DNA of 64,000 bases from Emydura subglobosa. Its lineage: Eukaryota > Chordata > Testudines > Chelidae. Under the pieces are notes generated by a model. The model did not search any database. It was not told where the DNA came from and was given only the letters and a program-made list of their open reading frames with translations. The stretch covers positions 148,804 through 212,803 of the forward strand of contig ML679963.1 of assembly GCA_007922225.1 (NCBI GenBank), in the 5' to 3' direction. Shown in pieces: positions 1 to 64,000 of the stretch. Numbering within the stretch: position 1 is the first letter of the stretch; each line of letters opens with the position of its first letter. The translations under genes were made by a program, and so were the position numbers.

Positions 1-233
1 TACAAGTTAATTGATGGTTTGGTTATTTTTGCTGCCAGTTCTGCTAATTCAGCGTAGAATGAGAGTCAAATACAATTCTTTCTTTCTCACACATCACCAC
101 CACTAATAAGGTTCTACAAGTCACACTGCTCCCTTAATGACATGTGTGATCTATGGACTTCAATAATTGAAACCACAGTGCAGGACTCAGTCTACCCATA
201 GCAGTCAACTCCTCCTCTTTTACTTCCGCTTAC

Positions 234-393
234 CTCACAGAGTGATGGAGGGGGGGTTGGCCAAGATTTGTCCAAAACGTTCTTTGGTAAATTGCGTTTG
301 AGGTTCATCAAGAAGGAGTAGCGAATGTAATCTAGGAAGTATTCATTCTCTGAGCAGCGAGGGTAGTTCCGGTAAATAAAACCTTTAATAAAC
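234..393 (-). CDS. MYO1C: MYO1C exon: end of third IQ-like segment and start of TH1 tail
   Basis: Last exon of the gene inside the window, residues 764-817 of the partial protein. It opens after an AG acceptor with one base completing an Arg codon ([13 protein letters not shown]) and ends on a whole Glu codon before donor gtaagc. The stretch [17 protein letters not shown] followed by [13 protein letters not shown] is the conserved junction from neck to TH1 tail in myosin-Ic. The next exon is not within bases 1-233, so the tail continues outside the window. Confidence 0.95.
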
Positions 394-3300
394 CTGAATC
401 GGCAGAAGAAGGGAGGTCAGTAAACATCATGGATAGGTTTGATGCAGATGATTAGACTAAAGAATCTAAGAAGTGTCTTGCACTCTAATTATCTATGGTT
501 CTACAATAAACCTGTTTAACACCCAGACTTCCTATGCCCCCACTACTGAAGGCAAGTTACTATAAACAAGAAACTTAGCATCTGAGGAAAAAAGCCAAAT
601 AAGCTGGAAACTGTGTCAGACAAACAAAAGATACACTTTGCAAAGGAAGGGGAACTGAGCAGGGATCTGCGAAGGGCTGAGAACATGTGCTCTATCAGTG
701 ACTCCAAGGGCGGATAAGGTCAAGAGCAGATAGTACAGGGAAACTGACCATAGGGATAAAGGATTCAATATATATAAAAAGTGCAGAGGTAAAATTTCAG
801 TTTCCTTGTTGTAGTAGAATCAAGTTTTAGAGGTTTTTATTAGAGATCTGTAATCAGGAGAGTCCTGTAGGAAAAGCATTGCTTGTTTTCAGCCACATAC
901 TCAAATTTCACATCGTAGTCTTGAGTGAGTTAAAATAACTATAGATTCATCAACTTATCCATTCCTGAGGAACCAGAATCCTTGTGTTATTGAAACAGGC
1001 AAATTTTGGTTCAACAAACAAGATTTTTTAAAAGTAACAAATTACACTGGCAAGACAGTTTATCTCCATCTATCTATTGTTAGACACTAGGTTTTGAGAC
1101 TCTGCCGCTACACTACAATCTATGTGATTTTTTTTTTTTTTTTTTTTTTTTAAAAACACACCGTTTAATTGTTTCCACTGCCCATTTTTTCTTAGCAGCT
1201 TTTCGGCGTCCCTGCATTCCACGCCACCATGACTGGATAGTTATTGCTGAAGACAATAAAAAACAAAAAGGTATTACATTGAACAAAACTCTTTAATTCC
1301 ATATAACCCAAAACATTCCCCTCTATTCTATGCTTTCTGGCTTTTTATTCTTTCATAAACTCACATCAACAGCCTCCCCTGTTTTTGCTATAAATAAAAT
1401 AGGAGCTTATAACTATACAGGTTATTAGCCATAAGTTTATACAGTTTCCCATACCCTCACATACCTGAATGTTTCATATGCAGGAATTTCTGTCGCCAAT
1501 AGAAGCCTCTCCATGTGGCCTGGATTTTTGTGGCTGAAATTAGAAAAGAAAAGAGGCATCAATTAGAAATGGTGGCAAAGGTTGGGATTCTGATAGAGAA
1601 CAGATTAATTAAAAAAAAAAAAAAAAGGCACACTGATAGTTGTCTACTAAACCACCCAGTTAAATGTGTATAACTTACCCAGACTCTGCTTCCGTATCTC
1701 CAAAGCATCTTCTGTTGCAAATAAAGTCTTGGGAAAACGAATAAAAATCTTTGTTCTGGAAATAGAAACTTATGATTATATATAAGAGGCCAGAGGAGCA
1801 CACTTCCTGCCCTCAGCATTCCCCATGGGACCTCTGCTCTCTCCCTCATTCTCTAGACATAGAAGCCATATTTAAACACAGACTCTCAATGACTCAATCA
1901 CAAATTAGGGAAGAAAGAAATAACTGACCGGCCCATCTTATATTCTTCTTGTTTGTAGCCTAGATGTTTCACAAGCACAGCCACTCCATCATGGTGGCGC
2001 CCTTCCCATATGGGCCACGTTTCTGAACAGAGTGATTTGTACCTGGAAATAAACAAGACAGACTTTATAATGAGAAGGAAAGTAGAGCATTTCTGAATGG
2101 TACAATGAGGGAGTCACACTGCTTTTCCCTTAGATAGAGAGCCATTCTGGTAATCAAGGCCTTTTAGTTAAACAGACTACATGTTGTTTGCTATATAGAA
2201 ACTTCCTGTTTGGAACAGATCAGTGCAGAGCTGGTGAGGGAGAACAGGTGACACAATTACTGTAAATCCTACCTCTGCAGGAAGATTTCATATTTCCGGC
2301 GATAAGCAAAACCAGCTCTCCGTACTCTCAGGTTCTCCATCAGTCCTAAATATTTCACTTGATGTCGGATTAGAACTTCATCAAAGCGACCTAGCAATCA
2401 TATAAGTGGTGGAAAATTATCACGTTACAGCTATCCTTCAATCTGGAAAAGGAACTGTTCCACTACCAGCTCTTGGTAATCACGCTGCAGATACCAATTA
2501 ACTTTGCCCTCAGCTAAGGTGCCAACTAAGTAAACATTCCATTTGCCACGTGAAAGCCAGTCTTCCTCCCCCATACAGTACTAAGAAGCTCTCCTTCATA
2601 TGTAACATCCAAGTCCAAAGCTGGCCAACTGTAGTGTCATTCTTAAGCACTTCAGGGACCAGAAGTTTTGAAGGCTGGTTGTGTTGAGCCTTACTGGTCA
2701 GTGAAATTGTTGAAAGAAAGCACAAAACAGATTCAAACAAATATAAACAGGGTTTGTTGCAGCTAAAACAGCTGCTAATTAAGTGGTTTCAAGGCTTCTG
2801 GTGAGGTTACAGAGTTACAACAACACACTTAAACCTTTCTAAGATGACAAAATTATCCATATATGATCCACTGGAGATGTGATTTGAATGGACAAGGCTT
2901 CCATCTCTTTGGACATTTATCAGGAATACTGGACAACTTACACAACTCAGCATGGCAGAAAGACTGAGTAACAACATCTTGAACACATTATCCAGCCATG
3001 GTGGATTGACTTAAAATCAAAAAGATTTAAATCACCAATTTAATCATTATTTAAGCAAGCAAGCTGGAAACCATGATTTAAATCTTCTATTTTAATCATG
3101 TTTTGTATTTGTACTTTTTAGTTATTTTCTTAAGGAAAGGGTGATTCTCATTAGTAGATAGTTGAAAATAAGGTGTTTTTTTAACAGTTAACGTTAATTT
3201 TGGTGCTTCTTTTTGCTAACCAGGAGAATACAATATAGCTATACATATTTATTTAAGCAGTTATATAGCTTAACTTAACGTTTATTTAGATTCTTGATTT

Positions 3301-6300
3301 TTACATTTTTTATTATGTTAGAATATATATCATTTATCATTTTCTATTTATTAAATTATTAATTTTTTACCTGTGATTTGTGTAAAGCTCAGTTTAGGAT
3401 GGCAACCTAAACCTAATGTCCAACCTAGATCTCCCCCACTGCAATTTGAGACAGTTGCTCCTTGTTCTGTCATCTGCCACCACTGAAAACAGCCTAGCTC
3501 CATCCTCCCTGGAACCCCCTTTCAGGTAGTTAAAGCCTGCTATCAAATCTCCCCTCATTCTTCTCTTCTGCAGACTAAACAAGCCTAGTTCCCTCAGCCT
3601 CTCCTCATAACTACCTGAAAGGGGGTTCCATGGAGGATGGAACTAGGCTGTTTTCAGTGGTAGCAGATGGCAGAAGAAGGAGCAATGGCCTCAAGTTGCA
3701 GTGGGGGGCGGGTATCTAGGTTGGATATTAGGAAAAAGTTTTTCACTAGGAGGGTGGTGAAGCACTGGAATGGGTTACCTAGGGAAGTGGTGGAATCTCC
3801 ATCCTTAGAGGTTTTTAAGGTGCGGCTTGACAAAGTCCTGGCTGGGATGATATAGCTGAGGTTAGTCCTGCTTTGAGCAGGGGGTTGGACTAGATGACCT
3901 CCTGAGGTCCCTTCCAACTCTAATATTCTATGATTCTATGATAAGTCTTGTGCTCCAGCCCCCTAGTCATTTTTGTTGTCCTCCGCAGGACTCTCCAATT
4001 TGTCCACATCTTCTCTGTAGTGGGGGGCCAAAACTGGACACGGTACTCCAAATGAGTCCTCATCAGTGCTGAAGAGAGGGGAATAATCACTTCCTGTGAT
4101 CTGCTGGCAATGCTCCTACTAATGCAGCCCAATATGCCCTTATCCTTCTTGGGAACCAGGGCACACTGCTGACTCATATCCAGCTTCTTATCCACTGTAA
4201 CCTCCAGGTCCTTTTCTGCAGAACTGCTGCCTAGCTCATCAGTCCCCAATCTGTAGCTGTGTATAGGATTCTTCCGTCCTAAGTGCAGGACTCTGCACTT
4301 GTCCTTGTAAAACCTCCTCAGATTTCTTTTGGCCCAATCCTCCAGTTTGTTTAGGTCCTTCTGTATCCTATCCCTACCTTCCAGGGTATCTACCACTCCC
4401 CCTAGCTTAGTGTCATCTGCAAACTTGCTGAGGGTGCAATCTACCCCATCCTCTAGATCATTAATGAAGATGTTGAACAAAACCGGCCCCAGCACCAACC
4501 CCTGGGGCACTCCGCTTGTGACCGGCTGCCAGCGAGACATGGAGCCATTGATCACTACTCGTTGAGCCCTATGCTCTAGCCAGCTCTCTATCCATTTTAT
4601 AGTCCATTCATCCAACCCATACTACTTTAACTTGCTGATAAGAATACTGTGAGAGACAGTATCAAAAACTTTGCTAAAGTCAAGGTATATCACGTCCACC
4701 GCTTTCCCCACATCCACAGAGCCAGTCACCTCTTCATAGAAAGCAATCAGGTTAGTCAGGCATGACTTCCCCTTGGTGAATCCATGTTGACTGTTCCTGA
4801 TCACCTTCCTCTCTTCCAAGTGCCTTAAAATGGATTACTTGAGGACCTGCTCCATGATTTTTCCAGAGATTGAAGTGAGGCTGACCGGTCTGTAGTTCCC
4901 TGTATGCTCTTTCCTCCCTTTCTTGAAGATGGGCACTATATTTGCTTTTTTCCAATCATCAGGGACCTACCCCAATTGCCACGAGCGTTCAAAGATAATA
5001 GCCAATGGCTCTGAAATCACCTCAGCCAACTCCCTCTGTACCCTCAGGTGCACTGCATCTGGCCCCATGGACTGGTGTATGTCCAATCTTTCTAAATAGT
5101 CTTGGACCTGTTCCTTCAGCAATGCGGGATGTTCACCTCCTTCCCATTCTGTGCCGCCCAGTGCAGTAGTCTGGGAGCTGACCTTGTCTGTGAAGACAGA
5201 GGCAAAAAAGGCATTGAGTTCTCCACATCCTCTGTCATTAGGTTGTCCCCCCCGCGTTCTGTAAGGGGCCCACACTTTCCCTAATCTTCCTCTTGTTGGT
5301 AACATACCTGTAGAAATCCTTCTTCTTCCCCTTCATGTCCCTTGCTAGCTGCAACTCCAATTGTGCTTTGGCCTTCCTGATTTCATTCCTGCATGTTCGA
5401 GCAGCGTTTTTATACTCCTCCTTAGTCATCTGACCAAGCTTTCACTTCTTGTAAGCTTCTTTTTTGTGTTTAAGTTCACCAAAGACTTCGTTGTTAAGCC
5501 AGGCCTTTTCCTTCAACAGGGAGGATGGATGAGAACACCACTTGCGCTTCAAACTCCTTTATCCTTCTTCCCAGAGACACACAGTCTGCAGTGATCTGCT
5601 CAAGATCATTCTTGGCAGTGTCATTGGTGCCCACATGGAGAAGCAGGAAGGGGTAGCAGTCTGAGGACTTGATAAGTCTGGCAGTCTCTCCGTCACATCC
5701 TGAATCCTAGCTCCAACCAAGCAGCAAACTTCTCTAGTTTCCCAGTCTGGACGGCAGATGGATGACTCCATCCCCCTTAGGAGGGAGTACCCGACCACCA
5801 TCACCCTTCTCTTCCTCTTGGGAGTGGTGGTCGTGGAACCCCCATCCCTAGGACAATGCATCCCTTGCCTTCTGATCAACAGGGTCGCCATCTGATCCAT
5901 TCCCTCAGATGAGTCTTCCAAATCGTTCTCCGCTGTAGTACCTGAGCAGAGAGCCTGAAAACGATTCCTTACCTCTATCTGCATGGTGGACATGTAGGTT
6001 CTCTTTCTTCAGGAAGTCACATGCTGCCAATTTTCTTCCCCGTTCTTCAGTTTCCCCTGCACTGCCTTCTCTGAATTTTCCTCACACTGTGCCTGCAGTA
6101 GCAAATCATGTCTTCAATCGAGAAAGACTTCGTTTTCTTTAATGCAATGCAGGGTTGATACCTGGATCTCTAGTCCTTTAACCTTCTCTTCCAATATGGA
6201 AACCAACCTGCACTTTGTACAGATGAAGTCGGCTCTATCCTGTGGGAGGAAAACAAACATAGCACATCCAGTGCAGGTGACAACAGCAGATCGCTCACTT

Positions 6301-9300
6301 TCCATATCTTTCCTCTGAGAGCCTCTTCAGATGCTGTATTTACTGCTCAGCAAAGTCTGAAAGGCAAAACCCGCCGTGGGCTCTCCCCCCAGGTGAACTC
6401 TTTCTGTTTGCCTCTCCTCGGTTCGCAGCTCACTTGGTTCGCACCTGGCTGCTTCTTCTAAGGCTGCTGACTTGAAGCAGATGCCCCGCCTCAGTGCCTC
6501 CCTCTGCAATCAACCACTCCAGGTCCACCTGGAACAAAGCACTCCCAATTCATACTTTTCAATCAATCAGTCAGTCAGTCAATCACACGGCCAACTGCCA
6601 AACAATCCCTGTAACTGCATCAGTCACAATCACACACAGAGTCAGCTGTAACTTGCACCAGTCACACAAATGGTCTCTCAGATACTCACCCTTCTAGCAC
6701 ACAACACAGCTCCCCTCACGTCGCACTCACTTGGGCTCCTCTCGGACAGATCCCAGGCAAACTTCTTCTGTTCGCCTCTCCTCTGTTCGCAGGTAGGTTG
6801 GGAGGTGAATGGATTAGTTGAGGTGGAAAGGAGAAACCACCTTAGGGAGGAATTTTGGATGGAGTTGTAAGGAGACCTTGTCTTTGTGGACGACCGTAAA
6901 GGGTGGGTCAGCCATCATGGCCAGCAGCTTGCGAACCCGTGGAGCAGAGGTGATTGCTACCGAAAGATCACTTTCATGGAGAGGTAAGTGAGAGAGCAAG
7001 TGACCAGGAGTTCAAAGAATGGCCTGGTGAGGGTCAAGAAAAAAAGGCTGAGATCCTAAGGAGGGGTGGGTTTCTGAGACATCAGGAAGGTGTTGAGGAG
7101 GAAATGGGCTGTGGTTGGGTGGCTAAAGGCAGAGAAGCCATCAATCGGCAGAAGAAAGGCACTGAGCACTGCCAGATAGACCTCAGTGGATGAGTGGGCA
7201 AGGCCAGAGAGTCAAAGGTGGAGAAGATAGTTGAGGATGGTGGATATGGAGACTGAGTGCAGATGATGGTGGAACACCCATGTAGTGAAGCGCCTCCACT
7301 TTGCTTGGTAGCATGCTCTATTGCAGCGGTTCTCAACCGGTGGTACGTACCACCGGTGGTACTTACCGGAGGGCTGGGTGGTACGCGCAGCGTTGAATCC
7401 GCTGCCGCCGGACGGGCCCTCCCACCGACCCTTGCGAAACTCTGCTGCCGAAAATGGGGAAACGGCGAAAGGGTTTCAGCGGCGGGTATTGTTTCTGCCG
7501 TGAAACCCCGCCGCCCGTCTCTCCCCACCGCTGCGAAACCCTGCTGGAAATCCCTCCCGCCGCCGCCGCGGCGAAACCCTGCCGCAAGTCCCCTCCCTTT
7601 TTTTCCCCCCAAGTGGTACTCGGGTCGGGTACAGTCGGGTCAAGTGGTACTTGACCCGACTGTACCTGGCCTGAGTGGTACTCGGGGAAAAAAAGGTTGA
7701 GAACCGCTGCTCTATTGGATGGGTACCTGATGTGTGAAAAGACGTTGGACACTGGTGTGGAGCACACGTTGTCTGCATGCAAGCTCTGTCCAAATAGTAG
7801 GCCATGATGTGAAGCAGTTCTTGGGTTGGGGTGTCAGAGCTGATCATGTGCCTGCTTGAGGAAATTCGGGAGAGCGGGAAGGCGGATTGGAGGGTAAGCG
7901 GAGAGGAGAAAGAGGTCGGTGAACCAGTACTAGTGAGCTCAAAAGGGAGTGATGAGGATGAAGACTGTCCAATCCTGCCATATCTTGCAGAGGATCTGTG
8001 GGAGAAGCAGTATGGGTGGGAAGGCATATCGAAGTCCAGGTGATCAGGAGAGAAGTGTATCCCCCTGAGAGCCTTGCCCAAGAGTGACTCTGGAAGAGAA
8101 GAGGAGAAGCTTGTGGTTAGTGGAAGTTGCAAAGAGGTCCCAGAGTGGCATGCCCCACTGGCAGAAGATGGAGTGGAGATTGGGTCTTGGAGCTCCCACT
8201 CGTGGTTATTGTGGAAGGAGTGACAGAGTACCCGCAAGGGTGTTGTTGGCGCCTGGAAAATGGACTGCATAGAGTGTGATCCTGTGCTTGAGGCACCAGT
8301 TCCAAAAGTGAATGGCTTCCATGCAAAGGGCCGGAGACTGGGCTCTGCCCTGTTTGTTTACATAGATAATGGCCATCATGTTGTCGGAGAGGAATTGCAC
8401 GAGGGAAGTAGATGAGGGGCAGGAACGCCTTGCAACTGAGGCAGACGGCTCACAGTTCTAGGATGTTGATGTGCATCCTGGCCTCACTAGGGGACCATAG
8501 GCCTTGGGTTGTGTGGCCCTCCATATGAGCACCCCAGTCCACGAATGACATGTCTGTGGTGCAAGGCTTAGGAAGGTTGAAGGGAGTGCTGGCCACGATT
8601 TTGGCTGTGTTGCACCACCATGAGAGGGAAGTCAAGAGCAAGGGGGGGAGGGACTCCTCATTTGGTGAGGTGATCTACTTGTGGGTCAGATGGTGTGAAG
8701 CCACAGTTGGAGGCATCGCATGTGTAGGTATGCATACAGAGTGATATAGGTGCAGGCCATCATGTGGCCGAGAACAGAGAAGCATTATAGAGATGTGTAT
8801 GAGGACAACGGTGAAGGTGAGTGATGAGGAAAGTGAGAGTGGCAAAGCAGTCTGCTGGTAGAAAGGCTTGTTCTACAAGTGAGTCTAGTAGAGCTCCTAT
8901 GAAAGTGAGCTCGTGGATAGGTACGAGGGTCAACTTGTCCTCAATGACACAGATCGTCAGGCCAGGGAGGAAGTCTTGCAAGGTGTGGATGGTGATCAGG
9001 AGATGTTCTCAGGACAACACAACAAGGAGCCAGTTGTCCAGGTATGGGAACAATGTGGCCAAAGCATTTCATATAGGCCACCACTACCGTGAAGACCTGT
9101 GTGAAAAAGCAGCGAATGATGGCTATTCTGAATGGGAGGACTCAGAACTGATAGTGTGAGTGTCCCACCACGAAGTGAAGGAATTTGCGACAGGCGGGAT
9201 GTATATCCACATGGAAGTATGCATCCTTCATATCAAGTGCCACAAACCAGGCTCCAGGAGAGAGGCAGAAAATAATCTGTGGGAGGGTGACTATGCAGAA

Positions 9301-12300
9301 GCAGAACTTGCGAATGAAGTGGTTCAGATCCCGGAGGTCTAAAATGGGGCAAAGGACGCCCTCTTTCTTCAATATGAGGAAAAGAGGGGGTAGAATCCAC
9401 AGCCACAATAGTGGTTTTGTCACTAAAACTTTTTCGTTATCAAATGGGAGGTTCTCAAGAGTGGTCTGGATCTCCTTCAGGAAACCTGAAGTCTGTAACC
9501 AGGAGTCTCTGTGCAGCACTACTCCTGAGACCAAGGAGAGGGATGCTGTGTCTGCTGCGTCCACCTCAGCTTGGAGGGTTACCTTGACAACCAATTTGCT
9601 CTCCTTAGTCAAGGACTTAAACTTGGCCTGCCTGTCCTCCAGGATGGAGATCTGAAATCCCTCCAGTTTTGTGTACCACAGGAAGTTGTATTTTGCCAGT
9701 ATAGACTGGTAACTGGCAATGCGGAATTGCAGCCCTACTGAGGGATAGACTTTATGACTGAGGACTGCTCAATCTGGTGCTCATAAGTGTGCTTCTTATG
9801 AGCACAGTAGGGCTTCATCGGTGCCGTCGGTACTGCCAGTGGTGTCACTGTGAATGGAGCTGGAGAAGAGCTCATAGGTGGTGAGGCTAAACGCTCCCCA
9901 GTGGATCTCCTGGTGCCACATTCCAGTGGACACATGGGTGCATTGCCTCCTCCCTGAGGTGCTTTCAGAGCTGAAGCTCTCAGGCCTCACGAGACTGTAG
10001 TGGAAAGGAGCATCAGAAAGAGAAGTGGGTGACGACATGGGTGTCACTCATACAATATAGGCAACATTGGTGCTCATTGCTGAGGGAGACGTGTGGGCAT
10101 GAAGCACAGCTTTTAAAGTTAGCTTGCTGAGGCCTAGTCCCCCTTGGTGGGTGGGACACCCCGCACAGAGTGAAGTAGCAACTACTAACTAATTCCTAGC
10201 TACTAATTACTATATTAAGAAACTTTGAAAAACTATATACAATGATACTAGAAAATGCTATGCAGTACAAATGAGGAGGAAGAGGGGTTCTGACTCTGGC
10301 CACGCGGTGGTAAAAGGAAACTGGAAGGGCATTGACCAGCACAGCCTCATAAGACCTTGGACATACCACGTGGCCAACGCATAACCCATACATGGGTCGA
10401 TGGACACTACTATGAACAGTTCCGGCTCTGGCACATGGCGTGTATGCGCACCCCATGTTTGGAATCCACATTGGGACCCAGCACTCGAAGAATAATAATA
10501 GGAGTTGAAGGCTAGAAGGGACTTTAGATCGTATAGCACAGGTCATAAAGCAGCCAAATAACTATTTTGGATTCTCATGAGACAAAAACTAGATAAAGAA
10601 TCAGAATGGAGAAACTCAGAGGGTTGTTGATGATCATTCTACATCCTGATAACACTTCTCCATGGAGTAGAATGAGGACCAGAAAAGAATTTACTAGAAA
10701 TATAGAACACACACAAGCTTGTCTCTTTCACAAACAAAAGTTGGTTCAATAAAAGATGTTAACTCACCCACCTTGACTCTCTACAAATCAATTGTTTTAT
10801 CTTAACTGAATTTAGACAGCATCTTTTCCTGATCTGTGCCCTCAAGTTATAACTTTTGGTGTGAATTTCCTACACATTCCTAAAGACAGGAAAATGCTTA
10901 AAGCAGCACAGGCAGGAGAGGGAGTGTCACTAAAACCTTACCAGCTTGCTTAGCATCATTAGGTTTAATGCAGCGAATATATGATGGCTCCTTGGACATC
11001 AGAATTTCCATTAGTTTGGACAGACTGTTCTTAAACTGAGTTGCTGCCTAGAAAAAAGAAGAATGAAAGACTCAAGTCTGAAGTGACTGATTATGACTAG
11101 TTCTTGTGACACTGCAGCAGACAATTAAGACTAAGAACAAGTGTTTCAGTCTCAAAGCTTTAAACATAACGGAGGTCCTATTTTACACTACAGTGTTAGA
11201 GCAAAGGAGACATTATCTTCAATAATTGGAAATGTCTATGCTTCAGTTCAACTCCTGTGCTCTTACCGTTTCAGGTCTCTTTTTATCTGTCAGCTCACTC
11301 CTCTCAAAACAATGATTTATGATAGGATTCTCTGAGTTGCACATGGTCTAGAAAGAAACAGTAGAAGACAAACGCATGAACATTTTTAAAGCTGGACAGG
11401 ACAAAGTAGTAGCATGTGTATTTTTGGGAGATGGCAAGGGAACAGATGAGACCCAGGTTTTTTTATCTCTAATTTCTATGATAAACATCAATGATAAAAC
11501 AACTGGGACCTCAGGTTTTTTTGCATAGCATAGTCATGTGGACAATGTATCCTGAAGATTGAAAGGTCCAAGAGAGATGGTACCTTCACAGCCCTCTCCA
11601 TTCTTGACTTAATTCTTTACAATGCTCAACAAGAGAGGCAGTTCTCGCTCCACACTCACCTCCTTCAGGTTCCGAAATAGAAGGTCGTTGTTTTTATCCA
11701 GAAAACCTAAAGAAAAAAAAACAACTAAATCTGCTGCTGCTGTTTCACAGGAAGTCCTCTCCAAGGACCTTGAGCTGAAAAAGTAATTTGATTAACCAAA
11801 TTACATATTTAGATATTGTGTGACTGTATTAATCTGAATGGCAGGAGATAGGAGGAGAAAAAGGAAGTGTAACAGTCTGGAGTGGGGGAAAATGGGGACA
11901 GAAAGTGACCCTAGTATCAGGCAATGGTGTAGTTATTGTGTAATATTTACCTGTGATACTGTAGGTGACCTCTCCAGCATAGTGCAAGAGACGGAACTCT
12001 TCTCGGCCCAGAGATTTCCGAGTCTTCTGGTCAGCCAGCTTGTGTCTGGGAAGAAAACAAAAAGGCTTAATGAGAAAATAGTATCCTCAAATAGGATTCA
12101 GCCTCAAGTACTACTAATGCTAAGTATAGAACCATCACAGCTTTTGGTGGAGGGATGGGACCACAGGAATGCAGGAAAGCTGATAGTTTCTCTCCAAGAA
12201 CAATAATACAAAGGTAAATGGGAGCCATAGATCAGCAGCTCTGACTCCAGGCCCAGAAATATATTTAGACTTGTTCCAAAGGGATAACTGATTAAAAAAA

Positions 12301-15300
12301 AAAAAAACTAAAGAGAAAAACAAGGTTACTCACCAGTAACTGATCTTCTTCGAGACGTGCTGCTCACGTCCATTCCACTGTAGGTGTGTGCACACCACCG
12401 TGCACGGTTCCTGGAACTTTTTTCCCCTTAGCAGAACCCGTAGGGCTGGCTGTGGTGCCCCCTGGAGTCCCGCGCGCATGCCACGGTACATGAGGCACTG
12501 CCGGCCCTACACCCCCTCAGTCCCTTCTTTCCGCCAACTCCGGCAGCGGGGACAGGGCTGTGATGTGGAATGGACATGAGCAATACATCTTGAAGAACAT
12601 CAGTTACTGGTAAGTAACCTTGTTTTTTTTCTTCGAGTGATTGCTCATGTCCATTCCATTATAGGTGACTAACAAGCAATACCTTGGAGGTGGGTAGGAG
12701 TTACTGGTGAGCTGCCCTCAGCCCGACTTTGCCGAATCCCACGTCCTCTGTCGCCTGCTGGGCAATGGTGCTTGAGCTCCGGTTGAGTGCGCTGTGATGG
12801 TTCCCAATACGGACACCCTCGCCTCCTGGTTGCAGAACTTGATGCATGATGTAATCCGCGTTGAGATGCGCTGGGTGGAGATAGGTGAGCCTTTCATCCC
12901 ATCGGCCACTGTGACGAAGAGCTATGTTGATTTCCGGAACGGCTTTGTACGCTCGACGTAGAAGGCCAGGGCTCGTCTCACATCCAGCGAATGCCATCTC
13001 CTCTCCTCCTCCAAACCGTGAGATTTGGGAAAAACACGGGGAGAAAAATATCTTGATTACAATGAAATTGGGAAACCACCTTGGGTAGGAAGGCCGGATG
13101 TGGCCTCAGCTGAAACTTGTCCTTACAGAATACTGTATAAGGGTGCTCCGAAGTCAAGGCCCTAATCTCAGAGACCCTCCTAGCTGAGGTACTGACCACC
13201 AGGAAGGCTACCTTCCATGAAAGCATGAGCAGAGGGCATGAAGCTATGGGTTCAAAGGGGGGCCCTCGTGAGTCTCGAGAGGACCAGGTTGAGATCCCAG
13301 GGAGGCACTGGGTCACAGACCTTCAGATAAAGCCTCTTCACCCCCTTGAGAAACCTATTGACATGGGATGGGAGAACAGCGATCTCCCCTCTAGAGGCTG
13401 ATGGAAGGCTGAAATAGCCGCCAGGTGAACCTACAGCGAGGCCAGCACCAGACCCTGGAGCAGGTACTCCAGGATCGCCTGTATAGGCGAGAGGCTGGGG
13501 GGAATACCCTGGGACTCTGCCCAACAGGTAAACAGCCTCCACTTAGCCCAATACACGACCTGTGTAGAGAGCTTCCTGCTGCCAAGGAGAACTTGCTGGA
13601 CCTGCACCAAGCAGGCTCTCTCTCCCTCTGTCAGCCACAGAGCCTCCAGGCTGTGAGGTGCAGGGTGTCCAGATATGGATGCAACAGGCGACTGTGGTCC
13701 TGGGATAGAAGGTCATGCCGCCTCAGGAGGTCCAGGGGTGGGGCGATCGAAAGGTCCACAAGCATGCTGAACTAGTGCTGTCTCGGCCAGGCTGGAGTGA
13801 TGAGTATAATGTTCGCCCTGTCCATCTTTATTTTCAGTAGGACCTTGGGCAGGAGTGGAATGGGTGGAAACGCGTACATGAGGGTCCCTGTCCAGTCCAC
13901 GAGGAACACGTTGGAAACTGATCCAGTCTTGCGACCCTGGAGCGAGCAGAACCTGGGACACCGTGTTCCAGGCCGACGCGAATAGGTCCAGTTGGGGAAT
14001 GCCCCACTTCTGGAAGATCATAGCCACCACCTCTGGGTGAAACGACCTGCTGAGGCCATCCACCTCATCGTTCCTCACTTCTGGAAGATGAGAGGGTGTC
14101 AGGTGGAAATCATGCCTCACGGCAAGGTCCCACAGATGGGTAGCTTCCTCGCAGAGGGCTGAGGAGTGTGCTCCCCCCTGCCTGTTTATGTAAAACGTGG
14201 CTGCAGTGCTGTCTGTCAGCACCTGCACCACTCTGCCTGTCAGAATTGGAGGAACACCTTGCATGCTAGGTGAATGGCCCTCAGCTCCTTCACGTTGATG
14301 TGCAGGACCCTCTCCTCCCCCGACCAGAACCCGAGTGCCTAGGTTGACGCTGATGTGGGCTCCCCATCCCACGTCTGAAGCACTGGAAATTAGGGTGACC
14401 GACGGGACCAGTTCCCTTCATCACTGCCCTGGGAGTCTGCCACCAATTTAGTGAGGCTAAGACGGGTGGGGAACTGTGACCACCCGGTCCAATGGGTGTC
14501 TGCTCGGCACATATACCGAGGCCAACCATGCCTGAAGTGGTCTGGGCCTCAGGCGAGCTAGTCTCACTATGTACGTGCAGGCCACCATGTAGCCTAACAG
14601 CTGTAGGCAGAGCCTGGCTGTTGTCATGGGGCATCGGTGCAGCTGGGAGATGATAGAGACCATTGCCTCGAAACGTGGCTGAGGCAGGAAGGCTCTGACC
14701 TTGGAGGCGTCCAGGATAGCCCCAGTGAACTCTATTTGTTGCACTGGGGTTAATGTGGACTTCTGTTCATTTATGAGTAGCCCCAGCCTGCTGCACATGG
14801 AGCAAGTGAGGGTCACGCTGTCCTGTACCTGGGACCTGGACCTGCCTCTGATCAGCCAAATCATCTAGGTAAGGAAAAATTTGCACACCTTTTCATCTCA
14901 GGTGGGCAGCCACTAGCGCCATGCACTTGGTAAACACCCTTGGAGCTGAAGATAGGCCAAAGAACAGGGCTGTAAACTGGTAGTGGGAACCAGTCACCAT
15001 GAAATGGAGAAAACACCTGTGGCTGGGGAGGATAGACACATGAAAGTATGCGTCCTTGAGGTCAAGGGCAGCATACCAGTCTCCTGGATCCAGGGAAGGT
15101 ATTATGGAGGCTAGGGAGACCATGTGAAACCTGAGTCGTTTGACATATTTGTTTAGACGACACAGGTCTAATATGGGTCGCAGACCTCCCTTTGCCTTGG
15201 GGATGAGGAGGTACCTCAAATAGAACCCCTTCCCCCTTCTGCCTTGAGAGACCATTTCCACTGCTCTCAGGTTGAGGAGGGTGTCCACCTCCTGCAAGAG

Positions 15301-18300
15301 GAGTTGCTTGTGAGAGGGGTCCCTGAAGAGGGACGGAGGGGAGGTTGTTGGGGGGGGGAGGGGGTAGATGTAAACTGCAGGGCATAGCCCCCTGAGACTA
15401 TCCCAAGGACCCAATGGTTCAAAGTGATTTTTGCCTATTCGGGGTAGAAGGGCCTTAACCTGTTTAGGAAGGGGCGGGGCGGATGTAGGAGAGCAGTCGC
15501 GGCACTACCCTCGGGCGCACCATCAAAATTGTCTCCTTTGATTGCCCGACCTCCTGGGGGACCCCTGCTAAGGAGCCGAGGACAAGCTAGGGGGCTGATT
15601 TCTTCTTCTAAACCTCTTATTTCTAACCCTATAGGGTTGGAAAGGCCTGGACTGAGGCCTTGGTTGCTGCTGCGCCTGGGGTTTTGACTGACGCCTGGAA
15701 AACTGGGGTGTGTAAAGGCCCAGGGAGTGAAGCGTGGCCGTGGAGTCCTTCAGATCATGCAACTTCGCATCGGTCTGGTCCAAGAATAGGGCTGAGCAAT
15801 AAAAGGGGAGGTCCTGGATAGACTGTTGCATCTCCTGGGACAGGCCCAAGGATTGCAGCCATGAGCACCTTCACATACAGATGGCAGAGGCTATGGACCT
15901 GCCTGCCGAGTCGGCAGCATCACAGGAAGTCTGGAGCGCTGCTCTAGCTACCGTGGTTCCCTCCTCCACGATAGTATTAAAGTCTGTAGCCTGGTCCTGG
16001 GGCAGGGCCTCAGCGAACCGCCTGAGGGAGTCCCACAAGTTGAAATTATATCTGCCCAGGAGGGCCTGATGGTTGGCAATCCTGAACTGCAGGCTTGCCG
16101 TGAAATAAAGCTTTCTCCCAAACAAGTCCAGCTTCTTATTGTCCTTGTTCTTGGGAGTCGACCCTGGCTGACATCTCCTGTCTTGCTGGTTAGCCGTGTC
16201 TACTACCAGGGTTTCTGGGGTGGGGTGTATGAACAAATACTCAAACCCCTCAGCCGGGACACAATATTTCTTCTCGGCCACCTTTAACTAGGGGTGACCG
16301 AGAAAGGGGTTTGCCACAGGGCCTTCACAATCTTAAGGACACCTTTGTGGTCCTTAGCTCCTCCACCTCCAGCCCCAAGTTGGAGGCCACCCTCTTGAGC
16401 ATCTCCTGGTGCTTCCTGAAATCCTCCAGTGACACAGAGTGGTCCTGGGAGACTGCCTCGTCAGCTGAGGAAGAGGAATGCAGAGGTGCAGCCTGTGGGT
16501 GTGCCCCCTCCTGGCGAAGGGTTGTACCCACTGAGGGTCCTTCCAGGGGGTCCGACTCCCTGTTCGAGGAGTGGTACCGATGGGCCTTCTCCTGTGCCAG
16601 AGGCACGGACTGCACCCCCGACGACTTAATGGATTGGGGTCCCGGCCCCACCTGGATAGCCCAGGGAGCCCAATAAGGCCATTGTTGTGGCCATTGTCCC
16701 TGTGGCCAACCCAGGGCTAACTGCGCCACATGCTCTGATGCATTGGGGGGCGTCGACTTGCCCGACAACTTTCCCCCCTGGAAGACCCCAAGTCATCGTT
16801 GGAGTCAGAGGCCCTGGACTGGTGGTGCCATGTTCATCCTCGGTCCCGGGCACTTCCGTGCCGGGACCACCCTCTTGACACCTCCAACCTGGAGGATGAT
16901 GGGGACTGTCTCCGTCGCCGTGAGCAGTGTTGACGAGTGGGGGCATGCTACGAAGATCTAGAGGTACCTGAACGTCATCTCAGTACTGATGATTTCTGCT
17001 GCAACTTGCCTTTCAGCTCTGCAGACACCCTCGGTGACTGAGGTCGGCGCCATCACGAACTCCTCGGTACCGAGCCTAACTCCGGCGACTAGGTTCCACG
17101 TTGTGAACTCTGCGGTGCCGGGTCTTCCTCTGATGACCGGGTTCCGCGCCGCCTCAGTGTGGGTGAACTCATTGGTGCCGGGTCCTCCGATGGCGACCAG
17201 GTTCTTCGCCATCTAGGTATGGGCGAACTCCTCAGTGCCGGGGATCTGGAACTGGAGCTGTCTGAGCGCTGCCTGGCAGACCTCGACCAGTACCAGGGAG
17301 CGACATCAGCGCCGAGAGGGAGACTCCACATCCCATGCCGGTAGGTTGGCTCAACGCCGCCAACCTGGAGCAACTGCTGGGGGAGCAGATCTGCTCTACC
17401 CCTGGAGGTCGTTCGGCGGGAGATCTTCCTCCCCATACCGAGGATATCCACCACCCTTCGGGGGGCCCCTACGCGGCTGGCCGGAGGTGGTGTAGGCAAG
17501 GCCAACAAGGCGCTTGCTGCTTGAAAAGCCTCTCGTGTCGATGGCGTTGGCAGGGGCACTCTCCCACTCCCAGGAGTTGGGGGAGGCTCCCTGACCGGAG
17601 ATGCAGGCACCGGAGAAGTCTCGATGGGCTGGGTCTGGTGCATCTCCATACTTGACCCTGCCTATACTGACGGTGCAGGGGAGTGTCCACGCTCCACGCC
17701 CTGCTTCTTTCTCTTCAATGCCGGAGATGTTGTGCGGTGTTGAGTCGAGGGCGGCGCCGACGGTGCGCTCTGTACCGAAATCATGCTCGGTACTGAGGTG
17801 GAGTGGGTAAGCTCGGACGCCAGTGGAGCGCTGCCTCCATCAATAGGGCTTTCAACTGGATTTCTCGGTCCTTTTGTGTCCTCAGTTTGAAAACCCTGCA
17901 AATCTTTCACTTATCTTTTCTGTAGGCTTCCCGCAGGCACTTAAGGCAGCAGTTGTGGGAGTCGCTGAGCAGGAAGGTCGTCTTGCAGGAGGCACACAGC
18001 TTGAAGCCAGGCGACTGGGGCATGGCCCAGCTGCTCTAAGTCCCCGCAGGGACTGCCTTATCCCTAACTACACGTAACAACACTTAACAGAACTAAATAG
18101 AACTAAACTTAGAATATCAAACAAGTCCAAAGAAGGGGAATAGTACTTGCAGAGAGCAAGGCTAGTTCCAGCAACCTTCGTGGGCGGAAAGAAGGAACTG
18201 AGGGGGCGTAGGGCCGGCAGCGCCTCATATACCGCGGCATGTGCGTGGAGCTCCAGGGGGCACTGGAGCCAACCCTACAGGATCTGCTATGGTGAAAAAA

Positions 18301-21300
18301 GTTCCGGGTAATTGTGCACAGAGGCATGCACACAACTATAGTGGAATGGACATGAGCAAGCACTCGAAGAAGAAACCCCCATTAATACTAGCTCATGTAT
18401 GTTAGCTAATCTTGTTTCCTGCTTGAAGAATCTCTCATCCACTTTCTCTTCTTGATTTGGTGGTCTATAACAGATCCTCACCATAACATCATTACTATTC
18501 TTTTCCCCTTTTTATCCTCATTTTTGTTTGTTAGTTATACCCACTTATTCTGTTGTCTTAAACTTAGAATTTAAGCTCTTTGGGACAGCAAATGTCTTAT
18601 GCTTTTATGCACTTCCCAGCACAACGGGACCTCAATCTGGCTAGGACCTCTGAGTGCTACTGTAATACAAATAATAGATACAGCATAGACTGGATATATT
18701 TAAAACCCATTGGCTTTATTCTGTATTTAGTCCCTCCTTATAAAGACAAAACTAGTAACAGCTACTTGAACACTCACGTGAGAAAATGAGGGTGATTCTT
18801 CACCGTTTCCTCCAGCTTCTCCAAAAATGTCATGTCTGTGGCATCCCCAGGTCTCAGACATTCCTCATCCTGTAGCGAGAGGAATCAGCAAACACAGCAA
18901 TACAATTAAATGCACGTGTTCAATATTTCCTTCTACATGTCAGCAGGCAAGCCAGATCTATCCCCACCTCACTAAAATGGTGCCCTCAGTTTAGTTTCTC
19001 TAGCATGTTTCTGTCTTGAGTGAAGCTGCCTAATTCACTCATATAATAAAGAGCTGTGGGGTTGAAAAGGTGATTTTTTCCCTTCTTGGAGGCTGACTTG
19101 ACTTTTAGATTCTTTCTGACCAGCAGGTGAAGACAAGCATACTTGGACTTTTGGTGAGAGGTCATCTCCCTACATACAAAGGACTTGTCTGCTCCCACAG
19201 CTTAGCTGAATTTTCGAGAGCAGAATAATTAAAATATTACCATAAAATGAAGTCAGCTGAAGCCCTGTAACGTGGGACTAATCTATGTACAGAAATGATG
19301 CTAGATGTTTAGAGAATATATATATATGCAGCAAAGCCTTGGTGTAGTAGAGCATACTAAGACAGCTCTGAAGTTCTCTAGGGTTAATAATACTGGGTAT
19401 AGAGATGCTGCCTAAGCTAGCTTGTTGTCTTGTTTCTTTCCTTCTTGGGCCTGGAAAATACAGATACTGTGAACACAGATTTGCCCTGTAGTCTTCTAAA
19501 AAATAGAGGGCCTTATCCATTTTAGAATTAAGAAGTTCATAGTCCTCAAAGGGAAGGTCCTTGATTGTTATTTGTTCCTGCCTGAGGATCCCCTGGGACT
19601 GGAGCCAGGAAGACCACCTCACTGTCACTAGTATAGCCACAATACACACTGTGGTGTCAGACACATACAGTACAGCCTAGATAGAAGTGTAGGCTATCAA
19701 ATGCCCCTCAGTCATGATGGCTTTCAATTCCTCTCAATGGTTTTGTGGTAGCTTGCCCAGAAACTGAGAAAGCTTATCCCAACTCCAATAAATGTACTTG
19801 GAAATGAGAGACTGATAATTAGCCACACACATCTGGTGGCTGGCTAATGAGTAAAATGAGTAAAAGGTCTAGTTTCTTTGCGTCTTTTTCTCTGTCAATC
19901 TGGGAGGTATTTGTTATTTTTGACCTTTCCTGGACAGCAGCCACTACAAGCAAATGTGGTACTGGGGGGAATAAGAGTCTTCAAATCCCTTGGAAGTGAC
20001 ATGGTACCTTCTTTCTGCTTGGACGTGACCAGTATCAAGGCTGGTGTGGGCCAGAGATCCTTTGTGGGCTCCAATGGGTTTTCATCAATTGGCATGGGAA
20101 GCCTGCTGGGCAACGAAGGGTGCAAGATACCCAGGAACTCCAGGGACTTCTCCTGCACTACTTCTAGTGGTATATCCAGCATCTCTGCCATGTGTTTAAT
20201 GAGCTCTTTGAATAATTTAAGATCATCCACTGAGGAAGCTATAGAGGGGTTACTGCCTGATCAGTGGAGGATGAGATCACAGCACGAACAACTTCTTCCC
20301 CTTGTGGTTGTTCTTCCTCGTTTTCCTTTCTTTCCTGGATCTGAGGCTTCATTAGTTGACCTGGCTGGGATGGTCCATATTGCATCTTTGAAGAGGGGGA
20401 ATCTAACCCTGGAGGGCCACATGATGCAGGCTTACATGAATATGGGCATACACCCCAGTGTGTCCAGTAGGGCCAGTGCTGGATAAGTACGGAGGTGGGG
20501 GACACACAGGAGGGTACCAAGAGGGATGTCTTCTATGAGTCCAGGTCGTCTTCTGCTTTCCTTTGTAGGTCTTCTTCTACTTTCCCAATGTGGTACCCAA
20601 GGGGGAGAAGGTGAGTGAGTGGGAGATATATTTAGATGGGGATGAGGAGAAAAAGAGTACACTTCCTCCAAGCAAAGGAACAGTCTATCCAAAGTGCCCT
20701 GTATATAAAGGGAAGAAGTTGGTACTGAAGATACCACCTTGACTTGCTGTGCCAATAGTTCAGTAGTTGGTGGCTTAAAATATCACCACTCATGGGCACC
20801 AGGTTTGTATAATTTTGGTGGTGCCCAGAACAGGTCCAAGTCCCCCCACCAGCCTTGTAAGCCCCTAGAGTGAGAGTGAGAGTGAGACAGAGTGTGTGTG
20901 TGGGTGTGGGTGTGTGGTTGGTAGGTAGGTATCGGCCAGGCCACATGGGAGAGGAGTGGGGCCAGGAGGTGGGTGCAGCTCTTGTGCTGCTGGGAGCAGC
21001 CGCTGTGCTGCTTGGGGCAGGAGCAGCTCCTGGCCAGGACGCTGGGCCCACATGGGAGTGGGGCGGGGAAGGGGTGGGACTGGGAGGGGGAGTGGCCTCC
21101 GTGCTGCCTGGGGGCAGGGCCGGTGCCCGAGCAGCTCCTGGCCAGCTGCTGAGAGTGTGTCGGGAAAGGGGGGCAGAATGGCTGGGCCACCCTGGGGGCC
21201 ACTGTGCTCTGTCCCTACATGGCTGAGTGTCACTGGAGGCTCTGCAGCCAGTCTCGCATCAGCACAGATATATTGGTGGAGCCAGGCCCATGTTCCTGAA

Positions 21301-24300
21301 TATTGGTGGAGCATGGGCACCACAGGCCCATATAACTCACCAACTATGTCACCACCCTCAGCCTTTTCAGGGGAGACAACGGCAGTGTCAGGTCCATAGT
21401 TAAATCACTCAGTACTCTGTATGCTTTGCGTATCAAGAGAGCAGGTAATGCTGGGTACTGAAGAACATGGTTCGGAGGTGACCAGTTCCCAAGGCTCTGG
21501 GTACTGAGAAAAAACAGTCCACAGATATCGTGGGTGCAACTGGGGCTCTCTTAGTAGTCTGTACTGGGGCACTGGAGGGGACCTCAGACTTTTGGCCCTT
21601 AGAAGGTTGAGCCTGAGATGAGTCAGAAGTCTGTGTCTTGACTTGTCAGGCACCTGAGAAGGTGACTTTTGTGCCTCCTATCTCCTGTCGTCCCTGCCCG
21701 TCAGAAGACTGATGCCAGAATGGAGATGGATGACTGGAATCTCTTAGTAGATGTGACCCAGAAGTGCAGGTGGAATCTCAGCTCACCAGGCCACTAATGG
21801 AGAGGAACTGATCAGAGGACTGCAGACTGGTTTTGACTTATGTCTCAGTGTCTGAGGAGGCGTGCTTTGAGCTTTTGAGGAGGAATAACTTCAGGTGGGC
21901 TTCGCTAGCATTCTGTATGTGCTCAGAGAAAGACCAATGTATGGACTGTTGCTTGGGTCCATGTCCCTCTCCAAGGCATGCCAGTTGCTACGCAGCATTG
22001 AAACATCACAAGAGGCAGGTTTCGAACCCCAGTGATTTAGCTTCTGCCATATTGCTAGCACCTTTTGGCAGGTGGGGGGTTTATGTCTAACCTACACTGA
22101 AACTTATCTAAGAAAATTATATATAAAAATATTAGCCAACTGGCAATAACTATATGAACTAACAAACAACTAAGGTTGCTAACTAACACCAGCACAGTGC
22201 ATAGGGATGGTGGACACTCATTGCCACAAGCAATAAGAAAGAACTGAAGGATGGTTGGGCCTGCTCTGCCCTTTATGCCTTTGTACTGGGGGACAGACCA
22301 GGATATATATGGCACAAGTACAGCCCCAGGGGACACTGTTGACCAAAAGAATCCAATCCTGCATGCACCAAGCATGGAACCCATGTGGAGAATCATTCAA
22401 ACCTACAGCAGGAGTTGAACAACGTTGTAGCCTCAGTTTACTCAATTCCCCTCTCCCATCCCAGCCACTTCAGTGAGAGAATTCTTCTCCCATCCTCACA
22501 GAACAAACAACAGCGAGGCACATCCATTTTGCCACATAGTTCAGCTGTCACAATAGCTGCTCGGAGCAGGAGATCAAAGATCAGGTGACTACTTTGACCA
22601 AGGCTCACTCTGCCTCTTCTGAACTGCATCCACACCTCACTATGGCTGTATAATTTTTACAACCCGAGAGTCAGGACGGAGAAATTCAAATATTTTGCAA
22701 AAAGGAGTTCTCTTGACAATAGGCTTTCTGCTCAGAACCCCGCCACTCCTCTCCCCCGAAACAGACTCTCTGCAGGACACTCTTGGACGAGACAGTTTAA
22801 GGGGGAAGGGGCAAAAAGCTTTTGTGGATTCAGACATTTATTTTCTGTTGATGGTTTCCTTCTATCATCTTGAATGTGGTTAATGAGAAATTTATTTGAA
22901 TGTATGCATTGTATGGCATTACAGATATACGTCTCAATATTACCCCCAATAAAAATATAAGTTAAAACAGCTTTGCTTAAAAAGCAGCTTCTAGTTTATT
23001 CAGTGTAAAGTTCTATAGAAAACAGTACTGTGTGGTTAGAGATATCAGCAAATACAAAAACAAGCATGAAGGACAGTTAGCCTCTGGGTCTAACACATCA
23101 CATGCTTAACACTGGGCTCTACTCACATCTCCACCTCCCTCCGCAATCCTCACACCTACCACTCCCACAAACAACCTTTACACCAGCCTCCACTTCCTTT
23201 TCACCCAAGTCTATTCATTTCCCATTATGCTTCTAAATACCTTAAATTAAAAATAAATAAATAAGTACAGGTTTGTGAACTCACCAAAATAGAAATTATG
23301 CCTTTGAATTTCTCTTCCACCAAATCACAAATGATTTTGTTATTGAAATACTGGACAGGTTCCCACTGCCATTCACAAAGAGACACAAAAAATTAAAGAC
23401 TGTTTAATTAAAGATCTTGATTCTGCACTAGAAGGAAATAGTCTGAGTGATCAGTGTATTTCAGAGGATAGAAAATATTTAAAATAGTTTTCCTGAGGCC
23501 GACATCTCAAGTCTGAAAGATATATTTCTTTCATACACATACGTTTATTTTTCTGATCTCTCTGTATTCCTTTTATTTTTGCCAGAGAGAAGGTGAATAT
23601 TTTTGTCCCATCATGACCAAAAGGAAAGGGGAAAGCTATGCAACCAAGGTCTCTATTCTGAAATACTGGTGGAGTGGACAGTGTTGCTCTTTACCAAAGG
23701 GATTAAACAGAAGTCTGATTCAAATACACTAAGCAGTTGCAACTAGGGATATAAAATCTCATATTATGGAACTAAAATAGTACAGAACTGTGACTCTTGC
23801 TCCTGCTTCGCATACGTCACACACAGACTGACTATTCCTGAAACCAAACCAGCCTAAAATGAAATATTTCTCTCTGTTCTAGGTCATCACTGAATCATGT
23901 CATCCCAGTTCCTCATCTCTCATTCAAATTTACAAAAGACGGTCTCCCGGACTTGGGTGGCAGCTGATCTCTGTGGTTTCTGCTCTGAAAATGATCTACA
24001 AATTCCGAATGCAGGATTCAAAAGAAAGAACCTCTTCAGAATTGGGAACCAAGCCATTCAAAAAAAATACATTTAGTTGGCAGTAGCAACAAACAGCTGA
24101 GGAAGGAGCACAGAAATTTCTAGAGATCTGTCTTACAGCATCCTTATTCTCCTATCTATCTAGGTTCTTCTATAGCAACCACAGTGTAGCATCTGAATGT
24201 CTTATAGCCAGCACCATGTACCTACACAGAATCTCAAGACAATAATTAAGCAGAGAATCCACCACAGAAGCTTCTGCTATTTCTTAATTATATGACTAAG

Positions 24301-27300
24301 GAATCCCAACAGCAGCACATAAAAGATAAACCATAAATCAATCACCACTCTGCCCTTCCTACAAGTCTGGCTCAGACGGCTGAAAGGCAATGGTTTGGGT
24401 TTTGTTGAAGCCTTGCTTCAGCAAGAATGGAACCATTTTTCAAAAATACATTGGTAGGATCTACATTTTCTGGGCAGCCAAATGCCAAAAGCCTACAGTA
24501 TCATGTGGAACTCTTGACAGGACAAAAATCTATGGACTAATTCTGATGTTTGAGAGCCTCAAAATTACAAGTGCCATTGCAGCCAGCAAAACTGCATATG
24601 CCAAAGAATGCAAGACTTTTAGTGCCAAACACACAGCTTCTAACCCGGCAACCTACAAGACAAGCTTCCTTAGATGACTGCAGTATTACAGTTGTTGTTT
24701 TGTATAGACCAAGGACTACAGAACAAGATAATCACTTATGCTGGAACAGGTCTAGTTCTAATCTGAATGGGTTTTGCTCGAATAAGTGCTATCATCTGTG
24801 TGAGCATGTGATTGCATATGCAAACACAGAGCCTAGTTTGAAACCCGTCTTGTATGAGCTAGCTCTAGCGGATCATACACTGACTGCAACATGGTAAAAA
24901 TAAATATTTACTTTCAAATCCTTATTTTACATACTGTAGTTATCAGTTATCATCAGACACCATTAATTAAAGCTGGCCTCTCCCAACAGGAGATGCTACA
25001 GAGAAAACAATACAAAATGAGGTCTTGGCTCTTACCGCTATGCCTTCTGACTCATACTCCTCTTGTTCTGATTTTAGTGTGAGTTCTATGAAGAGTTGCT
25101 GCAGTTTTTCATTACAATAATTAATACAAAACTGCTCAAAGCTGCAAACAAACAAAATCAGAAAGAATTAGTTAATCCCATGCTGTATTTCAATAAAAAC
25201 AAAATCTGTACCATTTTGGTCAAACAGCATGCATAATCTGGGTACAATTCAAGAGAGATACAAGCAAATGATCTAGACACTCCTATGAGCTCTACAGAGA
25301 TTAACCGATTAATAGTCAGATTCGCCCCAGAACAGAGGAGGAGCCATTAGAGGTAAGTAAGGAGGAACATGGGTACAGCAGTTATAAATCAAGGCTTCTC
25401 TACACTACAAATCCAACAATGTCACAGTGTGGATACCTGCCATAGTTAGGTTTCAGGCACCAATATAATTCCATAAAATAGGTCTATAGCTGTGCTTTCT
25501 CATTCACATTACAAGAAAAATGTGTTAGAAGGACTCCCATACCCATGCCATACAACTACATGCTGCTGTGATTACAGCTGTTGTGTAGACAGGCTCCAAG
25601 ACAGGCAAAAATCAGTTCAGTTCAGCATCTTTGAAACATTAAGATGATAAACAGTTGTGAATGCTGAGTTCTAGTAGGGTCCCTATCTAGAGATGCTGAG
25701 ATTAGGCCTCTCGCTCAGAAGGTGTTTACCTACTACTGTCAGGTATTTTGTTGATTTCCTGAAGTTGAGACCTAATCTCATGTTACATCAACTCCTATTA
25801 AAAAGTGCCAGGCAAGGAAAGGGAAGGAAATAAACTAACAAGATTAAATAACAGGAAACAGGGTTATACAAAGTTCAAAGACATTGTGCTGAAACAAACC
25901 TATTGTGCTGGAAAACCTCAAATCCATAAATGTCAAGCAGCCCTAGAACTGTTGCAATCCTCCAGTCTTGGCACTCTGCCTCCTGCAACAAAGGCACAGA
26001 ATACTTGGTCAACCTTCGGTGTAGCTTTAATCATTAGGGTCTAAAGCAGTCATGAACGTCCACTGGTATTTTCCTCCATATAATTCTAGTGTTTGGTTCC
26101 CACTCCTCTTAGTGAGAGAGGAATGCAGCCAGGAAAACATTGTTCAGTATTGAGGTGAACCCCTCTCCTGCTTCTCAGTTCTATTATTTGAACTCACTGT
26201 TCCCACCCACTTAGTAGGACAATCGTATAGCATGATCATGGAAGTGTAAATGAGAGATGAGTTTACCTTGTAGGCAAGAGACTTGTTAATCTTATTCACT
26301 AGCCAGGAGAAGGTGCGCCCATACACTGCCTTGGCTAGAGCATCCCGTGCATAGGCTGCCTGCTCCAGATTCAGAGGACTGACCAACTATATGTGGAAGG
26401 AGAAGAGACAAATTTAAACAAACAGTCAGCCCACTGAGCAATGTAACTCAATAACTAGTCACTCCACACTACAGCCTCTTGTCTGGGCTGTGCCCACATC
26501 ACAATTTCCCAGCAGTACAGATTAATCGTCACAAGCAGGTTACATGAGACCAAGAAATGCACAGACAATTTTTCTCAGAATGGTGAGAAATCTGTAACCA
26601 GAAGGTGGACTATTTAAACCTGATAACAAAGCAGACCATATTAGTTGGCTTCAGTTCTGAATATCTCCCAGTTTTCCACCTTATGTTCTCACCTCTTCCC
26701 CTTTTGCTATGATCGTCTTGTGGATCAGTGCTTCCCGGAGCAAAGAGCCCTCAACCCCCAGGAGCTGCAAACCATCAAAAGGAAAACTCAATTAGAAAAA
26801 GTATTATTAATTTGACATCTGTTTTAGAGACAACAGAAACTTTAGGTCCCACAGCTACATGCAAGTCCTGCTCTTCACTCACTGACACATCTTGTCCACT
26901 GCTGAGATACACAATGATTCACTCCTCATTCTAGCAGTCACATGCCCAATATTCACTTAATAGTAAGGTAGGATGATTGGACATTTCTGGTTTACTATTC
27001 CAGCTGAGTACACAGAAATGAATATCACACTTTCTAAGATCTACTCTTTTCTCTCTGTCCAGACAATCAAAACACTCACCCAGACTTCATTATCTCATAC
27101 CATGATTACTATAACCACCTTTTCTAGCCTCTCCAACACATACAATTCAAAAAGCAGCAGTTGAGATCATCTTCCTCACCTATTGCTGTCACTCACATAC
27201 TCAATATTTTCACTGGTTTCCCCATTTCCCATCTTCTCCATCAATACTTCCCATAACTTTGCTCCTCCCTTCTTCTCTTCCTCTCATCTGTTACTGCATT

Positions 27301-30300
27301 ACCCCTTTATCCTTCTGCCTCCTCTGCTCTACCAATGATATCAGCCTCATCTGCCTGTTGGTCAGCTTTTCCCACAAACATCATTGTGCCCTCTTTTTGG
27401 CCATCCCTTACACCTGGATTATCCTCTCTAACCTGATCTGTAAGGCCACTACCCTCTTCTCCAAATCCCTCCTCAAGACCATCTCTGGTGCGATGCCTAC
27501 AAGAAATAATCTAATTAATAGCGGACCAAAAAGCAAATGTGAAAAAGTTGACAACCTATAATTCTCTTAATGCAAATACAGATCAATTTTATTTATAATT
27601 TATTGTATTCCTCTTTTCCCACTCTTCACGTCAGTTGTCATCTTAAATTGTAAGCGCTTTGGGGAAAGAGGGTGTTTATACTGCATCCAGCACAGATACA
27701 GTAATCCTAATCAGAACATCAGGACACTACTTATTTAATAATAAATAGTGAGTACCAGCAGGGGCAGGCATGCCATCTATTTAGTGGGGGAGGGGGTTGG
27801 TGTAGAGTAAGAGAAAGCCAGTGGGGTGCGACAATACGGGGAGAAACTTATTACAGCAACTAGGAGGTTGGGAGTGAGGTTAAATAGTTCAGACACCCAC
27901 CCACCCTGCAAATATATGGCTCTGGAACAAAAAGAGAAAAAAGAGAGAGACTGCTCTTCTGTCTCTCAGTAGCCAAAAGGGGGTTTGGAGAGAAGGTAGA
28001 CTCCAAAATTGATATGAAAGATGAAGCCCCTGAGTGGGATCTAGGAACAGGATACTGGCAGGAACTCCAGAACTTGGGAGTGTATATTAAGTTCTCAACT
28101 GAGCAATGCTCCAAGACAGTAGAATAACTGTTTATGGCCATTAGGACTCTGGTAAAACTCTAAGGTCCTGCATATGGGTGCGTGGATAGGCATGGGATGG
28201 GCAGCAGAAAAACAGGGGATAAGCTAGAAAAGAGACGCAAGATATTTAGGCCAGGTCTACACTACAAAGTTTTGCCAGCATAGCTGTGCTGGCAAATCCC
28301 TCTGTGCAGACACAGTTTATACCAGCAAAAAGAGTCCTTCTGCCAGTATAGCTTATTGTCATTCGGAGCGATATACCAGCAAAACAAATCCTTTTGCTGG
28401 TATATACTTAGACGTATTACTGGTATAACTATACCAGCAAAGGCTCTGTAGTGTAGACTAGTCCTTAGAAAAAGGAAGAGAGTCAGAAAATACAGGGAGG
28501 AGGTAGAGAGCACAATAGGGCGGGGGAGGAGGAGGAAAGATCTAACATAAACAAGAGAGATGGAGTTAGTAGGGCTGGTCAAATGGTACTCGAGGAATAT
28601 TTTATGCAACGAACGGGACAGCGGTTATTAAACTATTTATTCAGCAATTACTTTGTGCTGTACTGGAGCAGCTCACAATAGGTCAAATACTATTCTGCAA
28701 ATATGTTAATCAACAAACAAGATAAAATATATTGAATAATATATTCAGAGAATATTTTTTCTGCATTTACTAAAAATATGTGACTATTAAGCATAATACA
28801 CAAACATTACACAATTATGTTATTCCTATAATATCAGGGGGGCATAGGCTCAGAGAAAGTATATGAAGGTATTTTTCCCACACAAGCTAATAGGAATTGG
28901 GTAACATTTTCAACCTCTTGACTAATTATTTCAGACAGAAAAGAGACTTTTAATTGATGTCGTCCCTTTAATAATGTCAAGATCTAAAACTACTAAATCT
29001 TATCCTGTAGTAATACAACAACAGAACTAAGTATGTTGCTATATGGGAATGTTTCCAAGGGATTATACTCACCCTGGCCAGATATTTAATCTGGTTCTCT
29101 GTTGTCACCTGAGTATTGCCCTGTTCATCTTCAGCAAACTGCACATTCCCCAGATGCAACACACTAGCTACAATGCTCAGCAAATCCTAGTATAAGAAGA
29201 ACACAGAAGAAATAATGGTCAAGAAAATGGGAATTAATATGGATTAAATTTTAGTGAAGGCTGGGGAGAGAGAGGGGAGTTCCTTTATATGTCCATTACT
29301 GGAAGACATTTTTATATTTAGCTTTCTGCAGGGCAAACATTCAAAGGCTGCCATCTGGCAGAAAAAAATAACTGAAGCAGGACACTCCTTTAAGGGGAGA
29401 AGACTTAGATGTCCTGCAAAGTATTTCTTACCTCTATCTCATTGTCACTGAAGTTAATGACTGACAGGGCCCTTCGCACAACCTTCCAGTCGTTTTTATC
29501 ACTGATGGAACTGACCCTTGCACACTGACCCTAAAAACACAGATTTTGAGAGATAGTAACCTTACAGTCAGACATATTGTACATACACCCCTTACAGTTC
29601 TATCATGTTAACTGTTACAGAAGGGCCATCTCACAGTTATCTCACTGTAACTCAGTGAAGTGAGGAAAAGACACTGAGAAGTAATAAACGAAGAATCGCA
29701 TTTATCCTATAATACAGGATCGTTAGTAATGTTCATCATTATTAACTTTTCTCCCAGAAAGTTTCTCTCTCCTTCAAGACAAACACTCTGATCTCTCCTT
29801 CAACACCAACCAAGTCTATTGGGTAAGTACATTTTTTCTCTTTACTGAACATGCAAACCAAATTTCCCAAGAAATTAGCAAACTGCTGGACCCTATTCAC
29901 ACCTTCACTAGATAATGGTAGTGTTGGGGATTCTTTTCAAGGCCGAGACGCCGCAGTAGGTCATCTTCCCCTCCCTCTAACAGCTGGTAGAAGATGTGAA
30001 AATTCCTCTCTCCGTGATTCTGATGGACAACCCGAGATTTCTCCAGTAGGTAGTTCAGGATGTGACCCCCCACAGGTGCCCCCTAAACCAAAAAAGATAA
30101 ATTTAAATATTCACAAGGACAAAGGAAAATTCTGCTGCTTCTTTGATAGCAGAATATCAAAGAGAGTTCGGAATAATGGGTTACAAAAAATAGAAGTAAT
30201 CTTTGTCATGTAATAGCATCATCATCTAGCTCATAAACTAACAGATATTGAGTGCAAGCTTGAGCTCTTGGACATCCACAGAGTAGATCAAAAACAAAGT

Positions 30301-33300
30301 ATTAGAGAATAAAACTAAAAATATAATGCCACCCCATCACAAAAAAAATTATATGTCTCTTGACTTGGATTCCCATCCATGTCTCTAATAATCTTGTTGC
30401 CATTCTCTGGACCTTTTCCATTTCTCCTATATTAGAGAAAAGAATGGAATCCAGATCGAAAGAGATATTTAAAAGCTTAGGACCATTTCAGTTTATCTGG
30501 GTATTTACACTATAATTTTCATGGCATTGTGGTATTTTGTTTAGAGAGGACACAAAAGATAAGTTAAAGAAAATTAAGGTTGTCGTCCCCCCCCCAGGAC
30601 CCCTGTGCCCTCCATTAAAAAAAATCTACATAAAAATGGAGATGATTCAGTAAAAATGGAGCAGAGATTCATATTTTTCTCCAAAAGTAGGTGGCCAACT
30701 GGTGTGAGATTTTTCACTGGATTAATTTTTATGCCCTTTGAACTATTAATGAAGTTTTGATTTGGTTTCTCTTAATATATTTTTAACAGAAAACCTTTGA
30801 ATCTGTGCCCTGGCTGAAATCTTTCCTTGGAGTCCTACTTTTCACTATTGAAAAATATCTCCTAAAAAACCACTGACTAGCTATTCAAAGGTTGGTAAAG
30901 AGGTGGCCCTGAAGAAAAAGGGTGTAATGGGAAGGTTTTTTAAAATGTTTCATCTACGGTCATTTTTAGCTCTTAATTGAATTATAATTGAAAGTTTGTG
31001 AGCTGTGCCTACAAGCATGATTAGTTGATGGGAGCTGCACGCACACACACAAAAATGGTTACTAACTTTCCATAACTGTTCTTTGAGATGTGTTGCTCAT
31101 GTCCATTCCATGTCAGGTGTGTGTGTGCACCAGAAGCACAGGTGCCAGAGATTTTTCTCTCAGTAGTATCTGGAGGGCCAGCTCTAACACCCTCTGCAGT
31201 GATGCACAAATGCAACGGTATAGGGGTGCTGCTGAGTCCCCCTATCTCCAGTTCCTTCTTGTCAGAACTCCAACAGAGGAGAAGGAGGGTGGGTCATGGA
31301 ACGGACATGAGCAACACATCTCTAAGAACAGTAGTTACAGAAGATTTAATAACCACTTTTTCTTCTTCAAGTGTTTGCTCATGTCCATTCCATGTCAGGT
31401 GACCCACAAGTAGGACCTCTGGAGGTAGGCCAGGAGTTCACAGGTGGACCAATTATAATAACCACTCTGCCAAAGCCTCTATTGTCCCAGGCCTGTTGCG
31501 TGATGGAATAGTGGCAGGTGGCAGCAACGCCCCTCAGCCCCTGGATCCCACCTTGCTTTGGTCTGGTCTCCAGTCTCCCGCCTCTCCCTTCCAGCAGCTC
31601 CCTTGGCCCCGCCTACCCCATGAGAGGTCCAGGGCCTCTAGGTGCACTGTGCCTGGCCGCCTCTGCCCCCGCAGCCCAGCCCCTGGCCGGCACCAACACC
31701 CTTGAGCCTCTGGATCTCTCCCCCTGCCTTGGCGACTCATACCTCGGGACGTGAAGGTATAAGCAGAAGACCAAGTCGTTGCCCTGCAAATGTCCTGTAT
31801 TGGAACCTGAGCTAAGAAAATCACTGACAAAGCCTCTATTCTTGTTGAATGGGCTGTCAGAACGGCAGGAGGCATGACCTTTGCCTGCTTGTAACAAGTT
31901 TGGATGCAGGTGGTGATCCAGAAGGAAATCCTTTGTGATGAGACTGGCAAACCCTTAATTTGCTCAGTGACTGCAATGAAGAGCCGTGCAGATTTTTGGA
32001 AGGGCTTAGTTTTTTCGATGTAGAAAGCCAATGCTCAGCTGACATCCAAGGCGTGCAGGCATCTCTCTCTGCTAGAGCTGTGAGGCTTTGGAAAAAAGAC
32101 TGGAAGGAAGATGTCCTGGTTGACATGAAATTGTGAAACCACCTTTGATAGAAATGAGAAATGAGGGCACAGCTGAACTTTATCTTTGTAAAACACAGTA
32201 TAGGGAGGATCCGATATTAGAGCCTTGATTTCAGAGACTCGCCTCACTGATGTAATTGCCACCAGAAAGGCAACTTTCCATGATAAGTGAAAAAGCGAAC
32301 AGGATGCCATGGGCTCGAAGAGAGGCCCAATGAGTCTGGACAAAACTAGGTTGAGGTCCCATGGGGGAACCGGGTCTTTGATCTGCATAATGAGCCTTTC
32401 CAAGCCTTTCGGGAATCTGGCCACGACCTCATGGGAGAAGATTGATCTGCCCTGGATACGCGAGTGAAAGGCTGAGATGGCCGCCAGGTGTATCCTGATT
32501 GACAATAATGCCAACTCTTGATGTTTCAAGTAGAGTAAATACTCCAGAATGGAGTGCAACAGTACCTGGGTTGAGTAGAGGTTTTGTTCCGCAGCGGAGC
32601 AGGAGAAGCATTTTCACTTTGATACAAGAGATTTTTAAGCTGCGTCCAGTTCATACAAGGACATCAGCACCAGAGACAACATCAGTGGCGTACTGGGGGG
32701 GAGGGGGAGCAAGCACTCAGATGCAGGCCTACAGGAGAGTGCTGGCCAGGCCCTCGGAGCAGGAGCAGCCCCGTCACAGGCAGCCAGGGCGTACTCCCAG
32801 GCCCCTCCGCTAGGTGCAAGGGGATCAGAGCCTGTCATACCCCTTGCACCCCCCACCCGCTGCTGAGTGGTCCCCACCACTCCCACAGCGGGGGGGAGAG
32901 CAGGAAATGGGCCCACAGAGACCCCCCCCATGGGGCACTGCCCACACTGCTGCTGCCACTGATGGGGGAGTGGGGAACATACCGCTGCTATTGCTGCCGC
33001 CGCCGATGGTGAGGAATTGTGGAGAGTGGGACACAGGCCTGCAGACCCTCCTACGGGGCACTGCTGCTGACGGGGGAAGTGGGGAGAGCGGAAAACAGGC
33101 CAGCAGACACACACACCCGCCCCATGGGGCGCTGCTGCTGATGGGGGAGGAAGATGGGAGGGGCGCCAATATAAGTCTGGCCCCCAGGAGCCAGAGACCC
33201 ATGGTATGACACTGGACAGCATGTAGCCACACAGTTGAAAAGCAGACAGGCAGAGAGGAATAAAAACATTGTGGATTTTCATCTATTCTAATTACAACAA

Positions 33301-36300
33301 CAAATGTGGTGATATCATCATAATGTTTAGGCATGAATAAGAATATAGTTAGTTTTAGATTTAAGGCTTTTGATAAATAGTAAATAATGATAGCTTAGAG
33401 GAAGTTTTAGTTAGAAATCTAAAATGGTGGCCTCGATGATGTCATGTTAGAGAGAGAGAAGATTATTTAAACGGAAACCCCTGGTAAACCCTTGTACATC
33501 TCCTAAGGCAGACCACTCCCCATTACCTGCTTTTAGAATTAAGGCTTGGGATTGGTTCATTAGTATACCTAAGCCACTATGGGGTCATCTGGATCCAAAG
33601 TTTAGGGTAACAGTTTTGCCAGGTAAGTAGCTCTAGTAGAGGATTTTCTGCTTTCCAGCAGGGCTTTCTGAACCTGAGTGGAGCAAGCCTGCTTCTCAAG
33701 GCTTAATCATGCAGCATCCATGCCATCAGATGGAAGGAGGTTCGGTTTGGGTGTAACAGCCAATTGTGATCCTGTGAAATCAAGTCAGGGCGGTCGGGAG
33801 TGTCCAAGGGGCTGCTACTGGCAGATCCAGCAATGTGTCAAGTCAGTGTTGACGGGACCATGCCTGAGCGAGCATTATGACCCGCGCTTTGCCCCCCTTG
33901 ATCTTTTTTGTGGATGAGAGGGATCGGTAAAAAGGCGTACATCAGGCCTCTTGGCCACTGCAGGAGAAATGCGTCAGGAAGCGAGCTGCTGTTGGGTCCA
34001 TGAAGGGAACAGAAACACTGACATTTCCTGTTCTGTTTGGCTGTGAACAGGTCCACCTGGGGAGAGTTCCCATCTCCGGAAGATAAAACAAGGTTACTTA
34101 CCAGTAACTAATGTTCTTCGAGATGTGTTGCTCATGTCCATTCCACTACAGATGTGTGCACGCTTCCGGGCACGGTTCCCAGAACTTTTTTCCCCTTAGC
34201 AGATCCCGTAGGGCGGCTACGGCACCCCCGGAGCCCTACACACATGCTACGGTATATGAGGTGCTGCAGACCCTACGCCCCCTAAGTCCCTTCTTTCTGC
34301 CAACTCTGGCAGCGGGGGGTGGGTTGTGGAATGGACATGAGCAACACATCTCGAAGAACATCAGTTACTGGTAAGTAACCTTGTTTTCTTCTTCGAGTGA
34401 TTGCTCATGTCCATTCCATTACAGGTGACTAACAAGCAATACCTTTAGAGGTGGGTAGGAGTTAGCGGTGAGCTACCCTCAGCCCAGTTCTGCTGAATCC
34501 CATGTCCTCTCTCACCTGATAAACGATGGCGTAGTGGGACGTGAAGGTATGCACCGACGACCAGGTGGCAGCTTTGCAGATATCCTGCAGGGGCAATCAC
34601 TCCAGGAAGGCTGTAGATGAGGCTTGAACTTTGGTTGAGTGTGCTGTGAAGGTTCCCGGGAGCGGCACCCTCTCCTGCTTGTAGCAGAACTTGATGGAAG
34701 ATGTAATCCGCGAGGAGATGCACTGGGTGGAGACAGGTGAGCCTTTCATCCGGTCAGCGACTGCGACGAAGAGCTGCATCGATTTCTGGAATGGCTTTGT
34801 ACACTCGATGTAGAAGGCCAGGGCTCGTCTCACATCCAGCGAATGCCATCTCCTCTCCTCCTCCAAAGTGTGCGGTTTGGGAAAAAACACGGGGAGAAAA
34901 ATATTTTGATTACAATGAAATAGGGAAACCACCTTGGGTAGGAAGGCTGGATGCGGCCTCAACTGCAAATTATCATTATAGAATACTGTATAAAGGGACT
35001 CCGAGGTCAAAGCCCTAATCTTGGAGACCCTTCTCGCTGAGGTAATGGCCACCAAGAAGGCTACCTTCCATGAAAGCATGAGCAGAGGGCATGAAGCCAT
35101 GAGTTCAAAGGGGGGCCCCCGTGAGTTTCGAGAGGACCAGGTTGAGATCCCAGGGAGGCACTGGGTCACAGACCTGCAGATAAAGCCTCTTCACCCCCTT
35201 GAGGAACCTGACTGACATGGGATGGGAGAACAGCGATCTCCCCTCTAGCGGCTGATGGAAGGCCGAAATGGCCACCAGGTAAACCTTCAGCGAGGCCAGC
35301 GCCAGACCCTGGAGCTTTAGCTGGAGCAGGTACTCCAGGATCGCCTGTACAGGAGAGAGGATGGGCGGAATGCCCTGGGACTCCACCCAAGAGGTAAACC
35401 CTTAACACTTAGCCCAATACACGGCCTGTGTGGAAGGTTTCCTGCTGCCAAGCGGGACTTGTTAGACCTGCACCAAACAGGCTCTTTCCCCCTCCGTCAG
35501 CCACAGAGCCTCCAGGCTCTGAGGTGCAGGATGTTCAGGTCTGGGTGCAACAGGCGACCATGGTCCTGGGAGAGAATGTCGTGTCGCCTCAGGAGCTCCA
35601 GGGGTGGGGCGATTGAGAGGTCCAGCAGCATGCTGAACCACTGTTGTCTCAGCCAGGCCGGAGCGATGAGTATAATGTCCACCCTGTCCCTCTTAATTTT
35701 CAGCAGGACCTTGGGCAGGAGCGGAACGGGCAGGAACGCGTACGAGGGTCCCCGTCCAGTCGATGAGGAACGCGTCGGAAATTGACCCTGTCTCGCAACC
35801 CCGGAGCGAGCAGAACTTCGGACACTTCGTGTTCCAGGTCGACGCGATTAGGTCCAGTTGGGGAACGCCCCACTTCTGGAAGATCATAGCCACCAACTCT
35901 GACTGCAATGCACCAGTCGTGGCGGTGACCTGCTGAGGCGATCCGCCTTGTCGTTCCTCCTCTCGGGAGGTGAGAGGCAGTTAAGTGGAAATCATGCCTC
36001 ATAGCCAAGTCCCACAGACAGGTAGCTTTCTCACAGAGGGCCGAGGAACACGCTCCCCCCTGCCTGTTTATGTAGAACATGGCTGCGGCGTTGTCCGTCA
36101 GCACCTGTACCACTCTGCCTGTCAGGAAACAGAGAAACACCTTGCACGCTAGGCGAATGCCCCTCAGCTCCTTCAATTTGATGTGCAGGCGCCTTTCTTC
36201 CGCCAACCAGAAGCCCTGAGTGCCTAGGTTGGCGCTGATGTGGGCTCCCCATCCTACATCCAAAGAGTCAGAAATTAGGGTGACCGATGGGACCAGCTCC

Positions 36301-39300
36301 CTGAACGCAACACCCTTCATCACTGCCCTGGGAGTCCACCACCAGTTCAGGGAGGCTTAGATGTGGGGGTGAACTGTGACCACCTAGTCCAATGGGTGTC
36401 TGCTCGGCACATATACCGAGGCCAACCACACCTGAAGCGGTCTGAGCCTCAGGCAAACTAGTCTCACTACGTACGGGCAGGTCGCCATGTGGCCCAACAG
36501 CTGTAGGCAGCGCCTGGCTGTTCTCGTGGGGTGCCGACGAATGGAGGTGCGCTCCGAAGAGCTAGAGGCACCGGAGCATTGTCTCAGTACCGAAGATTTC
36601 CGATGCAGCTTGCCTTGCGGTCCTATAGACACTTTCGGTCACTGTGGTCGGTGCCGCTCCAAACTCCTCAGTGCCGAGCTGAACTCTGGTGACCAGGTTC
36701 CGTGTCATTGACTGCCCAGTGCTGGGTCCTCTGATGGCGACTGGGTTCTGCACCACCTCGGTGCGGGCGAACTCCTCGGTGCTGGGTCCTCCGATAGTGA
36801 CCGGGTTCTGCGCCGCCTCGGTGCGGGTGAACTCCTCGGTGCCGGGATCTAGAATGGGAGCTGTCCGAGTGCCGCCTGGCAGACCTCGTCCGGTGCCGCC
36901 TCCTGGCATGCGCTGCCTCTGTTGCTAGGGATTGACATCGGCGCCGAGAGGGAGACACCACATCCTGTGTTGAAGCAGGTCAGCTCGACAACACTAACCT
37001 GGAACAACTGCTGGGAGAGCGTCTCTGCTCTACCCCTGAAGGCCATCCAGCAGGAGATCTTCCTCCCCACTGCCCTTCAGGGGGACTCAACACGGGTCTC
37101 CCCCATGACACCGGCCCCTTCTCCCTCGGTGGGGGGGGAGGGGGATGGAGGTGGCATAGGCAAGGCCAACAAGGCTCTTGCCGCCTGAAAAGCCTCCGGT
37201 GTCAACGTCATTGGCAGGGGCACTCTCCCACTCCCAGGAGTTGGGGAAGGCTTCCTAACCGGAGATGCAGGGACCGGAGAAGACTTGACAGGCTGGGTCT
37301 GGTGCATCTCCGTGCTCGACCCTGCCCGTACTGACAGCAGAGGGGAGTGTCCGCGCTCCGCTTCTTCCTCTTCGGTGCCAGTGGTGTTGTGCGGTGCCGA
37401 GTCAAGGCCAGTGCCGGCAGTGCGCTCTGCACCGAGGTCACGCTCAGTGCCGAGGCGGAGTGGGCCGGCTCGGATGCCGGGCAGAGCGCTGCCTCCATCA
37501 GCAGGGCTTTCAACCAAATTTCTCGGTCCTTTTGGTCCTCAGTTTAAAAGCCCTGCAGATCTTACATTTGTCTTTGCTATGCGCTTCCCCCAAGCACTTA
37601 AGGCAGCAGTCATGGGGGACGCTGAGCAGGAAAGCCTTCCTGCAGGAGGCACACAGCTTGAATCCCGACAACCAGGACATAGCCCGGCCACTAAGTCCCT
37701 ACAAGGATTTGCCTTATCTCTAACTACTCTAAAAACGACTTAAATACTTAACTAAAACTAACTTAGAACAACAAATAAGTTCAAACAAGGGGAATAGTAC
37801 TTGCTGAAAGCAAGGCTAGTTCCAGCAACCGTCAAAGGTGAAAAGAAGGAACTGAGGGGGCGTAGGGCCGGCAGCGGCTCATATACCGCGGCATGTACGC
37901 AGGGCTCCAGGGGGCACCGGAGCCGGCCCTACGGGATCTGCTAAGGGGAAAAAAGTTCTGGGAACCATGCACGGAGGCATGCACATACCTATAGTGGAAT
38001 GGACATGAGCAAGCACTCGAAGAAGAACCCTGACTACCTTTGGGTATAGGGGCCTCTCATGGCAAGAGAGGGACCTGCTCAGGTGATCTGCCAACATGTT
38101 TTTGACCCCCAGGAGGTGCAAGGCTTTGTGGTGGGTTGCATGTTCCATGTAGAAGTACCATAGATGGAATGCCTCTTGGCAAAAGTCTGAGGATCTCGCT
38201 TCTCCTTGCTTGTTGACATAATGCATTGACAGACAATACAGGATCAACATCCTTACCTTTCCTGTCATCTAGGGAAGGAACACTTTGCAGGCTATATAGA
38301 TTGCCCTGAGCTCTCTGACATTTGTGTGTAATGTGGACCAGAGGCCTTTTGTCCTGAGAGAGCTGATGTGGGTTCCCCACCCTAGGTCCGAGGCATCCGA
38401 TACCAAGGAAAGTGTTGGGCAGGGGACCGCAAAGGGAACCCTTCTTGCTACATGGGCAGGGTTTGTCCACCATGCCAATGAGGCAAGTACTCAAGGCGGG
38501 ATCATAAGGATCTTGTCCAGGCTGTGTCTTGTCATGGAGTAAATCAACGCTAGCCGCATTTAAAGGGGTCTGAGACGCAGTCTTGCATACTGTACCATGT
38601 GAGTACACACTGCCATGTGACCCAGAAGTCTGAGGCAAACTCTTGCTGTCGTGAGGGAGTGAGCGAGCTGTGACCTGGGTGATCAGCTGTGACATGGTTT
38701 GAAATCTGGTTTGTGGTAGAAATGCTCTGGCCCATGGGATTAACTACAACTGTAACTACTAACTCTAACTAATTAACTTATCTAACAAACTATGTACATT
38801 AAATCTACAGATGAAACCACTGGCAGAAGACTTGTGGAGGCAAGAATGTTCCAGCACTGGGGGGCTGGCAGTGCCCCTAATATTGGTGCATACGTGCACC
38901 ATTGCAGAGGGCACTAGAGCCGGACTACAGATACCACAGAGAGAGAAATCTCTGGTACCAGTGCATGTGGTGCACAAACACACCTGACATGGAATGGACA
39001 TGAGTAAGCACTCAAAAAAGAACAGATATATAGGGGCCAGGAGCACACAAAAGCTTCCACATTACAAGCTACACTTTTCTGTCAGATTTACCCTACGACA
39101 GCGAGCAGTTCATGCACAGCTGATGGTGGATAAAATATTCTCTTGCCATACTTCTACCTTGTCTCTCTAACATCCTGGGACCACCACAGCTATAACAACA
39201 CTGCAAACATACTTCTACCTCCACAGGTCTTCATCCCTCTCCTCTCATCCAATAATGCCCACCCCCCAATTAAACTTTAAAAAAACCCATGACATTAATA

Positions 39301-42300
39301 CACACAAAAATTTGCTGAAAGCTATGAGAGTTGCTGCACATACCATACACATGAAACAAACCCACAAAAGCAAGGGAAGGAGAAGTTCAACTCCTAATGG
39401 TAAATACCCTCTACTCCTCCACTTACAAGCACTTACTTTACCAGTATCACTAAAACCACACACTGCAACCTTAACCCTTCCCCCCTACAGATACAAGTTT
39501 TCCATCACCTCTTTTTATGACCAATGTGCACACAACTCTTTATTAAACGACCCTCCTCTCAACACAACCAACTATCGCACTAAACACCCACAATCAATAG
39601 TGTTGGGAAAAAATTAGTTGATAAAGGTGTTGGGTAAGCAGGAAGAAAACAGGGCAGTTATGATTGTGGTACATAGTTTGTGGTACACTGAGTTGAAGTA
39701 ATGGTAAGGTGAGTGCTTGTGGATGGAGGAACAGAGTCTCTGTACCATTAGATAGCCTAACTGTTTCACAATGAAATGTATGTAACTATCTATCTAAAAT
39801 TATAAATCTGAACAACTCTAGAAAGCTCTTTGTACTCAAACTTTTCTGAAATGGTAAACTCCTTTCACCAGCGGCTGCTATGGTTTTTACTATGCCTGAA
39901 CTGTTGATGCAGATTCAATATCTATATGTTTAGGCATCCGAGCACAGCCACAAGTACTAGTACTGTAGTGTATATAGTTCCTATAGTATAGTAGTGTATA
40001 AAAACAGATTTTTACCTTGTAATCAAACTGCACATCCATGTATTTCCCAAATCGGCTAGAGTTATCATTCCGAAGGGTTTTTGCATTTCCAAATGCCTGA
40101 ATTAAAAAGGTACCAGAGAAAAAAGTAAACAAGTTTCAAACAAGAAAACTATCAAACAGGGCATTTTAAAATACTTTTCACAAAGCTGCCAGTGACTTAT
40201 TTAGTGGCCTAGAGACACAGCCTGGTTTGTCTCTTCTGTAGGCATGTCTAAGAAGAAAGCAAGCAACTATTTGAGTCCTGATTGTCTGAGCTGTACGCAT
40301 ACTGCAAATGTAAGATTATCACCTGACATGGGCCTGTTAAACCACTCCTCTCTCTCCCTGCAAAGAGGCATCTTAATTCCATTCCCTGTTAGCAAAATGT
40401 GTCACCCCAAGAAGTCTTGTCAAGGCTTCTTCCCCCATCACCAGTAGGAACTCATTAGCTTGCATACAATGGTCACAGACCTTGCAGCTTTGTTCAAGCC
40501 TGCCAAACTTCTCCCTCTCACAGGCCCACACCCATAACATTGTTTTGAACAGATGGTGGAAATAGTAAAGGGAACTGTAAAGATTGTACAGAACTGGACT
40601 CTAGAGGTCACTGCTACACCAGAAAAATGCAGCACCAAATACATATCTGGTTGTAAATCAGGGGACTGAGTTGCCTACACAATGCCAAGTTTCATATCCT
40701 GGACTCCAAATTACCTCTAAGACCGGATTGGACTGTAGGAGGCGATCTTTCACTGTTTCAACTTGGTCACTGGCTGGACACGTCACTGCATAATATTGCA
40801 GGATTTTCTTGGTGGCCTCAGTTTTCCCAGCTCCACTCTCCCCAGATATCAGGATACACTGATCCTTCCTCTCCATGCGCAGGGAACGATATGAGTTGTC
40901 AGCAATAGCATAACTAAGGAACAATGATAACTGGAAATTAAGCATGCTTTCACAATTGTGAAGGGCAGAGAATCCTCAGCTAGGCTTTTAGAGTATCCAG
41001 ACTAACACAATCGTAACCAGAAAAAATGTCAACTCCAGCCACAATATTCCAACAGTGCAAAATACTAGAAAAGATGGCTCTTTGAGAACTGTGTATATCT
41101 GGACTGAGAAACTCTGACCCAAAGTTTCTGTAATTATTGCTTAGACCAGTTTTCTGAGGTATCTTAATACATCAAATCTTGTTTAAATTAAGCTAGAGCA
41201 TAGAATCTCAAACACATTTCTGGAAAAGAAAGGAGCATTAGTGAACAACAATTTCTTCTTCTGCTACTTAAGATTTTGCTTTGTAAAAAAAATTAATTTA
41301 TTATAGTTTAATCAAATTACTCTCCCCCTCTATCCAAATTCCATTTCTGGGGCTTTTCCAAATCAAAACAGTGGAATAAATATAAACTGTATTTTATTTT
41401 TAGAGTTTGCTTCGGGACTGCATATCCTTATGCAGGGATTTTATAACCCCCTTAAGTACAAGGGGAAGGCCGAAAGCACTGCATACCTTATATTTTGTGA
41501 AGTTTCCCCATTTATTTAGGATGATTGCTGTCCACATTATTATTCACCATCTCTGTGAATCCATGGACATGCTATAAGAAGTATTATGATTTCAGTTTCA
41601 AGTCTCCTTTTAAAAAGGTCTTTTGTGAGTTATGGTTACGTGGGGTGAGGAAATTCTATCTTAGTGTTCTCTCATTAACCCCGATGGCCCATCATTTGTC
41701 TTTTCCTGGGCAGTACAATGTTAGGTGCTTGGAGCTAGTCTTGTCTGGTTGGGGAGGCAGCCCCTCTGCCTGGCAGACCAACACCCTGCTGTGAGGTAGA
41801 GATAAAGCTTTACAAACCCAGTTCTCTCTATATATAAAATAATAAACATAGCCTGTATACTGGGGTGCTGGGAACAATTTGTATAGTGGGGGTGCTGAGA
41901 GCCATTGAACCAAACTGTAAACCCTGTATATAACGGAAACCACTTCAAGCCAGGGAGTGTAGCAGTAGCACCTGTGCCTATATACTTATCTCATAATGAT
42001 TATTAAGTTCAGAACATTACAAGCTTTCATAGATCTTACTTGAAATTTGTATACACAATAACATTGTATACAATCAATTGATTCAATTGCTCACTCCTGG
42101 GGGTTCAGACCTCCTGTTGTCTCTTTGGCATGCCCAGACCCTGACTGTGAACATTTCAAGTCCACTGGGATAAACTCTTTCTCTTTTCAATGACTAGGTA
42201 CTACAGACTACACAGAGAATCTGACTCTCAAGTGTTCCCACTAGCTTTCAAGTATTTGGATAGCAAGGATTATTTTCATTTTATAAAGCCAGTTAAAAAA

Positions 42301-44824
42301 TAAGGCACAGGAAAATGGTCTGAATTGCTGTTAATAGGTGAAACAGCACACAGTGCAGTGCTTAAAATGCTTTAAATGAGTGCTTAAAATGAGTCTGTTT
42401 CCCATCTCTCCACAACATAAAAATATAAAAAATTCAAGTTATTTTCTGTGCAACAATAATAGTCCTAAGGGAGTTAGTCTGGAAATACAGTCTCCCCTAT
42501 GAGAATCAGTCCCAGCTTAGGATTTACTTCTGAGTTGTACAGTTACAATTTTTCATCAGCTCATTGCAATGAAGGTGAGAACATAATCTTTCAACAGTCC
42601 AAGAAAAGAAATAAGGCTTTGCAGGGCACTTCTTCCCTTGCACAATGTATAACCGAACAGAAGCAGAACTGGGTAATAGTCCATTGTTTTAAGGACTTGT
42701 TTAGCACTGACAGCATGCTCAGTGTTAAACACTGCAAACAAACAAACAGCTCCTGTTCTAAAAAGTTTACATTCTAGTTAACGTACATATAGACAGGATG
42801 TATTGGTGGGCAACACTTAGCAGTGCTTGGGTTTTAGAGTTATTTATTAAACTTTAATTCTCCTTCAAAGAGTTGTGTGGAAAGGAGATGGAAAAAAAGT
42901 AAACACAAAATATTCCATTTATGGCATAATTAATACAATTTTAAGGATTCTGGATTTTCCCAAGCAACCATGTTTCTAGCACCACCTCATCATGCTTGTA
43001 ACACACTCCCATCTCGCTTGCACTGTTGAATTATCTGCCAATAATAGGAAAGAGCCCCGTCCCTTCAGAATAACCTTGTTTAGTCTTTGGAAGAAAGAGC
43101 CTTCAAGAGTTATCTCAAGATTGGGCACTGGCTCAGAGAGCACTTTGGTCAGTGAGGCTCATTCAGCTGTGTTCTCTCTCTCTTTTGGGCTGACAGAAAA
43201 ATTCAGTTATGTTCAAAAATAACTTTCAAGCTTCAAAAAACGTATTTTAAACAGGAAATTGGAAATAGGGAATGTTCACCAGGCCATGTAAATAAATACA
43301 TTCCTTGTTCCAACGGACTCATGGTATCTTAGCAACAAGAGAAATATCCGATTAATATTGGTCAAGCAGCAACAGAGGAGGTAGGAAAAAAAGCCATCAC
43401 ACACACACTTTTCCCTAGTTTACTCAAAGCCATCTCTCTCTCTCACACACACACACCCCCACCCCTCAGTTTAGTCATAAGCTAAATAAGCTTCTTAGCA
43501 GCAAGGGAAACAGCACCAGATCATCTGACACCAAATAACCTGGGAACAATGAGGTCTCTGGTCCTGCCTAGGCAGGGCAGCAGCTTGGATTCCTCTGAGT
43601 CTCAAATCATTTGGCCAGGAAGGAACTAACTCCCTTTCCAAGTAACACTCTCAAACGCAACTCACTCTCTTTGGAAAGAGAAACAGGAATAAAGACAGCC
43701 AGACACCACACCTTCTAAACAGCTCCTTTTGTTCCACTTAATCTGGTACTCTGGAAGACTGAAGTGAAAAAGGCCTGTATGGTTGCTTTCAGTATATCAG
43801 TATTAAACAAGCCAGGTGGGAATGGCACAAACTATATTGTTTACCCACAGGCCACTCACAGGTGAGGAGAGACTTCATAGAAACTGACACCTCGGTATCG
43901 CTCCATGTGTTGTTTGCTGTAGATTTCCAGTTCCTTGTATGGATTTACTGACACCAGAACGGAGCCAATGTAAGTCTGAAAAGAGCAAAAAGGAAAAGCA
44001 TTACATGAAGGCTATTATCTGCTTCTACAAGAGCCCTCAATTACTCTGGAATTCCAAATATTGTTTTAGGGATGGCATGCAACAAGGGCATTTGGAATGC
44101 TGTTAACATTAACAATTTTGGAGAGTGTGTGACTTGGGAGGCTGAAGAAACAACCTCACAGATAGTAAATGTGGGAATACAGCACTAGTGTTGGATGTGT
44201 CCCCTTTACCGAAAAGGCGTCACTTATATCCTTTAGTAACTGCTGCAGAGTTTCTCGAGATCCCAGCAATGCAGCTTCAGTACTGGTTTATTTTTGACCA
44301 TTCATTCCAATATTTGGGACCAGAGCCAAGCCTGGGTTTATCATCACCACAACAGAATAGCTTTATGTAGTTGGAAGAATACAGTATGTGCTAGCTTTTC
44401 AGTGGTGCCGGGCACTCAGAATTCCCCAGCTGAAATTAACTGAAACTGCAGATGCTCAGCAACCCTGATAATCAGGCCCTATATATGCCAACAAGTCAGT
44501 ACACAGAATGGGTCTGAGAAAAGGATCATGGGCTATAAAAGGGAGCTAGAGGATACCACCATAACTAGATCTCACACCTGGAGAATAAAATCACCATGTC
44601 TGGCTTTGAGAGCAAACATCCAAATTCTAGTCAAAGATCAGCGCTGTGGCTGCTGCTCTGCTACTTACATAGATCAGATTCTCCTTGAATCGTTTACGTA
44701 GGTTTTCAATAAAGGCTGCTTCACTAGTAAAGTTCTCAAGCAGGACGAAATCCTGAACCCCCACACGGTCACGGGCTGTCAAAGCACTCTCCATTGTTAA
44801 CCGGATACCGTCACTCCCTGCTGC
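234..44824 (-). CDS. MYO1C: Myosin-Ic gene (MYO1C), 23 internal coding exons, partial at both ends
   Basis: Single-headed class I myosin: an actin-activated ATPase that links membranes to actin through a calmodulin-binding neck and a lipid-binding TH1 tail. Seen: 23 exons with AG acceptors and GT donors whose phases agree at every junction, together 2451 nt or 817 codons with no stop. Order: motor N-terminus, P-loop GESGAGKT (residue 115 of the partial protein), switch [10 protein letters not shown] (167), switch II DIYGFE (396), relay helix, RCIKPN, SH1-like [11 protein letters not shown] motifs, start of TH1. Residue choices such as [15 protein letters not shown] and [13 protein letters not shown] match MYO1C as I know it rather than its paralogue MYO1H. 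Missing: exon(s) upstream of 44824 and the last tail exons beyond position 1. Introns range from about 0.16 to 9.9 kb, and the four longest are swollen by DIRS-like elements. Confidence 0.95.
394..1161 (-). other. MYO1C intron
   Basis: Intronic sequence between the IQ2 and TH1-start exons. It contains a 24-base poly-T tract at 1128-1151 and otherwise AT-rich, non-coding sequence in which I see no recognisable element. The first 233 bases of the window are the start of the next intron and show nothing either. Confidence 0.7.
1162..1246 (-). CDS. MYO1C: MYO1C exon: second IQ motif
   Basis: Residues 736-764. Reads [19 protein letters not shown], a calmodulin-binding IQ motif, and then the start of the next helix (AVETIK). 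It enters with two bases of a split Ala codon and leaves with CG of a split Arg codon before donor gtgtgt. The donor lies only about 10 nt from a 24-base poly-T run (1128-1151 on the + strand). Confidence 0.94.
1465..1533 (-). CDS. MYO1C: MYO1C exon: first IQ motif
   Basis: Residues 713-736. Reads [20 protein letters not shown], the first calmodulin-binding IQ motif after the converter. It is 69 nt long, enters with two bases of an Ala codon (acceptor ttcag) and leaves with one base of the next (donor gtatgt). Both split codons join in frame with their neighbours. Confidence 0.94.
1679..1755 (-). CDS. MYO1C: MYO1C exon: end of converter, start of lever arm
   Basis: Residues 687-713, [19 protein letters not shown]..., the very conserved end of the myosin I head before the IQ neck. 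Acceptor tccag, donor gtaagt. The exon enters by completing an Arg codon and leaves with one G of an Ala codon. Confidence 0.95.
1929..2042 (-). CDS. MYO1C: MYO1C exon: converter region
   Basis: Residues 649-687. Reads [14 protein letters not shown] and then [17 protein letters not shown], the converter region of the head. The donor is the less usual gtcagt (C at +3), but frame and homology continue cleanly into the next exon. The [12 protein letters not shown] part differs from the bird sequence as I remember it, and no stop or gap is present. Confidence 0.94.
2273..2390 (-). CDS. MYO1C: MYO1C exon: SH1-like helix and converter start
   Basis: Residues 610-649. Reads [20 protein letters not shown] and then [14 protein letters not shown], the conserved force-transmitting SH1 region of class I myosins. 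The exon starts with GT completing a Gly codon and ends with AG of a split Arg before donor gtagga. It is separated from the preceding exon by an 8.55-kb intron full of retrotransposons. Confidence 0.96.
2391..2989 (-). other. MYO1C intron, plain part
   Basis: Non-coding intronic sequence between the SH1 exon and the repeat block. The open frames here have no myosin or transposon similarity, and no feature is supported. Confidence 0.6.
2990..3394. repeat. AT-rich repeat with repeated GATTTAAATC words (possible hAT-like MITE)
   Basis: Starts near GGTGGATTGACTTAAAATC and carries repeated forms of gatttaaatc in both directions, a pattern I associate with reptile hAT-like non-autonomous elements. 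No clear terminal repeats or target duplication could be drawn, so the family is uncertain. Confidence 0.35.
3616..3945 (+). mobile_element. 5'-truncated CR1 nested inside the minus-strand CR1
   Basis: On the + strand this segment reads the last part of CR1 ORF2 ([20 protein letters not shown], then [16 protein letters not shown]) and a CR1 3' end with the terminal ATTCTATGATTCTATGAT octamer-type repeat at 3926-3945. The flanking minus-strand CR1 resumes exactly on both sides (GLEHKTY before, YEERLRELG after), so this is a separate 5'-truncated insertion in reverse orientation. A short ataa is shared at the two edges and may be the target duplication. Confidence 0.8.
3946..5500 (-). pseudogene. 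CR1 ORF2 remnant: reverse transcriptase, endonuclease missing
   Basis: Minus-strand reading in several frames gives the segment before the RT ([20 protein letters not shown]), the RT fingers ([28 protein letters not shown]), the palm ([31 protein letters not shown]) and the catalytic FADDTKLGG block near 4430. The normal CR1 ORF2 starts with an apurinic endonuclease, which is absent here. Frameshifts near 4960, 4820 and 4615 break the frame. Confidence 0.85.
5500..6305 (-). pseudogene. CR1 ORF1 remnant
   Basis: It starts with [20 protein letters not shown] and [18 protein letters not shown] (6305 downward), the Cys-rich finger and coiled-coil start of reptile CR1 ORF1. It goes on with an SGNH-like segment ([19 protein letters not shown], later VGTNDT in another frame). 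After [11 protein letters not shown] near 5500 the sequence jumps directly into ORF2, so the end of ORF1 and the endonuclease were deleted. Stops interrupt it throughout. Confidence 0.8.
6306..6795 (-). promoter_or_regulatory. CR1 5' UTR with a duplicated box
   Basis: Non-coding region ahead of CR1 ORF1. A box of about 31 bases, similar to ttctgttcgcctctcctctg followed by ttcgcag, occurs at about 6398-6428 and again at about 6760-6792. Such repeats are expected in the internal promoter region of a full-length LINE. The second box touches the DIRS-like sequence at about 6796. Confidence 0.5.
6814..8100 (-). pseudogene. Tyrosine recombinase remnant of DIRS-like element D
   Basis: The minus strand gives fragments of the DIRS recombinase: an N-terminal SAM-like part (about 7720-8050), [15 protein letters not shown] near 7150, a segment before the catalytic core, and [20 protein letters not shown] then [11 protein letters not shown] near 6820-6900. 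Stops and a MITE at 7324-7709 break it, and the C-terminal catalytic part with the nucleophile Tyr is absent. Confidence 0.7.
7324..7709. mobile_element. hAT-type MITE with perfect 8-bp target duplication
   Basis: A 386-bp element with 15-bp terminal inverted repeats CAGCGGTTCTCAACC and its complement. It is flanked on both sides by the 8-bp direct repeat CTCTATTG (7316-7323 and 7710-7717). Terminal CAG...CTG and an 8-bp duplication are diagnostic of hAT transposons. The interior is GC-rich and encodes no transposase; it carries a perfect 18-bp inverted repeat (7628-7645 and 7649-7666). The open frames within it are by-products of GC content. Confidence 0.93.
8100..9430 (-). pseudogene. Reverse transcriptase/RNase H remnant of DIRS-like element D
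   Basis: Seen: [19 protein letters not shown], then [19 protein letters not shown] and [10 protein letters not shown] (RT fingers and palm, 9140-9430). The thumb ([15 protein letters not shown], 8760-8981) and RNase H ([34 protein letters not shown]) follow. LDxKDAYFHV and HYQF are typical of DIRS RT. Multiple frames and stops show it is dead. Confidence 0.8.
9430..10050 (-). pseudogene. Gag remnant of DIRS-like element D, fused to RT by deletion
   Basis: The gag C-terminal segment ([40 protein letters not shown]) resembles the matching part of element A ([23 protein letters not shown]). Here LPFDNEKV runs within a few residues into RT motifs, so the gag-pol spacer and RT N-terminus seen in element A were lost. 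The upstream gag part (to about 10050) is only faintly recognisable. Confidence 0.6.
10491..10941 (-). other. MYO1C intron between DIRS D and the RCIKPN exon
   Basis: Non-coding intronic sequence. I see no transposon, RNA or exon signal apart from the exon acceptor region at its low-coordinate side. Confidence 0.6.
10942..11047 (-). CDS. MYO1C: MYO1C exon: RCIKPN region of the motor
   Basis: Residues 575-610. Reads [20 protein letters not shown] and then [15 protein letters not shown], an invariant part of the lower 50-kDa actin-binding subdomain. Acceptor ctag; one G of the following Gly codon stands before donor gtaagg. Its 3' intron carries CR1 and DIRS-like element D. Confidence 0.96.
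11267..11347 (-). CDS. MYO1C: MYO1C exon: loop 2 region
   Basis: Residues 548-574, 27 whole codons: [20 protein letters not shown] then DKKRPET. This is the variable surface loop (loop 2 area) of the head. It diverges more from bird MYO1C, as expected for a loop. Acceptor ctag, donor gtaaga, frame preserved. Confidence 0.93.
11660..11706 (-). CDS. MYO1C: MYO1C microexon-sized exon [16 protein letters not shown]
   Basis: A 47-nt exon, residues 532-547, completing a Gly codon and then encoding [15 protein letters not shown], a segment nearly invariant in class I myosins. Acceptor tttag, donor gtgagt. The short length makes it easy to miss, but both split codons and the homology support it. Confidence 0.95.
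11951..12045 (-). CDS. MYO1C: MYO1C exon: [10 protein letters not shown]...HYAGEVTY
   Basis: Residues 500-532. Encodes [20 protein letters not shown] then [11 protein letters not shown]; the HYAGEV motif is a hallmark of myosin heads. Acceptor cccag, donor gtaaat. Its 5' intron (12046-18777) contains the almost complete DIRS-like element A. Confidence 0.96.
12322..12622. repeat. DIRS A low-end fold-back (terminal repeat plus internal complementary region)
   Basis: 12322-12380 and 12563-12622 are inverted copies of each other (about 58 bases, few mismatches), starting CAAGGTTACTCACCAGTAAC and ending GTTACTGGTAAGTAACCTTG. Between them lies the terminal repeat body shared with the other end of the element. 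The same arrangement is at 34090-34383 in element B and, decayed, at 31054-31420 in element C. In DIRS-type elements the internal complementary region helps form the circular DNA intermediate. Confidence 0.8.
12701..13585 (-). pseudogene. Tyrosine recombinase of DIRS-like element A (broken)
   Basis: The recombinase that would insert the circular DNA copy. Seen across frames: a SAM-like N-terminal part, [24 protein letters not shown], [40 protein letters not shown] (Arg of the catalytic R-x-x-E/R area), [20 protein letters not shown] and a C-terminal helix run to 12701. Frame changes near 13316 and 12990 break it. Element B carries the same protein in better continuity. Confidence 0.82.
13713..15414 (-). 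pseudogene. Reverse transcriptase-RNase H of DIRS-like element A (broken)
   Basis: RT fingers and palm: [56 protein letters not shown] (15414-14893). The catalytic YLDD is at about 14865. A single extra T directly after YLDD shifts the frame into the thumb segment ([20 protein letters not shown], 14864-14457). RNase H follows: [34 protein letters not shown] and DLFASAWNT (14372-13713). Order and motifs are those of DIRS pol. It is dead by frameshift. Confidence 0.87.
15568..18045 (-). pseudogene. Gag of DIRS-like element A (broken)
   Basis: It starts around 18045 with a Cys/His-rich finger ([20 protein letters not shown] then CLREAY). It goes on through a long low-complexity Ser/Pro/Arg region (17910-16330), a helical part ([34 protein letters not shown]) and a Gln/Arg-rich C-terminus ([14 protein letters not shown]) ending at 15568. 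At least five frame breaks are visible. The matching gag end is seen in elements D and E. Confidence 0.75.
18170..18372. repeat. DIRS A high-end inverted terminal repeat
   Basis: The reverse complement of this segment matches 12345-12545: both run through GCTCATGTCCATTCCACT, CGGAACTTTTTTC, CCCTGTAGGGTTGG-like and GCTGCCGGCCCTAC words. It marks the 5' end of the coding strand. Confidence 0.85.
18545..18690 (+). repeat. Old LINE 3' UTR fragment (GCTCTTTGGGACAG...AATACAAATAAT tail)
   Basis: It shares words aagctctttggg, agcacaa(c/t)ggg and ctgtaatacaaataat with 27560-27750 and 50740-50850. The copy at 27040-27750 joins this tail to a non-LTR ORF end, so it is the 3' end of an ancient CR1/L2-like LINE. 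Confidence 0.6.
18778..18869 (-). CDS. MYO1C: MYO1C exon: DEECLRPG segment
   Basis: Residues 470-500. Encodes [20 protein letters not shown] then [10 protein letters not shown], and ends with AC of a split Thr codon before donor gtgagt. It lies isolated between two DIRS-laden introns: element A on the low side and element E on the high side. Confidence 0.95.
18870..19399 (-). other. MYO1C intron, plain part
   Basis: Non-coding intronic sequence between the DEECLRPG exon and DIRS-like element E; the exact edge of E is uncertain. I see no other element here. Confidence 0.5.
19430..21653 (-). pseudogene. Gag remnant of DIRS-like element E
   Basis: Fragments such as [20 protein letters not shown] and [16 protein letters not shown] (20230-19895) and [20 protein letters not shown] (19664 downward) correspond to the helical and C-terminal parts of DIRS gag in elements A and D. 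It is broken by stops and by the insert at 20813-21330. Confidence 0.6.
20813..21330. mobile_element. GC-rich insert in DIRS E, candidate non-autonomous DNA element
   Basis: The insert interrupts gag of element E. Both flanks carry TATAA (20808-20812 and 21331-21335). Near both ends GGTGGTGCCCA occurs in inverted orientation (left TTTTGGTGGTGCCCA, right TGGGCACCACAGGCCCA). It contains gtgagagtgaga-type and gtgtgtg repeats and a GC-rich core without coding potential. Ends and duplication are plausible, not proven. Confidence 0.5.
22402..23284 (-). other. MYO1C intron, plain part
   Basis: Non-coding intronic sequence between element E and the WEPVQYFNN exon. Nothing recognisable was found. Confidence 0.6.
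23285..23365 (-). CDS. MYO1C: MYO1C exon: [18 protein letters not shown]
   Basis: Residues 443-469, 27 whole codons, [20 protein letters not shown] then KGIISIL. This follows the relay helix in all class I myosins. Acceptor ggcag, donor gtgagt. It has no methionine and is shorter than 60 codons, so it is seen only by frame-by-frame reading. Confidence 0.96.
23366..25035 (-). other. MYO1C intron
   Basis: 1.67-kb intron, AT-rich. The longest frame (24550-24897) has no family resemblance and I take it as chance. No transposon is recognised. Confidence 0.6.
25036..25141 (-). CDS. MYO1C: MYO1C exon: relay helix
   Basis: Residues 407-442. Completes a Ser codon and reads [20 protein letters not shown] then [15 protein letters not shown]. 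This is the relay helix that couples switch II to the converter. Acceptor tgcag, donor gtaaga. Confidence 0.96.
25390..25600. repeat. Possible MITE with TCTACACTAC...GTGTAGACAGG ends
   Basis: It starts ggcttctctacactacaaat and ends ttgtgtagacaggctcc, an imperfect inverted pair like that of the clearer element at 28249-28464. No clear target duplication was found. Confidence 0.35.
25900..25982 (-). CDS. MYO1C: MYO1C exon: switch II
   Basis: Residues 380-407. Encodes a variable start ([10 protein letters not shown]) and then [23 protein letters not shown] (residues 396-401) is switch II, which senses the gamma-phosphate. It ends with AG of a split Ser before donor gtttgt. The first eight residues differ from the bird sequence as I know it (EGEFPSWR), as expected for a surface loop. 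Confidence 0.95.
26267..26386 (-). CDS. MYO1C: MYO1C exon: [21 protein letters not shown]
   Basis: Residues 340-379, 40 whole codons, including [20 protein letters not shown] and [14 protein letters not shown]. This is a helical upper 50-kDa segment present in all myosin heads. Acceptor atatag, donor gtaaac. Confidence 0.96.
26693..26764 (-). CDS. MYO1C: MYO1C exon: [16 protein letters not shown]
   Basis: A 72-nt exon, residues 316-339, [16 protein letters not shown] then TIIAKGEE, all in whole codons. Acceptor tgcag, donor gtgaga. The homology to myosin I is good over its full length. Confidence 0.95.
27040..27750 (+). mobile_element. 3' part of an ancient LINE (CR1/L2-like), + strand
   Basis: The + strand reads the decayed end of a non-LTR ORF ([20 protein letters not shown], then [14 protein letters not shown]). 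It is followed by a 3' UTR with taagcgctttggggaa and agcacagatacagtaatcctaa, the tail family also seen at 18545 and 50740. It is 5'-truncated and full of substitutions. The clade is named from general resemblance only. Confidence 0.6.
28249..28464. mobile_element. Harbinger-type MITE, 216 bp, TTA target duplication
   Basis: Near-palindromic element. The left end GGCCAGGTCTACACTACAAA and the reverse complement of the right end GGACTAGTCTACACTACAGA match over most positions. TTA stands directly outside both ends (28246-28248 and 28465-28467), the duplication expected for PIF/Harbinger elements. The interior repeats ccagcaaaa/tataccagcaaa words and has no coding capacity. Confidence 0.72.
28465..29072 (-). 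other. MYO1C intron, AT-rich
   Basis: Very AT-rich non-coding intron between the MITE and the HLGNV exon. No feature recognised. Confidence 0.6.
29073..29186 (-). CDS. MYO1C: MYO1C exon: [17 protein letters not shown]
   Basis: Residues 278-315, 38 whole codons, [20 protein letters not shown] then [18 protein letters not shown]. The HLGNV/I motif is conserved across myosins. Acceptor actag, donor gtgagt. Confidence 0.96.
29432..29530 (-). CDS. MYO1C: MYO1C exon: [16 protein letters not shown]
   Basis: Residues 245-277, 33 whole codons, [20 protein letters not shown] then [13 protein letters not shown]. Acceptor tttag, donor gtaaga. Confidence 0.95.
29903..30082 (-). CDS. MYO1C: MYO1C exon: [19 protein letters not shown]
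   Basis: Residues 185-244, 60 whole codons. Reads [20 protein letters not shown], then [20 protein letters not shown] and on to [15 protein letters not shown] and ERNFHIFYQ are signature motifs of the myosin head next to switch I. Acceptor tttag, donor gtgtga. Its 5' intron is 9.93 kb long and holds DIRS-like elements C and B. Confidence 0.97.
30083..31053 (-). other. MYO1C intron, plain part
   Basis: Non-coding sequence between the GAPVGGHIL exon and DIRS-like element C, ending in a short (CA)n stretch at 31040-31050. No exon or element recognised. Confidence 0.6.
31534..32559 (-). pseudogene. Tyrosine recombinase of DIRS-like element C (broken)
   Basis: Long stretch in one frame (32559-32035): [80 protein letters not shown]. 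The C-terminal part follows in another frame with [20 protein letters not shown] and [15 protein letters not shown]. The frame is shifted near 32040. It is the most continuous recombinase core in the window. Confidence 0.83.
32590..33645. other. Unidentified insertion in DIRS C, hosting a hAT-like MITE
   Basis: Compared with elements A and B, element C has about 1 kb of extra sequence between the recombinase N-terminus and the end of RNase H. DIRS similarity stops near 32590 and resumes near 33645 (ttctgctttccagcagggct). The part outside the MITE is AT-richer, non-coding and not recognised. It could be a solo LTR or another DNA element; no ends could be fixed. Confidence 0.45.
32683..33214. 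mobile_element. hAT-like MITE with 7/8 target duplication
   Basis: A 532-bp GC-rich segment starting CAGTGGCGTACT and ending AGTATGACACTG-like (reverse complement CAGTGTCATACC, 9 of 12 matching). It is flanked by GACAACAT (32675-32682) and GACAGCAT (33215-33222). CAG ends and an 8-bp duplication point to hAT. Internal repeats around ggggcactgctgctga occur three times. It has no transposase, and the frames inside are compositional. Confidence 0.62.
34445..35408 (-). pseudogene. Tyrosine recombinase of DIRS-like element B
   Basis: Two large frames: 35386-35105 ([20 protein letters not shown], then [14 protein letters not shown] and [20 protein letters not shown]) and 35169-34597 ([80 protein letters not shown]). 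One frame change separates them near 35165-35105. The conserved R of ARRVS and the downstream helices fit the DIRS recombinase fold. Confidence 0.83.
35693..36535 (-). pseudogene. RNase H and RT thumb end of DIRS-like element B
   Basis: Seen: [60 protein letters not shown], and [11 protein letters not shown]. This is the RNase H domain. Upstream, [20 protein letters not shown] is the RT thumb end. Just beyond it the sequence jumps into gag, so the catalytic RT part is gone. Confidence 0.8.
36536..37690 (-). pseudogene. Gag N-terminal remnant of DIRS-like element B
   Basis: It starts near 37690 with a Cys/His finger similar to that of element A ([10 protein letters not shown]...[10 protein letters not shown] on the minus strand) and continues through the Arg/Ser/Pro-rich region. 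Imperfect repeats (about 54 bases, gaccgggttctgcgccgcct-like) are at 36690-36850, and the same repeats are seen in element A at 17080-17240. It ends at the deletion junction. Confidence 0.7.
38029..38735 (-). pseudogene. RNase H/thumb part of DIRS-like element C beyond the B insertion
   Basis: The minus strand gives [20 protein letters not shown] and [20 protein letters not shown] (RNase H), [20 protein letters not shown] (RNase H start) and thumb traces to 38735. It joins in register with 34056-33838 across element B, showing that C was intact here before B inserted. Confidence 0.75.
39155..39215 (+). repeat. Penelope-like element terminal fragment
   Basis: The words cttgtctctctaacatcctg ggacc...cacagctataacaacactgcaaac match the terminal region of reptile Penelope-like elements as I know it. 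A related fragment is at 55207-55420. Only the end is present. Confidence 0.5.
39216..40015 (-). other. MYO1C intron, plain part
   Basis: Non-coding intron between the nested DIRS block and the switch I exon. I see no recognised feature. Confidence 0.6.
40016..40096 (-). CDS. MYO1C: MYO1C exon: switch I
   Basis: Residues 158-184, 27 whole codons [20 protein letters not shown] then [16 protein letters not shown] (167-175) is switch I, the nucleotide-sensing loop. Acceptor ttcag, donor gtaaaa. Confidence 0.97.
40715..40913 (-). CDS. MYO1C: MYO1C exon: P-loop
   Basis: Residues 91-157. After completing a Leu codon it encodes [20 protein letters not shown] and the ATP-binding P-loop [20 protein letters not shown] (Walker A at 115-122), then [13 protein letters not shown]. 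Acceptor cttag, donor gtaatt. This is the longest exon in the window (199 nt). Confidence 0.97.
40914..43859 (-). other. MYO1C intron, 2.95 kb
   Basis: AT-rich, non-coding intron between the P-loop exon and the LVSVNPY exon. It has short (CA)n/(CT)n runs at 43395-43455. I recognised no transposon, and the small open frames have no family resemblance. Confidence 0.6.
43860..43975 (-). CDS. MYO1C: MYO1C exon: [16 protein letters not shown]
   Basis: Residues 53-91. Encodes [29 protein letters not shown] and VSFYEVSPH, then two bases of a split Leu codon before donor gtgagt. The IGxxLVSVNPY motif is conserved in the N-terminal motor core. Acceptor ttcag. Confidence 0.96.
44669..44824 (-). CDS. 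MYO1C: MYO1C exon: first resolved exon, contains the internal start Met of the short isoform
   Basis: Residues 1-52 of the partial protein: [20 protein letters not shown], then [20 protein letters not shown] and [12 protein letters not shown]. In mammals the shortest MYO1C isoform starts at the Met of TMESAL and longer isoforms add alternative N-termini from upstream exons. The same Met is present here (residue 11). Donor gtaagt is clear. The acceptor is ambiguous by one tandem CAG (44824 or 44820); I chose 44824 because the exon is then in whole codons. No convincing upstream first exon was found to position 64000. Confidence 0.93.
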
Positions 44825-46621
44825 CTGCAACCAAAACCAAAAGCAGTGAAATTGAGAGGTTGAGACTTTCATGACACTCAGACCACATAGCCCATAAAGC
44901 ACAGACACAGGGTCAACAAACAAACAGGAGAAAATAAATCAACTCCATTAACAAAGCAACCCCCCAGTCATTTCACACTAGCAATGGCCAGTCTGCCAGA
45001 AGACAAGGCAGTCTTAGGGGAAAAAGCTATTGCTAAAACTCCAATCAGTAATAATGCAGGATCGAATAAATGTCACAAGAAGAATTATTAATATTTTGTT
45101 GAATACTTTGTGTTGAATATTAATCTTGAAAATATTGTTGGTTGATATGGCACTTCCACAACTCCCTTCATTGTTTTACTTGCAGTCCCAGCAACAGCCT
45201 GGTCCTTCTCCAGCCTGGCATTCGAACTGGGCAGAGCCAGCCCTGCTTTTCTGTAGCAGTGAAAAGCCAGGTGTCGATGCTGTCAGTTAGCTCCTTCAGC
45301 GGCCTACAAGGCTTTGTTCCCTCGGCTTCCAGGCCCCAATTGATGGGAGTGGAGCTGAAGTTGCTCTCTTCATCCTTCTCTGAGGGAGCTGGATTTGTCC
45401 CTGGGAGCTGTACCCTCTCTGGTTGCACGGGGTGCTGGTGGTGATTGTACTCTGCTCATTTTTCACAGAATTTTCCAAACCTGGCACTGTTACATCAACA
45501 TTTTCCAACCATCTTTTCTTCCCCAAAGCTCTTCTCCTTGTTGCTGGTGAGAGTGGGGCCACTGCTCTAGCCTCTCCTTCAAAAATAGTTAGGGAGAAGC
45601 AATTTTAGTGCAAAGTTGGGGCTGGCCAAGCCTGCTGTGTCTAAATCACAGCTGGTCCTTCCTGCTAGGGAGCTTCTCTAGTCAGCAGCCATAGCACACA
45701 GCAGCTTTTTGGGGGGGGGGGGGGTGTGCACCACGCCTGTACACAGGGGGACACCAAGAGCTGCTTAAGAAACTGAACTCTGCTCAAAGAGCTGGAGTAC
45801 AGGGAGCAGTGGGGCTTTTCTCAGTCCTTCCTCTAAACACTACACAAACTGTTACCCAACTCCCCGCCCGGCACTCACAGTGGCTATGCACAAATGCTAT
45901 TGCCCAGTCTGGGCCATCTGATCGTAGGGCTCGTTCTTGCAGCCTGCTGCCAGCTATCCTGCCCCACTGAGCTCAAGTTCAGCCCCCCAGAGGTGAATAA
46001 AGTCTACAGGCTCCCTGCATCTGTAGTGCTGCAACAGTAAAAAAACACAGCTGTAGTGTGAGCAAAACTCTGAGAAGCTGCTCAGAAGCTCCCCTGTTGG
46101 CTGGCTGCTGCATTGCAAGGGAAGGGAGGAAAGACTAGTTCTGGCTGCTCCATTTTCTGCTTACTTAAATAAGAGCAAGATAGGACTGACTCTGCCTGAG
46201 CCTGGGGTGGGGCGGGGGACATAGCCAGGAGCGCCCAGAAGAGGCAGGAAAAAAAAAAAGAAAAAAAAAGAAAAAAAAAGAAAAGGCAAGAACCAGATCA
46301 GTTACAACCTCTTGAGTCTCTGCTCCAACACAGCCTGGAATCTGTTCTAACTTGTGCCAGCTGGCTACAGTCCCCAAGAGACCCTACGTGAGTTAGAGTC
46401 CGCCAGAGCCAGTCACATCCCTCCCTGCACCCGAGGCTGTGGGCAGACAGGCACAGGAGCCAAATACACTGACACTGTGCCTGCTGGGAATTTCTCCACC
46501 CTAGGGGATTCCCCAGCAGGGACTTCCAGGTGGATTCTGTTTCCTCTGCATCATCTGTGTGGCACAGAGCAAACAATCTGCCCCAAAAGTACTGAGTGTG
46601 ATTCCTTGATCATTATTAAAT
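44825..46621. other. Sequence upstream of the first resolved MYO1C exon
   Basis: No exon passed the test of splice sites plus homology. It holds a 14-G run at 45711-45724 and an (A9G)n tract at 46249-46284. The overlapping frames at 45142-45562 lie on both strands and look compositional. It is probably the first intron or the upstream region. Confidence 0.5.
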
Positions 46622-46725
46622 ATAAAAATGTAGGGCTGGAAGGGACCGCAAGGGCTCATCTAGCCCAGCCCTCAAATACAGCAACAACTACATCTGCAGA
46701 GCCCTCTAGTGCACATGCAGCATAT
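46622..46725 (-). repeat. CR1-like LINE 3' end fragment
   Basis: gtagggctggaagggaccgc and catctagcccagccct are the reverse complement of the CR1-type 3' end (compare ctagatgacc...ggtcccttccaactc at 3888-3920). It is short and old. Confidence 0.6.
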
Positions 46726-46885
46726 GCCAAAAGAAGTTTTTCAACTACTTCCTCAAATGATATCTGCTGTACCAACAGAAGAACTCTGTAGGCCCAGATG
46801 CAGCCACACTGGGGTTTAGATATTTGTCAGGTAATGGGCGTGCGGGTTTTTCACAATCCTGACTGACATAACTATGGCAACAAAA

Positions 46886-46888
<3 letters not shown>

Positions 46889-46918
<30 letters not shown>
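46889..46918 (+). repeat. (GT)15 microsatellite
   Basis: Uninterrupted dinucleotide repeat on the + strand. It makes an artificial Thr/His-repeat open frame on the minus strand. Confidence 0.97.
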
Positions 46919-46921
<3 letters not shown>

Positions 46922-46934
46922 CGTATGTGAATGA

Positions 46935-47170
46935 GTGAGAGAGAAATTAGACAAATTCAAAGTGGAAATGATAACATATTTAACAGTGAATGTAATTAAC
47001 CACAAACAATTTACGAGTCATGGTGGATTCTCCATCAGGGACGATTTTAAAATCAAGATTAGATATTTTTCTAAAAGATCTGCTCTAGGAATTATCCTGG
47101 GGAAGTTCTATGTCCTGAGTTACACAGGCGATCAAACTAGATGATCACAATGGTGAGCCCTTGGAATCTG
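46935..47170 (+). repeat. LINE 3' end, family with GGTGGATTCTCCATC...CTAGATGATCACAATGGT
   Basis: It encodes remnants similar to VNNWNNLP-VTVDFPSLAIFK-type CR1-like ORF ends, followed by ggggaagttctatgtcctga, tacacaggcgatcaaactag and atgatcacaatggtgagccc. Related copies are at 47640-47821 plus 49060-49160 and at 52060-52330. Confidence 0.6.
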
Positions 47171-47960
47171 TGAAACTTTTAGCATACCATAGGTACTACT
47201 GGAATACAAATAGGTAAGTAAATAAATTATAGTATAAATATGTAATATACTTACAATCCTATATTGACCCTTCTAAAATCAAATAGATGGCAAACCCGGG
47301 GTTTTTTCCATTTCCAATGCCAACTAATTTATTAACTTTTAATTTGATCCACTTTATTAAATGTCTTCCCTTCAGTCTCTTTCATATTTGGCCACAAGGT
47401 TGTGACCCCACCACCCGGTTCTGCCAAATTCATATTTCCATTACTTTTAAACTTTCCTTTATTTACATTTTAGGCAGCTACTTTTACAGACTAGGAGAAA
47501 GGAGATAATCTCCTAAAACTGCTCAAGACACACCTAGCTAAATGAAGAGGTTAAGGGGTAACTTGATCAGTCTGTAAGTACCTATATGGGGAACAAATAT
47601 CTGACAATGGGCTCTTCAGTCTAGCAGACAAAGATAGAACACTATCCAATGGCTCGAAGTTGAATCTAGACAAATTCAGACAGGAAATATGGTAAATTTT
47701 TAGCAGTGAGGGTAAATAACCATTGGAACAATTTACCAATGGTCACGGTGGATTTTCCATCACTGGCAATTTTTAAAATCAAGATTGGATTTTTCTTTCT
47801 TTCTTTAAGATATGCTCTCATTGTAGCAAGGTGCTCTGGCCTTCCTCGGAGCCTGGGCCCGAGGAGGGGTCCGGACGCCCCTACTGGGCAGAACCAGACC
47901 CTGCAGGCCAAACAGCCCGGAAGCAGAGGGACGGAGCCAGGGCAGGGCAGGGCAGGGCAG

Positions 47961-47969
47961 TATAAAAGG
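47961..47969 (+). promoter_or_regulatory. TATA box in the TRIM-like element
   Basis: tataaaagg stands directly after four GGGCA repeats (47940-47960), about 140 bases inside the left end of the element. In LTR-type promoters a TATA box at this place would drive + strand transcription. This is prediction from sequence only. Confidence 0.45.
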
Positions 47970-48689
47970 CCAGCCCAGCAGCTCAGTCAAGGGGAAGCCG
48001 CTGCTGGAGGCAGATGTGTCTTCCTAGAGGCTGTGGTCTATGCCTGACACAGGCCCTGTGGCTGTTCAGAGCAACTGACCCACCGACTGGAGCCCCCAAG
48101 GCCTGCCCGGGCCTGAGTGACTGGATTGGGTCGCTGGGCCTTACTAGCTGGGAAGAGCCACTTGAGACCACTGGATTGGAAAAACCCTGAGGCTGGCCCT
48201 GACCTGGAGGAGCTACCTGACGTTAGGGACCCCCTGGATGTGCCTGAGGCTGGTGTACCAGAGGATCTCCAGGGACCCTGTGACCTGGAGGAGCTGCCCT
48301 CCCTGATGACCCTGAGGAGTTTCTGGACCTGCTGCTGGTGAAGGACTCATGGGGCTCCCGCTCACGGTCTACCCCAGCGACCCCAAGGGAGACATCTGGC
48401 TGCAGGTACCGGGGAAGGGTGGGAGGAAGTAGCCCAGGGACAGTCGACTAGAGAGTGGCTGAGTCCATGGATAAACCAGTCAGCATGTTGCAGCTGGATC
48501 CCCGCTGACTCTGTGGCAAACCACTCTGCCACTGATAGGGCCCTGGGCTGAGATGCAGTGGAGTTGGGTGGGCCTGCATCCCCCTCCCACATTCCCTAAC
48601 CACCCCGGGAGTGCTTGGCTTCCTCGGAACTTGCCTACCCAAGGACACCGAGCTTTACTAGTCTGGCCTGCCTGCAAGGCTGGAGGCTC

Positions 48690-48945
48690 CAGACTGTTTT
48701 GCCTGCCCCACCCTGCCTGTGGGCCAGGGGCACCAGACTGCTTGCTAGCCCCGCCTGTGGGAGGGCCAGGGGCTAGAAACTGCTTCACCTGCCCCACCAC
48801 ACCTGAGGGCCGGGGGCAATACACTGCTTAATAGCCCTGTCTGTTGGAAGGCCGGGGTTATAGACTCCTTACCAGCCCTGCCCTATGGGAGGGCCAGGGG
48901 GCTACAGACTGCGAGAGAAGCCTGCCCCACCTGGGGCTGGGCTAA
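48690..48945 (+). repeat. Minisatellite, about 43-45 bp unit
   Basis: Imperfect tandem units, each with cc(t/c)gcc...tg(g/t)gggc-ccaggggc-aga-actgctt words. About six units occur between 48690 and 48945, the last ones more diverged. It lies in the 3' half of the TRIM-like element. The open frames across it are compositional. Confidence 0.65.
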
Positions 48946-49160
48946 AGACTTGGAATACGCTTTGCAAATTACCCTAGACCAAGGCGCTGTGGTCTTCCTC
49001 GGAGCCTGGGCCCAAGGAAGGGTTGCGATGTCCTGGCTGGACTGTGCCACCAGCCTACACTCCCATTCAACAGAAATTATTTTGGGGAAGTTGTCTGTGT
49101 TATACAGGAGGTCAGGCTAGATGATCACAGTGGTCCCTTTTGGCCTTAGAGTGGAGTTGC

Positions 49161-50559
49161 GTATTTGTAGACTCCATCTGACCAAATACTTAAACCAAGT
49201 ATTTGGAAAAATAATGATGACATTAGTGACTGGTCTGGAAAAAGTCACACCAACTGGCTCCCACTCTGTTGATATACCCCAGAATGCATCAATCACCAGA
49301 ATCACAACTACCAGGAACCATGCTGGAGCTGGCTTCTTAGGGGGCCGAGGCAAGTGACAGCAGCCCTTGGTCACTCTCTAAGTAATAATGCAACAAGCCA
49401 GGAATGCAGGGCTTTCATGCTGAGCTAACCCCACTATTGGGCACTGGAGCCCTGCACAAAGATGAGCTATTTTTGTTGATTCAGGCTGCCAGACTCCATC
49501 CCAAGATATAAGAGAGGCTGGACCACAACTCTGGGACAGGGGCTGATGTCCTGCAGGGGCAAAACCTAGAAACAGCCAAATTCAGCAGAAAGCTTAGGTT
49601 GTTTGTGTTTTATTTATGTTAAAGATAATTCCTAATGTCTTCAGTATGCAGCATCACACCTAGAGTGCTGCCAACTCATGTGATTTTATTGTGAGTCTCA
49701 TGATATTTGACGTCCCTCTTGAAGCTCCAGTTCTTTGAGACAAGTAATTCTGAGTCTTTCAGCTTTCATTTAAAAAAAAAAAAAAAAAAAAATTCTTTCT
49801 ATCCCTGACTGTGAAGAAAAGCTCAAGCCAGAGTGCGTCTGAAAGAGACAGAAGCCAAAGGGCAAATTTAAAGAACTTCACCATTCTTTTTGGTTAATTC
49901 TTATGATTTTTAAGTTGATCTCATGATTTCTGGGGGCTTGACTCAAGTTTTGAAAGGCTGGGGTTGGCAATTCTGCAAACAACCTCTAAATTCATTCCTC
50001 CTGACAAATCTTCTATTGCAAAATGCCTGAGTCCCATAAACCAATTCCTCCATTCTCCCCAGCAAAGCCCATTTGGTGGCTTCTTTCACCCCATTCATCA
50101 ACCTGCGGGGAAGGGGAGGAGAGAGGAATCAGCCACAGACTCTTGCTCATACGAGCAGCTGTCAAAGTGGGACTGCTGCACTGGGGGGAAAAGGCGGAGG
50201 ACAAGAGGGGGTATAATAGGGTCCCACCCCCACTACCCCTTCAGAACTGTGCAAGGGAGACATACTCCCTGACTCTGGGTGCACTACGACCCAGGTAGTG
50301 CCTCCCCTACTTTCCTCTCTCTGGCTCTGGGGGAAGAATTGCTTGCTGGTATGAGCCAGCCAGAGAATGAGCTGCAGAAGCAGCCAAAGCAGGGATCTCA
50401 GGATGTTCAGAGAAATTTCTGTAGTTTTGATCGGACTTTCTTGACCTGTGCTGATTAGCTGTTTGCTCCTGCTCCTCTGCATAGTCTTTTCACCTCAACT
50501 TAACTTCACATGATTTGCCTCCTTTAGCCTCTTCTTTCCTCTCCTGACCCCTCACTCCC
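49161..50559. other. Non-coding sequence
   Basis: No gene or recognised transposon. It contains an A21 run at 49772-49792. Overlapping short frames on both strands around 49117-49374 and 49964-50482 have no family resemblance. Confidence 0.5.
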
Positions 50560-50850
50560 CTTTCAGTCTACCCTCTTCCTTTACTTTTCTTTCAATTCAC
50601 ATAATTCCATCCTACTAAACCCACCAAAATAAAAATTGTGGAATTAACATGCCATTTGCTACCATCATATTCTCCATGCTGCCTGTGTGTTCTATTCCCT
50701 TTTCCCTCACTGACTCTGTTTGGTCTATTTCAACTATAACTTCTTTGGGTCTCAGATGGTGTGCTACACTGTGCAGTGCCTAGCACAATGGGGCCTGTTC
50801 TTGGTTGGTCCTCAGACACCACCACACTGAACAGGATTATGAATAATAAG
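50560..50850 (+). repeat. Old LINE 3' UTR fragment
   Basis: agtgcctagcacaatggggc and ttcttggttggtcctcagac resemble the tail at 27660-27750 and 18600-18690. Only the final 100-150 bases are clearly similar. Confidence 0.5.
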
Positions 50851-52059
50851 ATAGGCATGTCCTTCATTTCTTTGGTACTTTGGAACTATACCATTTATCA
50901 AATGGATACAAATTACTCAGCTAATGGAGCAAACTTCCAAACGTGTAGGTCCATTGACCTAGCCTGCACGCTGATCCTGCATCTCTGAGCTGCTCTACAT
51001 AGTTTTGCAATGATTTAACCAAACTGGTAGAAAAACTGATTTAGTTAAATCAGTGCAACTCCCTAATATGGATGAAGTTATAGTGATATAGAAATGTTTA
51101 ACTTGTATAGCTTGTTTTGGTAAATTTAATGAAAGAAACATGCAATTATATAAATCATCCTGCAGAAGTCACTGGAAAACAAATCAGGACCAGCTTCTTT
51201 AAACTACAGCTCTCAGAAGGGTTTCATAGCTCTTTCATCAGCCAGTGGCCACCTCTCTCAGTCCAGGACATACCATCTCAAACAGAACACATCCAGCAAT
51301 TAAGGAAGAAGCAATATATCCTCCCTGAAAAATAGAACACTTTTCTTCAGCCCTATTCCCTATGACTAACACTGATGGCTTCCCCAAACACATTTCTTAG
51401 TTTCCCAGGCTCGTTCAGCAGAAACAAAGCAGCCACATTTGATTTTCAAAGACTTTTAAAAACGGAATTTACTGTTTTAAGAATAATCAGGAATGATTAG
51501 ATTGCTTTATTTCAAACCCATCCTCCACAGGCCTGGTCTAGCACCCTACATGTATTTACATGGCTTGCAGGTAAGTCAGGTTCTGCAGAACCTAAGTTTT
51601 AATTTCAAGTTTTGAGCCCTCCAGACTGTGAAGATAACCTTCCAAATATAAATTTAGTGTAAACCGAGTGTGCAGAGAGCTTGAAACAATTGCTGAACGC
51701 AGTGAACTCTTCTGTCCTACCATTAATTTTGGCTTGCTACTTCCCAAGCCTAATAATGCTTTAAAAGTGTCAGCATTAACTATTTCACTGCTGAACATTT
51801 TTAGCAGATGGGATGCATAAAGGGATGGAAGTGAGGCTTGGTGGGTAAGAAATTGTGCATTGCTACCGATAAGGTAATGCATAGGAAAGAATGGTCAGTG
51901 AGAGAGAGGAGGACAAAAGGGCAGAAACAGCATAAAGGGGAGCATATTTTCACACTGAGTGATAAGTGTGATATTAAGGTGCTGAATAAAGAAAAGAACT
52001 AAAAGTTACTTTAAACAAGCAGACAAAAAGTTACAACTAGAGCCAATGGCTGGGAGCTG

Positions 52060-52330
52060 AAGCTACATAAATTCAGACTAAAAATAAGGTGCAAATTTTT
52101 AATTATCAGAGTAATCAATCACCAGATCTTTACCAGTTAATTTTACCAAGGATTGTGTTGGATTTTCCATCAGTGGAAATTTTTAAATCAAAGTTACATG
52201 TTTTTCTAATAGGCTCTCTCTCACACACAGCTATGGGACTTGAGGCTGGAATTATTACAGGGAAATCCTATGACCTGTGTTTTGCAGGAGGTCACCTAGA
52301 TGATCCTTTCTGGCCTTAACATGGATGTCC
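52060..52330 (+). repeat. Third copy of the LINE 3' end with VDFPS...FKSKL remnant
   Basis: It contains LILPRIVLDFPSVEIFKSKL and then tgcaggaggtcacctagatg and atcctttctggccttaacat, the same order as in the copies at 46935 and 47640. It is an old copy and 5'-truncated. Confidence 0.6.
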
Positions 52331-52544
52331 TTCCCTCTATGGACTCATTTCACCTACTGACACAGCAAACAATGGAATTCAAAGCAAAGACTAATTCTAA
52401 ATCTGAAGCTACCTTTGATAGAAGTCCTGTTCTCTGTCTGCCTGTTTTTTTCTGAAACTCACCGTTTACCCTTTGTAACTTCTTATATACCAGAAAAAAA
52501 AAATAAAGGGGACACTGTTGGAAATGGTATGTTAAAGCCATGTG

Positions 52545-52690
52545 TCAAGATCAGGTGAAAAACGTCTATGTGGACATGGTGAAAATCTGATGAAGTGGGT
52601 TGCAGCCCATGAAAGCTTATGCCTGAAGAAATTAAATTTGTTAATCTTTAACGTGCTACAGGACTCTCATTGTTTTTGCTGTATGGACAT
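52545..52690 (+). repeat. Penelope-like element end with a hammerhead-like core
   Basis: The segment ctgatgaagtgggttgcagc to cccatgaaagcttatgcc and the following aaatttgttaatctttaa and gtgctacaggactctcattg match a very common reptile repeat end that I attribute to Penelope-like elements. 52587-52623 can be drawn as CUGAUGA, a 5-bp stem II (95-99 with 106-110), GAAA and a short stem III. The copy is diverged, with an extra A after CUGAUGA. Confidence 0.5.
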
Positions 52691-55206
52691 ATAATTCAAG
52701 TGCTTTGCCATTGTCATCACAACTCCGGCACTAAGTGTCCATCACATGGTTCCTCTCCCTACAGGCTTCACGAACAGCATCCTTGCAAAATAGTGCAAGT
52801 GGAAACATTGTCAAGACTTGCTCTGAAGTGATGCAATCACAAGAATATGGGGCATCACTTGTTCAACAATGGGAGCCTTTCTAGGAGTGGCTAATAAATA
52901 CTTTATAGGCATTGCTAGGGTTTACCACCACCTGAGGAAGCAACAGTTCCCTAGTTCAGAGATCCCAAGCATCCAGAAAGCTCTGCTTCTGCACTTTCAC
53001 TGCCCAAAGAGAATACCTGAGCCGAAGTGACAGCTGCTTCCACAAGCCTTATGTTACAAGTATGTGAGTGACCATGCTAGTGAGATGTCGTCTTACTGAT
53101 ATGGGAGGGACTATGCTAATCTCCATTCTGGGCCTCTTAGTTTGCCCTGTGTGAACTACAGGAAGAGTTTCCCAGAAATCCAAGCACACACAGTCTGATT
53201 CTACTGCTTGTCCAATTAATAAGAGCATCCTGTACCTTCTCTCTCAAACTTGTGTCTTGAGTGCTTATTGGAGATTACAATTGTTTGTTACCATTCTTTT
53301 GTGGAGTTGCAGAGCAAACAAAATTGTAGAATCGACTTTCTTGAACTGATGATTGGGTACGAACATAGGGGAGCCATGCCCAGGTTATTTTAACCCACTC
53401 TATGCTTCTAAACTTTTTTCCAGAACAGTCAGTACAACAGTGGCTCAGAGCCAGGAAAGCACAATCAGTGACTGCTGAAAGATGGGACTGAGCCAGTGCA
53501 ATTACTAAAGCAGCACTGCTTCCACAGGCCTTTTCTTCTCTTTAATTATACTTTGGGAGAGACTCTGGGCTGGTGTCAATTGGTATAGTTCCACGAAGCC
53601 CATCAAGCTCAGGCTGATTTACACCAGCTGAGACTAAATGGTTGACTAAACAGGATCAGAATTTTCCTCCTTACAGCTTAGTTCCTTTGAATACAATAGA
53701 ACTTTAACACACTGTACTGCCTAGCAAGGGCTGATAAAACCTCCATTTAGGTTGGCTCACTAAATCCTTACATAGTGTTTTGGGGGTGGAAACATTTTAT
53801 TTTTTACTAGTTTTAAGTGTTGAAGTGTGGTAGGTTCCCACAACCCACAAATCCCCAAATGAAAAACAGGGCCTTCTCTGCACTGCATGATAAACGTACA
53901 GAGCATTTTTTTCAGTGACCTTTTTTAAAGTTAGTTTGCGCTTCCCTTTGACATTTTTCTGTGAGTGATTAGCTTCTTTCAAACGAGTACAGGCTAAATG
54001 TAGGGATGATATGATCTGGTGAACCTCCAGCCAGGAACTACTTGAGAGCAGGGCAGGGGCTGTATAATGCATTAATAACTTGCTCTGGTTGCAAGAGTCT
54101 TTTCTTTTGTACCAACATTTCCAAACAATCCCATTGTGGGGTCTACAGGAAAGGGTACAAGCTAGCAATCATAATGAAGCATTCTCAGACAAACAGGTGT
54201 ATAAACCACTTCTACAATTTAAGTGCAACAATTGATTAATAAAGTGTCACCCCTGTGCCTTGGCCAATCCGCACTCCTCTCAGTTTGTGAAGCACTTGGG
54301 AACCCTCACAATAAATGGTGTTATATAATGTATCAGAGACTTGACAATCACCAGTCCCACTCAACAGGATTTGTGTTCCTAAATATTTTAGGCACTTCTC
54401 AAAATCTCCCCTGTAATGTATTATAATAAACTGGCTAATATCCATTGTGCAGAAAGCAGAACTGTACTGAAGTCCACCATAGGAGGCTGCTGCTGTATTA
54501 GAAAATCAGGCACATTCATCCTGATACCAAAATGAAATGCAGGCGAGCTGAGAATTCCAGAGCCAGCTCCAAAAAAGGACGATGGGAAAGGAGATTAGGG
54601 ACCAAATTAGCATCTGAACTGCAACTTCGTTTGGATTCTGGAGTCTGGCACAAACACACAACTAACAGAATTAGGACATACCACCTACATTATAAATACA
54701 ATCATGCTGGGGTGCCAAGTTATAATGCAGTTGTCACCCAACTAGTGTAGTATTTTTCAGCAGAATTTGTAATTTGAACATTTGCAAAATCATCTTCCAG
54801 ATCTCTGCTCCACTCTACAGTCCAGGAAGGAGATGGGATGTGGGCCAGATTAGGAGGTAGCAAGAAAACTAATCACTTAATCAATCCTTGGCCTGAGGTC
54901 TCCATCTGTAAATATGGGAATAGCACTCTCCCACCTCACAGAAGCATTGGGAGGACAAAATTCATAACAACTGTGATGTGCTTAGATAGTACAATGTTAC
55001 TAGCCTTAAAAGCCCCTAGGCAGAAAAGGGGGTTCCAGAAGTTGACTCCTACCCAAACAGCAAGGAAATGAGAGATTTTTGGTGCCAAGGAGACAACTAA
55101 AAGAAGCAGCCAGGGTGTACTGGGACTGGAGACCTTACAGACAGGCATTTTTCTGCCCACCTACAATATCCTTACCTCCCCACTCACCAGGTGACATCCT
55201 TGGGCA
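52691..55206. other. Non-coding sequence
   Basis: About 2.5 kb without recognised gene or element. The 123-codon minus-strand frame (53797-54168) has no motif I recognise. Confidence 0.5.
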
Positions 55207-55420
55207 GTTGTGCCCAGCAAAGACAGACAAGGTGGGTGAGGTAATATCTTTTACTAGACCAGGCAAGCTTTTCAGCTCCACACAGCTCTTCTTCAGCTCT
55301 GTGGAGCTAGAAACTTGCCTCTCTCACCAACAGAAGCTGGTCCAATGGAAGATATTACCTCACTCATCTGGTGTCTCTCATATCCTGGGACTAACATGGC
55401 TACACCACCCTGCAAAAAGC
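55207..55420 (+). repeat. Penelope-like element terminal repeat fragment, second family
   Basis: gacaaggtgggtgaggtaat, atcttttactagaccaggca, cagctcttcttcagctctgt and, inverted, ccaatggaagatattacctc form an inverted pair around a short centre. It ends with tcctgggactaacatggctacac. I know this pattern from reptile Penelope-like termini. Confidence 0.55.
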
Positions 55421-55689
55421 AAAAGGCAGTGCGTTATTAGACATATGGTCGCTGGCTGGTGTGAGAGAGGGCTCACAAGACAACATGCTAAGGTCTTATT
55501 TAAGAATACCCTGCTACTGAATGCGAGTGGCAGCTGAACTGCCCTGAAGTTAACTGTGCTCAAATAATTATTTTTATTCTAATAAATCTCATTCTATATA
55601 TGTACTGTTTGAAATTTAAGCAGACAGAAAAAATAAATGAATGTTAAATTCTGCACTTGAATGTTGGCGATCCCTCGGCAGATGAGGAT

Positions 55690-56300
55690 GATCTTTTACA
55701 GGTGTTTATTTCACATGGGCTCTTTGGTGATTAAGGAGTCCGATCCTTGAGCCACAGACTTGTTGGCAGACATTGCAAGTGGTATTGGAAGGCAGGCTTG
55801 GACCTCGATTGCTGCATGACAATTGTCTGTCCTTTCTGTTCTGGCATTTTTCTGCAGCCAAGGTGAGGAGATTTTCCTCAAAAGTGGTCATTCCTTCTTT
55901 GACAAATCTTTGCCAGTTAGGCCTGTCTTGGGCTGCTGTCTCCCAGTGTGTGATGTTGATGTCACATCTCTTGATATTTGTCTTGAGGGTGTCTTTGAAG
56001 CGTTTCTTTTGGCCTCCCCGTTTCCTTTCTCCTTTGATGAGTGGGGCATAGCAATTGTTTTGGTAGGCATGCATCAGACATGCACACTCAGTGCCTGCTC
56101 CACCTCAGCTGGTGCTGGATAATTAGGGCCTCAACACTGAAGATGTTGGCTTCTGTGAGGACACTAATGTTAGTGCGGCGATCCTCCGACTTTATGTTGA
56201 GGATCTTCCAAAGAAAGTACTGGTGCTGGCGTTCCAGGTTTTTCAGATGTTTTCTGTAAATCACGCAAATCTCACAGCCGTAGAGGAGAGTGGGATTACC
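55690..56300 (-). pseudogene. Non-LTR retrotransposon C-terminal ORF with C2H2-like end (RTE/L2-type)
   Basis: The minus strand reads LYGCEICVIYRKHLKNLERQ, RTNISVLTEANIFSVEALII and QHQLRW (56300-56110). After a frameshift come ERKRGGQKKRFKDTLKTNIK, CDINITHWETAAQDRPNWQR and a final CNVCQQVCGSRIGLLNHQRA (56074-55706). LYGCE..., QLRW...GQKKRFKDTLK and WE..AQDR..W are the familiar post-RT region of RTE/L2-like LINEs, some of which end in a C2H2-type finger. At least one frameshift and one stop near 56110 make it a dead fragment. Confidence 0.75.
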
Positions 56301-57439
56301 ACCACTTTGTAAACTAAAAGTATGAGTGTACTAAAGACTAAGAGCAAAACCATCAGGAATCTTATACTCCAGGTAGGGCCACCCAAGGCGGTAAGGTCCA
56401 AGTCAAGATACCAGACAAAATGCAGCCCAACCAAGATGCATTTGAATGTCAGGATCTTGAAAGGACATCTAATACAATGCTATCCCCTTTCATCTGGGTA
56501 AGCCACTTTGAGCAAAGGATGAAAAAATCAGAATTTTGATAAAAACAGCTAAGAATCGCCATTAGCACAGTGTAAATGGGTAACCGTTAACTCAGAGAGA
56601 AGCATGTCAGTGGCTGCCTCACTCAAGGAGTGTTTATAGAATAATTTTCTCTTTTTGATTGCTTTATAGTAAACATTACAGGAAACGTAATTCCTGGAAT
56701 TGGTGTTCTAGAGGTTACTGCTGAGAGTTTGAGGAGCTCACACGCAGAATCTGGTTCTCTCTCCCTGATGATGCCCTCCTGATTCGCTCACCATTTCTTT
56801 AGAATTTACTTCCACACAATGCTATTGTTCTGAAAAAGGTTTGAGGGGGAGAGGAATGCCACTCTTGATTGATGCCTTTAAACAGTTTAATTTGGAGGAC
56901 CTTCAATATTTTGACTATTAAATATAGAGGACATAAGCTGGAACACTTTAGTAATACTAATGACACAATAGAGGGAAAAACAGTCTTACTTTTGTCTAGA
57001 AAAATTTTCTGTAATCTCTCTACTGGCAGCTTTTATTTTAAAAACTGAAGATGTGGAACTTCTGTTACTCCAACTATCTACACTTCAGATTCATTCGATC
57101 CCCTGAAATGCAAAGTATAACTAGATTTGCTGGTAATTAAATCATACTGTGTATTTTTAAAGTGTATTACAGGTTTGTGGCAGGGACTTTGAGAGGGGAG
57201 AAGGGAGAATCAGAAGTGTAGAGGGGAAAGTTATTTTGATGAATAATTCTGCAGGAGTTTGGACACTGTTGCAAGCTAAACACTGTTCAGAAAGCTAAAC
57301 AGAAAACAACAGTGAGAAAAATGAAGTGGGAAAACCAGAAAGAGATCAGGGAAACTTAGACAAAATGGATTTCTATATTTAGGGAGCTGGCATTTTTGCT
57401 TTTTATCAGGTGGCACCAGCTCTGTAAATCAGTTAAAAA
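56301..57439. other. Non-coding sequence
   Basis: No gene or clear element. Part may be decayed LINE sequence belonging to the neighbouring fragments. Confidence 0.5.
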
Positions 57440-58545
57440 GATGCTGCTGGTTCTAGTATCCATGATGGTTCCAATATCCATGACTGACAAAAAATAGGGA
57501 AATAAAGCCTAGACGCAGCTACTATAAGGTGGGTGTATAACTGGCTGGAAAACCATTCCCAGAGAGTAGTTATCAGTGGTTCACATTCAGGTTGGAAGGG
57601 CATATGAAGTGGAATCAGTCTTGTGTCTGGTTCTGTTCAATATCTCCATCAACGATTTAAATAATGTCATAGAGAGTACACTTATAAAGTTTGCAGCCAA
57701 TACCAAGCTGGGAGGCGATGAAAATGCTTTTGGGGGATATAATTAAAATTCAAAATGAACTGGACAGACTGGAGAAATGGATTGAAATAGGATGAAATTC
57801 ATAAGGACAAATACAAAGTACTCCACTTAGGAACAATCAATTGCACACATACAAAATGAGAAATGACTGCTTAGGAAGGAGTACTGTGGGGTTATTGTGG
57901 ATCACAAGCTAAATGAGTCAACAGTGTAACACTGTAGCAAAAAAAAAAGAAAATGTCATTCTTGGATGCATTAGCAGAAGCGGTGTAAGCAAGACAAGAG
58001 AAGTAATTCTTCCACCGTACTCAGCACTGATAAGGGCTCAATTGGAGTAATGAATCCAATCCTCGACACCGCATTTCAAGAAAGATATGAACATATTGGA
58101 GAAAGTCCACAGCAGAGTAACAAAAATGATTAAAGGACTAGAAAACATGATGTATGAGGAAAGATTGAAAAAATTGGGTTTGTTTAGTCTGGAGAAAAGG
58201 AAACATGGTAGCAGTTTTCAAATACATAAAAGTTTGTTACAAGGAGGTGGGTGAAAAATTGTTCTTGTTAACCTGAGCTAGGACAAGAAGCAGTGGGCTT
58301 AAATTGCAGCAAGTGAGGTTTAGGTTGGACATTAGGAAAATCTTTTTAACTGTCAGGGTAGTTAAACACTGGAACAAATTGTTTAGGGAGGTTGTGGAAT
58401 CTCTGTCTTTGGAGCTTTTTTAAGAACAGGTTAGACAAAACCCCTGTCAGGAATGGTCTAGTTATTCCTTAGTCTTGCCTTGAGTGCAGACAACTGGACT
58501 AGATGACCTACTGAGGTCCCTTCCAATCCGTCACTTCTATGATTG
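57440..58545 (+). mobile_element. Old CR1 LINE copy, + strand, 5'-truncated
   Basis: The + strand in broken frames follows CR1 ORF2 from before the palm (gagagtagttatcagtggtt) through the catalytic region (acttataaagtttgcagcca atacc) to MRGDLIA/VVEHWN-like parts. It ends with gtcttgccttgagtgcagac, aactggactagatgaccta, ctgaggtcccttccaatccg and ttctatgatt. Divergence and many indels make it much older than the minus-strand CR1 at 3.4-6.8 kb. Confidence 0.8.
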
Positions 58546-60725
58546 TGTGGCATTACACAAGAACTTGAGCCATGGGTTTCTGGGTCCCACAGCAACTTCA
58601 CAGAGGTCTTATGACAAATACAAAAAACCCCAGAAAATACCCTTACATAGCATTTTTACATGAGTTGTAGTAGTTTCAAGGTCAGGCAGAGAGGAGGGGT
58701 ATATGAATAAGACAAAGTCCCTGGCTCTAGTGAAACTTTTACTGAGGATGGTACACACTAACTCCATAACACTCTTCCAAATCCATATCAACTCACCACC
58801 AGCAATGCACCCTCATCTAAGATTCTGCTGTACCCTTTGTTTACTGGCTTCCAAGCTTTGCTCTAGTCCCTTCTAAATATCAATGTCCTTTCATCCCAAA
58901 CACCATTGCATCACACTTCATTATTACTATTGCCCTATGTCCTTTCTCATATCTGACATCACTGCCCTCCTAGCTGGACAATGCTCCAACTCCCCTCTGC
59001 CCTCAACAATCTAACACAATTATGTCTTTCAGAGATAGCAATATAATCCACAGATGGAACCAGCATTATAGCACACCATCCTATATGAAAGGCTCCTCTG
59101 AATTTCCTTTCTTCTCATGGAGAACATTAAACAACAGCCTGACAAGCATTAGGATCAGTCAGTATCAGATGCATCATTGCTCACTCATTGCTATGAACTG
59201 CCTTTTACATCATACCTTTGGGAACCCTGCCCTCTGCATCTACTGGTGGGGACATGCCTGCTGTCACTTGTATTGCCCCTTTGTAAGAAGAATCCCAAAC
59301 ACAAACCTTGAGCTCAGCCTTCAGATGCCCAGTTTACACACATGGGAAGGAATTAGGCAGGCACCACCAGGATTCAGCAGCACACTTTCACTTAAATGCT
59401 CACTTTGGTCTCAGAGGTCTTATCTACACAAATCAGTATCTAAATTACAATAAATGCCACCAATAGTGCAGATGTATTGGTGATAGCAACAAAGTAAGTG
59501 CTAATGTAGTTGAGACTCAGGTGGTTTTATCACCATGTCACAAAACCTGCTCTGAGCTGTCTTAGATGAATGGTGGTTAGAACACCAAGGGCCTATATAT
59601 GCTGTTGCTCCCAACAGTATTTCCTTTTGTTTATTTTAAACCTGCTGCCTATGAATTTCCATAGCATTCTCTCTCTCCTCCTCCACCACTGCTGCCTCTG
59701 CCAGCTTCTCCTCCTCCACAAATTGTATAGGGAGGGTCTGAAAGGAGACAAGCTGCAGAGATTGTCAGTAGGGCACTGGAATTATTGTCCACCATAGGCT
59801 GCCTACTGTGCTTGAACTATCCCATCTAGGTACCTAGAGCATGTTCACATAGTCCAGCAGGTTCCACACAGGGCAGCTCAAGCACAACATACAGCCTGTG
59901 GCTTCGGTGGTGAATCCAGCAGTGCCCCAACACATTCAAAATCACTGTGGCTTTCCTCCTATCAGAACCTCACTGCACAGTATGCACTTGTGCCACAGGG
60001 GTTGTGAAGAATGAACCACACCCCACCTTCCCAGTGCTATCTGCTGTGTTCGTCAGACCCGAGTGATGGTGAGTGACTCACTCACTCTACACATTAAATG
60101 TATGTGCTTGCAGAATTACTCGATTTAAACCCAAATTAGTAATTTCATAATTACACCTTAAAAAAAAAAAAAACCAAACAAAAACCCAGAATGACAAAGT
60201 TAGGAAGGGTTGGCATCTGTGACATCACAGAGATAGCATCCAAAAACCACTCAAACACACAAAAAGAACCCCAGAACATGATACATACACACACTTATGC
60301 CCATCCTACAACCCAAGCACATGCCTGCCTCAGTCTCTTCCCACATTCTGTACCCCCACATCAACTCACCTCCTTAAAATACAAGCCCCCAACCTGCGCT
60401 GCTTTTCTTCTCCCCCACCTTAAACACTTGCACATAAAACTTTCCAGCCAGGAGTTTTCCATTTGAAATTTTTTATCTGAAACACAGGGACTTCCCGCTC
60501 AAACCTCGAAGAATTCTCTCCATTCCTCTCACACTGGACACACATTAGAAAGACTGCAGAAGAACACAGCAGTTAAACAAATCTCACCACAGCTCTGAAC
60601 TTCATTTCTGATCCTTTCCAGCTCACAGCACTTTCAGAAAGTCAGTTATGCTGTCTCAAAACAAGAAATCTGGGGACAACTCTTCAATCAGTTGACTGTA
60701 CCAAAAATCTTTTTTTTTTTAAAGG

Positions 60726-60762
<37 letters not shown>

Positions 60763-63054
60763 AGATCCACTCCTGCCTACCCAACTCCTTCTGGAGCCTG
60801 CTGAAGAAGGCGTTTTATACAGAGGAGAGTGAGCAAAAAGACTCTCCTCCCCTTCTAAACAGAGAGAGAGACAGAGAGAGACAGAGACAGACACACAGAT
60901 CACAAGCCGAAGCCGAAGATGAAAGAAGCCTGCTGTCTGCATGTGGAGCACAAGCTGTTTAATGACAGAGAAAAATGGAAAGAAAAGGAATCAAAGAGGC
61001 TGGAAACCTTGGGTGAGAGCCTACAACTTAAAACCACAGTAAAAAAAGCAAAGGCAGCAATGTGTTCTGCTGCGGCAAATTTTGCACAGAAAGGCAGTTA
61101 CAAACTGGAGCAACATCAACTGGACTCCACTGAATCCAACTCAATACATTCTCACCTGCAAACCCATGGCAAAGTTCCTGTGCCTGAAGCTGTCTCTACT
61201 TTTATGCCTCCAGCAAACCAAAGGAACCACTGCAGGAACTCTGATGGTAGGAAATAGTTGATTGTCTTGTTTGTTCTTACAACAGTAGCACATCTATCCA
61301 GCAACATTCTGTTCCTGAACTGTTTTGAAGCATCCACACCCAAAGCTCCTTACAACCAGTTGCACCAGTACATGATAGCACACCTGAAGCACTTATCCCA
61401 TAATGCCCAGCATTGTTGCTGGCAGCAGGGGCTTTTGGATAACTTCCGAACACAAGGCACTTCATTATGGGATGGAGACATGTAGCTGAGTCCCCCTACA
61501 CTGGGGCAGTTGCAGCATGTTATGTCTCCTGGTCACGATGGGCAGAAGTTACAAGACAGCAACAATTCAGCACGATCAGAATGTGAAATTGTCTCAGATA
61601 CTGCAGCCTTCTGCACTGTGCTGGCATGCATGAAACACATTGCATTCCAGCTATTCTAGGCCCCAGAGCAGCCACCAGGTAGTCATACAAAGCTGCTGTA
61701 ATTTAGAGCATACCTGGAGCTATTGTAAGCTGTGTTGGAGGCCAAGCAGTCTCTTGAAGGGGATCAACTCCACACTGAGTCAGGGGATTTGATTTCCTTC
61801 TATCAAGGCTTCCATGACAAAGTGTTAAAAGCTATAAAATTTTCCAGCCATATAATCTGATTCCCAGCAACGATGTCAGCAGCCAAATGAGTTTCTCAAG
61901 AGAAGATGAGTATTGGGTGGTGTGTCCCAGAATCCAGATAACTGCAATCTACACAGACCATATTGCCACGAATTCCCCTTGTACACTGTTTCACGACTAT
62001 CACTCTCTTCAAAGAGCTCATAACATGGGGCTCTGCAGTTAGCCACTAACTGGGCAAATTATTAAAACCACAGGAGCACCCACACGTGCTGGGTGCTGTC
62101 CATGCACAGAGAAAGACACAGTCCTGGTCCTGAAGTCTATGGCATGTCAACCTCTTAGACTGACAATACAACCTCCACTAACTGAACCACTGTTCAGAGT
62201 CCAAATAAAGAGATTTGTGCTCCAAATGCCTTGTATGTATCTACAAACAGGGAGTTCTACCCTAACCCAACTGAGACCTAGTTCAGATTCCCTGGTTTTC
62301 TGCAAAAAAAACCCCCAAAAAACCAAAAACCATTCTTCTTTGCATCTTCGGGTCTGGTAAAATGGAGGCTATTACTGGTTCCGTGTTATTTACTTGAACT
62401 CTTCTGAGAAAGCCACCAAATACTGGAGCTATTTCAGACCATAAGTACTGGCCAGTTTCCACAGACTTGGGGAAGCTGACAGGGGTACCCAATCTTCAGT
62501 GACTGTATGCTTGGGAGGAGAATGGGGAGGCAGAGCTCAGTGCAGGATAGAGGGGAGACAGTAGTAAAGATAAGCTGGTTCCCTTCCCCGTGTACATTCT
62601 TTGGAGTAGAAGTGAAGATATGTTCATTCTTCAGCCATTAGGTTGGTGATTCTCACACAATCAGAAGACCCTAAGTCAGATTCTAGCATTCCTCTTCAAG
62701 CCACATTGTATTTTTCATCTGTGAAGTACTAGCATGTATGTCTAGGAGCTGCTGAGAGACCATTACGGTGTGCAGTCTGTTGGCAAACTGGAACAAGAGC
62801 TAGGGATCATCCAGCTCTGCCCTCACCAGCAGGCTCCTCCTGGAGATGAGCAGAACTTGGTGAGGGGGAGGGAAATCTATAGACTGATAGTTTCTTACCC
62901 ATGGGTTACTCCACCTTAATCTTCCATGTATTCCAAGAATTTCAGCTTCAAAGGTAAAGGAAATTACCATTTCAAATCTTCATGGCTGCTGGCATCACCT
63001 CAAGTCAACCCATGTGAAGGTGTTTTTCCCCCTTCTCAGTGAAGCTTCTCACTA
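58546..63054. other. Non-coding sequence with simple repeats
   Basis: No supported gene. It holds a T11 run (60710-60720), an A33 run (60726-60758) and a (GA)n/(GACA)n stretch (60861-60900). The 143-aa frame at 59022-59453 and the 112-aa frame at 60919-61257 have no recognisable family, conserved motif or splice context. Confidence 0.5.
60710..60758. repeat. T11 then A33 homopolymer tracts
   Basis: tttttttttt followed by aaagg and 33 A. The A-run may mark the end of a retroposed sequence, but no source element is visible at either side. Confidence 0.9.
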
Positions 63055-63585
63055 GTAATATCTACACCTTAGGCTTCCATTAGAATCACATCTTGTCTCA
63101 TATGAAATAGGATTGGACATGGTTAATACTTGGATGAGGGACCTCTGAAAACCCAGACAATTATGGAAGAGGTGTTAGCTACTCATCTCTGATCATACTG
63201 ACACAATCTCCCAGTGTGCAGTTAGAAGGCATTGTGCTGTTCCAGGTGCTATCTTTTAGAGGAAACAGAATATCAAGGCCCTGAACATTTGTGGCAAGGA
63301 TCCTATGGCACTTTTCAAAAGAGCTGGGGCATCGACGCTGGTGTCCTTCCAGATTCCAGTTTGAACAATTACATTGTCTCCCTTATTTCCCCCTACAGTT
63401 CTAACTGGCTGCAAGTTCTCTTTTCACTTCTTGTCCTCAACTTCCATGGAGTTACTGTGAACTGTTAAACAAGTGCTGCAGCACTCTAAAAAGCAAGCTG
63501 TGTTTCAGCAGTGGGTGAAAGTATTCCTATATCTTAGAAAAGCTTTGCAATCCTTCTGGCTGAAAGGCACTATTTAAAACATGCC
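63055..63585 (+). mobile_element. 5S rRNA-derived SINE with an L2-like tail
   Basis: The head reads atcttgtctcatatgaaata, gacatggttaatacttggat and gagggacctctgaaaaccc, matching the 3' two thirds of vertebrate 5S rRNA (compare cctggttagtacttggatgg). The body has gatcctatggcacttttcaa and gctggtgtccttccagattc. The tail gcaatccttctggctgaaag and gcactatttaaaac is the 3' end typical of L2-type LINEs. This is the build of SINE3/AmnSINE-type elements. The copy is old. Confidence 0.65.
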
Positions 63586-64000
63586 ATTCTAAGTCTCATG
63601 TTTATTGTACTCTGGCTTCGGAAAGCACTGAAGTACATTATACTAAACTGACATGTTGACATAACCCACACCCTGGCTCCTAGGCAGCCCTTTGCTTGAA
63701 AGGGTGTGGTATATTTACAATTGCAATTACTGTAGTTAACCTCACCTCAGTCTGGAAAATGACTTGGCTTTTAAAATAAGGCTCAGAACAATAGGAGCTA
63801 GTGTATTAGGAATTTCTGTTTAAAAGAGCTGCCCAGTTCATTAAGGCTTCTTCTTCAGATCACATCTGCACTATAGCAAATGTTGTGCCTGGTGGGTGTG
63901 TGGGAAGGAGCATGGTTACAGTAGCACAGATCCCTGAAAAAACTGTTTAAAACACTGGCCAGTTCTGCAGCATAGAAGAGACCAAACCATACATCAAAAC

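What the first reader, a model, noticed from the sequence alone, without database searches (positions are those of the whole stretch)
6796..39020. Five DIRS-like tyrosine-recombinase retrotransposons in four introns of one gene, all in sense orientation
Elements D (6796-10490), A (12322-18372), E (19400-22401), C (31054-39020) and B (34090-38025, nested) are all coded on the minus strand, the same strand as MYO1C. Transposons kept in introns are usually biased to antisense, where they disturb transcription less, so five of five in sense is unexpected. At least two age classes are present (A/B similar; C, D and E decayed). The MYO1C exons remain intact across the cluster. Either the elements prefer this locus or orientation, or their sense insertion is well tolerated.
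Basis: partly seen in the sequence, partly recalled or inferred. Interest (0 to 1): 0.75.

Follow-up and report, generated by a model that had tools for sequence, protein, structure and literature searches.

The report
Old DIRS retrotransposons in turtle MYO1C
Introns of the turtle MYO1C gene hold several worn-out DIRS jumping genes that all point the same way as the gene, but with only four independent insertions of a common family this agreement is what chance often gives.

Summary
The minus strand carries turtle MYO1C: 23 coding exons, 809 codons without a stop, 97.5% identical to loggerhead MYO1C. Introns 4, 12, 13 and 17 hold DIRS-like sequence, with coding matches on the gene's strand only. 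A, B and C show inverted termini plus an internal complementary region, the DIRS1 hallmarks. D is DIRS by RT, RNase H and YR pieces. E is shown only by about 0.6 kb of gag; its 5' end is unproved.

The surprise is not supported. B lies inside C, so four intronic events are independent. Four of four in sense has p = 0.06 one-sided, 0.125 two-sided, noticed after the fact. Published integration usually uses an NTT trinucleotide on the element's sense strand; here TTT exceeds AAA 790:571 on the introns' sense strand, giving p about 0.11. DIRS is 3.2% of a published softshell turtle genome. The copies have few poly(A) hexamers on either strand, a possible reason for tolerance, though they are also GC-rich. 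The genome-wide orientation count, the decisive test, did not complete.

The parts
228..44794 (-). MYO1C coding exons in the window: 23 exons, 22 GT-AG introns, 809 codons, no stop; the protein continues beyond the low end
12316..18375 (-). Element A: DIRS1-like copy in intron 13 with pieces of gag, RT, RNase H and YR, ORFs broken; ends 271 nt before exon 14
12316..12378 (-). A right terminus; complementary to right ICR 12565-12627 (56 of 63 match)
12565..12667 (-). A internal complementary region (right and left ICR meeting at a T-run, the presumed circle junction)
18333..18375 (-). A left terminus; complementary to left ICR 12625-12667 (39 of 43 match)
34085..38028 (-). Element B: DIRS1-like copy nested in C, with RT end, RNase H, YR, both termini and ICR; lacks roughly the counterpart of A 14.73-17.11 kb (most of RT and gag)
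34323..34427 (-). B internal complementary region
31051..39023 (-). Element C: DIRS1-like copy in intron 4, split by B between its RNase H and YR parts; no gag and only the end of RT found; termini and ICR recognisable
31286..31401 (-). C internal complementary region
6796..10490 (-). Element D: decayed DIRS of another family in intron 17, gag end, RT, RNase H and YR pieces; right end missing where a CR1-like LINE begins
19400..22401 (-). Element E: DIRS gag similarity shown only for 19419-20018; the rest, including the proposed 5' end, is unproved
3400..6796 (-). CR1-like LINE (label recalled; reverse transcriptase match PF00078 at 3923-4621) that abuts D in intron 17; borders read by eye

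Best explanation
These are ordinary remains of an abundant turtle retrotransposon order (DIRS1-like) that entered MYO1C introns in at least four separate events, plus one nested event. By the published model each copy was reverse transcribed into a circle whose 3-bp junction (here T-rich) recombined, through the element's tyrosine recombinase, with the same trinucleotide in the intron, leaving no target duplication; the strand of that trinucleotide sets the copy's orientation. That all point with the gene is most likely chance among four events, perhaps helped slightly by the T excess on the intron sense strand and by the scarcity of poly(A) and strong acceptor signals in the copies, so that sense copies were not removed. 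Shown: identity (E in part), placement, strand, termini and ICR of A-C, nesting by position, intact exons. Inferred: the integration route, neutrality, the cause of the orientation.
For: Termini and ICRs of A, B and C. RT of A and D match PF00078, both under the curated cut-off; A's RT is 76% identical over 72% of its length to a Chelydra protein with PF00078. B's YR ORF has 53 database relatives, the best from turtles, one named Tyr recombinase domain-containing; 3 of 4 relatives scanned match PF00589 (E 0.0018, 0.01, 0.13), all under the cut-off. NTT stands at both borders of A, B and C, as in the published model (PMC3266345, passages). Orientation odds: 0.0625 at equal odds, about 0.11 with the measured TTT share of 0.58 and 0.07 with the ATT share of 0.51. 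Poly(A) hexamers in 20,849 element bases: 3 sense, 6 antisense, against 32 and 36 in 20,345 host intron bases (the CR1-like stretch included); acceptors at or above the MYO1C median 0 and 0 against 4 and 1. DIRS is 3.22% of the Pelochelys cantorii genome.
Against: No genome-wide count was made, so a real sense excess of DIRS in turtle introns is not excluded. DIRS takes up to 32.6% of this window, about ten times the published average for another turtle. The four insertions lie 271 to 969 nt from the nearest exon (E by its proposed borders), where sense copies of human L1 and mouse LTR elements are rare (27.7% and 30.1% sense; PMC3088655, passages); under such odds four of four would be 0.006-0.008, so the locus speaks mildly against an LTR-like rule for DIRS. 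The copies are not free of splice signals: donors at or above the median number 10 in sense and 10 in antisense, against 5 and 9 in host intron. The low hexamer count follows partly from their higher GC content. The splice matrix rests on 22 introns of one gene, and surviving copies have already passed selection.
Confidence: 0.8

Rival explanations
1. Orientation is biased by the integration chemistry: the recombinase needs NTT on the element's sense strand, these introns have more T than A on the sense strand, so DIRS lands in sense more often in genes.
For: T:A 5869:5104, TTT:AAA 790:571 and NTT:AAN 2017:1610 on the sense strand of 17,895 intron bases outside the elements and the CR1-like LINE; NTT at the borders of A, B and C; published NTT rule.
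Against: The measured shares (0.51 for ATT to 0.58 for TTT) give only a small bias: 4 of 4 rises from 0.06 to between 0.07 and 0.11. In intron 17, which holds D, AAA exceeds TTT (68:56) and AAN exceeds NTT (178:168).
Confidence: 0.2
2. Selection removes antisense DIRS copies, for example because their antisense strand carries harmful signals, leaving sense copies.
For: Antisense strands of the five copies carry 6 poly(A) hexamers against 3 in sense. For human Alu near exons selection against antisense copies has been proposed (PMC3088655, passage).
Against: Counts are tiny; strong donors are equal (10 and 10) and strong acceptors absent on both strands.
Confidence: 0.06
3. MYO1C or its transcription attracts DIRS, or earlier DIRS copies attract later ones, so that clustering and orientation are not independent.
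For: B lies inside C in the same direction; DIRS makes up to 32.6% of the window against 3.22% of another turtle's genome.
Against: D differs strongly from A-C, so more than one family is involved, and one nesting is seen. The window was singled out for this cluster. No second locus was counted.
Confidence: 0.08
4. Assembly artefact: repeats collapsed or joined wrongly.
For: Repeat-rich locus; no read data here.
Against: 23 exons are in order with correct splice sites; A and B are 80-93% identical in most of the segment pairs shown (20 of 26 families listed; the 60-nt repeats of family D8 are less alike), C less alike; C's own parts lie in order on either side of B.
Confidence: 0.02

Closest known systems
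DIRS1-like retrotransposons (Piednoel et al. 2011, PMC3266345; passages seen)
   Same: Inverted termini, internal complementary regions meeting at a short circle junction, T-rich termini, RT, RNase H and YR in one direction
   Different: The copies here are broken; B and C are internally deleted. The methyltransferase domain was not tested.
DIRS1-like elements of turtles (Abascal et al. 2015, PMC4495291; parts 1 and 2 of 3 read)
   Same: Host group; order gag, RT, RNase H, YR
   Different: Their gag is related to the LAP2alpha domain; Pfam gave no LAP2alpha match for the four gag pieces of A and E scanned
Sense DIRS exons in TMPO/LAP2alpha and ZNF451 (same paper)
   Same: DIRS sequence within a host gene, in sense
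   Different: There it forms an exon with a poly(A) signal; here no exonisation was tested or shown and few poly(A) hexamers are present
Antisense-biased intronic LTR and L1 copies of mammals (PMC1794541, PMC3088655; passages seen)
   Same: Retroelement copies in introns near exons
   Different: Those are depleted in sense (human Alu is not, 47.7%); the four events here are all in sense, too few to set a rate

Membership tests
DIRS1-like retrotransposons | Inverted terminal repeats | tested here: met
   A, B, C: left and right ITRs align over 170-197 columns at 80-86%; D's right end is lost, E's ends not shown
DIRS1-like retrotransposons | Internal complementary regions matching both termini and meeting at a short junction | tested here: met
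   A, B, C; not seen in D and E, whose right parts are missing
DIRS1-like retrotransposons | Integration at NTT without target duplication | tested here: inconclusive
   NTT at both borders of A, B, C and no duplication, read by eye in 3 of 3, without a control; no empty orthologous site was available. Joining B's flanks gave consecutive parts of C's RNase H region, the 3' part only weakly (E 0.053).
DIRS1-like retrotransposons | Tyrosine recombinase | tested here: met
   B's YR ORF: 53 relatives, best ones from turtles; 3 of 4 relatives scanned match PF00589, all under the cut-off. Three YR pieces of B and C scanned had no Pfam match. HxxR (motif recalled) reads HSTR in C, HSTK in B, HSTG in A, and is kept in 6 of 9 relatives aligned; 6 of 9 reach the tyrosine, C does not.
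DIRS1-like retrotransposons | Reverse transcriptase with RNase H | tested here: met
   PF00078 in A (2.9e-6, 27.6 bits, cut-off 29.6) and D (0.0028); A RT relatives carry PF00078. RNase H assigned by order and mutual similarity, no Pfam match for the pieces scanned.
DIRS1-like retrotransposons | Methyltransferase domain | not tested
   Named as a DIRS1 feature in PMC3266345
PAT/Ngaro elements | Split direct repeats (named for PAT in PMC3266345; for Ngaro recalled) | tested here: not met
   A, B and C have inverted termini with an ICR instead

The most novel reading that the evidence does not exclude
DIRS copies in vertebrate genes are not antisense-biased like LTR elements, and may even be sense-biased, because the recombinase reads an NTT trinucleotide that is commoner on the sense strand of introns and because the copies are poor in poly(A) and acceptor signals.
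Probability: 0.22. Interest if true: 0.5.

Novelty: new member of a known kind. Interest (0 to 1): 0.2.

Why it matters
If DIRS really escapes the antisense bias, it would separate two causes of orientation bias, signals in the element and the strand of the target, and would help explain why DIRS was exonised in genes such as TMPO and ZNF451. This locus alone cannot show it, but it gives a precise genome-wide test. As it stands it is a clear example of ordinary transposon decay in a turtle gene.

Tried and rejected
Genome-wide orientation count: the genome search on the window's own assembly was sent 12 times and never answered, so nothing was counted; whether that genome is held is unknown. 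I did not search the bacterial, viral, phage or plasmid collections, which would not inform turtle introns.

DIRS orientation in print: searches (DIRS with sense orientation, orientation bias, antisense orientation) listed 1, 2 and 3 papers; I opened none of these six, and no title or abstract start shown mentions a DIRS orientation count. PMC9004415 was seen in passages and gave nothing on orientation.

LAP2alpha domain in gag: no Pfam match for the four pieces given (A 16328-16792 and 15874-16287, E 19898-20260 and 19281-19676; only a chance-level CheB match at E 0.078 for one of them). E's 5' terminus: not supported beyond shuffles except marginally against B. Age by mismatches between terminus and ICR: A 11 of 106, B 5 of 106, C 12 of 104 plus 4 gap columns; B looks youngest, as nesting in C demands, but I ran no test, and such counts do not clearly separate A from B. 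Upstream exon of the long MYO1C isoform: not found in the window. Reading frame across the joined flanks of B: depends on the exact join, not settled.
Full report
What is there. The minus strand of the window carries the turtle MYO1C gene. A tblastn search with a recalled human MYO1C found its exons in order. From those hits I picked 23 by hand; a script guided by the human protein chose splice sites (AG acceptors required, GT or GC donors allowed) and linked them through 22 introns, all GT-AG, giving 809 codons without a stop. The product matches loggerhead (Caretta caretta) myosin-Ic at 97.5% over its full length without gaps and solved myosin-Ic chains. The extra upstream exon of the long isoform was not found in the window, so the sequence above 44.8 kb may also be intron.

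The elements. A, B and C share sequence and carry inverted termini plus an internal region complementary to both termini. Terminus against ICR gave A 56 of 63 and 39 of 43, B 63 of 65 and 38 of 41, C 55 of 66 (4 gap columns) and 37 of 42 matching columns. This is the arrangement described for DIRS1-like elements, whose termini are usually NTT and which are thought to integrate at an identical genomic trinucleotide without target duplication (PMC3266345, passages). The borders of A, B and C read NTT on both sides (by eye). The RT of A matches PF00078 just under the curated cut-off and a Chelydra protein at 76% over 72% of its length. The YR ORF of B matches 53 proteins, the best from turtles; one is named as a Tyr recombinase domain protein, and 3 of 4 relatives scanned match PF00589 under the cut-off. 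In the alignment, HxxR (motif recalled) is kept in 6 of 9 relatives; A has HSTG, B HSTK, C HSTR, and C lacks the tyrosine that 6 of 9 relatives reach. With their broken ORFs the copies are very likely dead.

D has pieces of gag, RT, RNase H and YR at 27-58% identity to the other elements' proteins, so it is another family; its left terminus resembles A's and B's but not C's. It stops where a CR1-like LINE begins. E is supported only by gag similarity at 19419-20018 (E-values 2e-8 to 1.5e-11); its proposed 5' end beats shuffled sequence in one of four comparisons, narrowly. B lies within C: C's termini are outside, its RT end and RNase H part lie before B and its YR part after. The joined flanks of B show the RNase H region of A running on, but the piece after B matches only weakly (E 0.053) in its own frame, and a longer match crosses the join in another frame, so the exact empty site is not settled. 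B lacks roughly the counterpart of A 14.73-17.11 kb, and in C no gag and only the end of RT were found: both are internally deleted.

Orientation. tblastn of 21 DIRS pieces against both strands at E up to 0.01 gave minus-strand matches, except 4 plus-strand matches of one query whose end runs into an inverted terminus. But B is inside C, so the independent intronic events number four.

Expected odds. In 17,895 bases of MYO1C intron outside the elements and the CR1-like LINE, the sense strand has TTT:AAA 790:571, NTT:AAN 2017:1610 and ATT:AAT 467:442. If a copy's direction follows its target trinucleotide, the sense share is 0.51-0.58 and four of four has p 0.07-0.11. Intron 17, which holds D, has the opposite ratio (56:68). 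For comparison, full-length copies within the published underrepresentation zones near exons (under 2 kb for L1 and LTR) are 27.7% sense for human L1 (644 of 2328) and 30.1% for mouse LTR elements (435 of 1447), while human Alu is 47.7% (472 of 989) (PMC3088655, passages). The four insertions here lie 271-969 nt from the nearest exon. Under L1 or LTR odds four of four would be 0.006-0.008. So the locus argues mildly that DIRS does not follow the LTR rule, and hardly at all for a sense preference.

Why sense copies may be tolerated. The antisense bias of ERVs is put down to poly(A) and splice signals on the sense strand (PMC1794541, passages). Over 20,849 element bases I counted 3 poly(A) hexamers in sense and 6 in antisense, against 32 and 36 in 20,345 host intron bases (CR1-like stretch included; pieces under 60 bases dropped). 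Acceptors at or above the MYO1C median in a small matrix were 0 and 0 against 4 and 1. Donors were 10 and 10 against 5 and 9, so the copies are not free of splice signals. The elements are more GC-rich than the introns, which alone lowers the hexamer count; and this is a post-selection sample. It is a hint only. DIRS can be exonised in sense: TMPO and ZNF451 in mammals carry DIRS gag exons with poly(A) signals (PMC4495291, parts 1 and 2 of 3). A Trachemys protein named syntaxin-binding protein 2 begins with 111 residues 69% identical to the DIRS recombinase of B before its Sec1 domain, a gene model that may or may not be a real transcript.

How common. In Pelochelys cantorii DIRS makes 3.22% of the genome in 195,999 annotated pieces (PMC10620421, one passage). 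I infer, without a count, that genes with four or more intronic DIRS copies are frequent in such genomes and that about one in eight of those with four would be one-sided by chance. The density here, up to 32.6% of the window (counting all of E), is high, but the window was picked for the cluster.

Verdict. The elements, their introns and their strand are real; E is only partly shown. The orientation is not surprising at this sample size. The finding is an example of known DIRS biology. Whether DIRS copies escape the antisense rule is open and testable; the genome-wide count was not run because the own-genome search was unanswered in 12 tries.

Noticed in passing
P0018 (245 aa), found from window 34600-35190: A Trachemys scripta protein named syntaxin-binding protein 2 begins with 111 residues 69% identical to the DIRS recombinase of B, then continues as a Sec1 domain: a gene model with a sense DIRS exon in another turtle gene.
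   Followed up: partly
window 12334 and 34102 (minus strand): The last 20 or so bases of A and B carry a donor-like motif (GTGAGT, GTAAGT) scoring at or above the MYO1C median, so a sense copy ends with a potential splice donor.
   Followed up: no
window 12295-12320 (minus strand): A inserted into a T-run that reads TTTTTCTCTTTAG and then a longer T-run, 271 nt before exon 14; by eye it resembles an acceptor.
   Followed up: no
window 3400-6796 (-) and 57509-58155 (+): CR1-like LINE sequence (label recalled) in both directions; the first abuts D and is also in sense with MYO1C.
   Followed up: partly
window 7600-7694: Two adjacent 46-nt arms, 80% complementary, 3 nt apart, inside D: perhaps a small inserted element.
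   Followed up: no
window 32620-33840: About 1.2 kb within C between its RNase H and YR parts without any DIRS protein match: perhaps a later insertion.
   Followed up: no
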